Shown: positions 1-64,000 of the stretch, piece after piece | How positions within the stretch are numbered: the stretch's first letter is position 1 | Layout: every line of letters begins with the position of its first letter | From: Leucobacter rhizosphaerae | GTDB lineage: Bacteria > Actinomycetota > Actinomycetes > Actinomycetales > Microbacteriaceae | DNA: 64,000 nt | Assembly (NCBI RefSeq): GCF_022919175.1 | Contig: NZ_CP095043.1 | Location: 2,480,001-2,544,000, forward strand | Reading direction: 5' to 3' | Program-made: the position numbers and the translations under genes | The notes under the pieces: generated by a model | Seen by the model: the letters and a program-made list of their open reading frames with translations, nothing else | The model's database searches: none | Told to the model about the DNA's origin: nothing

Positions 1-368
1 ACTGCGACGGCCTCCACTGGAATCCGCTCATCGACGAGCCCGGCGAGATCCTCTTCTTCCAGATCGCCCCCGGCCTTGTGCTCGGCTTGTTCGATGCGAA
101 CAAATTCGACCGAGATCTCCTGCGCGAAGGCTCGACGGACGGCGTCAACGGTGTGACGCTGTCGCACAATGTCGCGACACGCGATGATGTCGTGACGACG
201 CTCGCCGAACTCGACGCCTTGGGCGGGACGATCCTCAAGCCCGCCCAAGAGAGCGCCTTCGGCGGCATCTTCCACGGTCACGTCGCCGACCCGAATGGGC
301 TCATCTGGGAAATCGCGCACAACCCCGGGTGGCACATCGCCGAGTCCGGAACCGTGGCATTCGAGTGA
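1..368 (+). CDS. VOC (glyoxalase-fold) protein, C-terminal part
   Basis: This is the 3' end of a gene that starts before the window. The frame enters at base 3 and stops at 366-368, giving about 121 residues. They look like the second half of a vicinal-oxygen-chelate protein: a strand '[17 protein letters not shown]', then a beta-alpha-beta-beta-beta unit ending '[13 protein letters not shown]', whose Glu is the usual C-terminal metal ligand of the fold. An in-frame GTG at 78 lies inside the fold, so it is not taken as the start. The substrate is unknown; the family includes glyoxalases, fosfomycin or bleomycin resistance proteins and many uncharacterised members. A RidA-like gene follows 95 bp downstream on the same strand. 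Confidence 0.8.
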
Positions 369-463
369 TCCCGGATCCTCTGAATTCGCTCCCCTGAAGG
401 GTCATGAGTGGCCCGGTTCCTTCTGAAATGATGGGATGAATCCACCCCTGAGAAAGGATCGAC

Positions 464-871
464 TTGCCCACTGCTGTCACCCTCATCCGGTCTGCCGCCC
501 TGTCCGATGCGGCCGAGTACGCCTATGCCGCGACGGCTCCGGCTGACGCCCGGCTGATCTTCCTCGCGGGATCCTGCCCGCTGAATACCGACGGATCGAC
601 CGCTGGGGTCGGCGACGTCGCCGCACAGGCCGCGAAATGCATCGAGAACATGAAGATCGCTCTCGCAGCCTCCGGCGCGGACATCACTGACATCATCAGC
701 ACGCGCGTGCTGGTCGCGTCCACTGTGCAGTCCGATCTCGTCACTGCTTGGGAGGTCGTCCGTGATGCATTCGGCGATCACGATGCTCCGAGCACACTGC
801 TGGGGGTCACCGTCTTGGGCTACGACGATCAGCTCGTCGAGATCGAAGCAACCGCGGCCGTCCGAGACTGA
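464..871 (+). CDS. RidA (YjgF/YER057c) family protein
   Basis: A 135-residue protein of normal RidA length. The start is TTG at 464, supported by AGAAAGGA a few bases upstream; no ATG or GTG near it would give a full domain. Conserved family features are 'IFLAGSCPLN', the central helix 'NMKIALAASGADITDII', and the C-terminal strand 'DQLVEIEATAAV' with the Glu pair. In deaminating RidA proteins an Arg precedes this last strand ('RS.VGV'). Here the corresponding stretch reads 'APSTLLGVTVLG', so that Arg appears replaced by Ser. This suggests one of the Rid subfamilies without imine deaminase activity, which is inference. The gene lies alone between the VOC gene and a hairpin at 940-961. Confidence 0.85.
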   Translation: MPTAVTLIRSAALSDAAEYAYAATAPADARLIFLAGSCPLNTDGSTAGVGDVAAQAAKCIENMKIALAASGADITDIISTRVLVASTVQSDLVTAWEVVRDAFGDHDAPSTLLGVTVLGYDDQLVEIEATAAVRD

Positions 872-939
872 ACTTGAGGTGATGTGCTCGAGTATCCCGG
901 AACTGCGACCGCGGGGGCCTGAGTGGTGCTGGGGGCCGT

Positions 940-961
940 GAGCTCGAACAGGTTTGAGCTC
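940..961. terminator. Inverted repeat downstream of the RidA gene
   Basis: GAGCTCGAAC and GTTTGAGCTC pair at nine of ten positions around a 2-base centre. It could end transcription of the RidA gene from the left. There is no U-tract, so this is tentative. The rest of 872-1085 shows a second short palindrome (GGCGCC AC GGCGCC) and no gene. Confidence 0.3.
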
Positions 962-1085
962 TGTGGGCCGCGAATACGGCGCCACGGCGCCCCGCGAATC
1001 CCCGGATGCTGCGGGCGCTCCGGGAATACTCCGGCGCGTCACATCGATACGTCCGGCTGCGACGAGGCCGGAGTGGGGAGCGCGA

Positions 1086-1385
1086 TCAGCCCGCCCGTCG
1101 GGCGGTGGCAGTGTCGGCGGCGGCGAGGCGCCCGGGACGCGGCGGCATCCCCGGGGTCGCGGGCGCGGTCGATGGCCACGGCACCGCGGCCTCGGCCTGC
1201 GAGAGCGAGGTGTGGATCCCGACCATGCGGCGCTGCGCCTGCTCTGGGTGCCAGGTCATGAGAATGTACCGATCGTTGCCCGCCGTGTCCGTCATCAGGT
1301 GGATGATCGCCTTCGGGTGCTGCGGGAACTCGCGCAGCACCAGCCAGGTGTGCGTATCCGCCTGAATCAGGTTGCTGCGGTGCAT
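1086..1385 (-). CDS. Hypothetical protein, 99 aa
   Basis: The start is ATG at 1385, preceded by AGGGAGG at good spacing; an upstream GTG at 1400 is less likely. The first ~65 residues look like a compact alpha/beta domain ('MHRSNLIQADTHTWLVLREF', then 'DRYILMTWHPEQAQRRMVGIHTSL'), and the last 35 are a low-complexity Pro/Ala/Arg-rich tail. No signal peptide or membrane segment is visible. I do not recognise the family. Codon use is typical of the window and the ribosome-binding site supports a real gene. It sits upstream of the next minus-strand flavoprotein's 3' end, with about 70 bp between them. Confidence 0.55.
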   Translation of the reverse strand: MHRSNLIQADTHTWLVLREFPQHPKAIIHLMTDTAGNDRYILMTWHPEQAQRRMVGIHTSLSQAEAAVPWPSTAPATPGMPPRPGRLAAADTATARRAG

Positions 1386-1453
1386 GGTGCCCTCCCTCAC
1401 GAAGCCGTGGGGGTAGCGTACGCCCGGAGTCGGACACTCACGCCCGGGGAGGG

Positions 1454-2527
1454 TCAGTCGCGGTCGGCGCTCATGAAGTCACGAGCGATTCGCGCCCCGA
1501 TCGTCCCCATCAGCATGATCGCGGGATGCGCCGATGCCAGATAGAGACCGGATACACCGGGCGCGAACCCGAGCAGTGGCTCGCCGGTGTCGGTGACCGG
1601 GCGATCGGCAACGACCGCGTCGATCAGCTCGACCCGCTTTCCGCCGACCAGCAGGCGCCGGATCGACGCGAGGGTGGGCTGCGCCAATCTCCGCGTGTCG
1701 CCGTCGAACCCGGATCGCGGCACATCCTCGGCTGCGATGAGGGTCGTGTCGTCGAGCTGACGGATCTCGAAATCGGGGGAGGAGAGGATCCCGGAGACGA
1801 GCGGCGTCGGCGTCGAGAACCGGAGGAGGCAGCACGGTGATGCCTCGACTCGCGCCGGTGCCGGCGATGCGCCGATCGGCTCGGCGATCCCGAGCGACGC
1901 CAGCAGCGGCGGGATGCCCGTGCCCGCGGCCAGCAGCACTGCCGATCCGTGCACCGGGCCGGCATCGGTGGCCACGCCGGTCACGGCCCCGCCCTCGGCG
2001 ATGAGTCCGCGCACCCGTGTGCCGGTGCGGAGCGCGGCCCCGTCGTCGAGCGCCTCTTGCAGCAGTGCAGCGGTGAGTGCCGCGGGATCCACGCCGCCGT
2101 CGTCCGGCGCGAACGCCGCGACCGCGGGGACCTCCCGCACCCCCGGTTCCCGGCGGCGAATCTCCTCCGCGTCCACGAGACGCACCGGATGCCCGGCGCG
2201 CTGGTGCTCGGACACGAACGCGCGGGTCGCCGCGTCGGTCGACTCCCAGGTCAGCGCCCCGGTGCGTCGCAGGCCGATCGGCGTGCGCAGCTCGGATGCC
2301 ACGCGCGCGAAGTCCTCGGCGGCCGTGCGGCGAAGCCCGTGCGCAGCCGTCGCGGCGGAGCTCTTCGCGAACCCGATCCAGGCGAAGGAATCGCCGGTAA
2401 CGCCGCCCGCAACGCCCGCGCCCTCGATCACCGTGACCCGGTAACCCGCTCGCGTGAGGTGGTACGCGGCAGTGGCGCCGACGATCCCGGCCCCGACCAC
2501 CAGGATGCGGCCTGTGCGGCGGTGCAT
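1454..2527 (-). CDS. FAD-dependent amine/D-amino-acid oxidase family protein
   Basis: A 357-residue DAO-type flavoprotein. The N-terminal dinucleotide-binding motif is 'ILVVGAGIVGATAAYHL' (about residues 8-24), followed by the acidic ribose-binding residue in 'VTVIEGA'. The C-terminal 'GLYLASAHPAIMLMGTIGARIA' matches the end of glycine/sarcosine oxidase-like enzymes, where this Gly-rich strand contacts the flavin. These enzymes oxidise primary or secondary amines to imines with release of peroxide or electrons. The substrate cannot be told from sequence. Length and both FAD motifs are intact. A 70-residue gene lies 4 bp upstream (stop 2532, start 2527), so the two are probably co-transcribed. 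Confidence 0.85.
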   Translation of the reverse strand: MHRRTGRILVVGAGIVGATAAYHLTRAGYRVTVIEGAGVAGGVTGDSFAWIGFAKSSAATAAHGLRRTAAEDFARVASELRTPIGLRRTGALTWESTDAATRAFVSEHQRAGHPVRLVDAEEIRRREPGVREVPAVAAFAPDDGGVDPAALTAALLQEALDDGAALRTGTRVRGLIAEGGAVTGVATDAGPVHGSAVLLAAGTGIPPLLASLGIAEPIGASPAPARVEASPCCLLRFSTPTPLVSGILSSPDFEIRQLDDTTLIAAEDVPRSGFDGDTRRLAQPTLASIRRLLVGGKRVELIDAVVADRPVTDTGEPLLGFAPGVSGLYLASAHPAIMLMGTIGARIARDFMSADRD

Positions 2528-2531
2528 CGGT

Positions 2532-2744
2532 CTAGGAGGTCGCGGCCTCGCCGGTCAGGCGCTGGCGCAGCGCGGAGGCGCGCACGATGTCACCCTCGAG
2601 GAACCGCACCTCGGCGGGTTCGATCCTCCGGTCCGTCTTCGCCTGCCCGATGCGCTCGAACGCCGCACTGATCTCCGCGTCGAGGCCATCCGTGATGAGC
2701 CGCTGAATACTCGAGGGCAGACGGAGAAAGGTCGCGGAGTCCAT
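2532..2744 (-). CDS. Small unknown protein A, 70 aa
   Basis: A 70-residue, charged, probably helical protein beginning 'MDSATFLRLPSSIQ'. I do not recognise a named family, but it is clearly related to the 68-residue product at 12443-12649. Both carry 'LPS..Q.L...GLD.E', an I..A...R segment and 'GDIVR...LR..LT'. Conservation over the whole length shows both are real genes. The ATG lies 6 nt after TACATT, so the mRNA is probably leaderless. A palindrome (2744-2758) covers that promoter. The downstream DAO-type oxidase starts 4 bp after its stop. No membrane segment, Cys pair or helix-turn-helix is evident. Confidence 0.75.
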   Translation of the reverse strand: MDSATFLRLPSSIQRLITDGLDAEISAAFERIGQAKTDRRIEPAEVRFLEGDIVRASALRQRLTGEAATS

Positions 2745-2758
2745 GTACAAAATGTACA
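2744..2758 (-). promoter_or_regulatory. Palindromic operator overlapping a leaderless promoter
   Basis: TGTACA-N3-TGTACA is a perfect 15-bp inverted repeat that ends on the first base of the start codon of the 70-aa gene. On the minus strand the -10-like TACATT lies inside it, followed by 6 nt and ATG. A protein bound here would block the promoter directly. Confidence 0.5.
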
Positions 2759-2800
2759 CACTCCAACGGGGTCGCGGGAAGAGCCCCGCCGGGGAGCGGC

Positions 2801-3754
2801 CTACGCTCGAGCGTGGTCGAAGAGCTCCGTGGACAGGTATCGCTCGCCCGTGTCGCCGAGGATCGTCACGATCGTGCGACCCGCGAACTCGGGCCGCGCG
2901 GCCACCTGCCGGCTCGCGGCGAGGGCCGCTCCGGCCGAGATGCCGACGAGCAGCCCCTCGCGCGCGAGCGCCTCGCGGGCCGTCTCGATCGCGGTGTCCT
3001 GCGGGATCCCGATGATCTCGTCCGCCAGGTCGAGCTCGAGGATCGGCGGCAGCCCGTTGCCCCCGATGATGCCCTGGATCTTGTGGGGCTGGAACTCGCC
3101 GCCCGAGAGCACCGGGGCCTCGGCGGGCTCGACCGCGATGACGCGGATCTCGGGATTGCGCGACTTCAGATACTTGCCCGCGCCGGTCAGTGTGCCGCCC
3201 GTGCCGACGGTGGCGACGAAGGCGTCGATGCGACCCTCCGTCGCCTCCCAGATCTCCGGGCCGGTCGTCCGGAAGTGCACGTCCGCGTTCGCGGCGTTGC
3301 CGCCCTGACCGGAGAGGAATGCGCCCGGGTGCCGCTCCAGGATCTTGCCCGCCTCCTCGTTCGCTCCCGCCATCGCGAGCGGCCCCGGCGTGAGCACCAG
3401 CTCTGCGCCGAGCCCGCGCAGCAGGGTGCGCCGCTCCTCCGAGACGTCGTCGGGCATCACGATGATCACGCGGTACCCCTTGACCGCGCCGATCCACGCG
3501 AGCGCGATCCCGGTGTTGCCGCTCGTGGCCTCGATTATCGTGCCGCCGGGGGTGAGGCGGCCGTCCGCCTCCGCCGTTTCGACGATCGCGAGCGCGGTGC
3601 GATCCTTCACGCTCGCTGCGGGATTAGCGGACTCCAGCTTCGCGAGCACCCGCGCGCCGTGGTCCGGCACCAGTCGGTTGATGCGCAGGAGCGGCGTGCG
3701 CCCGACGAGTTCGGTGAGATCGCCCGCGATCAGCGGGCCGTGCAAGTGACTCAT
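2801..3754 (-). CDS. cysK: Cysteine synthase A (O-acetylserine sulfhydrylase)
   Basis: A PLP enzyme joining O-acetylserine and sulfide to give cysteine and acetate in the cytoplasm. The start is ATG at 3754 with GTGGAG upstream, giving 317 residues, the normal length; the open frame runs further upstream but without family similarity. Lys50 in 'SVKDR' is the Schiff-base lysine, 'TSGNTG' (77-82) is the substrate loop, 'GTGGTLTGAG' binds the PLP phosphate, and 'GGEFQPHKIQGI' is typical of OAS sulfhydrylases rather than cystathionine beta-synthases. There is no cysE beside it, unlike the common cysK-cysE pair. It is transcribed away from the M28 peptidase gene across a 418-bp gap. Confidence 0.93.
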   Translation of the reverse strand: MSHLHGPLIAGDLTELVGRTPLLRINRLVPDHGARVLAKLESANPAASVKDRTALAIVETAEADGRLTPGGTIIEATSGNTGIALAWIGAVKGYRVIIVMPDDVSEERRTLLRGLGAELVLTPGPLAMAGANEEAGKILERHPGAFLSGQGGNAANADVHFRTTGPEIWEATEGRIDAFVATVGTGGTLTGAGKYLKSRNPEIRVIAVEPAEAPVLSGGEFQPHKIQGIIGGNGLPPILELDLADEIIGIPQDTAIETAREALAREGLLVGISAGAALAASRQVAARPEFAGRTIVTILGDTGERYLSTELFDHARA

Positions 3755-4172
3755 GGCGTCTCCACGTCTGGGTGAGGGCGATGCTCGGGCGGGATCCGCG
3801 CCGCGTTTCATCCTCCGAGATGTTGCCGGCGTCGTGCAACCGCGCGCGACCCGGGACGTAACCGGATGTGTTCGGCGCCACGGACATTCATCGGCGAATC
3901 ACTGAAACAGCGTCCAAAGTGACACCTGCTCCTGACATTTCGGTGGGAGTCTGTGCCGCAGGGGTCGCCTTCGATACGGTCATTCCGGGAGGCGAACGCC
4001 TCAGTCGTCACACGCACCAGTTCAGGAATCACCGCCCGCCCGCAACCAACCATTCGCGGCGCGACGCAGTGCGGCTCACAGACGAGCCGCGTGATCCGAC
4101 CGGCCGCCGCGCAGGGGGCCCGACGGGTGCTCGGCGCGCCATCGACGCATGTCAGAGAGGACAGCACACTTC
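3755..4172. other. Divergent intergenic region, cysK / M28 peptidase
   Basis: 418 bp holding the upstream regions of two divergent genes. A short dyad GTTGC-N9-GCAAC (around 3821-3839) could be a control site for cysK. I see no riboswitch fold, no convincing ORF and no clear -10/-35 pair. Confidence 0.4.
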
Positions 4173-6602
4173 ATGAACGATCATCAGACGTCCCGGTCTC
4201 GGGCCGGAACGCGGGGGCGGGTGCTCGGCACACTCGGGTCCGCGGCGATCCTGATCCCGCTGGTCATGACGCCCAGCATCGCGAACGCGGCACCGTACAT
4301 CCCGGTCGACGCGGCCGAGGCCATCGCCAACGGCACCTACCTGCCGACCTTCGAGCAGGAGTTCGCCGCGCAGGCGGACGCCGCGACGGCCTTCGGCCAC
4401 GCGCGCCACCTGGCTGTCGGGATCGGGCCGCGCGTTGCGGGCTCCGCCGCCGAGGTCGAGGCAAACACGTACGTGAAGGACGCCCTGGCCAGCTACGGCT
4501 TCATCACCGAAACCGAGTCGTTCCCCGTCTCCGTCTCGACGTTCGCCGACGCCACCCCGAGCCGCGATCTGCCGTTGCAGGTCAGCTGGCAGTACCGTCC
4601 GGCGGCCAACGCGCTCTTCACCGGGGCGGGCGCCCCCGTGACGGCCGAGGTCGTCGACGTCGGCGCCGGAACGACGATCGACCCCGCGGTGGTCGCCGGC
4701 AAGTTCGTGTTGGTGGACTGGAACGCGACGTCGGCGACCCGGAACGCAATGCTCACCGAGATCGCCGCGGCGGGTGCCGCCGGCATCATCATCGCGCAGA
4801 CGACGGAGAACAGTTCGCTGGCGAACCCGGGCACCGTGCCGGCGCAGGCCGCGGCGATCCAGGTCGTCGGGGCGGCCTCGGGTCAGGCGATCCGGATCCG
4901 TGAGCTGCTCACGACCGGCCCGCTCACGCTCAGCATGACTACCGAGCAGAGCAGCCTGACGAGCACGAACACCATCGGCGTGCGGCCCGCGGTCGGAGAC
5001 GCGGACGGCACGGCGCCGATCGTCTACATCGGCGCGCACATCGACTCCGTCGTGGGCAGCCCCGGCGCGAGCGACAATGCCTCCGGCGTCGGCATCATGC
5101 TCGAGTCGGCTCGCATCATGAGCCAGTACTCGCTCGACACCGAGATCCGGGTCGGCACCTGGGGCGCGGAGGAGAAGGGGATCCTCGGCTCCAAGTTCCA
5201 CGCTACGAGTCTCACCCCCGAGGAGATCGCGCGCACCGTCGGCGCCTGGAACATGGACATGGCGGGCACCTCGTTCCTCGGGAACCCGGGGCAGCCGACC
5301 GAGTTCTGGGGGCTCTCCGTCAACCAGGACAACGCCGACAACGCGGTGCTGAACCAGGCCGCAGCGGTGTCGCAGGGCACAGGCCGCGGCGAACTGAATC
5401 GCGGGTACGTGGGCCGCAGCGACCACCAGTCCTTCCACGACGTCGGGATCGACGCGGCGGTGTTCAGCTGGATGTTCTGGTCGCCCGCGACCTCGATCGT
5501 GCTCGAGCCGACATACCACAAGCCGTCCGACACCATCGACAATATCTCCGAGGAGCGGGTCGGGATCGCGACCGAGCTCATCGGCGGATCCGCCTTCCGC
5601 GCGGCGCTGAACACGGTGAGCGTCACCGTGCTCGATGAGGGCGGCGATGCGGCCGACGGCGTGCCGGTCGCGATGTCCTGCGGCGACGATGCAGGCTGGC
5701 GCGAGGTCGGGACCACCGATGCCGACGGCACGGTCGAGACCCTCGCTCCGCGCACGGAGTGCGACTTCGCGGCGGTCGCCGAGAACGGCGCCGTGGGCGG
5801 GGCCGTGGCGCAGGCCATCGCCGGAGCCACTGACGTTGAGATCGCGCTGATCAATGACACGGTCGCACCGACGGTCGCGATCGCGGCCGACACCGAGGTT
5901 CCGGCTTCGGGCTGGTACCGCACTGCCCCCGTCACCGTCGTGGTCACGGCTGAGGACGAGACCGATGCCGCGCCGACCGTCGAGGTTTCACTGGACGGCA
6001 GCACGTGGAACCCGTACGCCGCGCCCGTGGCGCTCTCCGCTGAGGGCGCGAATACCCTGCAGGCACGCGTGACCGACGGGGCGGGCAACGTGATCGAGGG
6101 CGCTGAGACGTTCAACATCGACACGGTCGCACCGACACTCGCGGCGACGGCCAGCACGACCGCTCGCGGCAGTGTGACGGTGGAGGCCGCCGACGCCACC
6201 TCCGGGGTGGCGAGCGTCGAGTACCGGATCCTGCCGAGCGGTGCGTGGCAGGCCTTCCCGAGCGACCCGATCCTCCGCAGTGCGGCGCGCACGGGCACGC
6301 TTCCGATCGGCGCGGAGGCCGTCTCCGTCGAGCTTCGCGCGACCGACGTCGCGGGTCACTCGAGCGCGCTGGCGACCCTCGCGTTCGCGGCCGGTGAGGC
6401 GCCGGTCGTGCCCGAGCCGGAACCCGGTACGCCCGGTGCCCCGGGTGCCAAGCCCGGCAGCCCGAACTCCGGGCTCGCCACCACTGGCGGCTCGGAGCTC
6501 TTGGGCTACGGCGCGCTGGCTCTGGTGCTCGCCCTGGGTGGTGCCGGCGCGGTGCTCCTGATGCGCCGTCGCGCAGGCGGAGCGCAGCCGACCGACGGGT
6601 AG
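4173..6602 (+). CDS. Cell-wall-anchored M28 family zinc aminopeptidase
   Basis: A secreted protein of 809 residues, started at ATG 4173 (GAGAGG upstream; an ATG at 4149 is in frame). In order: a basic signal peptide ending near 'PSIANA' (about residue 41); a PA-type insert in the first third; an M28 peptidase domain with the co-catalytic two-zinc set His289, Asp301, Glu333/Glu334, Asp362 and His449; two Ig-like/bacterial repeats beginning 'NDTVAPTVAIAADT' and 'NIDTVAPTLAAT'; a Pro/Gly spacer; LATTGG (768-773); one membrane helix; and a short Arg-rich tail. LAXTG followed by a helix and charged tail is the signal class E sortases use, so the enzyme is probably attached to the wall and trims peptides outside the cell. 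A strong hairpin follows. Confidence 0.9.
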   Translation: MNDHQTSRSRAGTRGRVLGTLGSAAILIPLVMTPSIANAAPYIPVDAAEAIANGTYLPTFEQEFAAQADAATAFGHARHLAVGIGPRVAGSAAEVEANTYVKDALASYGFITETESFPVSVSTFADATPSRDLPLQVSWQYRPAANALFTGAGAPVTAEVVDVGAGTTIDPAVVAGKFVLVDWNATSATRNAMLTEIAAAGAAGIIIAQTTENSSLANPGTVPAQAAAIQVVGAASGQAIRIRELLTTGPLTLSMTTEQSSLTSTNTIGVRPAVGDADGTAPIVYIGAHIDSVVGSPGASDNASGVGIMLESARIMSQYSLDTEIRVGTWGAEEKGILGSKFHATSLTPEEIARTVGAWNMDMAGTSFLGNPGQPTEFWGLSVNQDNADNAVLNQAAAVSQGTGRGELNRGYVGRSDHQSFHDVGIDAAVFSWMFWSPATSIVLEPTYHKPSDTIDNISEERVGIATELIGGSAFRAALNTVSVTVLDEGGDAADGVPVAMSCGDDAGWREVGTTDADGTVETLAPRTECDFAAVAENGAVGGAVAQAIAGATDVEIALINDTVAPTVAIAADTEVPASGWYRTAPVTVVVTAEDETDAAPTVEVSLDGSTWNPYAAPVALSAEGANTLQARVTDGAGNVIEGAETFNIDTVAPTLAATASTTARGSVTVEAADATSGVASVEYRILPSGAWQAFPSDPILRSAARTGTLPIGAEAVSVELRATDVAGHSSALATLAFAAGEAPVVPEPEPGTPGAPGAKPGSPNSGLATTGGSELLGYGALALVLALGGAGAVLLMRRRAGGAQPTDG

Positions 6603-6628
6603 TCGTCTCGCACGAGGCGCGCTGAACG

Positions 6629-6666
6629 GGGCCTCGCTCCGGTGGAACCCCACCGGAGCGAGGCCC
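6629..6666 (+). terminator. Perfect hairpin terminator after M28 peptidase
   Basis: A 17-bp perfect stem (GGGCCTCGCTCCGGTGG and its complement) closes a 4-base loop 26 bp after the stop codon. There is no long T-run, as is common in high-GC actinobacteria. Confidence 0.8.
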
Positions 6667-6687
6667 TCGGTCTGCCCCACCCGAGCG

Positions 6688-6790
6688 AGATGGCACTTCG
6701 TGCGCCAGACGTGGCTATTCGTGACACTTCTGCGCAGAATCTGACAATTTATCGCGATCTGTCTGCCATTTCATCGATCTGGCGCTCAGA
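6688..6790. repeat. Array of imperfect ~21-30 bp direct repeats, possible IS end
   Basis: Four degenerate copies start at 6691 (TGGCACTTCGTG), 6712 (TGGCTATTCGTG), 6742 (TGACAATTTATCG) and 6764 (TGCCATTTCATCG), spaced 21, 30 and 22 bp. Clustered terminal repeats of this kind resemble the ends of IS21/IS481-type elements. No transposase or second end is present, so this would be a vestige. Confidence 0.4.
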
Positions 6791-6880
6791 TGTGTTCGCC
6801 GTCTCATAGGCTGCTGGAAGCGTGAGGCGGGAGTGCCGTCGCGCGGACTCAGCAACGAAGCTAAGGAGATCGAAGGCACA

Positions 6881-7936
6881 ATGGTGTACCAGCGAGACGC
6901 CGTCGAGGCACTGCCGGCGTACGTGCAGGGGAAGTCGATCCCGAACGCGGTCAAGCTCTCGTCGAACGAGAACCCCTACCCGCCGCTGGACTCCGTCGTC
7001 GAGGTCGTGCGCGAGCGCGCAGCGAGCATCAGCCTCTACCCCGACATGTCGGCGCACGATGTGGTCGAGCGCATCGCCGCCCGCTGGCAGGTGCGTCCTT
7101 CCGAGATCGCGGTCGGGGCTGGATCCGTCGAGGTCGCGGCGCAGCTCATCACCGCGAGCGCCGGATCGGGCGACGAGGTGATGTTCGCGTGGCGCTCCTT
7201 CGAGGCGTATCCGATCCTCGTCCAGGTGGCCGGTGCGACGCCGGTCCCCGTGCCGCTCACGGCCGACGACCGCCACGACCTCGAGGCCATGCTCGCCGCG
7301 ATCACCGACCGCACGCGCCTGGTGTTCGTCTGCACCCCCAACAACCCGACCGGTGCGATCGTCACCCGTGACGAGATGGAGCGCTTCCTCGAGCGGGTGC
7401 CGAGCTCCGTGCTCGTGGTCATCGACGAGGCGTACGCCCACTTCGACGACGCCGAGGACTCGGTGGACGGGCTCGATTTCTTCCGCCGCTGCGACAACGT
7501 CGTTGTGCTCCACACCTTCTCGAAGGCGTACGGGCTCGCGGGGCTCCGCATCGGCTACGCCATCGCCCCCGAGCGCATCGCCGCGAATCTGCGGCGCGTG
7601 GCGGTGCCGTTCGGCGTCAGCGCGCTCGCGCAGGCCGCCGCGATCGCCTCGCTCGACGCCGAGGACGAGCTGCAGGAGCGCATCGACGTGATCCGGGCCG
7701 AGCGCGCCCGGGTGCTGGCCGGGCTGCGCGACCGCGGCTGGCAGGTCTTCGACTCGCTCGGCAATTTCGTCTGGCTCCGCACCGGAGCGTCGACCACCGA
7801 GGTCGACGGGATCCTGCGCGAGAACGGCGTCGTCGCCCGCGCCTTCGCGGGCGACGGGATCCGCGTCACCATCGGATCGCCCGAGATGAACGATCGCTTC
7901 CTCGCGGCGCTCGACGGCGTACCCGCCTCGGTCTGA
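6881..7936 (+). CDS. pat: Aromatic amino acid aminotransferase (HisC-like)
   Basis: A fold-type I PLP transaminase of 351 residues. ATG 6881 is chosen because the family motif 'LPAYVQGKSIPNAVKLSSNENP' follows at once and AAGGAG lies upstream. Other motifs are 'AWRSFEAYPI', 'CTPNNPTGAIV', 'VIDEAYAHF' and the PLP lysine in 'TFSKAYGLAGLRIGY'. 'AWRSFEAYPI' is characteristic of actinobacterial Pat, which transaminates phenylpyruvate and related acids, rather than of HisC in a his operon. No other his genes are nearby. The downstream TrpXYZ-like transporter supports a role in aromatic amino acid metabolism. A histidinol-phosphate role is the main alternative. Confidence 0.82.
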   Translation: MVYQRDAVEALPAYVQGKSIPNAVKLSSNENPYPPLDSVVEVVRERAASISLYPDMSAHDVVERIAARWQVRPSEIAVGAGSVEVAAQLITASAGSGDEVMFAWRSFEAYPILVQVAGATPVPVPLTADDRHDLEAMLAAITDRTRLVFVCTPNNPTGAIVTRDEMERFLERVPSSVLVVIDEAYAHFDDAEDSVDGLDFFRRCDNVVVLHTFSKAYGLAGLRIGYAIAPERIAANLRRVAVPFGVSALAQAAAIASLDAEDELQERIDVIRAERARVLAGLRDRGWQVFDSLGNFVWLRTGASTTEVDGILRENGVVARAFAGDGIRVTIGSPEMNDRFLAALDGVPASV

Positions 7937-8005
7937 TCGCGACCGGGTCGCCCACATACTCACTTCACCATCACGTGCACGAATCACACCACTAGGAAGG
8001 TCACC

Positions 8006-8998
8006 ATGATGAACCGAAAGCTCACCGCCGGGCTCGCACTTGCCGCAGCCGGTGTCCTCGGACTCGCGGGCTGCAGCGGAAGCGGCGACGACGCCGCCTC
8101 CGAGGGCGGCTCGGAGGGCCAGTCGTACTCCATCGGCGTGCTGCAGCTTGTGCAGCACCCGGCGCTCGATGCCGCGACCGAGGGCTTCCAGCAGGCCTTC
8201 GAGGACGCCGGCGTCGAGGTCGACTGGGACATCCAGAACGCGAACGGCGAGCAGGCCACCGCCGTGACCATCGCGCAGAACTTCTCCTCGAGCGACCTCG
8301 ACATGGTGCTCGCGGTGGCGACGCCGGCGGCGCAGGCCTCCGCGCAGGCGATCACCAACGTGCCGGTCCTCTTCACCGCCGTCACCGACGCGGTCTCCGC
8401 GGAGCTGGTGGAGTCGAACGACGCGCCGGGCGGCAACGTGACCGGCACGAGCGACGCGGCGCCGATCGGCGACCAGCTCGATCTGCTCGCCGAGATCGTG
8501 CCCGACGCGAAGAAGATCGGCATCGTCTACAGCTCGGGCGAGGTCAACTCCGAGGTGCAGGTGAAGGCCGCGAAGGAGGCCGCCGAGGAGCGCGGCATGG
8601 AGATCGTCGAGTCGACGGTGACCACCGCGAACGACATCGCGCAGTCTGCCGAGTCGCTGGGCGATGTCGACGCGATCTACGTTCCGACCGACAACACCGT
8701 CGTCTCCGGCATCGCGTCGCTGATCCAGGTCGCCGAGGCGAAGCAGATCCCCGTGATCGGCGCTGAGTCGGGCACGGTCGAGGGCGGCGCCATCGCGACG
8801 CTCGGCATCGACTACACCAAGCTCGGGATCCAGACCGGTGAGATGGCGCTCAAGATCCTCCAGGACGGCGGCGATCCCGCGACCACCCCGGTCGAGTTCT
8901 CCAAGGAGTTCACCTACGTCGTGAACGAGGGCGCGGCGGAGCGCATGGGCGTCACGGTGCCCGAGGAGATCCTCGCGCAGGCCGAGCTCGTCGAGTAG
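8006..8998 (+). CDS. ABC transporter substrate-binding lipoprotein, TrpX/YnjB-like
   Basis: A 330-residue exported binding protein. The signal peptide ends in the lipobox 'LAGC', with Cys23 as lipid anchor, followed by a Ser/Gly/Asp linker. The body matches the ABC_sub_bind family (PF04392): 'YSIGVLQLVQHPALDAATEGF', 'KKIGIVYSSGEVNSEVQVK' and 'PVIGAESGTVEGGAIATLGIDY'. Members bind aromatic amino acids or related small molecules. The start is ATG 8006 after AGGAAGG. It lies 69 bp after pat and 31 bp before the permease, so these genes form one transport unit. Confidence 0.88.
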   Translation: MMNRKLTAGLALAAAGVLGLAGCSGSGDDAASEGGSEGQSYSIGVLQLVQHPALDAATEGFQQAFEDAGVEVDWDIQNANGEQATAVTIAQNFSSSDLDMVLAVATPAAQASAQAITNVPVLFTAVTDAVSAELVESNDAPGGNVTGTSDAAPIGDQLDLLAEIVPDAKKIGIVYSSGEVNSEVQVKAAKEAAEERGMEIVESTVTTANDIAQSAESLGDVDAIYVPTDNTVVSGIASLIQVAEAKQIPVIGAESGTVEGGAIATLGIDYTKLGIQTGEMALKILQDGGDPATTPVEFSKEFTYVVNEGAAERMGVTVPEEILAQAELVE

Positions 8999-9029
8999 TT
9001 CGAACGACCGCATCGAATAAGGACACGAC

Positions 9030-10055
9030 ATGATTGGCGCACTCGAGCTCGGGCTCATCTACGGGGTGATGGCCCTCGGGGTCTACCTCACCTTCAAAGT
9101 GCTGAACTTCCCCGACCTGACGGTCGACGGCAGCTTCACGACGGGCGCTGCGGTGGCGGCTGCGCTGATCACCAACGGTCACAACCCCGTCCTCGCCACT
9201 CTCGCGGGTGGCGGGGCGGGGCTCGTGGCCGGCACGATTACGGGTCTGCTGCACACGAAGGGCAAGATCGACGGCCTGCTGGCCGGGATCCTGACCATGA
9301 TCGCGCTGTGGTCGATCAACCTCCGGATCATGGGCACGGCGAAAGAGGGATCCGCGGTCGCCGCGAACCTGCCGCTGCTCCGCGCCGACACGCTCTTCAC
9401 GCCCATGCGGGACGCCGGGGTGCTCGGCACCTGGGTCGGTGTGCTGATCCTGTTCCTCGCGGTGATGGCGTTCAAGTTCATCATCGACTGGTTCCTGTCG
9501 ACGAGCCTGGGTCTCGCGATCCAGGCGACGGGTGACAACGGCCCGATGATCCGGAGCTTCGGCGTGAGCACGGACCGCACCACGATCCTGACGCTCGCCC
9601 TCTCCAACGGGCTCGTCGCACTCTGCGGTGCGTTCGTCGCCCAGTACCAGGGATTCGCCGACATCAGTATGGGCATCGGCCTGATCCTCGTCGGGCTTGC
9701 CTCGGTGATCCTCGGCCAGGCGGTCTTCGGATCCCGGTTCATCTGGATCGCGAGCTTCGCGGTCGTCTTCGGCGCCGTGCTCTACCGCATGATCATCTTC
9801 TTCGCCATGAAGGGTGGTCTGGACCCCAACGACATGAAGCTCATCACCGCGGTGCTCGTGGTGCTCGCGCTGCTGCTGCCGCGCTGGGGCTTCCTGAAAC
9901 GGATCCCGTCGCTCCGCGGACGCGGCGGCAAAGTCGGGCCGAAGTCCTCGGGGGATCCCGGGGTCGCACTCACCGCCGGGGTCGGGGTCGTGGGCCTCAC
10001 CGAGGCCGAGATGGCCGCGGCGCAGGATCCCGCAGCGAAGACCGGAGAAAGGTAG
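9030..10055 (+). CDS. ABC transporter permease, branched-chain/TrpY type
   Basis: A 341-residue membrane protein with about eight to nine hydrophobic segments, of the BPD_transp_2 (LivH/RbsC) fold. It begins directly in the membrane ('MIGALELGLIYGVMALGVYLTFKVLNF') and ends in a hydrophilic, Gly/Lys-rich cytoplasmic tail of about 60 residues. 'ALSNGLVALCGAFVAQYQGFADISMGIG' is the coupling region typical of permeases paired with PF04392 binding proteins. It forms the membrane channel of the importer with the genes on either side; the ATPase starts 6 bp after its stop. Confidence 0.88.
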   Translation: MIGALELGLIYGVMALGVYLTFKVLNFPDLTVDGSFTTGAAVAAALITNGHNPVLATLAGGGAGLVAGTITGLLHTKGKIDGLLAGILTMIALWSINLRIMGTAKEGSAVAANLPLLRADTLFTPMRDAGVLGTWVGVLILFLAVMAFKFIIDWFLSTSLGLAIQATGDNGPMIRSFGVSTDRTTILTLALSNGLVALCGAFVAQYQGFADISMGIGLILVGLASVILGQAVFGSRFIWIASFAVVFGAVLYRMIIFFAMKGGLDPNDMKLITAVLVVLALLLPRWGFLKRIPSLRGRGGKVGPKSSGDPGVALTAGVGVVGLTEAEMAAAQDPAAKTGER

Positions 10056-10061
10056 CCAGCC

Positions 10062-10853
10062 ATGCTGAACATCGATAAGATCTCCAAGACCTTCTTCCCG
10101 GGCACGGTCAATGAGCGCAAGGCGCTCGTCGACCTCGACCTGACACTCGCCGAGGGTGACTTCGTCACCGTGATCGGCTCGAACGGCGCCGGCAAGTCCA
10201 CGCTGCTCAACGCCATCTCCGGCCGCTACACCGTCGACAGCGGCACGATCGAGATCGACGGCAAGCGCGTCAACCGGCTGCAGGAGTTCCAGCGGGCGAA
10301 GTACATTGGCCGGGTCTTCCAGGACCCGATGGCCGGTACCGCGCCGAACCTCACGATCGAGCAGAACCTCGCGCTCGCGCTGCGGCGGGGGCAGCCGCGG
10401 GGCCTCGGCCTCGCTCTGACCTCGAAGCAGCGGGCGCGATTCCGCGAGGAGCTGGCGACGCTCGAGCTGGGGCTGGAGAACCGGCTGCCCGCAAAGGTCG
10501 GCCTGCTCTCGGGCGGGCAGCGCCAGGCGCTGTCGCTCCTCATGTCGGGGTTCACGCACCCGCGGATCCTGCTGCTCGACGAGCACACCGCCGCGCTCGA
10601 TCCGCAGCGGGCCGCGCTCGTGACGGATCTGACGGAGCGCATCGTGTCGCAGGGCGGACTCACCACCCTGATGGTCACGCACAACATGGAGCAGGCGCTG
10701 CACCTCGGCAACCGGCTCATCATGATGCACGAGGGCCGGATCGTCTTCCAGGCCTCCGAAGCGGAGAAGCGCGAGCTCACGGTGCCCCTGCTGCTCGCGG
10801 AGTTCGGCAAGATCAAGGGTGCGCTGCTCGACGACCGGGCGCTGCTCACGTAG
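10062..10853 (+). CDS. ABC transporter ATP-binding protein, TrpZ-like
   Basis: A 263-residue ATPase that powers the adjacent importer. It has Walker A 'GSNGAGKST', Q-loop 'RVFQDPMAG', signature 'LSGGQRQ', Walker B 'ILLLDEH' and the switch His in 'MVTHNM'. The usual D-E-P after Walker B reads D-E-H here, as in many members paired with this permease type. The 6-bp gap to the permease indicates a single mRNA. No regulatory domain follows the nucleotide-binding domain. Confidence 0.9.
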   Translation: MLNIDKISKTFFPGTVNERKALVDLDLTLAEGDFVTVIGSNGAGKSTLLNAISGRYTVDSGTIEIDGKRVNRLQEFQRAKYIGRVFQDPMAGTAPNLTIEQNLALALRRGQPRGLGLALTSKQRARFREELATLELGLENRLPAKVGLLSGGQRQALSLLMSGFTHPRILLLDEHTAALDPQRAALVTDLTERIVSQGGLTTLMVTHNMEQALHLGNRLIMMHEGRIVFQASEAEKRELTVPLLLAEFGKIKGALLDDRALLT

Positions 10854-10938
10854 TCGGGCATCGTGCGGGGCGCCGACGGACCCGGGTGCCCCGCGCGAAT
10901 TCCACCGCGAACGGGTCGTGCTCGACGGGGAGCCCACC

Positions 10939-11379
10939 ATGGAGTTGGACGACATCGATCGTCGCATCATCGCGACACTCGAGGCGGATGCGCGGGTCTC
11001 GATGACCACCTTGGCCGAGGAGGTCCACGTGTCGCGGGCCAGCGCGCACGCGCGCTTCAAACGCCTGATCGAGTCCGGCATCATCCGGGGGTTCACCGTG
11101 CAGACGGATCCGGTGCTCGCCGGCCGGCACACCTCCGCCTACGTCACGATTTCGGCGGAGCAGACGGAGTGGCAGGAGCTGCGGGATCGGCTCACCGAGA
11201 TCCCCGAGATCCGGCACATCGCGCTCATCGGTGGGGAGTTCGACGTCATCGCGCTCGTGCGGGCGCGCGACAACCCCGACCTCCGACGCGTCGTGCTCGG
11301 TGAGATCCAGTCGATCCCGGCCGTGCGCGGCACCCGGACCCAGCTCATCTTCGACGACTTCGAGACCGCGGGGCGGTGA
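10939..11379 (+). CDS. Lrp/AsnC family transcriptional regulator
   Basis: A 146-residue regulator. ATG 10939 with GGGGAG upstream is preferred, since 'MELDDIDRRIIATLEADARVSMTTLAEEVHVSRASAHARF' is the complete N-terminal winged HTH; the open frame extends further up without similarity. The C-terminal half is the RAM ligand-binding domain ('HIALIGGEFDVIALVRARDNPDL'). Such proteins sense amino acids. Its place 85 bp after the transporter ATPase, on the same strand, suggests it controls the pat-transporter unit in response to an aromatic or branched amino acid. Confidence 0.88.
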   Translation: MELDDIDRRIIATLEADARVSMTTLAEEVHVSRASAHARFKRLIESGIIRGFTVQTDPVLAGRHTSAYVTISAEQTEWQELRDRLTEIPEIRHIALIGGEFDVIALVRARDNPDLRRVVLGEIQSIPAVRGTRTQLIFDDFETAGR

Positions 11380-11426
11380 TCGGGTGGTGGTGGGCGCTGC
11401 CGGTCCTGCACGTCACGCGGTTCCTG

Positions 11427-11480
11427 CACGTCAGGCGGTCGAGATCCACTGGATCCGACCGCCTGAACTGTGGGAACCGC
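11427..11480. repeat. 54-bp structured palindromic repeat, copy A
   Basis: CACGTCAGGCGGT, then an 18-base self-complementary core (GATCC-N3-GGATC, one bulge), then ACCGCCTGA and CTGTG..G.ACCGC. Copy B at 62266-62319 has the same length and the same outer bases. The core sequence differs, yet still pairs with itself. Just upstream, TCCTGCACGTCA.GCGG occurs twice in tandem (11404-11419 and 11422-11437). It may also act as a terminator for the Lrp gene. Confidence 0.65.
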
Positions 11481-11547
11481 CTGGGCTGCGCACTCCGGGC
11501 GCACGCCGATACGCTGGAGACCACACGACGTTCCTGGGGGAGTGGGC

Positions 11548-12363
11548 ATGCCGAATCTGAGTTCTCGCATTCTCGTCACGCACAATGCTCGGGGTCTGGG
11601 CGGCCTCGCAACGGCCGACGGGCACACCGTCGCGGAGGGGGTGCTGTTCCGCTCGGACTCGCTCTCCGCGCTCACCGCTGACGGACTCGCGGCACTCGCG
11701 GAGCTCGGGATCGGCACGATCGTGGACCTCCGCACCGACGGGGAACGGGCGCGCGCGGCCGACGTGCTGCCGGAGGACGGCAGTATCACCCTCGTCACGC
11801 TGCCGGTGCTCGGCGGCGCGATGGACGAGATGGTGCGGCGGATCCTGCCCGCCGACGGGGCGCAGGCCGCGCTGGATCCGGATCAGCTCGCAGCCCTGCT
11901 CGATCAGGTGCCGACCCTCGAGCAGCTCTACCAGGGCATCCTCTCGAGCAGCGCGGCCCAGTTCGCGGAGCTCGCGCGTGCGGTGATCGCCGCGGCGGAC
12001 ACGGATCGGCCCGGGGTCATCTTCCACTGCACCGCGGGGAAGGATCGTACCGGGCTCGCCGCGGCGATCCTGCTCTCGGTTGCGGGAGTGCCCCACGACA
12101 CGATCGTCGCGGACTACACGCAGACCGAGGTGAACCTCGCCGGCCCGTTCGCCGAGGCGCTCACCGGGCTCATCACCGGCTTCGGGCTGCCGCTCACCCC
12201 GAAGCTCGCCGAGCTCGCGACGAAATCTCCCGCATCGGCCATCGAGGCCGCACTGAGGTGGATCGCCGAGCAGCACGGCGACGCGGGGGCGTACCTGCGG
12301 TCGGGCGGCCTGTCGGCGGAGGAACTGACTGCGCTGACGCGGATCCTGCGGGCGGCGCCGTAA
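11548..12363 (+). CDS. Tyrosine/serine protein phosphatase (Y_phosphatase3)
   Basis: A 271-residue dual-type phosphatase of the PF13350 group. ATG 11548 has GGGGGAG 12 bases upstream. The phosphate-binding loop is 'HCTAGKDRTG' with nucleophile Cys161 and Arg167, the C-X5-R signature. The N-terminal 'NARGLGGLATADGHTVAEGVLFRSDSL' and 'GIGTIVDLRTDGER' (general-acid loop region) are family hallmarks. It probably removes phosphate from protein tyrosine or from phosphoinositide-like molecules in the cytoplasm; the target is unknown. It stands alone between the 54-bp repeat and a convergent small gene. Confidence 0.9.
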   Translation: MPNLSSRILVTHNARGLGGLATADGHTVAEGVLFRSDSLSALTADGLAALAELGIGTIVDLRTDGERARAADVLPEDGSITLVTLPVLGGAMDEMVRRILPADGAQAALDPDQLAALLDQVPTLEQLYQGILSSSAAQFAELARAVIAAADTDRPGVIFHCTAGKDRTGLAAAILLSVAGVPHDTIVADYTQTEVNLAGPFAEALTGLITGFGLPLTPKLAELATKSPASAIEAALRWIAEQHGDAGAYLRSGGLSAEELTALTRILRAAP

Positions 12364-12409
12364 GGTTCGGGCGCGCCGAGTTCTGCCTCAGTGCGTGAGG
12401 GTTGGGGGC

Positions 12410-12439
12410 CCGGGTCTCGACTCGCCGCGCTCGACCCGG
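12410..12439. terminator. Hairpin between convergent genes
   Basis: CCGGGTC and GACCCGG form a 7-bp stem between the phosphatase gene (plus) and the 68-aa gene (minus). It could serve both directions. Confidence 0.45.
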
Positions 12440-12442
12440 TTG

Positions 12443-12649
12443 TTAGGCCTGACCGCTGGTCAGCAGCGAGCGGAGACCTTCGACGCGGACGATGTCGCCC
12501 TGCAGCGAGCCGAGCAGATCGGCGTCGACGGGACGGTTCTCCTCGGCCTCTTCGATCTTCGACTTGGCGGATTCGACCTCGGAGTCGAGGCCCTGCAGGA
12601 CGAGATCCTGTACCTGTGAGGGGAGTCCCTGAAAGCCACGTGATTGCAT
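12443..12649 (-). CDS. Small unknown protein B, 68 aa
   Basis: Paralogue of the product at 2532-2744. It begins 'MQSRGFQGLPSQVQDLVLQG' and shares LPS, the GLD.E motif and 'GDIVR...LR.LLT' near the C terminus. The composition is rich in Glu, Ser and Leu, fits one or two amphipathic helices, and contains no Cys and no membrane segment. The mRNA is probably leaderless: TATTCT lies exactly 6 nt before ATG 12649. Unlike copy A it has no TGTACA palindrome and no co-transcribed partner. Function unknown; the pair looks like a lineage-specific small-protein family. Confidence 0.75.
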   Translation of the reverse strand: MQSRGFQGLPSQVQDLVLQGLDSEVESAKSKIEEAEENRPVDADLLGSLQGDIVRVEGLRSLLTSGQA

Positions 12650-12832
12650 GTTCCCAGAATACCCCAGGTATGGAGCTTTGTGACAGCTGGGCCAGCGATT
12701 CCGCGTAGACGGGGGCGAGCGTCACTGCACGCGGGCGTGTCGCCACGCAATTCTCACCCCGCGCTCGGGTGCATTCCGTAGCGTGGGAGGATTACCGGCG
12801 TTGCAAGCCCGGTCGGCCCCGAAGGAGTGGAC

Positions 12833-13435
12833 ATGCTGCAGGATCCCGGCACGTTGAGCGGACACTTGGTCGCGCTCGAGCCGCTCGCGATGGAGCACGA
12901 GGCGGGGCTCGCCGAGGCGGCGCGCGACGGCGAGATGTGGCGGCTGTGGGTCACCCGGATCCCGCACCCGAACGGGATGGGCGCGGAGATCGAGCGCCGC
13001 CTCGACCTGCGGCGGCAGGGATCGATGATCCCGTTCGCGGCCCGACGTCTCGATACTGGGACGCTCATCGGGATGACGACCTATATGAACATCGACGCGG
13101 AGACCCCGCGTGTCGAGATCGGTTCCACGTGGAACGCTGCGAGCGCGCAGGGTACGGGGACCAACGCGGAGTCGAAGCTGCTGCTGCTCCGTCACGCCTT
13201 CGAGGTCTGGGGCTGCCCGGCGGTGGAGTTTCGCACGGACTTCCACAACCAGCAGTCCCGCGCCGCGATCGCGCGACTCGGGGCGAAGCAGGACGGTATC
13301 CTGCGCGGCCATATCCGCGGCGACGGCTACCTCCGCGACACGGTGGTCTTCTCGATCACCGAAGCGGAGTGGCCGGGCGTGCGCCGGGGCCTCGAGTTCC
13401 GGTTGGAGAAGCACGGGGCCCCGCGCGCGGGGTGA
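12833..13435 (+). CDS. GNAT family N-acetyltransferase (RimJ-like)
   Basis: A 200-residue acetyl-CoA-dependent transferase. ATG 12833 follows AAGGAG by 5 nt; the upstream GTG (12827) overlaps that site. It has the RimJ-type layout: N-terminal 'LVALEPLAMEHEAGL', beta-4 'VEIGSTWNAASAQGTGTNAESKLLLLRHAFE', where GTGTN is the acetyl-CoA loop, and 'RAAIARLGAKQDGILRGH'. The 'LRDTVVFSITEAEWPGVR' tail is common in family members that acetylate small amines or protein N termini. The substrate is unknown. The stop codon lies inside a terminator hairpin shared with the convergent dioxygenase gene. Confidence 0.88.
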   Translation: MLQDPGTLSGHLVALEPLAMEHEAGLAEAARDGEMWRLWVTRIPHPNGMGAEIERRLDLRRQGSMIPFAARRLDTGTLIGMTTYMNIDAETPRVEIGSTWNAASAQGTGTNAESKLLLLRHAFEVWGCPAVEFRTDFHNQQSRAAIARLGAKQDGILRGHIRGDGYLRDTVVFSITEAEWPGVRRGLEFRLEKHGAPRAG

Positions 13436-13457
13436 GGTGGAGGGCGGGCCTCACCCC
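13429..13457. terminator. Bidirectional hairpin terminator
   Basis: GGGGTGAGG pairs with CCTCACCCC around an 11-base loop, followed by a C-run. It lies between the convergent GNAT and dioxygenase genes and overlaps the GNAT stop codon. Confidence 0.65.
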
Positions 13458-13483
13458 CCCCTCGCCTGCTGATTGCCGCGCGA

Positions 13484-14479
13484 CTAGTGCAGACCGAGGT
13501 AGGTCTCGAGCGTTTGCGGAGTAGCGGTCAGGAGCGGGTCCTGCACCGCCTCGCCGGGGAACTCGCTGGCTTCGAAGAACCATCGATTCGAGGCGGGCAT
13601 GCCCCACAACTGTGCGCGGCGGGCATTGCTGATGTCCCACCGGATCGGCGGGGTCTCCAGGTCGATGAATTGATAGTGCGTGTTGAACAGTTCCACGCGG
13701 TGCTGATCGGGATCTCGCAGATACAGGAAGAGCGCGTTACTGATGCCGTGCCGGCCCGGGCCTCGGTCGATCTCATCCCCGAACCCCATCGCGCCGGCGA
13801 CGTCGGCTGCATGGAGGAGCGACGAGCCGTCCGGTACTGCGTAGGCGAAGTGGTGCAGTCGGGGCCCGCGACCGTTCGTGAAGACGAGGTCGTGCGTATT
13901 GCCCTTGACCTCCATCCAGGAGCCCCACAGCTCGTCTGAGCCGTCGGTCGCGGTGTACTCCGAGATGCGCATGCCCAGGCCGGTCCAGAATTCCGTCGCG
14001 GTCTGAACGTCATAGGTGACGACCTGGTAGTGATCGAGACGCTGCGGGAATCCTGCCCGGTATTCGTCATAGTTCTGCATCTTGCGATCGACCACGTCCA
14101 TGGAGGACGTGAACTCCATGAGCGTACCTACGGGATCGCGGAACTGCAGGGTCGGTCCCTGGTGATCACGCTCGACCCGGCGATGCTCGATGCCCGCTGC
14201 GGCGAAGTGGCGCTCGGCCGCATGGATGTCCTCATCGCTGCGCACACGCAGACCGATCCGATGCGCGTGCGCCGCGGCGGACCGCTCCAGAACGAGGCTG
14301 TGGTGGGCAGCCTCCTCGAGGCCCCGCAGGTAGATGGTGGTGTCCGTCTCCTCGGTCACGACGAGCCCGACGACGTCTCGGTAGAAATCACGGCTTCGCT
14401 CGAGGTCGGTGACCCCGAGGACGACATGGCTCGCGCGCGTGATGGAAAACTGCGGATGAGGGTTGCTGACGGGTAGCAC
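13484..14479 (-). CDS. Extradiol ring-cleavage dioxygenase, homoprotocatechuate type
   Basis: A two-domain VOC dioxygenase of 331 residues. GTG 14479 is taken as the start: GGAG lies 5 nt upstream and the first domain follows. Metal ligands sit where homoprotocatechuate 2,3-dioxygenase has them: His150 in 'RLDHYQVV', His209/210 in 'RLHHFAYA' and Glu263 in 'HRVELFNTHY'. 'DRGPGRHGISNALFLYLRDPDQHR' and 'IRWDISNARRAQLWGMPA' are also typical of that enzyme. It should open a catechol-type ring next to the hydroxyls using Fe(II) or Mn(II). The true substrate may differ, as no other homoprotocatechuate genes (hpaE, hpaF) are seen. A LysR gene is divergent. Confidence 0.87.
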   Translation of the reverse strand: MLPVSNPHPQFSITRASHVVLGVTDLERSRDFYRDVVGLVVTEETDTTIYLRGLEEAAHHSLVLERSAAAHAHRIGLRVRSDEDIHAAERHFAAAGIEHRRVERDHQGPTLQFRDPVGTLMEFTSSMDVVDRKMQNYDEYRAGFPQRLDHYQVVTYDVQTATEFWTGLGMRISEYTATDGSDELWGSWMEVKGNTHDLVFTNGRGPRLHHFAYAVPDGSSLLHAADVAGAMGFGDEIDRGPGRHGISNALFLYLRDPDQHRVELFNTHYQFIDLETPPIRWDISNARRAQLWGMPASNRWFFEASEFPGEAVQDPLLTATPQTLETYLGLH

Positions 14480-14573
14480 GGGAGCTCCAATTCGGGTCGA
14501 GATCGGTCCACGGTGATCACCAGCTTCGCCGTGGTGTGCGCGTTCCGGAAGCAGGGAATGCACTCGCACGGAC

Positions 14574-14588
14574 ATAGCCTGTACCTAT
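14574..14588. promoter_or_regulatory. LysR-type T-N11-A operator
   Basis: ATAG-N7-CTAT is a perfect dyad with the T-N11-A pattern of LysR boxes. It sits between the divergent dioxygenase and LysR genes, at about the -35 region of the regulator's own leaderless promoter (TATGCT at 14603-14608). Confidence 0.6.
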
Positions 14589-14615
14589 GGCGGGTGCTCA
14601 AATATGCTTGACACC

Positions 14616-15536
14616 ATGGAGCTTCGATCGTTGAGATACTTCGCCGCGGTGGTTGAAGCCGGATCGTTGACGGCGGCAGCGGCGGCGTTGCACATGTCGC
14701 AGCCGTCACTCAGCGTGGCGATCACCAAACTGGAATCCGAAGTCGGAGTGCAGCTGATTCGACGTTCGACTCGAGGTGTGCAGGCGACAAGCGCTGGCCG
14801 TTTTCTGCTTGATGCCTCGACTCGGGTGCTCGGGGATGTCGACGACATGCTCGCGACACTCGCCCGATTCGGGTCGGGGACCGCGGGGTCGGTGACCATC
14901 GCCGCCGTTCCCGTGCTCATGTGGCACCGGCTTCCCAAGCTGGTGCGCACGCACGCTGCGGTCGTGCCGGAGATCGACGTCCGGCTGGTGGATCCGCCCC
15001 CGTGGACGGCCATCGACATGCTGCAGCAGGGCAAGGTCGACCTGGCAGCCATCCTGGTCTCGGATCACCGGCAATTTGCTCAACGGCTCAGAGGAGAGTT
15101 CGAGATCGTTGATTGGGGTGACGTGCCGCTGGTCGCAGCGCTTCCCCCGGAACGTGCGGATGCGGCGAGCCCATTCCCGCTGCTGTCATTCAATGATGCT
15201 GATGTCGTCATGCCACGGAGTACCGCTGCGGTCCCGAGTCTCCCGGAGGCCATTGATGCGGCGTTCGAGCGCTACGGGATCGAGCCCGCTCGCGTACGCA
15301 CCGCCGAGACCATCCAGGCGAGTGTTCCACTCATCGAGGCAGGCGTTGCGTGGGGAATTCTGCCCGATCCCGATCGGAGCAGCCTCGCGCGATTCGATCT
15401 CACGGTTCGCACCCTGCACCCTGCTCCCGCACCGCTGCGCGCACTCGTGCTTTCCCGGATCGGCGCGGCCTCGGATCCCGCGCTGGCCGGGCTGCTGTCT
15501 CGGATTGCAGGCGAGGCATCCGAGAATCGTGTGTGA
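14616..15536 (+). CDS. LysR family transcriptional regulator
   Basis: A 306-residue regulator. ATG 14616 gives the standard start 'MELRSLRYFAAVVEAGSLTAAAAALHMSQPSLSVAITKLE', the winged HTH with its linker helix; the gene looks leaderless. Residues from about 90 onward are the periplasmic-binding-like effector domain, which usually senses the pathway substrate or an intermediate. Divergent placement against the extradiol dioxygenase, with a T-N11-A box between them, makes that gene the obvious target. The stop codon overlaps a copy of the AATCGTGTGTGA motif that precedes the next gene. Confidence 0.9.
   Translation: MELRSLRYFAAVVEAGSLTAAAAALHMSQPSLSVAITKLESEVGVQLIRRSTRGVQATSAGRFLLDASTRVLGDVDDMLATLARFGSGTAGSVTIAAVPVLMWHRLPKLVRTHAAVVPEIDVRLVDPPPWTAIDMLQQGKVDLAAILVSDHRQFAQRLRGEFEIVDWGDVPLVAALPPERADAASPFPLLSFNDADVVMPRSTAAVPSLPEAIDAAFERYGIEPARVRTAETIQASVPLIEAGVAWGILPDPDRSSLARFDLTVRTLHPAPAPLRALVLSRIGAASDPALAGLLSRIAGEASENRV
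15525..15536 (+). promoter_or_regulatory. AATCGTGTGTGA operator-like site 1
   Basis: First of three identical 12-mers. It ends 7 nt before a -10-like TAGGAT (15544-15549) upstream of the GntR gene, the same geometry as site 3. Probably an autoregulatory GntR site. Confidence 0.6.
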
Positions 15537-15622
15537 AATCAGATAGGATTGCAGAAGCGGAGTCTTCGGGCTTCAATTGAACCCTGCGAATGCGCACTGG
15601 AGCGAGAACCGGGAGGGCGGCG

Positions 15623-16294
15623 ATGGCGAAGAGCAAAGCCGAGCAATGCTACGACATCCTGAAGGTCAAGATCATGGATGGCACGTACGGTCCGGGGTAT
15701 CGGCTGGTCATCGATCAACTCGGGCGCGAGTACGGCATCAGCTCGGTCCCCTGGCGAGAGTCGCTGCGCCGGCTCGAGGCGGAAGGGTGGGTCGACATCA
15801 TTCCGAATGCCGGGGCGCTCGTGAAGACGTTCGACACGGGCACCTGGAAGCGCACGATTCGTCTGCTGGCCCGACTGGAGGGTCTGGCCACGGCGCTGTC
15901 CGCCGAACAGCTGAGCGCCGAGGACATCGCCACGGCGCGGGCGCTCAATGATGAGATGCGCGATGCGCTGGAGAACTTCGATACCAATCGTTTCGGTCGG
16001 CTCAATCGGAAGTTCCACCAGTTCCTCTGCTCCCGCTGCGACGACGAGCGGCTGGTCGACATGGTCGAGGCCGAGTGGACCCGCATGGATATCATCCGAC
16101 GCTCGGCGTTCTGGTACGCCCCGGGGCGCGCGGTGGCCTCACTCGCTGAACACGATGCGCTCCTCGATCTGATCGAAGCCGGCGAAGACGCGGAGACCAT
16201 CGAAACCGCCGCACGACGCCACGAGGTCAATACGCTCGAGGCGGTGCTCGCCCACGACGAGCAACGTCATGCCGAGGATGCATCTTTGGCGTGA
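15623..16294 (+). CDS. GntR family regulator, FCD subfamily
   Basis: A 223-residue regulator from ATG 15623 (GGGAGG upstream). The N-terminal winged HTH is 'AEQCYDILKVKIMDGTYGPGYRLVIDQLGREYGIS'; the C-terminal all-helical FCD domain contains the metal-binding pattern with 'RLNRKFHQFLC', 'LAEHDALLDLIEAG' and 'RRHEVNTLEAVL'. FCD regulators bind carboxylic acids and usually repress catabolic operons. One AATCGTGTGTGA copy lies before its own gene and two more before the amidohydrolase and hydrolase-monooxygenase operons, so it is the best candidate for controlling the island. Confidence 0.88.
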   Translation: MAKSKAEQCYDILKVKIMDGTYGPGYRLVIDQLGREYGISSVPWRESLRRLEAEGWVDIIPNAGALVKTFDTGTWKRTIRLLARLEGLATALSAEQLSAEDIATARALNDEMRDALENFDTNRFGRLNRKFHQFLCSRCDDERLVDMVEAEWTRMDIIRRSAFWYAPGRAVASLAEHDALLDLIEAGEDAETIETAARRHEVNTLEAVLAHDEQRHAEDASLA

Positions 16295-16344
16295 CTCCGC
16301 GGAGAACAACGCGGTCGGGGCGGCTCATCCACCCCGACCGCGCA

Positions 16345-17649
16345 TCAGTGCTCCGAGTGCTCCCGCTCCCATGCCGCCAGCGTCGCCTTGCCGTAATCGT
16401 TACCGTTCGGCAGCCGCAGCGTCGTATGGACGTGGAATCGAGCGGGCAACCGATTGCTCAGCCAGACCCCGGCGTGGTGATCGAGCTCTGCGAGGATCAC
16501 CGGGCTGTGCACGCGGAAGTAGAACGGTTGTGAACCGTCGGTCGCTCCGTACCAGGAGAAGTACGTCGCTGCCCGATGCGCCCGCACCTCGGCCATCGTT
16601 GCCTCGCGCTGCTCCTGCCGGAGCAAGAGGTGGAAGTCCTCCACAATGCGCAACACCAGGTCCCACTGATGATCATCGAGCGAATCCGCGCAGATCCCCT
16701 CGTACGGAACCACTCGGTTGTCCCGGAAGGCACCTCCGACGTGGCGTTCGTCGGCCGGATGCAGCCGCCCCTCGGGCATGAGCGGATCGAGCACCGACTC
16801 GAACACGATCGCGTCACGCCGCTGGCTGGAATCGAGTGATTCTGCGAGCGATATGGCGAGCTGTTCACGCGCATCGAAGAGCGGAGGCCGCGCTCCCTCC
16901 GAGAGCGCCGGCTCGGCTCCGAGGAACACGGGTGCAACGATCTCTCGATCTCCGACGGTGAGGAAGTTCAGTGCGACGTGATGCCCGAACAATTGCCAGC
17001 CCCAGGGCGCCTCGCTCCCGGGAGTGCCGAACAGAGCGAACCAGTAACTCTCGCTGTTCATGATCCGAGGCAGGTCGACGAGTTCCCCGAGGTAGGCGTT
17101 CAAGTGCATCGCCTCGCTGACGCGCGCGAACCCTTCTGGGCTCAGCGACCGTTCGACGACGTCCAGGATCGCTGAAGCGATCGCGGGATGCAGGTCTTCC
17201 AGACGCAGGCCCGTGCGAAAGAACACGAACTCGGGGTTGCTCCAGCCGCGCCACTCGGGTGCATCGAGTGGATAGCAGAGGTCGTCCCGCTGATCGGTGG
17301 ACACGAGATCCAGGAGGTGCGATGCTGCCGCTAGCAGCTCGGGATCCGCGGTCCCCTCCGGATCGGCGGGCCCGTAGAGACCCTCGATCGGCGATCCATC
17401 GGTGGTCAAGCCCACGAAGGGCTCGTCGTACAGACCTTTCCAGTACTCGAGCAGGGACCGGAGGAACGGCGCCGAGTATCTGTCAGCGGTGAACTCCTCG
17501 TACGTCATGCCCCGGTAAGGGGCGAGCACCTCATCCTGCAGCGGGTACAGGTGCTCTCGATAACTCAGCGATCCGAGTTCGATGCTCTCAGAGCGAGCGC
17601 TCGTGCGGTCGCTCGAGAAGAACTCGTCAATGTCATTCCGCTGTGACAT
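16345..17649 (-). CDS. DUF3500 domain-containing protein
   Basis: A 434-residue soluble protein started at ATG 17649, 7 bp after the amidohydrolase stop; the open frame continues upstream only as an overlap with that gene. DUF3500 hallmarks are 'PWGWQLFGHHVALNFLTVGDR', 'APVFLGAEPAL', 'QPFYFRVHSPVILAELDHH' and the terminal 'HVHTTLRLPNGNDYGKATLAAW', with several conserved His residues (GHH, VHS, FHVHTT) that could bind a metal. No signal peptide is visible. The family has no settled function known to me. Co-transcription with the amidohydrolase suggests it acts in the same catabolic pathway. Confidence 0.8.
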   Translation of the reverse strand: MSQRNDIDEFFSSDRTSARSESIELGSLSYREHLYPLQDEVLAPYRGMTYEEFTADRYSAPFLRSLLEYWKGLYDEPFVGLTTDGSPIEGLYGPADPEGTADPELLAAASHLLDLVSTDQRDDLCYPLDAPEWRGWSNPEFVFFRTGLRLEDLHPAIASAILDVVERSLSPEGFARVSEAMHLNAYLGELVDLPRIMNSESYWFALFGTPGSEAPWGWQLFGHHVALNFLTVGDREIVAPVFLGAEPALSEGARPPLFDAREQLAISLAESLDSSQRRDAIVFESVLDPLMPEGRLHPADERHVGGAFRDNRVVPYEGICADSLDDHQWDLVLRIVEDFHLLLRQEQREATMAEVRAHRAATYFSWYGATDGSQPFYFRVHSPVILAELDHHAGVWLSNRLPARFHVHTTLRLPNGNDYGKATLAAWEREHSEH

Positions 17650-17656
17650 CTCGGCG

Positions 17657-18706
17657 CTAGATCGGAAGGTTGAACAGCCGCTTGGCGTTTCCGGACAGCA
17701 CGAGCTCACGATCCGCCTCGCTGATCTCGAGTTCGTTCTGCACGAAGTCGACCCCCTGGCCCATCCAGCTATAGAAGACCGGGAAGGATGAGCCGAAGAG
17801 GTAGTGGTCTGCCCCATTGATCTTCAGGGCCGCCTCGACCTGGTCCTTGCCCCAGGAGTGGGGGTGCGTCATGTCGAAAAAGATGTTCTCATCCAGATAC
17901 TGCTTGATCTTCTCGCCGCCCGTGGGGTCGAGGCGCTCCATCGCTTCCTTCTTGTTGGTCGCATGCGGAGTGAGCAGAGCGGTATTCGCGAACCAGTTGC
18001 CGCCCATCATGGTGTGGATGAACCGCAGCCCGGGCATCCGGTCGAACATTCCGCTGAAGAGCTCCCGACCGACGGCGACTCCCTGATCGACGATCCGCCC
18101 GTACTCTCGGCGCAGATTGGTGTAGTCGATGACCGACTTGTACTCAACCGGAAGTGGGGTGTGGTGCACGACGACCGGGACATCGAGCTTCTCGATGACC
18201 TTGAGATAGGGCTCGAACACCTCATCGTCGAGGTAGAGCTGGCCGTAGTGGCAAGCGAGCTGCACGCCCACCGCGCCGAGCTCGTTCACGCAGCGCTCGA
18301 GTTCATAGATGTTCTCCTTGCCACCCCAGGGCGGAACGCAGGCGGTGGCGAACAGGCGTCCACCGGAACGACTCACGATGTCGGCAGCGTTGTCGTTCAC
18401 GGCCTTGCAGGTCTCCAGGCCGAGCCATTCCTGCCACACGGGCACGCGCATGATGCCGTAGTCGACCCCCGCTTCATCCATGGCGGCGAGTTTGGACTCG
18501 ACGGAGTAGTCGCCCTCGACGTAGTTGAGATTCTGATACCCGCTGGGCTTCTCCAGGATGAGCTGCTTTTTGCCGCTCTCCATGGTGATCACACTGGCGA
18601 TCTCGCCAAACCCGCGCGGGGCGCTGTTCAGAAAGCCGTTAAGGATCTTCTCGTTCGTGAAGAGATCTTCGGGCAGATGGTGGATGTTGATGTCTACGAC
18701 AGTCAT
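17657..18706 (-). CDS. Amidohydrolase-2 family protein with altered metal site
   Basis: A 349-residue TIM-barrel protein of the ACMSD/resorcylate decarboxylase group (PF04909). ATG 18706 has GTAGGAG upstream. The usual H-x-H after strand 1 reads 'VDINIHHLPEDLF', with Asn at the first His position. 'VPVVVHHTPLP' keeps the strand-5 His and 'FIHTMMGGNW' the strand-6 His. The catalytic Asp of 'GSD.P' is Ser in 'FGSSFPVFY'. Family members decarboxylate or hydrate aromatic acids or ring-cleavage products. The changes suggest a distinct subgroup with different chemistry or metal use. First gene of a two-gene operon with DUF3500; AATCGTGTGTGA lies upstream. Confidence 0.82.
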   Translation of the reverse strand: MTVVDINIHHLPEDLFTNEKILNGFLNSAPRGFGEIASVITMESGKKQLILEKPSGYQNLNYVEGDYSVESKLAAMDEAGVDYGIMRVPVWQEWLGLETCKAVNDNAADIVSRSGGRLFATACVPPWGGKENIYELERCVNELGAVGVQLACHYGQLYLDDEVFEPYLKVIEKLDVPVVVHHTPLPVEYKSVIDYTNLRREYGRIVDQGVAVGRELFSGMFDRMPGLRFIHTMMGGNWFANTALLTPHATNKKEAMERLDPTGGEKIKQYLDENIFFDMTHPHSWGKDQVEAALKINGADHYLFGSSFPVFYSWMGQGVDFVQNELEISEADRELVLSGNAKRLFNLPI

Positions 18707-18790
18707 GTCGGCACTCCTACTGTGCATCGTTGCGGAAAGAAATGCAGTCCGATCCCTGATGCGCGCATCAGAGCGACTACTGCCACTGAC

Positions 18791-18818
18791 AATCGTGTGT
18801 GATTTCCTACGTGAAATC
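18791..18818. promoter_or_regulatory. AATCGTGTGTGA site 2 with adjoining dyad
   Basis: AATCGTGTGTGA at 18791-18802 overlaps a perfect inverted repeat GATTTC-N6-GAAATC (18801-18818). It lies about 85 bp upstream of the amidohydrolase start, on the side facing that operon, and probably controls it. No other gene is present in 18707-19013. Confidence 0.6.
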
Positions 18819-18952
18819 AAGTCATCAGGCCCGAGTTCTCGTCTTTCCGCCATTTCTGCGGCTCGGCGCACTCCTGCTCGCGCGCGTGCAGGTCGCTTCC
18901 GCTTCGGATCCACCCTCTCGCGAAACTCGCTGGACTCGATTTTGTATCGCAG

Positions 18953-18984
18953 TTGAAATCGTGTGTGATCTTGCGTACGATCAC
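18953..18984 (+). promoter_or_regulatory. Promoter with AATCGTGTGTGA site 3 in the spacer
   Basis: TTGAAA (18953-18958), a 17-nt spacer and TACGAT (18976-18981) form a well-spaced promoter for the hydrolase-monooxygenase operon. AATCGTGTGTGA (18957-18968) fills the spacer, and GTGATC-N8-GATCAC (18965-18984) is a wider dyad across the -10. Occupation would block RNA polymerase, so repression is expected. Confidence 0.68.
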
Positions 18985-19013
18985 TGATCAAGCCCATTCA
19001 GAGAGGAATGCAC

Positions 19014-19760
19014 GTGACCGAGCTCAATATCCGCGATGTGGAATATACGCACGCTGGCACGAGGTTGCTCGGCCTCCACTGCGCTCCGGAAGCGGCCGTC
19101 GACGCACCGACCGTCGTGCTGCTGCACGATGCGTTCGGGCTCGCAGACGAGATGGTGTCGATTGCCCGGCGTATCGCTCTGCTCGGCTTCTCGGTGTTCG
19201 CCGCTGATATCTGGGGAGATCGTGCGACCCCGGGTCAGCAGCACGAACTCGGCCCGCTCATCGGTGCGATGGTGTCCCGACGGGCGACGTGGATTGAACG
19301 AGTCGCTCTTGCACATGAGGTGGCTCTGGCTCAGCCCGGCTCCTCGCGAGCACGGCCCATTTCGCTCGGCTACTGCTTCGGGGGCTCGTCAGCTCTGGAG
19401 TATGCGCGGAGCGGAGGGGACGTGCGCGCGGTGATCGCCATCCACCCCGGGCTCGATCTCATCGAGTTCGACTGGTCCTCGGTGGAACCCGAGCGGGCGC
19501 CCGCCGCGCTCGTGTGTTTCGGCGCTGACGATCCGATGGCGACCCCCGAGCAGTGGCGCCGAACGAAGGCGAACATGAGCGCTGCCGGAGTCGACTGGGA
19601 ACTGCATCTCTACAGCGGCACGGTGCACGGATTCACCAGTCCGCGCGCGGCAGATTCGCCGGACCCCGAAACGGTGATGTACCACCCTCGGAACGCGGCA
19701 CGAGCGTGGCGGGCAACGGAAGACTTCCTGATCGAACTCCGAGACGGCGTTCGATTCTGA
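19014..19760 (+). CDS. Dienelactone hydrolase family protein
   Basis: An alpha/beta hydrolase of 248 residues. GTG 19014 is preferred because GAGAGG lies 7 nt before it; the ATG at 19008 is too close to that site. The catalytic triad of dienelactone hydrolases is visible: Cys121 in 'LGYCFGGSSALEY', Asp172/173 in 'CFGADDPM' and His205 in 'GTVHGFTSP'. Known members open lactones from chloro- or protoanemonin-type pathways, and others cleave different esters. First gene of a plus-strand operon under the promoter at 18953-18981; the monooxygenase follows 53 bp later. Confidence 0.88.
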   Translation: MTELNIRDVEYTHAGTRLLGLHCAPEAAVDAPTVVLLHDAFGLADEMVSIARRIALLGFSVFAADIWGDRATPGQQHELGPLIGAMVSRRATWIERVALAHEVALAQPGSSRARPISLGYCFGGSSALEYARSGGDVRAVIAIHPGLDLIEFDWSSVEPERAPAALVCFGADDPMATPEQWRRTKANMSAAGVDWELHLYSGTVHGFTSPRAADSPDPETVMYHPRNAARAWRATEDFLIELRDGVRF

Positions 19761-19813
19761 CACCGACCGCGCAGACCATCTCCTGCGCGTCCGAACCTAC
19801 AGACGAGGACCAT

Positions 19814-21088
19814 ATGCACGACATCGCCATTATCGGGGCCGGCCCGGGAGGTCTCTTCACCGCACTCCGGCTCCACCAGCGGGGCATCCCCACCCGAATC
19901 TACGAGTCTGTCCCCGAATTGAAGCCGCTCGGGGTCGGCGTGGACATCAAGGTGTACGGGGTCAAGGAGATCGAGGAGATCGGGCTGCTTGACGAGTTTC
20001 GAGCAATGTCGGTCGACGCCGTCGATTCGGTCTTCTACAACCACTTCGGCCAGGAGATCTACGCGGAGAAGTGCGGGGTGCACATGGGATACCTCCACGA
20101 GCAGCGCTTCGTGCACCGCGGGGCGTTCCAGATGATGCTGTACCGTGCCGTACTCGATCGCCTCGGACCGGATGCGGTGCAGCTCGGTGCTCGTCTTGTC
20201 AACTACGAGCAGGATGACACCGGGGTGACGCTGCACCTCGAGCATCGGGACGGTCGCCGCGAGAGCGTACGGCACGGAGCGGTCATTGCCGTGGACGGGA
20301 TCAAGTCCGTCGTCCGGGCACAGATGCACCCCAATCTCGCGGAACCGCACTACTCGGGGATCACGATGTATCGGGGGACGACGCTGCGGGAGCCCATTCG
20401 TGATGGGCACACGATCCTCCACGTCGGTGATCCGCGGATCTCGACGATGATCATCTACCCCATTGCCGATGACTTCGAGGGCACCGGGAAGCAACTCATC
20501 AACTGGGTGGTCGAGGTGGAGGGTGAGGAGACGATCGAGGACTGGAATCAGCTCGGCTCCACCGATGACATCATTCCGCTGTACGACACCGCGAACCTCG
20601 AATTCCTCGATCTTCAGCAGCTCATGCGGGATGCCCGCGAGGTCTATCTCTTCCCATTGATTCGCCACGATCCACTCGACAGTTGGGTCGACGGCCGTGT
20701 TGTGCTGCTCGGTGACGCAGCGCACGCCATGTACCCGCGCGGGGGCAATGGCGTGTGCCAGGCGATCCTCGATGCCCGAGTCGTTGCCGAGCAGCTCGCC
20801 CTGCACGACGACCCACACACGGCGTTCGCCGCGTACGACGCCGAACGCCGTGTGCCGGTCAATCGCATCGTCATGAACATGCGCGGAGAGGGGTACGAAG
20901 TCGTGCGCCGTATGGTCGCGGAACGGACTGACGGGACACCGCTCGACACTCGAGAGCAGATCGAAGCCGTGCTGCCACTTGCCGAGGCGGATGAGATCTT
21001 CAGCAACTACCACCGCCTCGTCGGTCAGCCGCTCCGCGACGGGCACGAGACCTACTCCAGCGGATTCCGCACGTGGGAGACGACGTGA
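19814..21088 (+). CDS. FAD-dependent aromatic monooxygenase (PhzS/salicylate hydroxylase-like)
   Basis: A 424-residue class A flavoprotein hydroxylase. ATG 19814 has ACGAGGAC upstream and starts the FAD motif at once ('HDIAIIGAGPGGLFTALRLHQRG'). 'AVIAVDGIKSVVR' is the DG motif and 'VVLLGDAAHAMYPRGGNGVCQAILDA' the GD motif. The latter's 'YPRGGNGVCQAI' resembles PhzS-type enzymes acting on aromatic acids with decarboxylation. It would use NAD(P)H and oxygen to hydroxylate a ring, preparing it for cleavage. Its stop overlaps the next gene's GTG start (GTGA), showing coupling. Confidence 0.88.
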   Translation: MHDIAIIGAGPGGLFTALRLHQRGIPTRIYESVPELKPLGVGVDIKVYGVKEIEEIGLLDEFRAMSVDAVDSVFYNHFGQEIYAEKCGVHMGYLHEQRFVHRGAFQMMLYRAVLDRLGPDAVQLGARLVNYEQDDTGVTLHLEHRDGRRESVRHGAVIAVDGIKSVVRAQMHPNLAEPHYSGITMYRGTTLREPIRDGHTILHVGDPRISTMIIYPIADDFEGTGKQLINWVVEVEGEETIEDWNQLGSTDDIIPLYDTANLEFLDLQQLMRDAREVYLFPLIRHDPLDSWVDGRVVLLGDAAHAMYPRGGNGVCQAILDARVVAEQLALHDDPHTAFAAYDAERRVPVNRIVMNMRGEGYEVVRRMVAERTDGTPLDTREQIEAVLPLAEADEIFSNYHRLVGQPLRDGHETYSSGFRTWETT

Positions 21089-21531
21089 GCGCCGTCATCG
21101 AGGCGACGGGCGAGCTCCGCGAGGAGATCCTCGCCGCGGAGTCTCGACGGCAGGAGGCGTTGATCGCGCAGGATCTCGGTGCTCTGCAGGCCCTCTTCGA
21201 CGACTCACTGGTGCACGTCCACGCACCGGGTGAAGTGCACACGAAGGCGTTGCTCCTTGAGCACGTCGCCACCCGCGGCGTGTATTTGGAGATCACTCGA
21301 GGTGCCCTCACCGTGCGCATCATCGGGGACGTGGCGATCATCACTGGTGCGATCACCAACCGCATGAAAGCTCCGGGTGGTGGAGAGCGGTCGATCTCGG
21401 GTGAAGCCACCCAGGTGCTGCGGTGCACGGATGATGCGGAGTGGGTCTTCGTGAGCTTCCAGATGACGCCCTACGGCGATAAGGCATGGGGGGCACTTCC
21501 CTCGCAGAACGACGAAAGGGACCCTGTATGA
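21085..21531 (+). CDS. NTF2-like (SnoaL/DUF4440) protein
   Basis: A 148-residue cone-shaped NTF2-fold protein. GTG 21085 overlaps the monooxygenase stop (GTGA) and GGGAG lies just before it. 'RRQEALIAQDLGALQALFDDSLVHVHAPGEVHTKALLLEHV' is the typical first half with His residues lining the pocket; 'WVFVSFQMTPY' is the last strand. Members act as small dehydratases, isomerases or binding proteins in catabolism. The exact step is unknown. The FAH-family gene starts within its stop codon (ATGA). Confidence 0.8.
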   Translation: MSAVIEATGELREEILAAESRRQEALIAQDLGALQALFDDSLVHVHAPGEVHTKALLLEHVATRGVYLEITRGALTVRIIGDVAIITGAITNRMKAPGGGERSISGEATQVLRCTDDAEWVFVSFQMTPYGDKAWGALPSQNDERDPV

Positions 21532-22394
21532 GACTCGCACGATTTCGGCTCGGCGACAGCCCCGTAGCTCTGGGACGTGTCGACCTCTCCGGCACCGGTG
21601 ACACCATCGTCGACCTGACGGAGGCGGTGGGAGGGGAGACGTCGCTGCGCGCGATGCTGCCGCAGCTCGACGAGCATCGAGCTGCGATCCTCGCATCCTC
21701 GGGCAACCGATACCCCCTCTCCGAGGTGATCCTCGAGGCTCCCGTCGATGACCCTCAGAAGTATCTCGGGATCGGCATGAACTATCGCGAGCACGCTGAA
21801 GAGGCCCGGCAGGCCGGGATCCCGATCCCCGACAATCAGATGTGGTTCAACAAACAGGTCTCCTGCATCAATCGGCCGTACGGCGCGATCGTGAAACCGG
21901 ACATCTCGGACGCCCTGGATTACGAGGTCGAGCTCGGCGTTGTGATCGGGAGGACATGCAAGAACGTCGCCGTGGAAGATGCGCGCTCGGTCATTGCGGG
22001 ATACCTGGTGACGAACGACGTCTCCGTGCGGGATTGGCTGCAGAAGCGGTCGCCAACCTTCACGCTCGGCAAGTCCTTCGACACGCACGGCCCGATCGGA
22101 CCGTGGCTCACGACGGACGACGAGATTCCGGATCCGCTGCAACTGCGTATGCGACTGACGGTCAACGGCGACGTGCGACAGGACTGGCGCACCGACGACA
22201 TGATCTACGACATCTACGAGCAGATCGCCTACCTGTCGCAGGTCTTCACGCTGTTGCCAGGCGATATCCTCGCGACGGGGACTCCTGCGGGCATTGGAGC
22301 CCCCACCGGGAACTTCCTCCGGGTCGGCGACGTCGTTCGCGCGGAGATCGAGGGACTCGGGGCCATCGAGAACCGTGTTGTTCAGGAGTCGTGA
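21528..22394 (+). CDS. Fumarylacetoacetate hydrolase family protein
   Basis: A 288-residue FAH-superfamily enzyme starting at ATG 21528 (ATGA overlap with the previous stop; AAAGGGA upstream). Metal-binding acidic residues lie in 'ALDYEVELGVVIGR' and 'VTNDVSVRDW', with 'GKSFDTHGPIGPWL' and 'GDILATGTPAGIG' as further family motifs. Members hydrolyse acylpyruvates, or hydrate, isomerise or decarboxylate 2-oxo-dienoates after meta cleavage. That fits an extradiol pathway and places this enzyme after ring opening. Confidence 0.92.
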   Translation: MRLARFRLGDSPVALGRVDLSGTGDTIVDLTEAVGGETSLRAMLPQLDEHRAAILASSGNRYPLSEVILEAPVDDPQKYLGIGMNYREHAEEARQAGIPIPDNQMWFNKQVSCINRPYGAIVKPDISDALDYEVELGVVIGRTCKNVAVEDARSVIAGYLVTNDVSVRDWLQKRSPTFTLGKSFDTHGPIGPWLTTDDEIPDPLQLRMRLTVNGDVRQDWRTDDMIYDIYEQIAYLSQVFTLLPGDILATGTPAGIGAPTGNFLRVGDVVRAEIEGLGAIENRVVQES

Positions 22395-22396
22395 TC

Positions 22397-22789
22397 ATGT
22401 CGAGTCGAGTCAGTATCTCTCTTCCGGGATTCAGTCACGAGAACCCCGTGCCTGTGGCGAGCCGCATCGGGCCGTTCCTCGCATCCGGTGTCTTGACTGG
22501 GCGGAATCCCGTGACGCACGAGATGCCGGCGAACCTCGACGACCAGTGCGTCAACGTGTTCGCCCACGTGCGAGCGCTGCTGGCTGAAGCCGGCGGCACG
22601 CTCGACGATGTGCTCAAACTGACAGTGCACTTGGTCGACTACCGGGATCGCACCGCCCTGAACCGCGAGTGGGAGCGGGCCTTCCCGGATCCCGCGCACC
22701 GCCCAGCCCGCCAGGTCATGGCCGCGGTCCTCGACCGGGGCAGCCTGATCCACGCCGACCTGCTCGCGGTGCTTCCGGCGCCCAGCTGA
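22397..22789 (+). CDS. RidA family protein, possible pathway deaminase
   Basis: A 130-residue RidA protein from ATG 22397, 2 bp after the FAH gene stop, with CAGGAG at 8 nt. The Arg of deaminating members is kept ('RPARQVMAAVL'), unlike in the RidA at 464-871. The following 'SLIHADLLAVLP' has Ala where the usual strand reads I-E-I-E, so the Glu is lost. Some 2-aminomuconate deaminases belong to this superfamily, so a role in removing an amino group from a ring-cleavage product is plausible. This is inference from context. Confidence 0.85.
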   Translation: MSSRVSISLPGFSHENPVPVASRIGPFLASGVLTGRNPVTHEMPANLDDQCVNVFAHVRALLAEAGGTLDDVLKLTVHLVDYRDRTALNREWERAFPDPAHRPARQVMAAVLDRGSLIHADLLAVLPAPS

Positions 22790-22841
22790 ATCATCGCGAG
22801 TCGCATCGGGACCACCGGTGCGCTCGACCTCTCTTTCACTC

Positions 22842-22869
22842 ATCCACAACTGGTCAACATATCCACAAC
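22842..22869 (+). promoter_or_regulatory. Direct repeat ATCCACAAC x2
   Basis: ATCCACAAC occurs at 22842-22850 and 22861-22869, 19 bp apart, in the 130-bp gap before the binding-protein gene. It may be a regulator site. The second copy, preceded by AT, also resembles a DnaA box. Confidence 0.35.
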
Positions 22870-22919
22870 ACGAGCCTGGCGCGGAAGCGTCAGTCCCGGT
22901 CAGACGCAAGGAGGCGTCC

Positions 22920-24464
22920 ATGTCCAGAAGGTCACTTCTCATGAAGTCCCTGATTCCACTCAGTATCGCGGGTCTGCTGCTCTCGGGATGCAGCGGCGGA
23001 GGCTCGGGATCCGGCGGAGGAAGTTCCAGCACCCCGAGCAGCGACACGCTACGGGTCAACTTCGGCGGATTTCCGGAGACCTGGGCGCCGGGCTCGCAGG
23101 CGATGGAACCCGGCTATGCGCGCGTACCCTATGAGATGCTCGTGATCCGAGAAAAGGACGGCACGATCCTTCCCAATCTCGCAACGGCGTGGGAGTTCGG
23201 AGACGGGGCGACTTCGCTGACACTGACCCTCCGGGATGACGTGAAATTCCATGATGGAACCGACTTCAACGCCGATGCCGTGAAAGCGAATTTCGAGTAC
23301 GTCGCGAACGTTGTGGGTGGACAGTTCGGGGGGCCGCTGAAGGCCGGTGTAGCGTCGGTCGATGTCGTCGACGACCAGACCGTGACGTTCAACTTCACTC
23401 GTCCCTTCGGGACGTTCCTGGATCTGCTGAGCCAACGCAATTTGCCGATGGGGAGTCCGACCGCCATTGCCGACGGGTCGATCGAAACGCATCCGGTGGG
23501 AACCGGCCCCTGGGCCTACGACCCGGAAAAGTCCGTCGAGGGAACGAGTGCGTACTTCGGTGCGTTCGCAGACTACTGGGGTGAGGAGCCAGGATTCCCG
23601 AACATCGATCTCTATGCGATTCCCGATGACACGGCGGCGACGGCTGCGCTCCTGGCCGGTGACATCGACATCACCGACACCGAGGTCGCAGAGATTCCTC
23701 GCATCGACGCGGCATCGAACGCTGAGTGGTTCGATTACCCGGCCATTCGAAATAATGTCACCTTCTTCGACCGGGGCCCCGGAGGCGTCTTCGAAGACCA
23801 GCGGGTTCGAGAGGCGCTGTGCTACGCGGTCGACAACGATGTCGTCGCGAATATGGCCACCGATCTCGAGGCCGCGAATCAGCACTTCACTGAGGGCGAG
23901 CCGGGATTCAGCGAGGCGATCACCGGTACGAACGGCGATCTCGATGAAGCGCTCAAGATTTGGGAGGAGCTCGGAAACCCCGAGTTGAAGGCGGAGATTC
24001 CCGCCGCACCGTTCAACCTCCAACAGGTCACGGTGCGTGTGGAGCAGATGAATCAATTGCCCAACGTGGACATCACGGTGCAGGAGGTGACGCCCTCGCA
24101 GTTCTTCTCCTCGTGGAACGGGGGCCAGTATCCGCTCGGAGTCGGGAGCCACGGCCAGATCACGCCGGCGGACTGGTACGGCGGCTGGTTCTCCGCCCAA
24201 GCGCCGGTGAATCACTCTGGCTTCGTGAGCGAGGAATTGCAGGCCGCGGCGTCGGCCGCCCAGCAGGCCGGAGGAACTCCGGAAGCCGAGGAACTCTGGC
24301 AGAACGTGATGTACCAGGTGTCGGAGGAACGACTGTCGTGCAGCCACCTCGTCGTACTGGAGAGCATCGCTTACAACACCGACACCGTCGCCAATGTCGG
24401 ACCCGGTGTGCAAGCCTGGGAGCAGAATCTCATCGACTATCGCGCCGTGACACCAGCCGGGTAA
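22920..24464 (+). CDS. ABC transporter substrate-binding lipoprotein (family 5)
   Basis: A 514-residue SBP_bac_5 protein. ATG 22920 follows AAGGAGG by 5 nt. The signal peptide ends in lipobox 'LLLSGC', then a Gly/Ser linker and the domain start 'TLRVNFGGFPETWAPGSQ'. 'DGTILPNLATAWEFGDG', 'LTLTLRDDVKFHDGTDFNADAVKANF' and 'VGTGPWAYDPEKS' are diagnostic of the peptide/nickel/opine group, which also carries plant sugars and aromatic conjugates. It is the capture subunit of the importer encoded by the next two genes and lies in the catabolic island. Confidence 0.92.
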   Translation: MSRRSLLMKSLIPLSIAGLLLSGCSGGGSGSGGGSSSTPSSDTLRVNFGGFPETWAPGSQAMEPGYARVPYEMLVIREKDGTILPNLATAWEFGDGATSLTLTLRDDVKFHDGTDFNADAVKANFEYVANVVGGQFGGPLKAGVASVDVVDDQTVTFNFTRPFGTFLDLLSQRNLPMGSPTAIADGSIETHPVGTGPWAYDPEKSVEGTSAYFGAFADYWGEEPGFPNIDLYAIPDDTAATAALLAGDIDITDTEVAEIPRIDAASNAEWFDYPAIRNNVTFFDRGPGGVFEDQRVREALCYAVDNDVVANMATDLEAANQHFTEGEPGFSEAITGTNGDLDEALKIWEELGNPELKAEIPAAPFNLQQVTVRVEQMNQLPNVDITVQEVTPSQFFSSWNGGQYPLGVGSHGQITPADWYGGWFSAQAPVNHSGFVSEELQAAASAAQQAGGTPEAEELWQNVMYQVSEERLSCSHLVVLESIAYNTDTVANVGPGVQAWEQNLIDYRAVTPAG

Positions 24465-24476
24465 TCGCGAACCGGC

Positions 24477-24517
24477 GGGGGTGAGCGTGTTGGGTGATCC
24501 GACTGCGCTTCACCCCC
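24477..24517 (+). terminator. Hairpin between binding-protein and permease genes
   Basis: GGGGGTGA.GCG pairs with CGCTTCACCCCC over an 18-base loop, followed by C-rich sequence. It could partly end transcription after the binding-protein gene, giving more binding protein than permease. Confidence 0.45.
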
Positions 24518-24626
24518 CCCTACGGGCGAGGCCATCGGGGCTCGCGCAGGAGTATCGGCAGGACGTACAGATGATTGACAGAGGAGAGATGATGTCAGCT
24601 CGAGCAGCGAGCCCGACGGGGGCGAC

Positions 24627-25574
24627 ATGCTGAAGCTCATTGGGACACGATTGCTCTTCGTGATCCCGCAGCTCCTGATCGTCTCCGTGCTGGTGTTCTT
24701 CATGGTCTACCTCATTCCAGGAAGCGCTGCCGCAATGATCCTGGGCGATACTGGCGCGACTCCGGACGACATCGCGCGCGTCGAAGCCGAACTCGGACTC
24801 GATCGCCCGGTGCTCGTGCGGCTGGTCGACTGGCTGGGCCTGGCGGTGCAGGGTGATCTCGGCACCTCGCTGCAGAACGGACGACCGGTGGTCGACCTCA
24901 TTGCCGCGAGACTTCCCGCGACGCTGTCGCTCGTCGGCGCGGGCTTGGTCGTCGCGATGCTCATTGGCATCGGACTTGGAGTGCTCGCGGGCACACACTC
25001 GCGTCGCCCGATCGATCGCGGGGTGACCGCCTTCACCTCATTCATGCAGTCGGTGCCGGAGTTCTGGCTCGGGCTCCTGCTCGTGCTCGTCTTCGTGATC
25101 CAGCTCGGGGTCGCTCCGGTCGTCGCCTGGGTGCCGCCGGAGTCGGACGTCTGGGGATGGCTGCGCGGTCTCATTCTTCCCGCATTGGCGCTCGGAGCGG
25201 GCGCTTCTGCACTCATCGCCCGCCAGACCCGCACCGCGATGGCGGCCTCGCTCTCCTCGCGATACGCCGACATGCTCACAGCGGCGGGAGTGCCCCGGCG
25301 CCGCATCATCTGGTCTTACAGCCTGAAGAATGCGCTGGTGCCGGTGCTGGCGTCGTCGGCGCTCGCGGTTTCCATCCTCTTCGGAACGAGCCTCGTGATG
25401 GAACGGGTGTTCGCGTTCCCCGGCGTCGGCACCATGCTGCTGGAGAGTGTGATCAGTAAGGACTTCCCGGTCGTTCAGGGGACGGTCCTGGTCGTCGCGG
25501 TGCTCATCATCGCGGTCAATCTCGTCGTCGACATCTGCTACGGCATCATCAACCCGAAGGCGAGGCCACAGTGA
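24627..25574 (+). CDS. ABC transporter permease, DppB/OppB-like
   Basis: A 315-residue inner-membrane protein with about six helices. It begins 'MLKLIGTRLLFVIPQLLIVSVLVFFMVYLIPG', the standard DppB N terminus, and has the loop 'LGLDRPVLVRLVDWLGLAVQGDLGTSL'. The EAA coupling loop reads 'YADMLTAAGVPRRRIIWSYSLKNALVPVL', and the C terminus is 'VDICYGIINPKARP'. It pairs with the permease domain of the next protein. The stop overlaps the next GTG start (GTGA). Confidence 0.93.
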   Translation: MLKLIGTRLLFVIPQLLIVSVLVFFMVYLIPGSAAAMILGDTGATPDDIARVEAELGLDRPVLVRLVDWLGLAVQGDLGTSLQNGRPVVDLIAARLPATLSLVGAGLVVAMLIGIGLGVLAGTHSRRPIDRGVTAFTSFMQSVPEFWLGLLLVLVFVIQLGVAPVVAWVPPESDVWGWLRGLILPALALGAGASALIARQTRTAMAASLSSRYADMLTAAGVPRRRIIWSYSLKNALVPVLASSALAVSILFGTSLVMERVFAFPGVGTMLLESVISKDFPVVQGTVLVVAVLIIAVNLVVDICYGIINPKARPQ

Positions 25575-28255
25575 GCCACCCGACTCCTCCCCAGACTCAG
25601 CTCGTATCCGTGGCGAAGCGGGCGTCTGCGCAGCCGAGCCGCCGTCGGTTTCTGCGGCGACTGGTGGCACAGCCCGCCACCGTACTGTCGCTGATCTGGA
25701 TCGGTGCGGTCGTTCTCGCGGCGGTGTTCGCGGGAGCACTGGCACCATATGACCCCGCGCTGAACAGTTTCACCCCCGAAACCGTCCTGCAAGGCCCGAG
25801 CGCGGAGCACTGGCTCGGAACCGATGAGAATGGTCGAGACGTCTTCAGCCGGATCCTCTTCGGCGCCAGGATTGCGCTGCTCGTCGGTGTCGGGTCGGTG
25901 CTGGTGGCGATGCTCATCGGCGTTCCGATCGGACTCTTGCTGGGGTACCGCGGCGGCTGGTGGGATCGAATCGGAACGCGTTTCGTCGACATCCTCGATG
26001 CGATGCCCGGATTGCTTCTCGCCTTCGCCGTGATCGCGATTCTCGGTCGAGGCCTACCCTCATTGATGCTGGCGATCGGCCTGATCTTCAGCATGAACTT
26101 TGCGCGTATGACTCGAGCGATCACGATTGCCGAGCGGGGGAAGCCGTACATCGACGCGGCGAAGGTCTCCGGGTTGCGGGAGATCGCGATCCTGTTCCGC
26201 CAGATCCTTCCGAACTTGATCGGGCCGCTCGTTATCCAGGGTGCCATTTTGACTGGCGCGGCGATCACGATCGAATCAATGCTCAGCTTCCTCGGGATCG
26301 GGCTCCAGTCGAGTGTTCCCTCATGGGGCGGACTACTCAGCACTGCGGCGGGCCAACTCGCCGTTCAACCGTTCCTCGCCTTTCCGCCGGGCATCGCGAT
26401 CGTCCTCACTGTCCTGTCCTTCAACATGCTGGGGGACGGCATCAACGACGCACTCGCGGGCGAGCAGCGCAAGCGAATCAAACCCGTGCGTCGGAAGGTC
26501 ATCCGGCGCCACCTGTCCTTCGCCGGGCAGTCGCCTTCTGAGCGTGGGCCGGTGCTCGACGTCCGCGACCTGCGCGTCGATCTGCATACCCAGCACGGTC
26601 AGGTCCCCTTGGTGCGCGGAGTCAATTTCCGCATCGAGCCGGGTGAGATCGTGGGGTTGTTGGGAGAGTCGGGATCCGGGAAATCGACGCTCGCCCGAGC
26701 GATTCTCGGTCTGATGCAACCCGGGATCGGGATCTCGGGCGGACAGATCCTGCTCGACGGCCAAGACATTGCGGGCCTCGGAGAGAAGGATCTGCGCTCC
26801 ATTCGCGGCAAGCGCATGGCCGCGGTGTTCCAGGACCCGATGGCTTCGCTGTCTCCAGTTCACACCATCGGAAAACAGCTCACGGAGACGATTCGCACCC
26901 ACTCGAAGATGACGAAGAGCGCCGCACGCCAGCGTGCCGTTGAACTCCTGACGCGTGTCGGGGTCGCCGATGCAGCAGCGCGATTGGATGACTATCCCCA
27001 CCAGTTCTCCGGAGGGATGGCTCAGCGTGTTGCGATTGCGATTGCCATCTCGTCGAACCCCGAATTGCTCATCGCCGATGAGGCGACGAGTGCGCTCGAC
27101 GTGACCACCCAGGCGCAGGTGCTCGACCTCCTGCTCGACCTGCGAGATGAGATGGGGCTGAGCATTCTGTTCATCACGCACGGCTTGGGTGTCGTCGCGG
27201 AGGCGTGTGATCGGGCGATGGTGATGTACCAGGGAGAGATCGTCGAATCCAGCGGTGTCTGGGAGCTGTTCGATCACCCCCAGCATCCCTACACCGAGCG
27301 ATTGCTTGCGGCGAACCCGGCCGTCCATGTCGGGGTGGAACCGGGAGTCCGGTCTGACACGGCGCATCGCGGGGCGGATCACGACGGCGATGCGTCGGAT
27401 CACGTGCTCTTGCGTGTTCAGGAACTCGCTCTGTCTTACGGCGCGAAGGGGGTGTGGGGCAAGGCTCCCGCGCCCATCGTCGAGGGTGTGAGCTTCGACA
27501 TCGGGTCCGGAGAGACCCTGGGGCTGGTCGGAGAGTCGGGCTCGGGGAAATCGACGACGGGCCGCGCGATTCTGCGATTGCTTCCCATCGCGGGCGGGAG
27601 CGTGGCGTTCGAGGGAGTCGACATCACGACTTTCGGCGCTCGCACCCCGTTGAGTTACCGTCGCGATGTGCAGGCGGTCTTCCAAGACCCATCGATGTCG
27701 TTGAATCCGCAGCAACCGGTCTCCAATGCCCTCACCGCGGCTCTCGCGCGACACGGCATCGGTGAGAGCGCCGAACGCGAACATCTCGCGGAGCAGGCGT
27801 TCGCCCAGGTCGGATTGACGAACGACCACCTCGCGCGTCGCCCTGCCGAGCTCTCCGGAGGGCAGCAGCAGCGGGTAGCCATCGCGCGTGCGCTCGTCTT
27901 GAAACCCAAGCTGGTGGTGTGCGATGAGGCAGTGAGTGCGCTCGACCTGCTCACGCAGCAGCAGATCATCGAACTCCTCGCGGACCTGCAGGAGGAGACC
28001 GGTGTCAGTTATCTCTTCATCGCCCATGATCTCGGGCTCGTGAGGAAGATCTCTGATCGTATTGCAGTCATGCGGTCGGGCAGGCTGGTCGAATTCGCGG
28101 ACGCCGAAGAAGTGTTCCAGCATCCTTCGCACCCTTACACCCGGAGACTGCTCGGCGCGACACCGGCTGACCACCCGAGCGGTCGAGAGGACCGCAGGCG
28201 CACACGGCGCGCGTATAGCGAAGCGCACGCAGCGGGGGCAACGCCGGTGCCGTGA
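25571..28255 (+). CDS. Fused ABC importer subunit: DppC permease + DppD + DppF ATPases
   Basis: One 894-residue reading frame carries three normally separate subunits. Residues ~1-300 are a DppC-type permease ('[20 protein letters not shown]', '[20 protein letters not shown]', ending '[10 protein letters not shown]'). About 335-600 are the first ATPase: Walker A 'GESGSGKST' near 365, signature 'FSGGMAQR', Walker B '[12 protein letters not shown]'. About 620-870 are the second ATPase: 'GESGSGKST' near 654, 'LSGGQQQR', '[12 protein letters not shown]'. The first ATPase has 'ITHGLG' where D usually follows the switch His. DppD-DppF fusions are common; adding the permease is rare to my knowledge. 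No internal stop or restart is seen. Confidence 0.92.
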
Positions 28256-28277
28256 GGGCGCGATCCGAGCGGATCGC

Positions 28278-28706
28278 CTAAGGCGCGTTGCGGGTGCGAA
28301 TCAGCCCGTGCAGCAGTCGCTGGAGTGCGACGACGGTCTCGGACGGGTCGATGTCTGCCGGCCATGCTTCCTGGACGGATTCCGACCATGAGGCTCGAAG
28401 CGAGTCGAGGGTGTCCTGTGCCAACGCCGTCGGCGTCACGCGCACGGATCGCGCGTCATTCGGGTCGGTATCGCTCGAGACGTACCCCAGGCTGCGAAGG
28501 CGCCTGAGGGCCGGGCTGACGTTCGCGCGGATCAGGCCGGTTCCCGCCGCGATGTGCGACGGCGTGCTGCCGGGGTGCTGGTGGAGGTGTCGCATCACTT
28601 GACTCTCTGTCTGGTTGAGCGTCGCGTGGCCACGCAGTCGAATCTCTCGGGCGATGTCAATCGTGAGGTCTGCGATCTCCGCGTAGGGCTGCTGAGTGCT
28701 GGGCAT
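28278..28706 (-). CDS. MarR family transcriptional regulator
   Basis: A 142-residue winged-helix regulator from ATG 28706 (GAGGAAG upstream). The DNA-binding part is 'LNQTESQVMRHLHQHPGSTPSHIAAGTGLIRANVSPALRRLRSLGYVSSDTDPNDARSV', split between recognition helix and wing. MarR proteins respond to phenolic or other aromatic ligands. It is divergent from an aromatic monooxygenase, with a perfect AT-rich palindrome (28763-28782) between, and converges on the importer gene with only 22 bp between stops. Confidence 0.88.
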   Translation of the reverse strand: MPSTQQPYAEIADLTIDIAREIRLRGHATLNQTESQVMRHLHQHPGSTPSHIAAGTGLIRANVSPALRRLRSLGYVSSDTDPNDARSVRVTPTALAQDTLDSLRASWSESVQEAWPADIDPSETVVALQRLLHGLIRTRNAP

Positions 28707-28762
28707 GGGTCCATTCTTCCTCAGGTCGTTGTCGCGATGACGGAGCTGCGCTATGGTGTATT

Positions 28763-28782
28763 TAGTTATTAAATCATAACTA
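28763..28782. promoter_or_regulatory. MarR-type operator palindrome
   Basis: TAGTTAT-N6-ATAACTA, a perfect dyad in a strikingly AT-rich patch of otherwise GC-rich DNA. It lies between the divergent MarR gene and monooxygenase gene, where an autoregulating MarR repressor would bind. Confidence 0.68.
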
Positions 28783-28848
28783 TTTACGTGTGCAAGCTGA
28801 GGTGCCGGTCGCTGGGCGGTCGGCACGTGAGAATGAGGTGGGAGTGCG

Positions 28849-30588
28849 ATGGAGCACATCGAAACAGAAGTACTCGTGGTGGGGGCCGGACTGGCCGGAG
28901 CAAGTGCCGCGCTGATGCTCGCCAGACACGGCGTGCGCACGTTGGCCGTGAGTCGGGGTCACTGGGTCGCGGACTCGCCGAGAGCACACATCGTGAATCA
29001 GCGGACGATGGAAGTGCTGCGGTCTCTCGATCTCGAGTCGGTATGCGCCGATGCGGCAGTGCCGGGCGAGCTCATGGCGAACCACCCGATGATGACATCA
29101 CTCACGGGTCGGGAATTCGGGCGACTGTGGACCTGGGGGAACGACCCGGTGCGACAAGACGAATACGGAGCCGCGAGCCCCGTCACCGGGTGTGATCTGC
29201 CCCAGGATCGATTCGAGCCGATCCTGATCTCCGAGGCGCTCCGACTCGGTGCCGTCGTGCGATTCCGCACTGAATTCGTCTCGCTCGAGCAGGATGACGA
29301 CGGGGTGACGACGACGCTCCGAGACCTGGTGACGAATTCCGAATTCACTGTGCGCTCGAAGTACGTCGTCGGGGCCGACGGCGGTCAGAGCCCGGTCGCA
29401 GAAGCGGTCGGACTCCCGTTCGAGGGGACACCCGGGATCGGGCCCGCATTGAACATCCACTTCCGCGCGGACCTCTCCCGATTCATCGAGGATCGACCGG
29501 GATCCATCTTTTGGATTCTTCAGCCCGACCGCGAGGGCGCGATGGGAAACGCGATGCTCCGCATGGTGCGACCGTGGTCGGAGTGGATCGTGGGGTTCGT
29601 CCATCTCGGGGAGAGCATCCGTGGCGCCAGCGAGGATGAACTCATCGGCCTGGTGCACGAGATCATCGGTGATGACAGCGTGCCGATCGAGATCATCGGA
29701 TCGTATCCGTGGCGGATCAACCACGTGATCGCGCAAGAGTACAGCCGGGGACGGGTGATGTGTGCGGGTGACGCAGTGCACCGGCACCCGCCGATGAATG
29801 GCCTCGGGGGCAATACCTGCATTCAGGACGCATTCGGACTCGCGTGGAAACTCGCCGCAGTGCTGCGCTGGGGCGCGGGCCCTCGTCTACTCGAGACCTA
29901 CAGCGCCGAGCGCCAACCCGTTGGTCGCACCGTGGTCGATCGCGCCGTTGCGGGGTGGCGGCAGAACCCGGAGGTCATTCGATCGCTCGGCATTGATCCC
30001 GCGGCGTCGCCGGTCGAGCGTCAAGCGCAGTTCGACGTGCTCTTCGAGGACTCCGAGGAAGGGGAGCAGCGACGAAGTGACTTCGAACGGGCTAAGCGGT
30101 CCAAAGAGTACTCGTACCATGCGCACGGCACCGAGATGAATCAGCACTACGCATCCAGCGCGATCATCGAGGATGAAGGGCTCGAACCGCTCGCGCATCG
30201 GGATGCCGATCTCCACTTCACCATGACGAGCAGGCCCGGTTCTCGGGTTCCGCACGCCTGGGTCGCACAGAGCGGACGCACGATCTCGGTGCTGGATCTC
30301 TGTCGCCCGGAGCAGTTCACCCTGCTCGCCCGGAATCGGGGGGCGGAGTGGATCGCCGCTGCGCAGAAGGTCGGAGAGCGCTTGGGCGTTCCCCTCGTCG
30401 CCGTGAGGATCGGGCCGGGGTGCGAGGTCGAGGATCTCTACGGAGTCTGGAGGGACGTCTCGGAGATCGGAGAAGGGGGAGCTCTGCTGGTACGGCCCGA
30501 CCAGCATGTCGCCTGGCGCAACGCAATAATGGCCAGTGACCCCGAAGTCGAGTTGGAACGGGCGCTCCGGCAGATCCTCTCGATGTAG
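28849..30588 (+). CDS. FAD-dependent phenol-type monooxygenase (TfdB/MhpA-like)
   Basis: A 579-residue flavoprotein hydroxylase; ATG 28849 has GGGAG upstream. 'EVLVVGAGLAGASAALMLARHG' binds FAD, 'SPRAHIVNQRTMEVLRSL' is the signature of the 2,4-dichlorophenol/phenol hydroxylase group, 'VVGADGGQSPVAEAVGL' is the DG motif and 'VMCAGDAVHRHPPMNGLGGNTCIQDAFGLAWKLA' the GD motif region. The C-terminal third has the thioredoxin-like domain of this class ('GCEVEDLYGVWRDVSEIGEGGALLVRPDQHVAWR'). It should ortho-hydroxylate a phenolic ring to a catechol, supplying the extradiol dioxygenase. Probably under MarR control. Confidence 0.9.
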   Translation: MEHIETEVLVVGAGLAGASAALMLARHGVRTLAVSRGHWVADSPRAHIVNQRTMEVLRSLDLESVCADAAVPGELMANHPMMTSLTGREFGRLWTWGNDPVRQDEYGAASPVTGCDLPQDRFEPILISEALRLGAVVRFRTEFVSLEQDDDGVTTTLRDLVTNSEFTVRSKYVVGADGGQSPVAEAVGLPFEGTPGIGPALNIHFRADLSRFIEDRPGSIFWILQPDREGAMGNAMLRMVRPWSEWIVGFVHLGESIRGASEDELIGLVHEIIGDDSVPIEIIGSYPWRINHVIAQEYSRGRVMCAGDAVHRHPPMNGLGGNTCIQDAFGLAWKLAAVLRWGAGPRLLETYSAERQPVGRTVVDRAVAGWRQNPEVIRSLGIDPAASPVERQAQFDVLFEDSEEGEQRRSDFERAKRSKEYSYHAHGTEMNQHYASSAIIEDEGLEPLAHRDADLHFTMTSRPGSRVPHAWVAQSGRTISVLDLCRPEQFTLLARNRGAEWIAAAQKVGERLGVPLVAVRIGPGCEVEDLYGVWRDVSEIGEGGALLVRPDQHVAWRNAIMASDPEVELERALRQILSM

Positions 30589-30693
30589 CGCGCGGACAAA
30601 AGCGGAGGGGGCGTGTGCGGTCAGCGCACGGCAGATCCAGGAGTCAGAGCCAGCGACTGACGATGATGGCCCCCGCCTGGCTACCGCTCGCCC

Positions 30694-31464
30694 CTACCCC
30701 TGCGTGTGCGCCCAGACGACCGCCTGGATGCGATCGCGCACCCCGAGCTTCTGCAGCAGGTTCGAGACGTGCGTCTTGACCGTCGCCTCACCGAGGAAGA
30801 GCCGCCCGGCGACCTCCGCGTTCGACATGCCCTCGGCGACAAGCGCGAGCACCTCCCGCTCGCGCTCGGTGAGTCCGACGCGCTCCATGGCGGCGTCGAG
30901 GGCCGCGGCAGCGGGATCGGTCGCGGGTGCGGTTGCCGCGGCGTCGGCGATCGGATCGGCAGCGGCGGAGGCGGTCCGCGGCGTCTCGGGTGCGATCGAC
31001 CCCGCTGAGCCGTGGTCTGCCGGCCCGTGGTCTGCCGACCCACGATCCGCCGCCACCCGCTCGATGACCGCCCGGGTCACGTCGGCGCCGAGCAGCGCGT
31101 CCCCGGCCGCAAGGGTGCGAACGGCGTCGATGAGCTGCTCCGCCCGCGACGTCTTCAGCAAGAACCCGCTGACGCCGGCCGCCAGCGCGTCGAAGAGGTA
31201 GTGCTCGTGCCCGAAGGTCGTGAGGATCAGCACGCTGGTGTCGGGCCGCGCGGCGATGATCCGGCGGCTCGACTCGATGCCATCGAGACGGGGCATCTCC
31301 ACATCCATGCAGATGACGTCGGGGCTGTACTCCTCCGCGAGCGCGACCGCGGCCTCACCGTCGGGGGCCTCGGCGACCACCTCGATGTCCGGCTCGGACT
31401 CGAGGATGATCCGGAACCCGGAGCGCACGAGCTCCTGGTCGTCGACGAGCATCACTCTGATCAT
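30694..31464 (-). CDS. NarL/LuxR family response regulator
   Basis: A 256-residue response regulator with receiver domain (phospho-acceptor Asp54 in 'VICMDVEMPRLDG', Lys in 'GFLLKTSRAEQ') and a C-terminal LuxR HTH ('LTEREREVLALVAEGMSNAEVAGRLFLGEATVKTHVSNLLQKLGV'). Between them is an unusually long, low-complexity Ala/Asp/Pro linker of about 50 residues with a 'ADHG.ADHG' repeat. It forms a pair with the histidine kinase directly upstream (ATGA overlap at 31461-31464) and probably controls the adjacent exporter genes. Confidence 0.93.
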   Translation of the reverse strand: MIRVMLVDDQELVRSGFRIILESEPDIEVVAEAPDGEAAVALAEEYSPDVICMDVEMPRLDGIESSRRIIAARPDTSVLILTTFGHEHYLFDALAAGVSGFLLKTSRAEQLIDAVRTLAAGDALLGADVTRAVIERVAADRGSADHGPADHGSAGSIAPETPRTASAAADPIADAAATAPATDPAAAALDAAMERVGLTEREREVLALVAEGMSNAEVAGRLFLGEATVKTHVSNLLQKLGVRDRIQAVVWAHTQG

Positions 31465-32762
31465 GCGGTGGCCTCCTGCGCCTCGCCGAGCGGTACGCGG
31501 GCGCGCACCATGAATCCGCCGCGCTCGCGTCGGCCCGTGCTGACCTCGCCGCCGACGGCGCCGATCCGCTCGCGCATGCCGCGGAGGCCGAGACCCGAGC
31601 CGTTCGGGTTCGCCCCTGCACCGGAGCCCGCTCGCCCGCCCAGCGTCTGCCGCACCCCGTCGTCGGTGATCTCGACCTCCACGGCGTCGTCGCCGAACCG
31701 GAGCCGCACTTCGGCGGTGGCCCCGCGCCCGGCGTGCTTGCGCACGTTCGTGAGCGCCTCCTGCACGATGCGGTAGAGCGCGACGTCGACGAGCAGCGGC
31801 AGCGGCCGGGGCTCACCCGCGACGATGAGCGTGGTCGGCAGCCCGGAGCTCTGCGATTCGGCGACGAGCGTGCCGAGGTGCGCGATGCCCACGGTCGAGG
31901 ATCCCTGCTCCGCCTCGGGAGAGCGCAGCGTGTGGACGAGGCGCCGCAGCTCGGTGACCGCGGTGTGCGCGCTCTCCTCCACGACCGCGAGAGCACGAGA
32001 GGCCTGCTCGGGATCCCGCGCGAGGCTGCGTCGCGCGGCCGCGGCCTGGATCCCCATCACCGAGACGTGGTGCGCGACGACGTCGTGCAGTTCCCGGGCG
32101 ATCGTGATCCGGTCGAGCGCCACCGCCTGCTCGGCGCTCGTCTGCCGCTCGAGCTCGAGCTCGCGGCCCTGGGCCTCGAGCCGCGCGTTCGAGCGCGCCG
32201 CCCACCAGGAGCGCTCGCCGAAGATGAAGGCGCCGACGAAGTACATGAGGTTCGTGATGATCTGCAGCACCGCGAAGGTCGCGAACGCCGAGAAGATGCC
32301 GGATCGCGGGGCGCCGGGGAAGGCGTCGGGGTCGGACGACGTGATGATGAGCGCGATGACCACCCAGACGAGCATCGCGGCGGTGATCCCGAACCTCACC
32401 CAGAACCCCAGCCGGCGGTTCTGCTCCCAGGCCCCCACCGCGTAGAGCGCGATGAACAGGCAGATGTTGATGACGAGGATCTCGGGCACCTCGAACTGGC
32501 CGCAGACGAAGAAGCCGATCGCCACGACGATCGCGACTGCGGGCGGGTACCGGCGGCGGAAGGCGAGGGGCACGGTGCAGAGCGCGATGCCGAGCACGGT
32601 CAGCCAGAGCGGTGCCGGGTTCTCGTAGAAGCCCATGCGCACGTAGAGCAGCGAGGTGAGGGTCGCGGCGGCCGCGAGCGCGACCGCGAGCCACACGTCC
32701 GAGCGCAGTTCGGCCGGGCTCGGCTTCGGGCGCACCCACTCGGCATCCGGGATCGCGGTCAT
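31461..32762 (-). CDS. Sensor histidine kinase, HisKA_3 type
   Basis: A 433-residue membrane kinase. Four to five helices fill residues ~22-185, with no large extracellular domain, so it probably senses within the membrane. The dimerisation box is 'ITIARELHDVVAHHVSVMGIQ' with phospho-acceptor His226; the ATPase part has 'EALTNVRKHA' (N box) and 'GSGLGLRGMRERIGAVGG' (G box). These intramembrane NarX/DesK-like kinases often respond to cell-envelope stress. TACGCT lies 6 nt before ATG 32762, so the mRNA is probably leaderless. Partner: the response regulator downstream. Confidence 0.93.
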   Translation of the reverse strand: MTAIPDAEWVRPKPSPAELRSDVWLAVALAAAATLTSLLYVRMGFYENPAPLWLTVLGIALCTVPLAFRRRYPPAVAIVVAIGFFVCGQFEVPEILVINICLFIALYAVGAWEQNRRLGFWVRFGITAAMLVWVVIALIITSSDPDAFPGAPRSGIFSAFATFAVLQIITNLMYFVGAFIFGERSWWAARSNARLEAQGRELELERQTSAEQAVALDRITIARELHDVVAHHVSVMGIQAAAARRSLARDPEQASRALAVVEESAHTAVTELRRLVHTLRSPEAEQGSSTVGIAHLGTLVAESQSSGLPTTLIVAGEPRPLPLLVDVALYRIVQEALTNVRKHAGRGATAEVRLRFGDDAVEVEITDDGVRQTLGGRAGSGAGANPNGSGLGLRGMRERIGAVGGEVSTGRRERGGFMVRARVPLGEAQEATA

Positions 32763-32973
32763 GGCTCAAGCGTATGGGGTGGTGCGCTCCGGCACCTCCG
32801 TCGCGCGGGGGAGCGGGCGTGGCGGGCGGGTCCTCGGGTGGGTGGCTGGGCCCTGCGTGTGCCGGTGGCGCCTGGGGGCACGCGGTTCATCCTCCAGGTG
32901 CCCCGATTCCGCCTCACGGGGGAGGTCGCGGGGTGCGCCCGCCCCATAGCGTTGAAGCAACGAAAGGAACACC

Positions 32974-33879
32974 ATGATCGATATCGCAGGGGTCTCCCGC
33001 AGTTTCGGGGGACGCAAGGTGCTCGACGACGTGTCATTCCACGTCGACAGCGGGCGCATGACCGGGTTCGTGGGCGGCAACGGCGCGGGCAAGACGACCA
33101 CGATGCGTATCATCCTCGGGGTGCTCTCCGCGGACGCCGGCCAGGTCACCCTGCACGGGTCGGCGGTCACCCCCGCCGATCGCGCGCGCTTCGGGTACAT
33201 GCCCGAGGAGCGGGGGCTCTACCCCAAGATGAAGGTGCTCGAGCAGCTCATCTACCTCGGCCGCCTGCACGGCATGAGCGCGGGATCCGCGAAGGCGTCG
33301 GCCACCGCGCTCATCGAGCGGCTCGGCCTCGGCGAGCGGGCGAACGACACCCTCGAGAGCCTGTCGCTCGGCAACCAGCAGCGCGCGCAGATCGCGGCGG
33401 CACTGGTGCACGAGCCGACCGCGCTGGTGCTCGACGAGCCGTTCTCGGGCCTCGACCCGATGGCGGTCGAGGTCGTGCTCGGCGTGCTGCGCGACTACGC
33501 GGCGCAGGGCGCTCCGGTGCTCTTCTCGTCGCACCAGCTCGACATCGTCGAGCGGCTCTGCGACGACGTCGTGGTGATCGGGGGCGGCCGGATCCTCGCC
33601 CAGGGCTCGCGCGAGTCCCTGCGCGCCGAGCATTCGGGGCGCGCCTTCGAGCTGGAGCTCGCGGGGGCCGCGGCCGACGCGGGGTGGGTTCGGGATCAGC
33701 CCGGCGTCACCGTCACGCACCTCGACGGCGGGTTCGCCCGGTTCGACGCGGAGAGCGACGCCGCTGCCCAGGCGGTGCTCGTGCGCGCGGTCGGCGCCGA
33801 TCCCGCGCTCACGACGGTGCGTCGCTTCGCGCCGGTCACCCCGTCGCTCGCTCAGATCTTCAAGGAGGTAGTCCGATGA
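32974..33879 (+). CDS. ABC exporter ATP-binding protein, NatA-like
   Basis: A 301-residue ATPase, Walker A 'GGNGAGKTT' (34-42), signature 'LSLGNQQR', Walker B 'ALVLDEPFSGLD', switch His in 'FSSHQLD', plus a C-terminal ~80-residue extension typical of this group. 'GYMPEERGLYPKMKVLEQLIYLGRLHGM' is characteristic of the sodium-efflux NatA and related multidrug/bacteriocin exporters. It stands divergent from the two-component system, 211 bp apart; that gap holds GGGGCAC-N16-GTGCCCC. The permease overlaps its stop (ATGA). Confidence 0.92.
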   Translation: MIDIAGVSRSFGGRKVLDDVSFHVDSGRMTGFVGGNGAGKTTTMRIILGVLSADAGQVTLHGSAVTPADRARFGYMPEERGLYPKMKVLEQLIYLGRLHGMSAGSAKASATALIERLGLGERANDTLESLSLGNQQRAQIAAALVHEPTALVLDEPFSGLDPMAVEVVLGVLRDYAAQGAPVLFSSHQLDIVERLCDDVVVIGGGRILAQGSRESLRAEHSGRAFELELAGAAADAGWVRDQPGVTVTHLDGGFARFDAESDAAAQAVLVRAVGADPALTTVRRFAPVTPSLAQIFKEVVR

Positions 33880-35060
33880 CCATGCAGACCCCCACCCCTG
33901 CCTCTGCGTCCCCCGCGTCCCCGGCTGGTTCCGGCGCCGGGGGTGCCCGGAGCGGTGCGCGGCCCGTGAGCGGTGCGCAGGGCGCCTGGCTCGTCGCCGA
34001 GCGCGAGATCTCCACGCGGCTGCGCAGCAAGGCGTTCCTCATCTCGACCGGGCTGATCCTGTTCCTGGTGCTCGCGTCGGTGCTGTTCAGCGGGTTCATG
34101 GCGAACTCGGGCGGCTTCGGCGACGACACCAAGGTCGCGGCCGTCGGCACGTCGGCGGAGACCCTTTCGAGTGACGCGCTGAAGGACGCCGGGCTCGACG
34201 TGACGAAGGTCGATGACCGCGCGGCGGCGGAGGAGCTCGTGCGCTCCGGGGAGGTCGACGCGGCGGTGGTGCCGGGCGGCGACACCCCGGTGGATCTCAC
34301 GGTGCTCGCACTCGAGAGCGCGCCGAGCGACCTCGTGCAGCTGCTCTCGGCCGCGCCCACGGTCGAGCTGCTGGAGCCGTCGACGACGAACCCGTTCCTC
34401 GCCTACATCATCGCGATCGGCTTCGGCATCGTGTTCATGATGAGCGCCGTCACCTTCGGAACGACCATCGCCCAGAGTGTGGTCGAGGAGAAGCAGACCC
34501 GCATCGTCGAGATCCTGCTCGCCACGGTCGCCGCCCGCACCATGCTCGCGGGCAAGATCCTCGGCAACAGCATCCTCGCGCTGTCGCAGGTGGTGGCCAT
34601 CGCGGCGCTCGCGTCCGTCGGCATGCTGGCGACGGGGCAGGATCTGCTGCTCGGCGAGCTCGGGACCTCGCTGATCTGGTTCGCGATCCTCTTCGCCTTC
34701 GGGTTCGTGCTGCTCGCCGGTCTGTACGCCGCGCTCGCCGCACTGGTGTCGCGGCAGGAGGACATCGGATCGGTGACCAGCCCGGTCATGATGCTCGTGA
34801 TGCTGCCCTACATCGCTGTGATCATCTTCAACAACAACCCGCAGGCGCTCGCGATCATGAGCTACATCCCGTTCTCGGCGCCCGTGGGCATGCCGATGCG
34901 GATGTACCTCGGCACCGCCGAGTGGTGGGAGCCGCTGATCTCGGTCGGGATCCTGATCGTCTCTATCGCGATCGTGCTCTGGATCGGCTCGCGGATCTAC
35001 AGCAACTCGATCCTGCGGACGGGCACGCGCGTGAAGCTCGCGGACGCGATCCGAGGGTAG
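33876..35060 (+). CDS. ABC exporter permease, NatB-like
   Basis: A 394-residue membrane protein of the ABC2_membrane_3 family. ATG 33876 overlaps the ATPase stop and follows AAGGAGG. After a ~35-residue Pro/Ala/Gly-rich cytoplasmic start come one helix ('FLISTGLILFLVLASVLFSGFM'), a ~140-residue extracellular domain, then five helices beginning 'NPFLAYIIAIGFGIVFMMS'. 'QSVVEEKQTRIVEILLATV' is the conserved cytoplasmic motif. With the upstream ATPase it exports ions or a toxic compound; the neighbouring kinase pair suggests stress-induced expression. Confidence 0.9.
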   Translation: MTMQTPTPASASPASPAGSGAGGARSGARPVSGAQGAWLVAEREISTRLRSKAFLISTGLILFLVLASVLFSGFMANSGGFGDDTKVAAVGTSAETLSSDALKDAGLDVTKVDDRAAAEELVRSGEVDAAVVPGGDTPVDLTVLALESAPSDLVQLLSAAPTVELLEPSTTNPFLAYIIAIGFGIVFMMSAVTFGTTIAQSVVEEKQTRIVEILLATVAARTMLAGKILGNSILALSQVVAIAALASVGMLATGQDLLLGELGTSLIWFAILFAFGFVLLAGLYAALAALVSRQEDIGSVTSPVMMLVMLPYIAVIIFNNNPQALAIMSYIPFSAPVGMPMRMYLGTAEWWEPLISVGILIVSIAIVLWIGSRIYSNSILRTGTRVKLADAIRG

Positions 35061-35085
35061 GGGAGTACCGGCCGCCATCTGTGTT

Positions 35086-35141
35086 GCGGGGTCAGTTTGG
35101 GGGAGTGTCGCACGCTCAACACTCCCCCAAACTGACCCCGC
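35086..35141. repeat. 23-bp perfect inverted repeat, hairpin
   Basis: Two perfectly complementary 23-base arms (35086-35108 and 35119-35141; left arm starts GCGGGGTCAGTTTGG) around a 10-base loop, then GGTGGGGGTGGGG. It lies between the exporter permease and cdd. It can act as a terminator, but the stem is much longer than needed. A similar-sized palindrome, also followed by GGGGGTGGGG, occurs at 55795-55848. Confidence 0.75.
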
Positions 35142-35173
35142 TTCAGGTGGGGGTGGGGCGCTAGCCTGATCCC

Positions 35174-35566
35174 ATGGCATCAGCGATCGATTGGGCGGCA
35201 CTGCGGGAGGCGGCGAGCGGTGCCGCGTCCCTTGCGTACGCCCCGTACTCCGGATACCCCGTCGGCTGCGCGGCGCTGGTCGACGACGGCCGGATCGTGA
35301 CCGGCTGCAACGTCGAGAACGCCAGTTACGGCGTGACGCTCTGCGCCGAGTGCGCGATGATCGGGCAGCTGCATCTGGGCGGCGGCGGCCGCCTCGTGGC
35401 GTTCGACTGCGTCGACGGTGCCGGGCGCACCATTACGCCGTGCGGGCGCTGTCGGCAGCTGCTGTTCGAGGCCGCGGCGCCGGGTCTGGTGCTGAACACG
35501 CCCGCCGGGGTGCGGACCATCGCCGAGATGCTGCCGGACGCGTTCGGGCCGGAGGCGCTGGGGTAG
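35174..35566 (+). CDS. cdd: Cytidine deaminase
   Basis: A 130-residue zinc enzyme converting cytidine and deoxycytidine to uridine and deoxyuridine for pyrimidine salvage. Zinc ligands are Cys57 (in 'TLCAEC'), Cys90 and Cys93 ('TPCGRCR'); Glu59 is the proton shuttle. 'YSGYPVGCAAL' and 'GCNVENASYG' bind the nucleoside. The length is that of the homotetrameric class. TAGCCT lies exactly 6 nt before ATG 35174, so the mRNA is probably leaderless. The following 221 bp hold no gene. Confidence 0.95.
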   Translation: MASAIDWAALREAASGAASLAYAPYSGYPVGCAALVDDGRIVTGCNVENASYGVTLCAECAMIGQLHLGGGGRLVAFDCVDGAGRTITPCGRCRQLLFEAAAPGLVLNTPAGVRTIAEMLPDAFGPEALG

Positions 35567-35787
35567 AGGCGCCGGGGCTGGGGGCGCCGGGGTCGCGGGT
35601 GCCCTGCGCGGCTCGGGGTCCGGATCCGGGGCCAATCATGCACCGATTTCGACCCAGACGCGTGCAAGAGTGGCCCGCGAACGCGATCGCGCCCGATGCG
35701 TGCGGACCTGATGGGCACACGGATAGGTTGGTGGTGACCCTTCTGTGATCTGCGAATCATCGATCCCGAACGAAACGAGGCCGCACC

Positions 35788-36108
35788 ATGATTCTTGCAT
35801 TTTCCGTCGCGCCGTCTGGAACCGGAAGAGAAGACGGCTCGGTGCACGACGCGGTCGCCGCGGCGGTCCGGGTCGTGCGCGAGTCGGGGCTGCCCAACCG
35901 GACCTCGTCGATGTTCACCGAGATCGAGGGGGAGTGGGACGAGGTCTTCGACGTGGTGAAGCGCGCGACCGAGGCCGTGGCGCCGTTCGGATCGCGGGTC
36001 TCGCTCGTCATGAAGGCCGACATTCGGCCGGGGTTCACGGGTGAGCTCGATGCGAAGCTGGATCGGCTGGAGGCGGCGCTGGAGGATCCCAGCGAGGACA
36101 TGGGGTAG
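35788..36108 (+). CDS. Thiamine-binding protein (MTH1187/YkoF-like)
   Basis: A 106-residue PF01910 protein ('MILAFSVAPSGTG', 'SGLPNRTSSMFTEIEGEWDEVFDVVKRATEAV', 'SLVMKADIRPG'), a ferredoxin-like fold that forms tetramers and binds thiamine or its pyrimidine part. It ends 'GELDAKLDRLEAALEDPSEDMG'. A near-copy of this last stretch, cut off from any gene body, occurs at 40722-40824. No TPP riboswitch is seen upstream. It is followed by a hairpin and a convergent XRE gene. Confidence 0.88.
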   Translation: MILAFSVAPSGTGREDGSVHDAVAAAVRVVRESGLPNRTSSMFTEIEGEWDEVFDVVKRATEAVAPFGSRVSLVMKADIRPGFTGELDAKLDRLEAALEDPSEDMG

Positions 36109-36128
36109 CCCACCACAGGATCGGTTTC

Positions 36129-36150
36129 CGAAAGCGTGCTGCGGCTTTCG
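36129..36150. terminator. Bidirectional hairpin terminator
   Basis: CGAAAGC and GCTTTCG form a 7-bp stem with an 8-base loop between the convergent thiamine-binding and XRE genes, which are 46 bp apart. Confidence 0.6.
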
Positions 36151-36154
36151 TCTC

Positions 36155-37039
36155 CTACGACCGGAGTTGCGTGTTGCGTTCACCGCTGATGGCGCCAGTC
36201 GAGGAGAGGCTGCCGAGGAGTCGGAGACGTTCCTCGGAATGACTGCCGATTTCTGCGGTGAATCCAAATAGCGTCCAACCCGGATCGTCGGGTAGGTGCA
36301 TGCCTTCGTAGGTGAGATCGAGATCGCCGACGAGCGGATGGTTGATTCGCTTCACACCCGTGCGATGGAAACGTACATTGTGCGATGCCCAACGTCGGTT
36401 GAACTCGTCGCTCCGGGTGACGAGTTCTCCGATAAGGTCACTCAGCGCCTTGTCGCGAGGATTGCGTCCTGCCGCGAGGCGGAGTGTCGCAACGATGTCG
36501 TCGGCGCCGATCTCCCAATCCCGATAGTAGTTCCGGGCCGCGGGGCTCAGGAACGCGAAGAGTGCGTTGTTCCCGCCCTGGCTCGCTGGATCTTCCATGA
36601 TGGGGGCGTAGACGGCACGGCCGAGCGCATTTCCCGCGATGAAGTCGCCGCGCTCGTTCCGAATCCAGGCAGCTGACTCGGTCATCGAGTCGAGAAAACG
36701 CTGCAGACTGGGGCGCAACGAATGCCCCGCGTGCGTCTTGCGGGTCCGGGCCGGCACGGGATGCGCGGCGCGGGCGAGGTCGTGCAGGTGATCGACTTCT
36801 GCTTCGTCGAGCCGCAGCACGACCGCGATTGCGCCGAGCACTTCATCGGAGACTCCGGCAAGGTTGCCGCGCTCGAGTCGCGCGTAGTAGTCGACACTCA
36901 CTCCGGCGAGGAATGCGACTTCTTCACGCCGCAGGCCCGGCACTCGACGGTTACCCCCGCCGATGATGCCCACGTCTTGCGGGGTGATGCGATCTCGGCG
37001 CGTGCGAAGAAAATCGCGTACCTCGGCCTGACAGTCCAT
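36155..37039 (-). CDS. XRE family regulator with MmyB-like ligand domain
   Basis: A 294-residue regulator. ATG 37039 is chosen because the HTH 'RRDRITPQDVG...RVPGLRREEVAFLAGVSVDYYARLERGNL' follows directly, and TACAGT lies 7 nt upstream (leaderless). The C-terminal two thirds are the MmyB/PAS-like domain ('FLDSMTESAAWIRNERGDFIAGNALGRAVY', 'DLTYEGMHLPDDPGWTLFGFTAE'), which may bind fatty acids or similar ligands. Genes of this type are very often divergent from the oxidoreductase they control; here that is an aldo/keto reductase 488 bp away. Confidence 0.9.
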   Translation of the reverse strand: MDCQAEVRDFLRTRRDRITPQDVGIIGGGNRRVPGLRREEVAFLAGVSVDYYARLERGNLAGVSDEVLGAIAVVLRLDEAEVDHLHDLARAAHPVPARTRKTHAGHSLRPSLQRFLDSMTESAAWIRNERGDFIAGNALGRAVYAPIMEDPASQGGNNALFAFLSPAARNYYRDWEIGADDIVATLRLAAGRNPRDKALSDLIGELVTRSDEFNRRWASHNVRFHRTGVKRINHPLVGDLDLTYEGMHLPDDPGWTLFGFTAEIGSHSEERLRLLGSLSSTGAISGERNTQLRS

Positions 37040-37527
37040 GAGGAACACTGTAAGCCGGGTGCCGCCTCGGCGGGAGGACCTGGCAGTACACGGAACAACG
37101 CACCCTTCTCCGCCATGCGCAATACGGGTTCCATCGTTCTCGTGACCACCACGCGATCCACTGCAATCATCACTGAGCCGGAGACGCACTCGCGGGCGGT
37201 GCTCGCCGACTTCCCGCCCGGTCGGCAGGGCGTCGACGGGCGGACGTCGCTGCAGCCCGGATCGGCGTCCATCTCCGTGACGGTGCTGCAATTCGTATTG
37301 TCCCTGCGTATGCCGCGTCTCACTCGACGTTGCTGGAGCGGAGGCGCGATACTCACCCCCGCAGCACGGCGAACAGTCACCCCCGCGGGACACGTCGTCA
37401 TTGCGTATCGTGGCGGGAACCACCACGATCGCTGTATCGCGTGCGCGTGCCCCCGCTCTCATAGGGCCCGCGGATAGAGCCCCTCCGCGTATCGCATCCT
37501 CCATACCCACCCCGAAAGGAACGCGTC
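37040..37527. promoter_or_regulatory. Divergent control region, XRE / aldo-keto reductase
   Basis: 488 bp without a convincing gene. ATCGTGG-N9-CCACGAT (37407-37429) is a perfect dyad about 100 bp before the reductase and is the best operator candidate. GAAAGGA before 37528 is the reductase ribosome-binding site. Confidence 0.45.
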
Positions 37528-38379
37528 ATGCAGACCGTTACACTCAACAACGGCATCGAAATGCCGATCCTCGGATTTGGTGTCTACCAGGTCGGACCCG
37601 AAGAAACCGAAGCAGCCGTCACCGCTGCAATCGCAGCCGGGTACCGCCTCATTGACACCGCGGCCGCCTACGGCAACGAAGCCGCCGTTGGCGCAGCGAT
37701 CGCACAGTCCGGCGTTCCCCGTGATGAACTCTTCATCACCACAAAACTGTGGGTGCAGGATGCCCCCGCCGAAGAGAACACGGCGAGAGCGTGTGATGCC
37801 TCGCTTCGTGCACTCGGTCTCGATTACGTCGATCTGTTCCTGATCCACCAGCCGTTCGGCGACTATTACGGACAGTGGCGCGCGATGGAGAAGATCAACC
37901 GAGCGGGCGGCGCGCGCGCTATCGGTGTCTCGAACTTCACTTCCGACCGCCTGATCGACCTGATTCTCAACAATGAGATCACACCGGCCGTCAATCAGAT
38001 CGAGACCAACCCGTTCCACCAGCGCGACGAAGAGCAGGGTGTGTGTGTCGCCGAGGGTGTGCAGATGGAATCCTGGGGTCCGTTTGCAGAGGGCAAGAAC
38101 GGACTCTTCACCAATGATCTGCTTGCAGGGATCGGCGAGAAGCACCGCAAATCGGTCGCCCAGGTGGTCCTGCGCTGGATGATCCAGCGCAACGTCGTGG
38201 TGATTCCGAAATCCGTCAACCCCGGGCGGATGGCGCAGAACCTCGACGTGTTCGATTTCGAACTCAGCGCCGGTGACATGGAGCAGATCAGCACACTCGA
38301 CGAGGGGAAATCGCAGTTCTTCGACCATCAGGACCCGGAGATGGTGCGCTGGCTCGCATCGCGGCGCCTGGGGAACTGA
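37528..38379 (+). CDS. Aldo/keto reductase (AKR5-like)
   Basis: A 283-residue NADPH-dependent (alpha/beta)8 reductase. The catalytic tetrad is Asp43, Tyr48 ('DTAAAYGNE'), Lys73 ('TTKLW') and His107 ('LIHQPF'). '[16 protein letters not shown]', '[10 protein letters not shown]' and '[21 protein letters not shown]' are the family's cofactor and substrate elements, closest in style to 2,5-diketogluconate or xenobiotic aldehyde reductases. Probably induced through the divergent XRE regulator. It ends 249 bp before the convergent LysE gene. Confidence 0.93.
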
Positions 38380-38628
38380 TGCACAACGCAGGAGTCCGCC
38401 CCTCGCTGCGGTGCTCAGTGCGGTGACGATGTCGTCAGTGGGCGCGTGCGTGCCGCCTCGAAGGGACATGCGCGCTCACTCACGCTTCAATGATCGATAC
38501 TCGTCGAGATCCAAGGTGGGATACGTGCGGCGTCGTCTTCGACGCCAACTGTGGGACCTTCATGCACTGCTGCCGCTCCGACGGCGAGCATTCTGCCCCA
38601 CCGAGGGTCATGGTCCCACTCGACATCG
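38380..38628. other. Convergent intergenic region, nothing clear
   Basis: 249 bp between the aldo/keto reductase and the LysE gene. A short plus-strand stretch reads 'GVVFDANCGTFMHCC' and may be a gene remnant, but I cannot match it. No strong hairpin seen. Confidence 0.3.
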
Positions 38629-39258
38629 TCAGGCGGTCATGGCGATGATCCTTTCGATGATGAGTGCGAGGCCGAGGCAAATCATGACAATGCCGGAGGC
38701 GGCACCGACGATCTTGGCGGCCCGGGGGAGACGAGTCAGCACGACTGCGGCCCCGTAGCCGACTGCGAAGTACACGATCGCGCAGTTGAGGACGTGCAGG
38801 ATGCCGAGCATGACGATCTGCATCCCGACCGGCCACGAGGCATCGGCGTCGGTGAATTGTGGGAGCAGGGCGAGGAACAGGAGGAAGACCTTGGGGTTGA
38901 GCAGGCTGATCCCGATGCCCTTGGCGAGCAACCGCGCTTGCCCGGACGGAGCGCTCTGCGCGTCCACGTCTGGCGCGGGGGGATTCCTCAGGGCAGAGAT
39001 GCCGAGCCACATCAGATAGGCCGCGCCGACTGAGGTCAGGATGGTCATCGCGACTTCTGAGGTGGCGAGCAGCGCCGCAACCCCCGCGGCGACGATGATC
39101 GTGGCCGCCAGGTGCCCGACAAGCATCCCAGAGACCGCGGGCATCACTCCCGCCCGGTGTCGAAGCCCCGTCGCAATCGCGTACGCCCAGTCCACCCCGG
39201 GGGTGAGGACGAACAGCATCGACACCCCCCAGAACGCCACCATCAATCCGATATCCAT
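38629..39258 (-). CDS. LysE/RhtB family amino acid exporter
   Basis: A 209-residue membrane protein with about six helices; ATG 39258 has GGGAGG upstream. 'FVLTPGVDWAYAIATGL' is the family's conserved first loop, and 'LLAKGIGISLLNPKVFLLFLALLPQFT' the central motif with the key Asn-Pro-Lys. It exports an amino acid such as lysine, homoserine or threonine. The divergent Lrp-type gene 111 bp away is the standard partner (as LysG with LysE) that turns on export when the amino acid accumulates. Confidence 0.92.
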   Translation of the reverse strand: MDIGLMVAFWGVSMLFVLTPGVDWAYAIATGLRHRAGVMPAVSGMLVGHLAATIIVAAGVAALLATSEVAMTILTSVGAAYLMWLGISALRNPPAPDVDAQSAPSGQARLLAKGIGISLLNPKVFLLFLALLPQFTDADASWPVGMQIVMLGILHVLNCAIVYFAVGYGAAVVLTRLPRAAKIVGAASGIVMICLGLALIIERIIAMTA

Positions 39259-39333
39259 CAGCCATTTCCTCCCAGCATTTCCACCGACGGGAGAAGATTA
39301 TGCGAGTTCACGTGCAAAGGGTTCCGATACATG

Positions 39334-39362
39334 TTGCATATGTCGTCACTTTGGTGAAGAAT
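39334..39362 (+). promoter_or_regulatory. Promoter of the Lrp gene
   Basis: TTGCAT, 17-nt spacer and AAGAAT lie just before ATG 39370, with only 7 nt between box and start, so the transcript is likely leaderless. An ACAT-N7-ATGT dyad overlaps the -35. Confidence 0.45.
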
Positions 39363-39369
39363 ATCGACT

Positions 39370-39819
39370 ATGGATGCGATTGACCGGGAGATTCTCTCTG
39401 TGCTCCAGGGGGACGGGCGGGCGACGATGACCGAGGTGGCTCAGCGGGTCGGGCTGAGCCTGTCGGCCTGCCACCGGCGCTTCCGTGACCTGGAGAACGC
39501 CGGCGTGATCCGCGGGTTCAGCGTCGACCTCGATCTCGATCTGCTCGGGATCCCATTCGAGGCGCTCGTGTTCGTGAACATGCAAGCCGGTGACGGCACC
39601 TCGGTTGCAGCGTTCGAAGAGGCCGTCGCGCAGATCCCGAGTATCGTCCAGGCCCATCGGCTTTTTGGGGAGCCCGATTACCAGCTCTACGTTGCCGCGC
39701 GCTCAAAGCAGCACTACCAGGAGCTCTACGATCAGCAGCTCTCACAGCTGCCGGGAGTGCAACGGCTGACCTCGACGCTGGTGATGAAGACCGTTGTCGC
39801 TCACCACGCACCTATATGA
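39370..39819 (+). CDS. Lrp/AsnC family transcriptional regulator
   Basis: A 149-residue regulator: HTH 'MDAIDREILSVLQGDGRATMTEVAQRVGLSLSACHRRFRDLENAG', then the RAM effector domain ('QAHRLFGEPDYQLYVAARSKQHYQELYDQQLSQLPGV'). Divergent from the LysE-type exporter, whose expression it most likely controls in response to the exported amino acid. It is distinct from the Lrp protein at 10939-11379, with which it shares only family-level similarity. Confidence 0.92.
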   Translation: MDAIDREILSVLQGDGRATMTEVAQRVGLSLSACHRRFRDLENAGVIRGFSVDLDLDLLGIPFEALVFVNMQAGDGTSVAAFEEAVAQIPSIVQAHRLFGEPDYQLYVAARSKQHYQELYDQQLSQLPGVQRLTSTLVMKTVVAHHAPI

Positions 39820-39978
39820 CCCGGACTCGAGTGAAGAACAAACGTGACAGTTGGAGCCTGATTCAGCGCACATCGATCTGCTGACTGAGAGAGTATGTCC
39901 ACGTCACCGGAGCTGCGTGCTCGTCGCTGCCGAACGGCAGACTTTCATCCGCGTCGACACCCCGGAGGAGGCACCCTC

Positions 39979-40686
39979 ATGATGGAATCACATGAACTGC
40001 AACGCCTGTACCTCGACCTGACCACTCCGCATGTCGTCGACGCGATCATGCGTCTCGGCCTCCCGGTGAGGCAGGCGCCCGCGTCCGTGACGGCGCTCTG
40101 GGAGGACACGCACCTCGTCGGGCGCGTACTCCCGGCCCGGCACACGGGGAGCGTCGACGTGTTCCTCGAAGCGATCGAACACTCCGAGCCGGGTGACGTG
40201 CTCGTCGTCGACAATGGCGGCCGTGACGACGAAGCCTGCGTCGGGGACCTCGTGACGTTGGAAGCAGCCCAGGCCGGATTGGCAGGGATCATCATCTGGG
40301 GCCTGCACCGCGATTCCCGCGAGCTGCGCGCTATACGTCTACCCGTGTACAGCCAGGGCGCGCTCCCCGCAGGTCCGCGCCGGCTCGACCCGCAACCCGC
40401 CGACGCGATCACGGTGGCTCGAGTCGGGCAGCACACGGCCACTCAAGAGGATGTTGTGTTCGGGGACGACGACGGCGTCCTGTTCCTGCCCCTCGAACAC
40501 GCGGCCGACATTGCCGCGACCGCAGCCGCAATCCGCGATACTGAACGCCGCCAAGCAGCACTCATGCGCACGGGCCGGAGCCTTCGCGAACAGGCCCGGT
40601 TCTCCGACTTCCTGACCGCCCGCGAAGTCGACGGCATCACCTTCCGCGAGCACCTGCGTGCCATCGGCGGTGAGATCGAGGAATAG
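39979..40686 (+). CDS. RraA-like protein (HMG/CHA aldolase family)
   Basis: A 235-residue RraA-fold protein. ATG 39979 has GGAGGAG 8 nt upstream. 'LVGRVLPARHTGSVDVFLEAIEHSEPGDVLVVDNGGRDDEACVGDLVTLEAAQAGLAGIIIWGLHRDSREL' carries the G-D-x-x-x..R-D pocket of class II HMG/CHA aldolases, and 'VVFGDDDGVLFLP' the family end motif. Members split 4-hydroxy-4-methyl-2-oxoglutarate or similar oxoacids in protocatechuate/gallate routes, or bind RNase E. RNase-inhibitor function is unlikely given the aldolase-type residues. No pathway genes sit beside it. Confidence 0.82.
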   Translation: MMESHELQRLYLDLTTPHVVDAIMRLGLPVRQAPASVTALWEDTHLVGRVLPARHTGSVDVFLEAIEHSEPGDVLVVDNGGRDDEACVGDLVTLEAAQAGLAGIIIWGLHRDSRELRAIRLPVYSQGALPAGPRRLDPQPADAITVARVGQHTATQEDVVFGDDDGVLFLPLEHAADIAATAAAIRDTERRQAALMRTGRSLREQARFSDFLTAREVDGITFREHLRAIGGEIEE

Positions 40687-40721
40687 CCCTCGGCCTTTCC
40701 AGTGCGGCGGAGCAGGCGTCG

Positions 40722-40824
40722 TGTTCTGTGTTCTGGAGATTCGGGCGAGCTCGATGCGGAGCTCGATGCGGAGCTGGAACGGCTGGAGGCGGCGCTCGAG
40801 GAGCTCAGCGAGGACAAGGGGTAG
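40722..40824 (+). pseudogene. 3' remnant of a thiamine-binding protein gene
   Basis: About 100 bp read 'GELDAELDAELERLEAALEELSEDKG' then TAG, closely matching the C terminus of the intact protein at 35788-36108 ('GELDAKLDRLEAALEDPSEDMG'). Upstream, 'GAGATTCGGGC' matches the intact gene's GACATTCGG and GGGTGAGC with about 15 bases missing between. The upstream reading frame does not continue as the protein. A GAGCTCGATGCG unit is duplicated in tandem. It looks like a decayed duplicate. Confidence 0.6.
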
Positions 40825-40933
40825 GGCCGCGGCAGGGGAACCCTGAAGCGTATCGAATCCTCCTACAGCGTGGATGGTCCGCCGACTGAGAGCTGTATGA
40901 CCACGCATGTCGCGAAGTCACCGAGTCCTGCAA

Positions 40934-41605
40934 CTATGCCTGCGGTGGCCCGCCAGCGTGAACGCCATCTGGAGGGTGTATCTCCGAGTCGGGAGCGAGA
41001 TCCCCAGCCAGCCATGTCGGGAGGAGCGGCAGGATGGCGGAAGTGAATTCCCGCTTGTCACGCCCGGCTGGTTGCGCCAACCAGCCCAGCATTGCGTGCA
41101 GGATGCCTCCGGCGATGAAGTCGCTGATCGTCCTGAGCGTATTCGATGGCAGATCCGGCTGTTCGTCGCGGATGACGTTGTCGAGGTTGCTCGCCACCTG
41201 TGCGCTCAGGTGTTCGTGCAGCCGCTCCTCGGCCGACGTCGAAGGCCGGCCCAAGAGGAAGTCGCGTTTGCTCTCCAAGGCCTCCAGGAGTTCTGTCACC
41301 GCTTGGATGGTCAGCGCGGAGCGGGGGCTGGATGAGCCTCTCCTGCGTTCCCTGTCTCGTCTGCTGATCTCGTCGATGATCCCGTCCATGACGAAGACGA
41401 ACACGTCGTCCACAGCGGAGAAGTGAACGTAGAACGTGCTTCGACCGATGCCCGCCTGATCGCAGAGTCCCGCGACCGAGGGGAACGTGCCTTGCTCGAG
41501 CAGTTCCTCGAGCGCCTCGACGATCTTCTGTCTCGTGGCGGCGGCGCGGGGGTCCAGCGTGACGGCTCGCTCGAGTCGACGCGTTGCTTGCTTCGAATCC
41601 GTCAT
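40934..41605 (-). CDS. TetR family transcriptional regulator
   Basis: A 223-residue regulator with an N-terminal HTH ('RQKIVEALEELLEQGTFPSVAGLCDQAGIGRSTFYVHFSAVDDVF') and an all-helical ligand domain. CATGAT lies 6 nt before ATG 41605, so it may be leaderless. A perfect 7-bp-arm dyad (41629-41650) lies in the divergent region shared with the alcohol dehydrogenase gene, which is the expected target. The ligand, perhaps an alcohol or aldehyde, is unknown. Confidence 0.9.
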   Translation of the reverse strand: MTDSKQATRRLERAVTLDPRAAATRQKIVEALEELLEQGTFPSVAGLCDQAGIGRSTFYVHFSAVDDVFVFVMDGIIDEISRRDRERRRGSSSPRSALTIQAVTELLEALESKRDFLLGRPSTSAEERLHEHLSAQVASNLDNVIRDEQPDLPSNTLRTISDFIAGGILHAMLGWLAQPAGRDKREFTSAILPLLPTWLAGDLAPDSEIHPPDGVHAGGPPQA

Positions 41606-41628
41606 GACTCAATCATGCCCTGAAAGAC

Positions 41629-41650
41629 TTCATAGCCATCTGTCTATGAA
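41629..41650. promoter_or_regulatory. TetR-type operator
   Basis: TTCATAG-N8-CTATGAA, a perfect inverted repeat between the divergent TetR and alcohol dehydrogenase genes. Confidence 0.65.
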
Positions 41651-41753
41651 CGGGAGTAGCCTCGTAGGTGCGCGCAACGCTGCCGGTCGTCGATCCCTCG
41701 GCTTGCGGCAGTCGCGTATGAATTCATCAACACCATCGTGTGAAGGAGCAGCA

Positions 41754-42836
41754 ATGAAGGCAGCAGTAGTCCGTACATTCGGCGGAGGGTTCCACACGGA
41801 AGAGGTGACCCTCGCGAAGCCCGTGGGCCGGGAGGTCCTCGTTCAGGTCAAGGCGTCTGGCCTGTGCCACAGCGACGAGCTCGCTCAGTCCACGAACCTG
41901 GGATTCGATGTCCCGGTCGTGTTCGGCCACGAGGTTTCCGGCATCGTGACGGCCATCGGCGACGGGGTCGGCGACATCGCTGTGGGCGACCACGTCGTGG
42001 GATGCCTGGTGCAGTACTGCGGAGCCTGCCTCCAGTGCCTGACCGGGAATGTCAACCTCTGCCTCCACCCCGAGGCTACGCTCCGTGATGAGCGCATCGC
42101 TGACAGTGAGGGGCGCCCACTCAACCAGGGCATGGGCCTGGGCGGGTTCGCAGAATACGCACTCATCCACGAGAACCAGCTCGCGAAGGTCCCCGACGCG
42201 ATGCCATTCCCGCAGGCCGCGCTGCTCGGCTGCGGCGTGGTCACAGGAGCCGGTGCCGTCATGAACACTGCCAACGTGCAGCCCGGGCAGACGGTGGCCA
42301 TCATCGGCACCGGAGGCGTCGGGACCAATGCGATCAGCGGCGCCGTCATTGCCGGCGCGAGCAAGATCATCGCGATCGATGTTGCCGATGACAAGCTCGC
42401 CAACGCGCGCCACTTCGGAGCGACCGACACCGTGAACTCTCGCGAGGTCGATGCGGTGCAGGCCGTCAAAGACGCCACCGGCGGCCTGGGCGCGGACTTC
42501 GTCTTTGATTTCGTGGGAGCTCCCGGTGTCACGCGTTCCGGGTTCGACATGCTCGCCCAGGGTGGAGGTCTCTATCTCATCGGAGTGCTCGATCCCGCCA
42601 ACAGCATCGAGGTGTCCTCCTTCGAGCTCCTCGGCGGACGCAAGCGCATCGAGGGCGTGTACATGGGTTCGACGAACCCGAAGCGTGACATCCCGATGAT
42701 CGCGGAACTCTACCTCCAGGGTCGCTACAAGCTCGACGAACTGGTGTCGAAGGAAATCTCGCTCGACGAGGTCCAAGAAGGGTATGCCTCACTGAGCGAT
42801 CCCAAGATCAACCGCGTGGTCATTACCTCGTTCTAA
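41754..42836 (+). CDS. Zinc-dependent alcohol dehydrogenase (class III-like MDR)
   Basis: A 360-residue medium-chain dehydrogenase; ATG 41754 follows AAGGAG. The catalytic zinc is held by Cys38 ('SGLCHSDE'), His59 ('FGHEVSG') and the Cys of 'LLGCGVVTG'; the structural zinc by Cys89, Cys92, Cys95 and Cys103 ('YCGACLQCLTGNVNLC'). 'IIGTGGVGTNAISGAVIAGASKIIAID' binds NAD. It oxidises an alcohol, or reduces an aldehyde; a role with mycothiol adducts is possible but not shown. Its stop overlaps the stop of the convergent MmgE/PrpD gene by 4 nt. Confidence 0.92.
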   Translation: MKAAVVRTFGGGFHTEEVTLAKPVGREVLVQVKASGLCHSDELAQSTNLGFDVPVVFGHEVSGIVTAIGDGVGDIAVGDHVVGCLVQYCGACLQCLTGNVNLCLHPEATLRDERIADSEGRPLNQGMGLGGFAEYALIHENQLAKVPDAMPFPQAALLGCGVVTGAGAVMNTANVQPGQTVAIIGTGGVGTNAISGAVIAGASKIIAIDVADDKLANARHFGATDTVNSREVDAVQAVKDATGGLGADFVFDFVGAPGVTRSGFDMLAQGGGLYLIGVLDPANSIEVSSFELLGGRKRIEGVYMGSTNPKRDIPMIAELYLQGRYKLDELVSKEISLDEVQEGYASLSDPKINRVVITSF

Positions 42837-44350
42837 CCAGGATGGTCGGCGTCCTTCATGCCTTGTACGCGGTATTGGGCGCCGACCTGTGGGGGCACAC
42901 GCTGGTCCATGAGTGACCACTTGTGTCGTCCGAACGCCGCCCGCAGGTCGCGCACCCGCGCTCCCTCCGGCGGGTTCAGGCACAGCGACACGAGCGCGTC
43001 CGACGCCTCCGCACCCATCGCCGGCCGGAGCAGGTCGTCGGTCTTCTCCCGCAGACCCGCGTCGCCGAGCGGCTGCTCCGCCGAGCCGAGCGCGTGGCGC
43101 ACCGTGCGGGTGCGCGCGGTGCCGTCGGCCGCCACCACGGTGACCGTCGCGGGGTAGCCGGGGCCGGGATCCCGTGCCAGCTCCGGATCGTGCGACAGTG
43201 ACACGCGGCCCACGGTCCGGCGGATGACGGCGTCCTCCACCAGTTCGCGGAGCGGGGTGCGGCCGAGACCACGGAGCCCGGGAACCCCGTGCGCCACGGC
43301 CAACGCGACCAGAAACGGCACGGCGAACTGCGCCTCGCCCAGGTCGACCGGTCGCCGTTCGTCGAGCCCGACGGTTGCGAGCGGTAACCCGATGCGGATC
43401 TCGGTGTCGCCCTCCGCGGAGAGCTCCCCCATATCCACGAGGGCGAGCACCGCGTCGAGCGCGGCGTGGGCCGCGCGGCAGCACGGGTAGGGCTTCTGGT
43501 AGGTCTCGAGCACGGCGAACGGCGCGCCGGCCGCGAAGAGACCGGCCGCGAACAGACCGTGTGTTGCATCGAAGAGGGTGGGGCCGGCGGGCGTCACGAC
43601 GCGTGATTCCTCGAGCGCGGGCGCGAGCCCGGCGGCGGCGAGCTCCGACGTACCGACCGCGGTGGCGGCGGCCCATCCGGTCGACTCGCGCGCCCCGCCG
43701 GAGATGAACGATGACACCGGTGCGTGCGCGGCGGCGAGACGGATCGTCGCCGCGACGAGACTGGCGCGGTCGCTCGGCGGGGCGGGGAGGTCGGGATCCG
43801 CAGCCCCGAACACGGCTGCATCGTCGTCGCCGAGACGCCCCGGCAGCGGGATCACGGCACTGACCGCCGCCGCCCCGCCGATCGCCGCGGCGAATCCGCT
43901 CGTGCGGTAGTCGTGCCCGGAGTGCGCGGGTGAGGCGAGCGCCCCGGCCGTGACCGCGATCTCGCACCCGATCACGAATGCAGCGCGCAGCTGCGTGAGC
44001 GGCAGGTCATTCGGGGCGGTCGCGAGCAGCGCCGCAGCCACCGTGGTCCCGGCGTGGATCCCGCCGCCGCGTACGTGCCCGTCGTCGTAGTCGAGGGCAT
44101 TGCCGGCGGTCGCCCACACGAAGGCGGCCCACTCGGCCGACGCGCTCCCCGGCACGATGCCGAGCGGGACCGGCCCTGGCCGACGGTCGGCCGCGGCGAT
44201 CGCGGCTCGGGCGACCCGGGTGCCGACACCCCCGACGGTCACCGCCAGCGCATCGACCAGGGCGCGCCGTGACCACGCATCGACGTCGGGCGGCAGGCCG
44301 TCGCCGAGCAGACGGGCTGCCACCGCCCCGAGATCCGCCGGTGCGGTCAC
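42833..44350 (-). CDS. MmgE/PrpD family protein
   Basis: A 505-residue protein of the 2-methylcitrate dehydratase-like superfamily. GTG 44350 overlaps the upstream ABC ATPase stop (GTGA). 'GNALDYDDGHVRGGGIHAGTTVAAALLATA' is the active-site region with the Asp-Asp and His of the family, and 'ETYQKPYPCCRAAHAALDAVLAL' the second conserved block. The family includes 2-methylcitrate dehydratase, cis-aconitate decarboxylase and iminodisuccinate epimerase. No prpB or prpC genes are near, so a different hydroxy-acid substrate is likely. Last gene of a nine-gene operon. Confidence 0.88.
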   Translation of the reverse strand: MTAPADLGAVAARLLGDGLPPDVDAWSRRALVDALAVTVGGVGTRVARAAIAAADRRPGPVPLGIVPGSASAEWAAFVWATAGNALDYDDGHVRGGGIHAGTTVAAALLATAPNDLPLTQLRAAFVIGCEIAVTAGALASPAHSGHDYRTSGFAAAIGGAAAVSAVIPLPGRLGDDDAAVFGAADPDLPAPPSDRASLVAATIRLAAAHAPVSSFISGGARESTGWAAATAVGTSELAAAGLAPALEESRVVTPAGPTLFDATHGLFAAGLFAAGAPFAVLETYQKPYPCCRAAHAALDAVLALVDMGELSAEGDTEIRIGLPLATVGLDERRPVDLGEAQFAVPFLVALAVAHGVPGLRGLGRTPLRELVEDAVIRRTVGRVSLSHDPELARDPGPGYPATVTVVAADGTARTRTVRHALGSAEQPLGDAGLREKTDDLLRPAMGAEASDALVSLCLNPPEGARVRDLRAAFGRHKWSLMDQRVPPQVGAQYRVQGMKDADHPG

Positions 44351-46047
44351 GCCGCGCCCAGGAGCGGCCGCGCCTCCAGGAGCGCGCGCGTGTAGGGGTG
44401 CTGCGGAGCGCCGTAGACCGACTCCACGGGTCCCGACTCGACCACGGCCCCGTTCTGCAGCACGATCACGTCATCGCAGAGCTGGGCGATCACCCCGAGA
44501 TCGTGCGACACGAAGACGATGCTGAGCCCGCGCGAGCGTTGCAGATCACCGAGCAGCTCGAGGATCTGCGCCTGGATCACCACGTCGAGGGCGGAGACCG
44601 CCTCGTCGCAGAACAGCACCTCCGGCTCCGCCGCGAGCGCACGCGCGATGGCGACGCGCTGGCGTTGTCCCCCCGACAGCTGCAGGGGGTGGCGATCGAG
44701 CACGGTGCGCGGCAGCGACACCGCGTCGAGCACCTCGGCGATCCGCCCCTCCCGCTCGGCAGCCGGGCAGCGCCCGAGGGCCTCGCCGATCACCTGCCGC
44801 ACGTCGAAGCGCGGGTTGAAGGCGCTCAGGGGATCCTGCGCCACAAGTTGCAGCCGCGGTCGGCGCTCACGTCGCTGGGTCTCCGGGATCCCGCTCCACG
44901 GCGCACCGTCCAACTGCACGCTGCCCGCACTCGGCTCCTGCAGTGCGAGCAGCACCCGCAGGAGCGTGCTCTTGCCGGATCCCGATTCGCCGACAATCCC
45001 GAGCGCACGACCGCGCCGTACCTCGAGCGACACGTCGTCGAGGCCGATTCGCGGGGCGTCGTGCCCGGGAGTGCGGTACTCGACGCGCAGTCCGTCCGCG
45101 ACGAGCACGGCCGCACCGGCAGACGAGCCTTGCGCACTCGCAGCGGGCCGATCCTGACCGTCCACCGGCCCCTCGGCCGGAGACCCGGCACCGTCCCCGG
45201 GAACGGCCGCGATCAGCGCTCGGGTGTACGCGTGCTTCGGGTGGGACAGGACCTCCGCGGGGGCGCCCTGCTCCACGACCTCTCCACCGCGCATCACGAG
45301 TACGCGGTCGGCGATTTCCGCGACCACCGCGAGATCGTGGCTGATGAGCACGAGTCCGAGGCCCGCGCGCCGTTTCTCGCGCAACAGGTCGATGACCTGG
45401 CGCTGCACGGTGACGTCGAGCGCCGTCGTGGGCTCGTCCGCGATGAGCACCCCGGGGTCGCCGGCGACGGCGGTCGCGATGAGGGCGCGCTGCCGCTGGC
45501 CGCCCGAGAGCTGGTGGGCGTACTGGCGCGACCGGCTCTCGGCGTCGGGCAGCCCCGCTTGCGCGAGCCGCTGCACCACCTCCGCCCGCCGCGCCGCGCG
45601 CGTGCGCGGCCGAGTACCGGCCCGCATGGCCTCGGAGACCTCCTGCCCGATCGTGCGGAGCGGATCGAGCGAGACGAGCGCGTCCTGGAGCACCAGCCCC
45701 ACTTCGCCTCCGCGCACCGCTCGCCAGTCGCGATCCCGGAACCCCCGCGCGTCGCGACCGGCGACCTCGAGCCGCTCGGCCACCACCCGGGTGTCTCGAG
45801 GTAGGAGGCCGAGCAGCGCGCGCCCGACCGTGGTCTTGCCCGATCCCGACTCGCCGACGAGCGCGACGCACTCACCCGGGCGCACGTCGAAGGAGACCCC
45901 CGAGACTGCGGTCACCGGGCCCTGCTCGGTCGCGTAGGCGACGGTGAGGTCGCGAACGCTGAGAAGCGTCGCAGCGCGCGGTGTGGCCGAGGCATCCGAA
46001 GCCGCCGCGGGATCCGGAGCCGACGAAGCGTGTGCGTGAGCGGTCAT
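44347..46047 (-). CDS. Fused dual ATPase of Opp/Dpp-type importer (DppD-DppF)
   Basis: A 566-residue protein with two complete nucleotide-binding domains. First: 'GESGSGKTT', 'LSGGQRQRALIATAVAGDPGVLIADEPTTALD', 'LISHDLAVV'. Second: 'GESGSGKST', '[32 protein letters not shown]', 'FVSHDLGVI'. An Ala/Pro/Ser-rich linker of about 50 residues joins them. ATG 46047 overlaps the permease stop (ATGA). It drives the importer encoded by 46044-49536. Unlike the fusion at 25571, the permease here is a separate gene. Confidence 0.93.
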   Translation of the reverse strand: MTAHAHASSAPDPAAASDASATPRAATLLSVRDLTVAYATEQGPVTAVSGVSFDVRPGECVALVGESGSGKTTVGRALLGLLPRDTRVVAERLEVAGRDARGFRDRDWRAVRGGEVGLVLQDALVSLDPLRTIGQEVSEAMRAGTRPRTRAARRAEVVQRLAQAGLPDAESRSRQYAHQLSGGQRQRALIATAVAGDPGVLIADEPTTALDVTVQRQVIDLLREKRRAGLGLVLISHDLAVVAEIADRVLVMRGGEVVEQGAPAEVLSHPKHAYTRALIAAVPGDGAGSPAEGPVDGQDRPAASAQGSSAGAAVLVADGLRVEYRTPGHDAPRIGLDDVSLEVRRGRALGIVGESGSGKSTLLRVLLALQEPSAGSVQLDGAPWSGIPETQRRERRPRLQLVAQDPLSAFNPRFDVRQVIGEALGRCPAAEREGRIAEVLDAVSLPRTVLDRHPLQLSGGQRQRVAIARALAAEPEVLFCDEAVSALDVVIQAQILELLGDLQRSRGLSIVFVSHDLGVIAQLCDDVIVLQNGAVVESGPVESVYGAPQHPYTRALLEARPLLGAA

Positions 46048-46943
46048 GCGACCAGCCTCCGTTCGAGCCGGCGCTGCAGGTAGCGCCCGAGCGTGGTGCA
46101 GGCAAGGATCGTGACGACGATCGACACCCCGGGGAACACCGTGGGCCACCAGCCGTAGGCGGCGACCGAGCGGCCCTCGGCGAGCAGCGAACCCCACTCG
46201 GGAGCCGGCCGCTCCGGGCCGAGCCCGACGAACGAGATGCCGGAGACCGTGAGGATCGCGACGCCCACCTCAATCGCGGCGAGCAGCAGCACGGAGGTGA
46301 AGACGTTCGGCAGCACGTGCCGCAGCACGATGCGCACCCGGCTCTCACCGAAGGTGACCGCGGCTGTGACGAAGTCGGAACCGCGAATGGCGAGCGCCTG
46401 ACGCCGGATGATCCTGCCGAACGCCGGGATGATCGCGATACCGACGGCGAGCGTGAGATTCAGCGTGCCCCGCCCGAAGAAGGTGGCAAAGAGGAGCGCC
46501 ATCAGGATCGAGGGGAACGCCGAGAGCAGGTCGAAGATCCGGCTCAGCACCTCGTCGACGACCGTGCCGCCGAGCGCGGCGAGGAGCCCGAGCGCTCCGC
46601 CCACGATCACGGCGAAGACGACGGCGAGCACGCCGATCACGACCGAGTAGCGCGCGCCGTGCACGACGCGTGCGTACAGGTCGCGCCCCAGCTCGTCCGT
46701 GCCGAACCAGTGCTCCGCACTCGGGGGCAGGAGCGACAGGAGCGGGTCTGTCGCGTTCGGATCACCGGCACCGAGCGCCGCGGGAAGGGTGATGGCGAGC
46801 ACGAGCACGAGCACCACGGCGAGGGACGCCCACACGGCAGCCGGCAGGGCGCCGAGCATGCGGCGGGGGCGCCGGGTGCCAGAGGGTTGGGGGAGCCCCG
46901 GGGACAACGCGTCGCCTCCGGAGGCGCCGAGATGGATGGTCAT
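46044..46943 (-). CDS. ABC transporter permease, DppC-like
   Basis: A 299-residue membrane protein with about six helices, starting at ATG 46943 inside the previous stop (ATGA). A 30-residue Pro/Gly/Arg-rich start precedes 'MLGALPAAVWASLAVVLVLVLAITLPA'. 'LSLLPPSAEHWFGTDELGRDLYARVVHGARYS' is the diagnostic DppC loop, and 'FVTAAVTFGESRVRIVLRHVLPNVFTSVLLLAAIEVG' the ATPase-coupling loop. Works with the DppB-like protein encoded just upstream. Confidence 0.93.
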   Translation of the reverse strand: MTIHLGASGGDALSPGLPQPSGTRRPRRMLGALPAAVWASLAVVLVLVLAITLPAALGAGDPNATDPLLSLLPPSAEHWFGTDELGRDLYARVVHGARYSVVIGVLAVVFAVIVGGALGLLAALGGTVVDEVLSRIFDLLSAFPSILMALLFATFFGRGTLNLTLAVGIAIIPAFGRIIRRQALAIRGSDFVTAAVTFGESRVRIVLRHVLPNVFTSVLLLAAIEVGVAILTVSGISFVGLGPERPAPEWGSLLAEGRSVAAYGWWPTVFPGVSIVVTILACTTLGRYLQRRLERRLVA

Positions 46944-47893
46944 GCGGACTCCTTCCGCAGCCGCGGATCGATCGCGAGGGCGATCAGATCGACGACGGTC
47001 GAGATCACCACGTACGCCGTGGTGATGAGCACGACGACCGCGAGGATCACCGGGGTGTCCTGCGCACCGACCGCGCTCAGGGCGACGCGGCCGAGACCCG
47101 GCCGTCCGAACACGGTCTCGACGATGACGGCCCCGCCGATTAGGGAACCGAAGAGGGTGCCGGCGACGGTGAGGGTCGTGACCGCGGCGTGCGGCACGAG
47201 GTGGACGTTGCGCAGCCGGAACTCGCTGATGCCCCGACTGCGAGCACTCACGATGTACGGCATGCGCAGCTGCCGACCGATCTCCTCCCGCATGAACTGC
47301 GAGAGCACCCCCGCGAGCGGCAGGAGCAGCGTGATGGTCGGCAGCACGAGCGCGCTGAGGCCGTCGGCGCCGGATGCCGGGAAGAGCTTGATCCCGAATG
47401 AGAACCACATGATCAGCAGCGATCCGACCCAGAAGGTCGGCAGGCAGATCGCGAGCAGTTCGGCGAGCGAGAGCGCCCGCTCCGACCGCGCCGACCCGCC
47501 CGAGGTCGTCACGGCGACGATCCACACGACGAGCAGGGCGCTCAACAGCGCCGCTCCGGCCAGCTGCAGCGTCGGTCCGAGCTGGGAGAAGACCACGTCA
47601 GAGACATCGGCCCGCAGCACGTACGAGCGACCGAAGTCGCCCGTGATCACGCGCCCGAGATACGCGAAGTACTGCAGGATCACGGGCTCGTCGAGACCGA
47701 GGCTCGCCCGGACCTGCTCGCGCAGCCCCGGCTCGTTCGCGTGGATCCCGAGCACGACGTCCTCCACCGATCCCGGCATCGCGCGAATGCCGACGAACGT
47801 CACGGTGATGGCCGCCCACAGCACGACGACGGCCCCTGCGCAGCGTCGGAGGACGCCGCGCAGGAGCACGCTGCCGGTCGAGGAACCGCTCAT
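46940..47893 (-). CDS. ABC transporter permease, DppB-like
   Basis: A 317-residue membrane protein; ATG 47893 overlaps the binding-protein stop (ATGA). It begins '[42 protein letters not shown]' and has 'LGLDEPVILQYFAYLGRVITGDFGRSYV', typical of DppB. The coupling loop is 'YIVSARSRGISEFRLRNVHLVPHAAVTTLTV', and it ends in 'VVDLIALAIDPRLRK'. Half of the membrane pore of the operon's importer. Confidence 0.93.
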   Translation of the reverse strand: MSGSSTGSVLLRGVLRRCAGAVVVLWAAITVTFVGIRAMPGSVEDVVLGIHANEPGLREQVRASLGLDEPVILQYFAYLGRVITGDFGRSYVLRADVSDVVFSQLGPTLQLAGAALLSALLVVWIVAVTTSGGSARSERALSLAELLAICLPTFWVGSLLIMWFSFGIKLFPASGADGLSALVLPTITLLLPLAGVLSQFMREEIGRQLRMPYIVSARSRGISEFRLRNVHLVPHAAVTTLTVAGTLFGSLIGGAVIVETVFGRPGLGRVALSAVGAQDTPVILAVVVLITTAYVVISTVVDLIALAIDPRLRKESA

Positions 47894-49536
47894 TCGGAGG
47901 CGGCCACCCAGACGCCGTAGTTGCCGTCGGGGTTGGCGCTCGAGTAGTCGAAGCCGAGCCCGCCGACGGAGGTGCGCGCTGCGATCTGGAAGGTCGACTC
48001 GGCCACGGGCACGAAGATCGCCTCGTCGATCACGAGCTCCTGCTGCACCGTGCGGAGCGCGGCGGAGCGATCCTCGGGGGTGAGTGCGGTCGCGGCTGCC
48101 GTGGCGGCGTCGATCGCACCGGTCGGCTGGTAGTCGGTCGCCGCGAAGAAGAACCCGCCCCACACGCCGATCACGTTGTTCGCGTAGTCGACCTTGCCGA
48201 ACGATCCCGGGTAGACCGACCAGGTGCCGTCCGCGATGTCGGCGGAGACCTCGGCCCAGGTCGGGGTGGTGAAGTCGACCTCGATGCCGACGTTCTTCGC
48301 GGCCTGATCCTGCACCGCCTCGATCACGGTGTCGCGCGAGTCGCGCACCGAGTCCGAGTCGTACGTGACGGACAGGGTGAGGCGCTCGCCGTCCTTGGTG
48401 CGGAAGCCCTCGTCGTCGCGCTCATCCCAGCCGGCGGCGTCGAGCTGGGCGTTCGCGCCGTCGGGATTGTTACCCCAGGCGTCGACGAGCGACTCGTCGA
48501 ACTCGGGGCTGTCGCTGCCGACGTAGCTGTAGGCGCGCGCGACTTCACCCCGATACACGGACTCGACGATCGCGTCGACGTCGAAGCTGTCGCGGAATGC
48601 TTGGCGCAGCGCCGGATCGTCCCACGGGGCGTTGGCGGCGTCGGCATTGATGGTGAACCCGAACGGCATGGACGTGCTCGGTCCGTTGAGGTACTGCAGC
48701 TCGGCGTTCCCTTCGATGCCCGCCACGTCGAGCGCGGGGATGCCGGAGATGGCGTCGACCTGGCCCGATTCGAGCGCGCCGATCCGCACCGAGTCCTCGG
48801 GCATGAACTTGTAGGTTACGGACTCCAGGTACGCGGGGCCGCCGTGATCGAGCGACTCCGGAGCGGAGGTGTAGTCGTCGTTGCGGGTCAGCGCGAGCTG
48901 GTCGCCGCGGGTGTAGTCGCCCAGCACGAATGGGCCCGTGCCGGCGAGTCCGGAGTCGATCGCGCAGAGCTCGTCGCCGAGGGCCACGCCCTCGGGCGAG
49001 ACGATGCCGAGTGCGACGCTCGACAGCGAATCGAGCAGCGATGAGTCGGGGGCGGAGAGGGTGATGGTGAGGACCTGGCCGTCGGCTGCGATGTCGGCGA
49101 CGGAGCCGAGCAGGCCGGCGTAGGTCGAGCCGTTGGCTGCGTCGCGGGTGAAGTCGAGGTTGGTCTTCACGGCCGCGGCGTCGAGGGCGGCGCCGTCGGT
49201 GAAGGTGACGTCGGAGGCGAGGGTGAAGGTGTACTCGGTACCGTCCTCGGAGACCTCCCACGACTCGGCGAGCCACGGGGTGAAGCTGCCGTCCTCCTCC
49301 TGATAGACGAGCGAGTCGACGTAGTTGCGGATCACCGCGCGGTCGGAGAGCAGCTGGTGGAAGGCGGGGGCGAAGCACGACGGCTCGGCGGCAATGGCCC
49401 AGGTCAGGGTGCCGCCCTCGACGGGATCGCCGGCACCGGCGGCCGAGGATCCCCCGGGCGCGCAGGCACTGAGCAGGAGCGTGGCGGCCAGCGCAGCGGC
49501 GCCGGTGGCCGCGGTGATCGTGGTTCTGGTGGTCAT
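47890..49536 (-). CDS. ABC transporter substrate-binding lipoprotein (family 5)
   Basis: A 548-residue SBP_bac_5 lipoprotein with lipobox 'LLLSAC' (Cys25) and start '[19 protein letters not shown]'. '[48 protein letters not shown]' and '[26 protein letters not shown]' are diagnostic. It captures the operon's substrate outside the membrane. The protein is only distantly similar to the one at 22920-24464, so the two importers probably take up different compounds. 39 bp separate it from the upstream SDR gene. Confidence 0.93.
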
Positions 49537-49575
49537 GGTGGTTCCTCTGGGAGTGGGTGGTCGGCGGGGGATCGG

Positions 49576-50202
49576 CTAGAAGCCGACGGTGAAGGTCTTG
49601 CCGGTCTCGATGCCGGCGACGGAGCGGAGGTAGGTCTCGGCGACGAGGCGCGCGGGTATCGGAGTGTGCCCGGGGAGCGGGTTCGGGCCGCCGATCTTGT
49701 CGATCGATTCCAGCAAGATGCTGGGGCTGATCGAGTTGATGCGGCGGTCCTGGTCGAGCTCCGCAGCGAGGGCGACGACGAACGCGTCGAGGCCGCCGTT
49801 CACCACTGCGGCGGTGATGCCGCCGCGCCACGGGATGCGAGACATGATGCCCGACACGAGGGTGATCGATCCGCCCGGTCGCAGCGTGGCGAGCGACTGG
49901 AGTGCGATGTCGATCTGGGAGGTGAGCTTGCCGGCGATCGACGTGTGGACGTGCGCGAGTTCCAGATCCGGTAGCGCCGCGAGGGCGAGGTCACCGACGG
50001 TGACGGCGACCGCATCGACCGGACCGGTTGCCGCGAGCACCGCTGCGACCGAGGCGGGGTCGGTGATGTCGATGCGGTGATCCGCGGTGCCGGGGGTGGT
50101 CGAGTAGTCGGCGGTGACGAGCTCGTGGCCCGCCTCCGCGAGCACCTCGCGGACCGCGGATCCGACCGTACCGGTGACGCCGATGATGAGGACGCGGCTC
50201 AT
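49576..50202 (-). CDS. Atypical short-chain dehydrogenase/reductase
   Basis: A 208-residue Rossmann protein, ATG 50202 in the previous stop (ATGA). 'VLIIGVTGTVGSAVREVLAEAGHELVTADYS' binds NAD(P); 'TLVSGIMSRIPWRGGITAAVVNGGLDAFVVALAAEL' corresponds to the Ser and Tyr-x-x-x-Lys region. The Tyr-x-x-x-Lys pair is missing: Val-Val-Asn-Gly-Gly occupies that place. This is as in the Lin1944-like group of SDRs, whose activity is poorly known. It may act as an isomerase or with altered chemistry. Confidence 0.82.
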   Translation of the reverse strand: MSRVLIIGVTGTVGSAVREVLAEAGHELVTADYSTTPGTADHRIDITDPASVAAVLAATGPVDAVAVTVGDLALAALPDLELAHVHTSIAGKLTSQIDIALQSLATLRPGGSITLVSGIMSRIPWRGGITAAVVNGGLDAFVVALAAELDQDRRINSISPSILLESIDKIGGPNPLPGHTPIPARLVAETYLRSVAGIETGKTFTVGF

Positions 50203-50726
50203 GCGCTCGCTCCGATCGTGTGGAGGTCCGCGGTGAACCAGTCGACGCAGGATCCCGCCGAGATCGTGGCGAGCAGGTCCGCGGGTACTTCGATGTCGCG
50301 CTCGTCGAGGTGCTTCTGCGTGACCACGCGGTGCCGGATCCGCCAGCCGTCCGCCCCCCGAGTCCAGTCGTCGGCGTAGAGCGAACCGCCGTGCGAGCGG
50401 TGCAGCGTGCCCTCCTGGTCCGTCGTCTGCAGGGTGAGGTGGAGCACCTCGGACACACTCCGAGCGGTGTCGCCGTCGACGGTAATGAGCGTGTTCGTGA
50501 TGAGATGCTGGCCCGACACCCGGGTGCGGTTGTACTGCTGCAGGAAGCCGCGCAGCTCGGCGGGCCCGAGCGGCGGTATCGGCAGGCCGCGCAGCTCGAT
50601 CACGGCGTCGGGGGCGAAGACCCCGTCGAAGAGGTGCCACGCGTTTTGGTCCTGCGCTTGCGCGTAGGCGTGGAGGGCGTCGTCGATCTCGGCGCGATCG
50701 ACGAGGTCGGTCAGGGTGAAGGTCAT
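50199..50726 (-). CDS. SnoaL-like (NTF2-fold) protein 1
   Basis: A 175-residue SnoaL_4-type protein. 'DRAEIDDALHAYAQAQDQNAWHLFDGVFAPDAVIELRG' is the typical first helix and strand, 'RVSGQHLITNTLITVDGDTARSVSEVLHLTL' the middle, and 'DGWRIRHRVVTQKH' the end. It shares a G-Q-H..-N-T core and R-I/L-R-H-R-V strand with the next protein, so they are tandem paralogues. The His pair and Asp may serve a dehydratase or isomerase reaction. The SDR start overlaps its stop. Confidence 0.82.
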   Translation of the reverse strand: MTFTLTDLVDRAEIDDALHAYAQAQDQNAWHLFDGVFAPDAVIELRGLPIPPLGPAELRGFLQQYNRTRVSGQHLITNTLITVDGDTARSVSEVLHLTLQTTDQEGTLHRSHGGSLYADDWTRGADGWRIRHRVVTQKHLDERDIEVPADLLATISAGSCVDWFTADLHTIGASA

Positions 50727-50740
50727 GGGGTGCTTTCGGG

Positions 50741-51343
50741 TCAGAGGCCGGCGCTCACCGGATTGCGCGCGGCGCCGGCGAGGAGTGCGATGCGGTCGGG
50801 GGTCAGTTCGGCCTCGGTCAGGTCGTCGTTCTTGCGCACGAGCACGCGGTGGCGGATCAGCCAGTCGTCGCCGTGCCGCTCGAAGTCGTCGACCTGCAGG
50901 CCCCCGGAGACCTGCGTGCGCACGCGACGGTCATCGGCGTCTGCGCTCGCGCGCTCGGCGTTGACGGCGAGGAACTCGGTGACGACTCTCGCGGCGAGGG
51001 GCCGTGGGGTGAGGGTGGCAGGTGCCGCGGCGGGATCGGCCGCTTCCGCGGCGGGATCGGCCGCCGCGAAGACGATGCGGGTATTGGCGAGGTGGTGCTG
51101 GCCGGAGAGCCGGATGTCGTCGAACGCCCCCGAGAGCAGCTCGACGAAGCGGTCGACGCTCACGGATCCCTCGATCCAGCCCGGGACCGCCACGGTGGCA
51201 CCGGGCGCGAAGGCGCTGCGAAAGACGTCCCACTGCCGCTGATCCACGCCCTGCGCGTAACGGCGCAGGCTGCGGTGGATCGCGGCCCGGTCGACGAGGG
51301 CGCGGGTGCGATCCGCGTCGGTCGTCGGGGAGGGGGTGCTCAT
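50741..51343 (-). CDS. SnoaL-like (NTF2-fold) protein 2
   Basis: A 200-residue paralogue of the preceding entry: 'DRAAIHRSLRRYAQGVDQRQWDVFRSAFAPGATVAVPG', 'IRLSGQHHLANTRIVFAA' and 'DDWLIRHRVLVRKND'. A Pro/Ala-rich insert of about 20 residues ('DPAAEAADPAAAPATLTPRP') interrupts the sheet and is absent from the paralogue. Two such genes side by side suggest a heteromeric enzyme or two successive dehydration steps. 14 bp lie between this gene's stop and the start of the next. Confidence 0.82.
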   Translation of the reverse strand: MSTPSPTTDADRTRALVDRAAIHRSLRRYAQGVDQRQWDVFRSAFAPGATVAVPGWIEGSVSVDRFVELLSGAFDDIRLSGQHHLANTRIVFAAADPAAEAADPAAAPATLTPRPLAARVVTEFLAVNAERASADADDRRVRTQVSGGLQVDDFERHGDDWLIRHRVLVRKNDDLTEAELTPDRIALLAGAARNPVSAGL

Positions 51344-51389
51344 GGTGGTCCGTTTCGTGAGGTGCGGGTGCCGAGTGGTGTGGTGCGGG

Positions 51390-52088
51390 TCAGCGCGCCA
51401 GGTGCCACTTCGCGGCGGACGGGCCGGTGAGCGGTTCGGAGATCGAGACGAAGCGGTTGACGAACCGTCCGTCGACCGCCTCCGCGATCGCGAACCTCGC
51501 GAGATCCGACACGGGGATGCGCGAGGTGTCGTCGAACTCCACCTGCTCGAAGACCCCGAACGGGCGACCTCCCTGCCCCGGGTAGATCAGGGGATTGCGG
51601 ATCACCGTGAAGTCGATCGGATCGGCGCGGTGATCCTCGATGAAGGCCTCCATATCGTCCTTGTCCTTCACGCGCTTGCCCACCCAGTCCCGCAGCTGCA
51701 CGACGTAGGGTGATCCGTCGTTGCTGCTGCCCGAGCCGTGGGTGCTCATGACGACGAGTCGACGGATACCGTGCTTCGGCAGGTGGCGGTACAGGTGCTG
51801 CGTGGAGACGAAGCAGACGTCGACGTCGAGCGAATCGTCGATCGCTGCCTTGCTGTGCCCGGACTCGGGTCGGCCCAGGCTGCAGATGACCGCGTCATGT
51901 CCGGGGACGAGCCCGGCGATCACGGCCTCTTCGGTCGCGTCGCCGACGACGACGGAGAGGGCGTCGTGGGTGACGTCCAGCGCTTCCGGGCGACGCACGA
52001 GCGCTGTCACCTGGTGGCCCTGGAAGAGCGCCTGGCGCACGATCTCCTGACCGGTCGCGCCGGTGGCTCCGAGAACGGCGATACGCAT
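51390..52088 (-). CDS. NAD(P)-binding NmrA/SDR_a5-like oxidoreductase
   Basis: A 232-residue atypical SDR starting at ATG 52088. 'MRIAVLGATGATGQEIVRQALFQGHQVTALVRRPEAL' binds NADP(H); 'DAVICSLGRPESGHSK', 'RRLVVMSTHGSG' and 'VIRNPLIYPGQGG' are typical of the anti-sense/NmrA and flavin-reductase-like group. First gene of the nine-gene operon. It is divergent from the TetR gene, whose operator candidate lies 55-75 bp upstream of this start. Confidence 0.85.
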   Translation of the reverse strand: MRIAVLGATGATGQEIVRQALFQGHQVTALVRRPEALDVTHDALSVVVGDATEEAVIAGLVPGHDAVICSLGRPESGHSKAAIDDSLDVDVCFVSTQHLYRHLPKHGIRRLVVMSTHGSGSSNDGSPYVVQLRDWVGKRVKDKDDMEAFIEDHRADPIDFTVIRNPLIYPGQGGRPFGVFEQVEFDDTSRIPVSDLARFAIAEAVDGRFVNRFVSISEPLTGPSAAKWHLAR

Positions 52089-52142
52089 GACGATCCTTCC
52101 TGTGCGCCGCCGACCGGGGAGACGGCGGCGCGAGTTATGCAA

Positions 52143-52163
52143 CATAATGTCTCAGAGATTATG
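52143..52163. promoter_or_regulatory. TetR-type operator of the nine-gene operon
   Basis: CATAATGTCT-C-AGAGATTATG pairs at nine of ten positions. A second small dyad, TTATG-CAA-CATAA (52135-52147), overlaps its left side. The patch 52135-52195 is clearly more AT-rich than its surroundings and lies between the divergent NmrA-like and TetR genes. Confidence 0.6.
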
Positions 52164-52320
52164 AAACCTTATTTGATCCATAACCACCAAATCAGTTCGT
52201 AGTCCGCGAGTCACACAGCGCAACACAGCGGTTCGTGCGCCACCGGATCGGCTTCGCGGTCCGGAATCCGAGCCCCTGCGGCGCAGGATCCCGCCCCTCG
52301 CCGTGTGCCAAGATGGGCGG

Positions 52321-52935
52321 GTGGCCGAGATCACTCTGGAGACTGACCCGCGCATCGTTCGCTCGCGTCGCAGCGTGATCGAGGCGACCGCCGAGGTGCT
52401 CGCGACCGAGGGGCTGATCGGCCTCACCCACCAGAACATCGCGCGGCGCTCGGGGGTCTCGAGGGCGACCATCTATCGGCACTGGCCGACGCGCGAAGAC
52501 CTGGTCGTGGTGCTGCTGGAGAGCTTCAGCATGCCCCACTTCTTGCCCTCCTCCGGCACCGCCCGACAGAAGCTGCAGCGCAACATCGGGGTGCAGCTCG
52601 ATGCGCTGCTCGATCCGCACTATCGCGCCGTCTACCTCACCGCGCAGAGTGTCGCCGACTTGCCCGCGGTCAAGGAGCGTCTCCGTGTGATCAACATCGA
52701 TCGGGTCGAGAGCCTGCGGCGGTTGCTCGAACCGGAGTACCGGCTCGCCGACGCGGAGCAGGTGACCGACGTGCTCGCGCTGCTGATCGGGCCGCTCCTC
52801 CAGTACGCAACATTCGTCGGCGCGGTGAGCGAGCGGCTGACGTCGGCCATCATCGACGCGGTGGTGGAGTACCTCGACCGCTATTGCCGCGTCGACGACC
52901 CGGAGCCGCCCCCCGCCTCCTCGCTAGAGTCGTAG
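52321..52935 (+). CDS. TetR family transcriptional regulator
   Basis: A regulator of 204 residues from GTG 52321; an in-frame GTG at 52303 is possible and neither has a clear ribosome-binding site. HTH: 'RRSVIEATAEVLATEGLIGLTHQNIARRSGVSRATIYRHWPTREDLVVVLLESF'. The ligand domain ends 'AIIDAVVEYLDRY'. It is divergent from the nine-gene operon and is its probable repressor. A short ORF and map follow on the same strand. Confidence 0.88.
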   Translation: MAEITLETDPRIVRSRRSVIEATAEVLATEGLIGLTHQNIARRSGVSRATIYRHWPTREDLVVVLLESFSMPHFLPSSGTARQKLQRNIGVQLDALLDPHYRAVYLTAQSVADLPAVKERLRVINIDRVESLRRLLEPEYRLADAEQVTDVLALLIGPLLQYATFVGAVSERLTSAIIDAVVEYLDRYCRVDDPEPPPASSLES

Positions 52936-52939
52936 GGGC

Positions 52940-52972
52940 ATGACGACCGAACGATGGGGGACCGCAGCATGA
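52940..52972 (+). CDS. Ten-residue leader ORF coupled to map
   Basis: ATG 52940 opens MTTERWGTAA and stops at TGA 52970-52972, which overlaps the map ATG at 52969 (ATGA). TAGAGT (52924-52929), within the end of the TetR gene, could be its -10. It may couple translation to map. It is too short to prove from sequence. Confidence 0.3.
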   Translation: MTTERWGTAA

Positions 52973-53745
52973 TCGAGATTCTGAGCCCGAGCCAAGTCGA
53001 TCGCGCGCGCGTCACCGGGCGGCTCGTCGGCGACATCCTCGATACGCTGCGCGACCGGTGCGAGGTGGGCACGAACCTGCTCGACATCGACCGGTGGGCG
53101 CAGGAGATGATCCTCGGCGCCGGCGCCACCTCCTGCTACGTCGACTACGCGCCGTCCTTCGGCCGCGGACCCTTCGGCCATTACATCTGCACCGCCGTGA
53201 ACGATGCCGTGCTGCACGGTCTGCCCCACGATTACCGGCTCGCCGACGGCGACCTGCTCACCCTCGACCTCGCGGTCATCGTGGACGGGATCGCCGCCGA
53301 CTCCGCCATCAGCTTCGTCGTGGGTTCGGGATCCGCCGCCGATCTCGCCATGATCGACACCACGGAGCGCGCGCTCGCCGCCGCCATCGCCGCGGCGCAG
53401 GTCGACCATAGGATCGGCGACATCTCCCGCGCCATCGGCACCGTGCTGTCGGGTGACGGCTACCCCATCAACATGCAGTTCGGCGGGCACGGGATCGGCA
53501 CCACCATGCACCAGGATCCGCATGTGGCAAACGCCGGACGACCGGGCCGCGGCTACAAGCTGCGGCCGGGGCTGCTGCTCGCCATCGAACCGTGGGTGAT
53601 GGCCGACACGGACGAGCTCATCACCGACGCCGACGGCTGGACACTCCGCAGTGCGACCGGGTGCCGCACGGCACACAGCGAGCACACCGTCGCGATCACG
53701 GCCGACGGGCCCGAGATCCTCACGCTGCCGTCGCGGTTGCGCTGA
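52969..53745 (+). CDS. map: Methionine aminopeptidase, type I
   Basis: A 258-residue dinuclear metallopeptidase that removes the initiator Met from new proteins. ATG 52969 is preferred (GGGGGACC upstream); ATG 52954 is also in frame. Metal ligands: Asp residues in 'LLTLDLAVIVDGIAADSAISF', His in 'GGHGIGTTMHQDP', and Glu in 'LLAIEPWVM' and 'SEHTVAIT'. 'ICTAVNDAVLHGLP' is the substrate-side motif. It lacks the N-terminal SH3-binding extension of some actinobacterial MetAPs. It is a second-copy type rather than the rpsM-linked one, judging from context. Confidence 0.88.
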   Translation: MIEILSPSQVDRARVTGRLVGDILDTLRDRCEVGTNLLDIDRWAQEMILGAGATSCYVDYAPSFGRGPFGHYICTAVNDAVLHGLPHDYRLADGDLLTLDLAVIVDGIAADSAISFVVGSGSAADLAMIDTTERALAAAIAAAQVDHRIGDISRAIGTVLSGDGYPINMQFGGHGIGTTMHQDPHVANAGRPGRGYKLRPGLLLAIEPWVMADTDELITDADGWTLRSATGCRTAHSEHTVAITADGPEILTLPSRLR

Positions 53746-53836
53746 TCCGCTTGCGGAGCGTTCGTTTCGACGCGCGCCCCTACGCCCGCAGCGGACGATC
53801 CGCCCCAACGTCGGCGGCCCGGTCTATCCTCCGAGT

Positions 53837-55708
53837 ATGACTATGACCGGCGGACCCCAGGCGCGCGGCTCCCGCGTGTCCGCCGGCGACTCCGACCTGC
53901 AGCGCGAGATCAATGCCCAGGCGCCCGACATCCCGGGGCTCGGTCGCAGGATCGCGGCGCTCTTCCGGCCCTACCGCAAGCCGCTCGTCGTGATCGTCTC
54001 GCTGGTGCTGGTCTCGGCCGCGCTCGGGATCCTGCCCCCGCTCCTCACCGAGCGCGTCTTCGACGACGGGCTCTTCCCGCCGAGCGGCGGGCCGAACCTC
54101 CCGGTGCTCGCCTGGCTCGTCGCGGGCATGGTCGGGGCGTACGTCCTCTCCTCGGCGCTCGGGATCGTGCAGACGCTCTTCACCGCGCGCGTCGGCAACC
54201 GGGTGATGGGCGACCTGCGGGTGCGACTCTTCGCGCACCTGCAGTCCATGGAGCTCGGGTTCTTCACGCGCACCAAGACCGGCGTGATCCAGTCGCGCCT
54301 GCAGAACGACGTGGGCGGCGTCGCCAATGTGCTCACGAACACGGTATCGAACGTGATCGGCAACACCGTCACGGTGATCGCGGCCGGCGTCGCGATGCTG
54401 CTGCTCAGCTGGCAGCTCACGCTGATCGCCCTCGTGCTCATGCCGGTCATCGTGTTCGCGCAGCGCCGGGTGGGGCAGGTGCGCGCCAAGATCGCCGGTC
54501 GCACCCAGGAGTCGCTCTCGGAGATGACGGCGATCACCCAGGAGGCCCTCTCGGTCTCGGGGGTGCTCCTCGCGAAGACCTTCTCCCGGCAGCACGACGA
54601 GACCGCGCGCTACGCGAGCGAGAACCGCACGCAGGTCGAGCTGCAGGTGCGGCAGACCATGAGCGGGCAGGTGTTCTTCGGCCTCGTCAACATCTTCATG
54701 TCGGCGATCCCGGCCATCGTCTACCTCGTGTCGGGCTGGCTGATCGCGCAGGGTCAGGGGCAGGGCTTCGATCCCGGCATCACGGCCGGCACCATCGTCG
54801 CCTTCACCACGGTGCAGGCCCGTCTGCTGTTCCCGCTGATGGCGCTCATGCGCGTCGCCCTCGATCTCCAGACCTCGAAGGCGCTCTTCGCCCGCATCTT
54901 CGAATACCTCGACCTGCAGCCGCTCATCGTCGACGCCGCCGACGCCCGCGATCCCTCGACGGCCCCAGGTGCGGAGGGGCGCGTCGAGTTCCGCGACGTC
55001 CGTTTCGCCTACCCTGACAGCGGCCCCGAAGACCGGCCGACCATCGACGGCGTCTCGTTTGTCGTCGAGCCGGGGGAGTTCGTCGCGTTCGTGGGCGCCT
55101 CGGGATCGGGCAAGACGACGATCGGCTCGCTGATCCCGCGCCTGTACGACGCGACCGCGGGGAGCGTACGGTACGGCGATGACGACGTCCGGGAGCTGCG
55201 GCAGGACGCGCTCATGGACCGCATCGGCGTCGTGACGCAGGAGCCGTACCTCTTCCACGCCTCGATCGCCGCGAATCTGCGCTACGCGAAGCCCGACGCG
55301 AGCGACGCAGAGCTCGAGGCGGCGGCGCGGCTCGCGAACATCCACGACACGATCGTCTCCTTCGCAGAGGGCTACGACACGGTCGTCGGGGAGCGCGGGT
55401 ACCGCCTGTCGGGCGGCGAGAAGCAGCGCATCGCGATCGCGCGGGTGCTGCTCAAGAACCCGCGGGTGCTCGTGCTCGACGAGGCGACCAGCGCGCTCGA
55501 CACCGTGAACGAGCGCATCGTGCAGCGCGCGCTCGACGGGGCGCGGAGCGGCCGCACGACGATCGCGATCGCGCACCGCCTGTCGACGGTAATCGAGGCC
55601 GACCGCATCTACGTGGTGGGCGCGGGGCGCATCCTCGAGCAGGGGACTCACGCGGAGCTGCTCGCGCTCGAGGGCCCGTACGCGGAGCTCTACGCCCAGC
55701 AGCACTAG
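53837..55708 (+). CDS. ABC exporter, fused permease-ATPase (type IV)
   Basis: A 623-residue half-transporter. TATCCT lies 6 nt before ATG 53837, so it is probably leaderless. Six helices occupy residues ~45-350 ('PLVVIVSLVLVSAALGILPPLLTERVFDDG', 'MELGFFTRTKTGVIQSRLQNDVGGV'); the ATPase has Walker A 'GASGSGKTT' near residue 420, signature 'LSGGEKQR', Walker B '[12 protein letters not shown]' and switch 'IAHRLSTV'. It works as a dimer and exports lipids or drugs. No substrate clue in the neighbours. A long palindrome follows. Confidence 0.93.
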   Translation: MTMTGGPQARGSRVSAGDSDLQREINAQAPDIPGLGRRIAALFRPYRKPLVVIVSLVLVSAALGILPPLLTERVFDDGLFPPSGGPNLPVLAWLVAGMVGAYVLSSALGIVQTLFTARVGNRVMGDLRVRLFAHLQSMELGFFTRTKTGVIQSRLQNDVGGVANVLTNTVSNVIGNTVTVIAAGVAMLLLSWQLTLIALVLMPVIVFAQRRVGQVRAKIAGRTQESLSEMTAITQEALSVSGVLLAKTFSRQHDETARYASENRTQVELQVRQTMSGQVFFGLVNIFMSAIPAIVYLVSGWLIAQGQGQGFDPGITAGTIVAFTTVQARLLFPLMALMRVALDLQTSKALFARIFEYLDLQPLIVDAADARDPSTAPGAEGRVEFRDVRFAYPDSGPEDRPTIDGVSFVVEPGEFVAFVGASGSGKTTIGSLIPRLYDATAGSVRYGDDDVRELRQDALMDRIGVVTQEPYLFHASIAANLRYAKPDASDAELEAAARLANIHDTIVSFAEGYDTVVGERGYRLSGGEKQRIAIARVLLKNPRVLVLDEATSALDTVNERIVQRALDGARSGRTTIAIAHRLSTVIEADRIYVVGAGRILEQGTHAELLALEGPYAELYAQQH

Positions 55709-55794
55709 GGCTCCTTGCGCACAGGGGTGCCGGGCGCGTAGCGGCCGCGATCCCGAACCCGCGCCCGAGCGATCCCGCACCCCTGCCCCTCGGA

Positions 55795-55848
55795 GTGTGA
55801 GCGATTTCTGTTGTGGAACACGCGATTCTCAACAGAAATCGCTCACAC
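55795..55848. repeat. 19-bp perfect inverted repeat, hairpin
   Basis: GTGTGAGCGATTTCTGTTG and its exact complement (55830-55848) flank a 16-base loop that itself echoes the arm (GCGATTCT). GGGGGTGGGG follows, as after the palindrome at 35086-35141. It lies between the exporter and aminotransferase genes and could end transcription, though its length and separate GGGGGTGGGG tail suggest a repeat element. Confidence 0.75.
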
Positions 55849-55921
55849 GGGGGTGGGGGAGGGGCTGCGGAGCGCAGGTTCTGCGGAAATCGAGGCACCC
55901 CGAACGTGGAATAATCGCGAT

Positions 55922-57148
55922 GTGCGTTCAATCACCCAGTCCCGGAAACTGAGCGGGGTGCGCTACGACGTCCGCGGCCCGATCCTGCAGGAGGCCGAGC
56001 GCCTCGAGCGTGAGGGCCACGCGATCCTCAAGCTCAATATCGGCAATCCCGCCCCGTTCGGCTTCGAGGCACCCCCGGAGATCGTCGAGGCGCTGCGCCT
56101 CGCGCTCCCCGCGGCGCAGGGCTACAGCGACTCCCGCGGCATCCTCCCGGCGCGCGAGGCCGTCTCCCGGTTCTACGCGGATGAGGGCGTGCCCGGGATC
56201 CACCCCGACGACGTCATCATCGGCAACGGGGTGAGCGAGATGATCTCGCTCGTGCTCCAGGCGCTCGTGGACGATGGCGACGAGATCCTCGTCCCCTCGC
56301 CCGACTACCCGCTGTGGACCGCGCAGGTCACCCTGTCGGGCGGCCGCGCCGTGCACTACCCGTGCGACGAGTCGAACGGGTGGATGCCCGATCTCGAGGC
56401 GATCGAGGCGCTCGTGACCCCTCGCACCAAGGGCATCGTGCTCATCAACCCCAACAACCCGACGGGCGCCGTCTCGTCCGCGGAGCTGGTGCGCGGGTTC
56501 GCGTCCCTCGCCGAGCGCCACGGACTCGTGCTCATGTCGGACGAGATCTACGAGAAGATTCTCTATGACGGCGCGGCGCACGAGCACGCGGCGCGGCACG
56601 TCGCCGACACGCTCTGCCTCACGTTCAGCGGCCTGTCGAAGGCGCAGCGGGTGGCGGGCTACCGCGCGGGATGGGTGGCGATCTCGGGCAACCGTGAGCG
56701 CGCGACGGACTTTCTCGAGGGACTCACGCTGCTCGCCAACATGCGCATGTGCGCGAACGTCCCCGCCCAGCACGCGATCCCCGTGGCCCTTGCGCCGGAG
56801 TCTCGCGGCTCGGGGATCGGTGAACTGTGCGCGCCGGGCGGACGCTTGCGAGAGCAGCGCGACGTGGCGCACGCGCTGCTGACGTCGATCCCGGGTGTGA
56901 CCTGCGAGCTGCCGGGAGGCGCGATGTACCTCTTCCCGCGGCTCGATCCGGAACAGTTCCCGATCATCGACGACCAGGCCTTCGTAATCGATCTGCTGCG
57001 CGCGACGCACGTGCTGGTGACGAACGGGCGCGGGTTCAATCTCGCGACGCCGGATCACCTCCGGTTCGTGACGCTGCCGTCCGTCCCGGTGCTGACCGAG
57101 GCGATCGGCCGGATCGCCGAGTACCTCGACACCGTGCGGGTGCGGTGA
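55922..57148 (+). CDS. Alanine-type PLP aminotransferase (AlaA-like)
   Basis: A 408-residue fold-type I transaminase. GTG 55922 is the likely start: 'RSITQSRKLSGVRYDVRGPILQEAERLE' is the conserved AlaA N terminus and AATAAT lies 6 nt before it. 'LVPSPDYPLWTAQVTLSGG', 'INPNNPTGAVSS' and the PLP lysine in 'SGLSKAQRVAGYRAGW' are diagnostic. It most likely makes alanine from pyruvate and glutamate. rlmH starts 8 bp after the stop. Confidence 0.92.
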   Translation: MRSITQSRKLSGVRYDVRGPILQEAERLEREGHAILKLNIGNPAPFGFEAPPEIVEALRLALPAAQGYSDSRGILPAREAVSRFYADEGVPGIHPDDVIIGNGVSEMISLVLQALVDDGDEILVPSPDYPLWTAQVTLSGGRAVHYPCDESNGWMPDLEAIEALVTPRTKGIVLINPNNPTGAVSSAELVRGFASLAERHGLVLMSDEIYEKILYDGAAHEHAARHVADTLCLTFSGLSKAQRVAGYRAGWVAISGNRERATDFLEGLTLLANMRMCANVPAQHAIPVALAPESRGSGIGELCAPGGRLREQRDVAHALLTSIPGVTCELPGGAMYLFPRLDPEQFPIIDDQAFVIDLLRATHVLVTNGRGFNLATPDHLRFVTLPSVPVLTEAIGRIAEYLDTVRVR

Positions 57149-57155
57149 GGCGCGC

Positions 57156-57614
57156 ATGAGCGTTCGGGTGCTTGCGGTCGGAAAGAAGCATGAATCGTGG
57201 GTCAGCGACGGGATCCAGCGGTACGAGAAGCGCCTGCGAAAGCCCTTCGAGGTGTCCTGGCAGTTGCTGCCGCACTCCTCGCGGGAGGGTGAGGCGGCGC
57301 GGGCCGAGGAGTCGGAGCGGATTCTCTCGCGGGTGGATCGCGACCAGTTCCTGGTGCTGCTCGATGAGCGCGGGCGCAACGTCGATTCGCCGACGCTCGC
57401 GCAGCGGCTGCAGGGCGCGTTCGATGCCGGCCGCACCGTGACCGTCGTGATCGGCGGTGCGTATGGGGTCGATGACCGGGTGCGGGATCGCGCCGACTTC
57501 GTGTGGAGTTTGTCGCAGCTCGTGTTTCCGCATCAGCTCGTCCGCCTGATCCTCGCCGAGCAGCTCTACCGGGCGCAGGAGATCGCGGGCAACCGGCCGT
57601 ACCACCACGTGTAG
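57156..57614 (+). CDS. rlmH: 23S rRNA pseudouridine-1915 N3-methyltransferase
   Basis: A 152-residue SPOUT methyltransferase that methylates pseudouridine 1915 in helix 69 of 23S rRNA on the assembled ribosome. 'VLAVGKKHESWVSDGIQRYEKRL', 'FLVLLDERGRNVDS', the knot motif 'VTVVIGGAYGVDD' and the terminal 'LILAEQLYRAQEIAGNRPYHHV' are the full set of RlmH signatures, including the Tyr-His-His end needed for binding. Eight base pairs after the aminotransferase gene, so probably co-transcribed. Confidence 0.97.
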   Translation: MSVRVLAVGKKHESWVSDGIQRYEKRLRKPFEVSWQLLPHSSREGEAARAEESERILSRVDRDQFLVLLDERGRNVDSPTLAQRLQGAFDAGRTVTVVIGGAYGVDDRVRDRADFVWSLSQLVFPHQLVRLILAEQLYRAQEIAGNRPYHHV

Positions 57615-57677
57615 AGGGGTGCGGGTGCGCCTCGTCGACACCCCATCAATGTCCGAGGTCCCCGTTACCCTTCCGAC

Positions 57678-58037
57678 ATGAACCCCTTTCGACTCACGAC
57701 CCGCCTGCAGGCACCGGCGCGCTCGGTGCGCCGCATGGACGAGCGTGAGCCCGGCGTCGCTATCGCGGTGCCGTGGCGGATCGTGACCCGCTCGGCCTCC
57801 GGGGTCATCGAGGTGGAGCACCAAGGAGCCTCGCCGCTGCACTCCGTGCGATTCGCGCTCGCGGGCAGCGGCATGCTGGGGCTCTCGCTTCCGCGCACGG
57901 TGTACCCGGGCGAGCGAGTGCGGGTGGTGCTCCGCGGTGGTCACGCGGAGCAGACGATGCGCGCCGCTGACACGATGCTGATGATGCGCTGGTTCCAGCC
58001 CGACGGAACGGAGATGCTGTGGCCGATCGCCGTCTGA
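57678..58037 (+). CDS. Hypothetical protein, 119 aa
   Basis: A 119-residue basic protein from ATG 57678, with TACCCT exactly 6 nt upstream (leaderless). It reads as an all-beta domain: 'VAIAVPWRIVTRSASGVIEVEHQGASPLHSVRFALAG', 'LPRTVYPGERVRVVLRGG' and 'MLMMRWFQPDGTEMLWPIAV', an immunoglobulin-like strand pattern. No signal peptide or membrane segment. I do not recognise a named family. Similar small proteins next to rlmH are plausible in the genus, but I cannot check that. Confidence 0.7.
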   Translation: MNPFRLTTRLQAPARSVRRMDEREPGVAIAVPWRIVTRSASGVIEVEHQGASPLHSVRFALAGSGMLGLSLPRTVYPGERVRVVLRGGHAEQTMRAADTMLMMRWFQPDGTEMLWPIAV

Positions 58038-58066
58038 GCACCCCCTCACGCGACACGCCGGGGAGG

Positions 58067-58101
58067 GGCTGTGGAGGAAAATTCTTCCCCACCCAACAGC
58101 C
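58067..58101 (+). terminator. Hairpin upstream of the nrd control region
   Basis: GGCTGT and ACAGCC close an inner GGAA..TTCC stem; it should insulate nrdHIEF from upstream transcription. Confidence 0.5.
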
Positions 58102-58150
58102 TGTGGATAACCCCCTCAGGAGGGCGGAACTCCGCCGAAAGTTGTCCCCA
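58102..58150. promoter_or_regulatory. Two DnaA-like boxes upstream of nrdHIEF
   Basis: TGTGGATAA (58102-58110) is an exact complement of TTATCCACA; TTGTCCCCA (58142-58150) differs by one base from the actinobacterial form TTGTCCACA. DnaA links nrd expression to replication in some bacteria. Confidence 0.4.
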
Positions 58151-58187
58151 GGTCGGCCGCCGTGACGGTGGAATTCGAGTGGAAAAC

Positions 58188-58247
58188 TACATTCATGTAA
58201 CTACTGCATGTTGTGGTCGCCCCGGGTATGATTCACTATATGTAGTG
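58188..58247 (+). promoter_or_regulatory. nrd promoter with NrdR-box-like palindromes
   Basis: CACTATATGTAGTG (58234-58247) fits an NrdR box. TACAT-TC-ATGTA (58188-58199) is a second palindrome, and a poorer candidate lies at 58199-58214. TATGAT (58227-58232) is the likely -10. NrdR would repress when dATP is plentiful. The spacing of the boxes is not the classical three turns for every choice, so the upstream box is uncertain. Confidence 0.6.
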
Positions 58248-58287
58248 CCTCGGGCGAGGTGCGGCAGTTTTGAGAGAAGGGCGTGAA

Positions 58288-58524
58288 ATGGCCATCACGG
58301 TGTACACCAAACCGTCTTGCGTGCAGTGCACGGCGACGTACCGGGCGCTCGACAGCAAGGGCATCGAGTACAACGTGCTCGACCTGTCTGAGGACGCCAC
58401 GGCGCTGCAGACGGTGAAGGGGCTCGGGTACCTCCAGGCTCCCGTCGTGGTGACTGAGGACGAGCACTGGTCGGGCTTCCGCCCGGACAAGATCTCGGAG
58501 CTCGCGAGCCGCCTGGCCGACTAG
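58288..58524 (+). CDS. nrdH: Glutaredoxin-like NrdH redoxin
   Basis: A 78-residue thioredoxin-fold electron donor for class Ib ribonucleotide reductase. ATG 58288 follows GAAGGGCG. The redox motif is Cys11-Val-Gln-Cys14 ('[17 protein letters not shown]'), and '[19 protein letters not shown]' is the NrdH-specific end that favours thioredoxin reductase over glutathione. First gene of nrdHIEF, behind an NrdR-box-like site. Confidence 0.96.
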
Positions 58525-58532
58525 TCCGAACC

Positions 58533-58636
58533 GTGTCGCAGTGCCGTGTGCTGCGACACCCGGGGCCGCGGTTCGCGGCCCCGCCCCGGAGCAACGCACG
58601 TCCCGCAGTCGATTTCGAGGCGCTTCGCCCTCGAAA
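58533..58636 (+). other. Three consecutive hairpins between nrdH and nrdI
   Basis: Perfect stems: GTGTCGCAG/CTGCGACAC (58533-58559), GGGGCCGCG/CGCGGCCCC with a 3-base loop (58562-58582) and TTTCGAGG/CCTCGAAA (58613-58636). The 166-bp gap holds no gene. It could attenuate or stabilise the mRNA so that nrdH is made in different amount from nrdIEF. Confidence 0.6.
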
Positions 58637-58690
58637 ACGGATGCGGGCGTTCTGTACCCCGAGTTGATAGGGGAAGGAGGAGCGATCGTG

Positions 58691-59091
58691 ATGACGGACC
58701 TGGTGTACTTCTCCAGTGTGTCTGAGAACACCCATCGCTTCGTGCAGAAGCTCGATCGTCCTGCCCTGCGGATCCCGATCCGCGCGAGCGACGATCCGCT
58801 GGTCGTGGACGAGCCGTTTGTGCTCCTCGTTCCCACCTATGGCGGAGGTCCGGAAACGCGCGCGGTCCCGAAGCAGGTCATCCGATTCCTCAACGACGAG
58901 CGCAATCGAACCCAGCTGCGGGGCGTCATCGCGGCGGGCAACACCAATTTCGGTGACGCCTACGGCATTGCGGGCGACATCATTGCGCGCAAGTGCCAGG
59001 TGCCCCACCTCTACCGATTTGAACTCTTTGGAACCCCGGACGACGTCACCGCCGTCCAAGAAGGATTGGAACAGTTTTGGAAGCAGCAGTG

Positions 59092-59092
<1 letters not shown>
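58691..59092 (+). CDS. nrdI: Ribonucleotide reductase flavodoxin NrdI
   Basis: A 133-residue flavodoxin-like protein that feeds superoxide or electrons to NrdF to form its Mn-tyrosyl radical cofactor. ATG 58691 is preceded by AAGGAGG; GTG 58688 is an alternative. '[18 protein letters not shown]' binds the FMN phosphate, and '[18 protein letters not shown]' is the FMN ring loop characteristic of NrdI. Its TGA shares one base with the nrdE ATG. Confidence 0.95.
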
Positions 59093-62242
<3,150 letters not shown>

Positions 62243-62265
62243 GCCGGCCGCTCACGCGGGTGTGA

Positions 62266-62319
62266 CACGTCAGGCGGTGGGATTCACGTGAATCCCACCG
62301 CCTGAGCTGTGTGCACCGC
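62266..62319. repeat. 54-bp structured palindromic repeat, copy B
   Basis: Same outer sequence and length as 11427-11480. The core is a perfect zero-loop palindrome, CAGGCGGTGGGATTCAC with its complement (62271-62304). It probably also terminates nrdF transcription. Confidence 0.65.
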
Positions 62320-62328
62320 GTGGGGTGT

Positions 62329-62634
62329 TCACTCGGTGCTGGGGGACCCCGGAGATGCGGTGCCGCTGGGCGAAGCGGGGGACGTGGGGGACGCGGGGGG
62401 CGCGGACCCCGGCGCGGTGCCGGAATCCACACCGCCACTCCCGCGCCTCTCACGAGGCATGCCCATGATGAAGCCGACGATCGCACCGATGGCGATCCCG
62501 ACCCCGATACCCGCTCCGATCATGTTGCCGATCGACCCGACCAGGCCGCCGACGAGGCCGCCGACCAGGATGCCCGCAATGACCCAGGTCATTGAAGCGC
62601 TCAACAGTGGACTCTTCCGCTCGTTCTCGCTCAT
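62329..62634 (-). CDS. Small Gly-rich membrane protein
   Basis: A 101-residue protein with two membrane helices ('MTWVIAGILVGGLVGGLVGSI' and 'MIGAGIGVGIAIGAIVGFIMGM') built on repeated Gly-x-x-x-Gly packing motifs, followed by a disordered Pro/Ser/Ala/Gly tail. The N terminus 'MSENERKSPLLSAS' is hydrophilic. I do not recognise a family; it resembles small actinobacterial membrane proteins of unknown role. Divergent from the next gene across 212 bp with no clear operator. Confidence 0.65.
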   Translation of the reverse strand: MSENERKSPLLSASMTWVIAGILVGGLVGGLVGSIGNMIGAGIGVGIAIGAIVGFIMGMPRERRGSGGVDSGTAPGSAPPASPTSPASPSGTASPGSPSTE

Positions 62635-62846
62635 GCCTCCAGGCTAGCTCCGGCTCGGACAGGCGACCTCCGTCGCGAGGGGGAGATCTGGGCGGCGGCG
62701 CAGCGCCGGCGATTCACCGCTCGGCGGAGCCGCGTGCAGGCCCGCCGCGAGCTCAGGAGGGACGTGCGCGGCGAGGGTCCTCGCCGCCCCGCGCCGGCAA
62801 TTCGGGACCCGTACTTTCCCAGCCTGTCCTCGATATGGTGGGAGCC

Positions 62847-63302
62847 ATGACGCCGCGCATCCTGTTCCGCACGTTCGCCTTCGCCGAGATCGTGACGTGG
62901 GCAGGGCTCATCACCGCGATGATCCTGCGCGGCACCGGGGTCACCGACGCGATGGTCGGCCCGGCAGGGGGCGTGCACGGCTTCGTCTTCCTCGGCTACT
63001 GCGTGATCACGGTGTTCGTGTGGGTGAATCAGCGCTGGCGGCCGGTCACCGGGCTCCTCGGGCTCGCGTCTGCGATCGTCCCGTTCGCTACGCTGCCGTT
63101 CGAGCTCGTCGTCGATCGGCGCGGGCTCCTGGGCTCGACGTGGCGCCTCGGGCGGGGCGGCGACACCCCGCGCAATCTCATCGAGCGACTGCAGGCCTGG
63201 GTGCTGCGGCACCCGATCCTGTCGGTGCTGATGCTCGTGGTCGGCGTCAGTGTCGCGTTCACCGTGCTGCTGTGGTTGGGGCCCCCGGTGCCGCGCGACT
63301 AA
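62847..63302 (+). CDS. DUF3817 family membrane protein
   Basis: A 151-residue protein from ATG 62847 (GGTGGGAG upstream). 'ILFRTFAFAEIVTWAGLITAMILRG' and 'GPAGGVHGFVFLGYCVITVFVWVNQRW' are DUF3817 hallmarks, with the conserved Glu and His of this three- to four-helix domain ('AEIVTW', 'GGVHG'). 'FATLPFELVVDRRGLL' is the third motif. An extra C-terminal helix ('ILSVLMLVVGVSVAFTVLLWLG') is present. Function unknown; its stop codon forms part of the next gene's promoter box (TAATCT). Confidence 0.85.
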   Translation: MTPRILFRTFAFAEIVTWAGLITAMILRGTGVTDAMVGPAGGVHGFVFLGYCVITVFVWVNQRWRPVTGLLGLASAIVPFATLPFELVVDRRGLLGSTWRLGRGGDTPRNLIERLQAWVLRHPILSVLMLVVGVSVAFTVLLWLGPPVPRD

Positions 63303-63311
63303 TCTCGAACC

Positions 63312-64000
63312 ATGCAGCTCAACGCCACTCGCGCCTGGAACCGCTTCTACGCACCCGGTACCCCGGTCGACATCGAACCGGTCACCGGATCCCTCGTGGA
63401 CCTGCTCGACGAGCGCTGCGCGCAGTGGGCCGATCGCGACGCCGTGAGCTTCTTCGGGGCGACGGTGACCTACCGCAGCCTGGGCGAGCGGGTCGCTCGG
63501 GTCGCGAACGGGCTGCGCGAGCTGGGGGTGCAGGCGGGGGATCGCGTCGCGCTCATCATGCCGAATGCGCCCCAGCACGTCATCGCGTTCTACGCGGTGC
63601 TCCGCCTCGGCGCGACGGTGGTCGAGCACAATCCGCTGTACACCCGCGATGAGCTCGAGGTGCAGTTCCGGGATCACGGTGCCACGGTGGTCATCGCCTG
63701 GGACAAGGTCGTGGCGACCCTGCAGAGTCTGCCCGCCGACGTCGGCCTCCGCACGATCGTTGCGGTCGATATCACTCGCGCGATGCCGCTCGGCACCCGG
63801 ATCGCGCTCCGCCTGCCGGTGCAGAAGGCGCGCGAGTCGCGGGACAAGCTGACGACCCGCACCACCGGCACGATCCCGTTCACGCGACTCGAGCGATCGG
63901 CCCCGATCCCGAGCACCCACCCGCGGCCGACCCAGAGCGACATCGCCTGCCTGCAGTACACCTCGGGCACGACCGGCACACCCAAAGGCGCGATGATCTC
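63312..64000 (+). CDS. Long-chain acyl-CoA synthetase (AMP-binding), 5' part
   Basis: The gene runs off the window, leaving ~229 residues. It starts 'MQLNATRAWNRFYAPGTP' at ATG 63312, 6 nt after TAATCT (leaderless). The N-terminal part has 'LVDLLDERCAQWADRDAVSFFG', 'ERVARVANGLRELGVQAGDRVALIMPNAPQ' and 'AVLRLGATVVEHNPLYTRDELE'. The P-loop-like motif 'LQYTSGTTGTPKGAMI' is where AMP from ATP is bound. 'HNPLYT' is typical of fatty-acid CoA ligases. It activates fatty acids for degradation or lipid synthesis. Confidence 0.93.
   Translation, partial: MQLNATRAWNRFYAPGTPVDIEPVTGSLVDLLDERCAQWADRDAVSFFGATVTYRSLGERVARVANGLRELGVQAGDRVALIMPNAPQHVIAFYAVLRLGATVVEHNPLYTRDELEVQFRDHGATVVIAWDKVVATLQSLPADVGLRTIVAVDITRAMPLGTRIALRLPVQKARESRDKLTTRTTGTIPFTRLERSAPIPSTHPRPTQSDIACLQYTSGTTGTPKGAMI

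Follow-up and report, generated by a model that had tools for sequence, protein, structure and literature searches.

The catabolic island of Leucobacter rhizosphaerae

The window analysed here is a 64,000-nucleotide stretch of the Leucobacter rhizosphaerae genome (contig NZ_CP095043.1), of which ~17 kb (positions 13484-30588) form an island of 15 open genes. The GC content is 0.637 in the island versus 0.694 in positions 1-13483 and 0.710 in positions 30589-36000, and the boundaries drawn in the preliminary description coincide with this compositional step. Third-position GC is likewise 0.72-0.83 across 13 island genes (i.e. without RidA and MarR), versus ~0.9 in most flanking genes. Domain searches recovered all families that had been named (HpaD-type VOC dioxygenase, LysR, GntR/FCD, DUF3500, Amidohydro_2, DLH, FAD_binding_3 in two genes, DUF4440/SnoaL, FAA_hydrolase, RidA, MarR, and SBP_bac_5 with Opp-type permeases and ATPases); the reading of the region as a so far uncharacterised island for aromatic catabolism, equipped with an importer and three regulators, is supported. 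The features are given below; the ends of the DUF3500, amidohydrolase, FMO1 and FAH genes are start-corrected, as their longer open reading frames (ORFs) were over-extended at the 5' start.

13484..14479, minus strand: HpaD-family extradiol (VOC) dioxygenase, island type (TIGR02295; a longer start at 14575 is possible)
14604..15536, plus strand: LysR-type regulator (PF00126 and PF03466)
15590..16294, plus strand: GntR/FCD regulator (PF00392 and PF07729)
16345..17649, minus strand: DUF3500 protein (434 aa), putative ring-cleaving enzyme or hydro-lyase (PF12006)
17657..18706, minus strand: ACMSD/gamma-resorcylate-decarboxylase-like amidohydrolase with an altered metal site (PF04909, longer ORF)
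18707..19007, no strand: divergent promoter region with two copies of ATCGTGTGTGAT (18792, 18958)
19008..19760, plus strand: dienelactone-hydrolase (DLH) family protein, Cys motif GYCFGGS (PF01738, 110.5 bits)
19814..21088, plus strand: FMO1, group A flavin monooxygenase of the PRK07538 subfamily, PhzS-like (NF005720, longer ORF)
21073..21531, plus strand: DUF4440/SnoaL (NTF2-like) protein (PF14534)
21528..22394, plus strand: FAH-superfamily C-C hydrolase or decarboxylase (PF01557, 236.8 bits)
22397..22789, plus strand: RidA-family protein (PF01042, 46.8 bits)
22920..24464, plus strand: SBP_bac_5 substrate-binding lipoprotein of the importer (PF00496, 184 bits; lipobox read from the sequence)
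24627..25574, plus strand: Opp-type permease B (PF00528 and PF19300)
25571..28255, plus strand: Opp-type permease C fused to two ATPase domains (PF12911, PF00528, two PF00005 stretches)
28278..28706, minus strand: MarR-type regulator (PF01047/PF12802, longer ORF)
28849..30588, plus strand: FMO2, phenol-hydroxylase-type flavin monooxygenase (PF01494 and PF21274)

The longer ORF of FMO1 scores 426.8 against the NF005720 cut-off of 400, and its best PDB matches are 2rgj and 3c96 (234 bits), the latter of which we take to be PhzS. Decarboxylating hydroxylases are among the PDB matches of FMO1, which belongs to the same FAD_binding_3 superfamily as the decarboxylating gallate 1-monooxygenase. FMO2 is best matched by 2-hydroxybiphenyl 3-monooxygenase (503 bits), and the FAH protein by 2,4-diketo-3-deoxyrhamnonate hydrolase (173 bits; HpaG 169 bits); the latter protein fails the HpaG model (TIGR02303, 177.1 versus a cut-off of 276.4). 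The DLH cysteine is kept in 40/40 distinct sequences (here and below, repeat entries of one genome are merged).

Conservation across actinobacteria

Much of the gene set is found again in 52 named actinobacterial loci (L002-L053), each encoding a DUF3500 orthologue, and the island is therefore a unit; a chance assembly of neighbours, which the preliminary description had allowed for, is ruled out by this synteny. Since many loci end at the edge of a contig or of the retrieved region, all counts are minima: the DUF3500 orthologue is accompanied by the amidohydrolase in at least 51 loci, by FMO1 in at least 47, NTF2 in at least 39, DLH in at least 38, FAH and HpaD in at least 35 each, and LysR and RidA in at least 26 each. 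A GntR-family gene occurs in at least 38 of the 52, two different cluster GntR genes being pooled in this count. Genes of the lower homoprotocatechuate (HPC) pathway adjoin the cluster as well (family f9 in at least 33 loci, HpaH in at least 32, HpaI in at least 31), and a subset of carriers has an O-demethylase with MTHFR and formyl-THF hydrolase close by. Culturable carriers include Leucobacter luti and Leifsonia sp. Leaf264. Protein distances are correlated among the cluster genes, with p = 0.001 in 25 and p < 0.05 in 34 of the 36 gene pairs tested. In a phylum sample of 396 genomes, the amidohydrolase was found at E <= 1e-120 in five, the own genome included.

Allowing up to one mismatch, GAAATCGTGTG is enriched 5' of the DLH and amidohydrolase genes of relatives, where 25 of the 43 sites fall within 2.1% of the sequence; this operator-like motif also occurs outside cluster promoters (15/43 sites elsewhere) and is a candidate for a shared regulator site. 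Nine-mers 5' of LysR were dropped, as they appear to fall inside the divergent HpaD coding sequence.

The island dioxygenase and the hpa genes

The island dioxygenase passes the HpaD equivalog model (TIGR02295, 344 bits versus a cut-off of 321.4); the other HpaD of the same genome, 39% identical to it, scores 428.3 bits. Metal and substrate residues are kept, including the Arg, His and Tyr that presumably bind HPC, while the position of N157 is Gln in 37/37 distinct sequences. A distinct hpa cluster, which has an HpaD and an HpaE of its own, lies ~1.5 Mb from the island, with the lower genes (HpaH, HpaI and FAH-RraA) at ~1.03 Mb. In this other cluster HpaE (1035572-1037041) scores 632.8 versus a cut-off of 638.35, and HpaH (344.2 versus 351.5) and HpaI (293.8 versus 368.8) both stay below theirs. 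The island genes themselves include no HpaE, HpaH or HpaI. The earlier statement that no hpa set is present was wrong in part, given a dioxygenase above the HpaD cut-off and a canonical lower set elsewhere in the genome. The complete route from uptake to oxoacid that had been proposed is not contained in the window, with HpaH, HpaI and FAH-RraA at ~1.03 Mb.

In comparison with the hpa/hpc pathway, the island shares an HpaD-family dioxygenase, HpaH, HpaI and RraA or FAH-RraA adjoin the cluster in many relatives, and the lower enzymes are present in L. rhizosphaerae too. The island HpaD is, however, of a separate subfamily, and a core of DUF3500, amidohydrolase, FMO1, NTF2 and DLH is added. A plain hpa cluster fits only in part, because the genome holds another hpa set.

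A close HpaE (77-89%, query aside) was found in only 5 of the 15 genomes searched, namely those that also have a second, canonical-type HpaD. It was not found in the remaining ten cluster-carrying genomes (two of them with the island HpaD), whose best aldehyde dehydrogenases reach 37-50%. Clusters without the island HpaD read f9-GntR-HpaH-HpaI, i.e. the canonical order of L155 minus HpaE-HpaD. An aldehyde dehydrogenase (f28), present in at least 7 of the 52 loci, could stand in for HpaE.

Ring cleavage and the proposed route

Among 31 genomes, 22 have HpaD only, eight a second DUF3500 protein (f26) only, none both and one neither, the last being a genome (G050) that is 76% complete. The eight f26-type genomes comprise five Streptomyces, one Kitasatospora, one Virgisporangium and one Nocardioides, and the exclusion thus rests on few independent events. 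One HpaD-type genome (G507) additionally encodes a DUF3500 protein that shares 39% identity with f26. Of the four other genomes in which the phylum sample showed the amidohydrolase, two (G295, 69%; G473, 60%) were not matched by the f26 query. A fungal DUF3500 protein has been proposed to open 1,2,3,5-tetrahydroxybenzene (PMC12388069, PMC13094099), and a paper of 2026 on a fungal database describes this route as one that 'currently seems restricted to fungi'. Together, the exclusion, the lack of a close HpaE in 10 of 15 genomes and the fungal proposal suggest that DUF3500 proteins cleave rings in cluster-carrying bacteria. Taken further, DUF3500 would be a separate, hitherto fungal-only class of ring-cleaving enzymes with members active in bacteria too, where a paralogue replaced HpaD at the same step and opens a vicinal triol, the product bypassing the semialdehyde stage and entering the lower HPC pathway directly as an acid; in this full form the idea is tentative and rather unlikely.

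Only for one DUF3500 protein was a solved structure found (9x86), and its title, 'dehydratase ApmL in Amipurimycin biosynthesis', counts against a ring-cleaving DUF3500. ApmL shares 29% identity with the island protein across 250 aligned residues, while differing in its antibiotic (amipurimycin) pathway and chain length (297 residues versus 434). Foldseek and VIA gave no confident fold match besides 9x86, an absence that carries no weight, and among the matches listed for literature on Amc20, amipurimycin and ApmL nothing concerned DUF3500. The DUF3500 proteins could accordingly be hydro-lyases acting on ring-cleavage products, with HpaD as the sole ring-cleaving enzyme and an unseen one in the f26 genomes. 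The likeness to ApmL makes this a possibility worth keeping, if not a likely one, as 30 of the 31 genomes hold exactly one of f26 and HpaD, and the fungal DUF3500 protein was proposed as a ring-opening enzyme (PMC12388069, PMC13094099).

The island may instead encode a bacterial 1,2,3,5-tetrahydroxybenzene pathway, in which FMO1 would decarboxylate and hydroxylate gallate or a trihydroxybenzoate, DUF3500 would cleave the ring to give a hydroxydienelactone, DLH and FAH would yield pyruvate and a C3 acid, and HpaD would serve a separate compound. The Aspergillus pathway combines an FAD monooxygenase with DUF3500 (PMC12388069, PMC13094099), and the island has the DLH and FAH families as well, although the DUF3500 likeness is one of protein family (PF12006) and the cluster in bacteria is coupled to lower hpa genes. 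Besides this co-occurrence, the decarboxylating hydroxylases among the FMO1 matches, the 2,4-diketo acid hydrolase as best FAH match and the syringate/vanillate-type O-demethylase in a subset of carriers point the same way. However, HpaH and HpaI beside HpaD-less clusters are left unaccounted for, as is the amidohydrolase, and no fungal name occurs in the best 120 of at least 1874 and the best 120 of 352 matches of the two DUF3500 queries, so that this pathway is fairly improbable.

It is more doubtful still that the island is an alternative cluster for HPC (3,4-dihydroxyphenylacetate), with its HpaD cleaving HPC, other dehydrogenases replacing HpaE, and DUF3500, the amidohydrolase and FMO1 feeding in HPC from an upstream aryl-acetate. 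The HpaD score, the kept Arg, His and Tyr (with the role we assume for them) and the adjoining lower hpa genes of relatives are in line with it, but a second HpaD (39-43% identical) is already present in G000, G107, G110, G111 and G112, within a full hpa cluster in G000, G111 and G112 and beside f9, GntR and HpaE in G110. Furthermore, the invariant Gln at the N157 position and the lack of a close HpaE in the two Demequina carriers searched argue against it.

The amidohydrolase scores 62.7 bits with the gamma-resorcylate decarboxylase model and 41.3 bits with that of ACMSD. The canonical set of metal ligands of amidohydrolase_2 decarboxylases, which includes an Asp after the last strand, is incomplete: the second Ser of GSSFPVF stands opposite the Asp ligand of gamma-resorcylate decarboxylase and is kept in 53/53 distinct sequences, as is the Asn of the first motif (DINIHH), where HxH or ExH is presumably usual. 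An aminophenolic or tryptophan-type pathway (2-aminomuconate branch), which RidA and the ACMSD-like amidohydrolase had suggested in the preliminary description, is thus highly improbable and was rejected, as RidA is optional and matched by general Rid models alone (far below their cut-offs), the amidohydrolase has the altered site just described, and the matches listed for the island genes include no aminophenol dioxygenase or aminomuconate deaminase model.

Two characterised clusters were also rejected as templates. The bxd benzoxazinoid cluster of Microbacterium is similar in its related host, plant phenolic and VOC-family protein, but its key lactonase BxdA lacks an island counterpart (PMC11297187); the domain search found no metallo-beta-lactamase domain in the island genes. 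The ifc isoflavone cluster of Variovorax is alike in that a glyoxalase-type protein comes next to act after a group A FMO, whereas its cupin IfcD enzymes contrast with an island without cupin, and the available text names no DUF3500 for ifc (PMC11069340).

On balance, the sequence makes it somewhat probable that the island has spread horizontally and serves a single purpose, the catabolism of a plant-type phenolic acid that is hydroxylated and, in some carriers, methoxylated. From the gene content, the synteny, the candidate regulator site and the patterns of presence and absence, all of which are read directly, we infer a route of five steps. The compound would be imported by the Opp-type ABC importer (a Rbs/Ara-type importer in other carriers), after which a peripheral enzyme (FMO2 in L. 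rhizosphaerae; in other carriers, a different FMO or an O-demethylase that depends on tetrahydrofolate) would produce a polyhydroxylated ring. FMO1 would then add one more hydroxyl, possibly with loss of CO2. The HpaD-like dioxygenase may open the ring, a task that would pass to the second DUF3500 protein where HpaD is absent, while the main DUF3500 protein, together with DLH and FAH, may open or process another ring or an intermediate lactone. Finally, the acid fragment would join the lower HPC pathway after HpaE (FAH-RraA, HpaH, HpaI) and yield pyruvate and succinic semialdehyde, a step that the hpa cluster at ~1.03 Mb would serve in L. rhizosphaerae.

If true, this would give a role to DUF3500, a domain of unknown function matched by at least 1874 proteins, and bacteria would also possess a ring-opening route described as seemingly fungal. 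Actinobacterial turnover of polyhydroxylated or methoxylated phenolics would become testable via a handful of genes, and the mutual exclusion of HpaD and the second DUF3500 protein offers a direct experimental handle.

Layout and conservation of the island

The island (window 13484-30588) is part of a 3.34-Mb single-contig genome (the window being G000:C1:2480001-2544000) and contains 15 open-frame genes, arranged in the following order:

HpaD-family dioxygenase (island HpaD), minus strand
LysR regulator, plus strand
GntR regulator, plus strand
main DUF3500 protein, minus strand
17657-18706, amidohydrolase (AmH2), minus strand
dienelactone-hydrolase family protein (DLH), plus strand
flavin monooxygenase FMO1, plus strand
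NTF2-like protein, plus strand
FAH-superfamily protein (FAH), plus strand
RidA protein, plus strand
Opp-type importer (three genes), plus strand
MarR regulator, minus strand
flavin monooxygenase FMO2, plus strand

GC content is lower in the island (0.637) than in its two flanks (0.694 and 0.710), as is the third-position GC of its genes. Elsewhere in the window, a second lower-GC stretch (36155-42836; GC ~0.62-0.65 up to 42000) encodes an MmyB-like regulator, an aldo/keto reductase, a LysE exporter, an Lrp/AsnC regulator and a zinc alcohol dehydrogenase, while a separate, high-GC Opp-type importer occupies 44347-49536 (double ATPase at 44347-46197, substrate-binding protein at 47890-49536), and the genes of the large and small chains of ribonucleotide reductase (59077-62242) have low first- and second-position GC.

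A profile scan of genome contigs with a DUF3500 alignment yielded 57 loci, of which 52 (L002-L053, all Actinomycetota) were used for counting; L054-L058 were excluded, their DUF3500 proteins being more distant (40-45%). The genera include Leucobacter, Microbacterium, Leifsonia, Agromyces, Herbiconiux, Curtobacterium, Demequina, Promicromonospora, Nocardia, Nocardioides, Streptomyces and Kitasatospora. Because several loci are truncated, the gene counts are minimum values: around DUF3500, the amidohydrolase was present in at least 51 of the 52 loci, FMO1 in at least 47, NTF2 in at least 39, DLH in at least 38, FAH and HpaD each in at least 35, and LysR and RidA each in at least 26, with the GntR family (two cluster genes pooled) in at least 38. 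With DUF3500 as bait the gene set recurs across these actinobacterial loci. The island of the preliminary description is a real finding and its catabolic interpretation is sound; its possible aminophenol substrate, on the other hand, was judged not to be sound. Pairwise distances among nine cluster proteins (36 pairs, 18-52 loci per pair) are correlated as well, with p = 0.001 in 25 pairs and p < 0.05 in 34 in a permutation test, though inflated by the kinship of the hosts; in the two non-significant pairs GntR is one of the partners. A close DUF3500 orthologue (E < 1e-180) occurs in only 6 of 53 other genomes of the genus, a patchy distribution that would fit either horizontal transfer of the cluster or its loss.

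The amidohydrolase is 77-96% identical to the window protein across the loci showing it, which is unusually high for a cluster enzyme, despite its replaced metal-ligand positions. Relatives at 69% (L163 9693-10739) and 60% (L164 9627-10685) occur in other actinobacterial families, and the two genomes holding them gave no match to the second DUF3500 protein (f26) as query.

Two ring-cleavage candidates and the probable link to the lower pathway

This second DUF3500 protein (388 aa in L024; PF12006, 222.7 bits) lies past RidA in L018, L024, L027, L029, L031 and L036, and also in the extended loci of G100, G104 and G105. Using the G102 protein as query, it was found at 63-86% identity in G100, G101, G103-G106 and G108; in these seven genomes and G102 itself, genome searches with island HpaD gave full-length matches of at most 31% identity, or none. 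Conversely, island HpaD is present at 75-100% in G000 (the window's own genome), G002, G015, G019, G028, G036, G107, G109-G113, G219 and G377, and, as assigned from the locus, in G505-G512, and no f26 orthologue was found in any of these by genome searches or in their loci. Among the 31 genomes, 22 therefore have HpaD only, eight f26 only, none both, and one neither (G050, 76% complete). The rule is not entirely clean, however, since G507 has a 39% f26 relative beside FAH-like and hydratase-like genes, and G100 carries an additional 42% copy. Moreover, the eight f26 genomes comprise five Streptomyces and a single member each of Kitasatospora, Virgisporangium and Nocardioides, so that few independent events underlie the pattern.

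Lower homoprotocatechuate (hpa) genes often adjoin the cluster: f9 (RraA-type, the C-terminal half of PRK12764) in 33 of 52 loci, an HpaH-like gene in 32 and an HpaI-like gene in 31. In L. rhizosphaerae itself, HpaH, HpaI, FAH-RraA, GntR, HpaE and a second HpaD lie at 1.031-1.038 Mb, with an adjoining importer. The canonical order, as in Leifsonia G112 (L155), is f9-GntR-HpaE-HpaD-HpaH-HpaI, while clusters lacking island HpaD show f9-GntR-HpaH-HpaI (L015, L018, L024, L027, L029, L030, L031 and L036), i.e. the canonical operon minus HpaE-HpaD. A search with HpaE of G112 found close relatives (77-89%) in G000, G107, G110 and G111, and none in the other ten genomes searched (best relatives 37-50%), among them Demequina G109 and G113, in which island HpaD, f9 and HpaH are present. 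Therefore, it seems that the island route joins the lower pathway after HpaE, a step that would not be needed if the cleaved ring carbon were already hydroxylated, although another aldehyde dehydrogenase could still act in place of HpaE.

Putative operator sites

The divergent region between AmH2 and DLH holds two perfect matches to ATCGTGTGTGAT, and a copy with a single mismatch lies at the end of LysR, directly ahead of GntR; seven matches in the whole window (up to two mismatches) compare with 4.6 expected, so that copy number by itself is not significant. Of the 43 sites of the related 11-mer GAAATCGTGTG (up to one mismatch) in 53 loci, the window included, 25 lie upstream of DLH or AmH2, i.e. 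in 2.1% of the sequence, three before GntR and 15 elsewhere. A GntR-family gene is present in 21 of the 24 loci with such an upstream site versus 18 of the 29 without, and the motif is likely a GntR operator.

Possible substrate and role of DUF3500

In some relatives a DesA/LigM-family O-demethylase (below both cut-offs) is accompanied by MTHFR and formyl-THF hydrolase type genes (module families f20, f21 and f30 in 10, 9 and 6 of 52 loci), or alternatively another FMO comes with a MarR regulator (f23 in 8/52, f22 in 7/52). The importer is of the Opp type (substrate-binding protein f13, 23/52) or the Rbs/Ara type (ATPase f16, 23/52), with both in L038 and neither seen in seven loci. A polyhydroxylated phenolic as central compound, formed from methoxylated or less hydroxylated precursors, would fit these modules and importers.

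Simpler DUF3500 sets also exist. Proteins 45-48% identical occur with GntR and FAH in G004 and G036 of the same genus (with an aromatic FMO nearby in G004, not in G036), and G060, where a further DUF3500 protein carries the name Subtercola boreus, has one together with an FMO; this combination is like the fungal gene set reportedly described by Martins (2024). This subfamily is found with GntR/FCD and FAH genes at L081 4097-8698, L083 4317-10412 and L084 7925-10943, joined in the first two by an aromatic FMO and in L081 by a cupin protein and an esterase of the BD-FAE type; these genes may form a separate DUF3500 pathway of simpler make-up.

A 2025 review (PMC12388069) gives the conversion of 1,2,3,5-tetrahydroxybenzene to 5-hydroxydienelactone as the proposed reaction of AN10530, a DUF3500 protein of Aspergillus nidulans, and in a 2021 study (PMC10512348) A. 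niger still grew on gallate after all 17 of its candidate ring-cleavage genes had been deleted. The passages on DUF3500 considered here, from two papers, assign it no bacterial function, and no bacterial tetrahydroxybenzene pathway is among the literature matches listed. The cluster's chemistry is a hypothesis, the crux of which is whether DUF3500 opens aromatic rings; the island is worth following up, with this question as its sharp, testable point.
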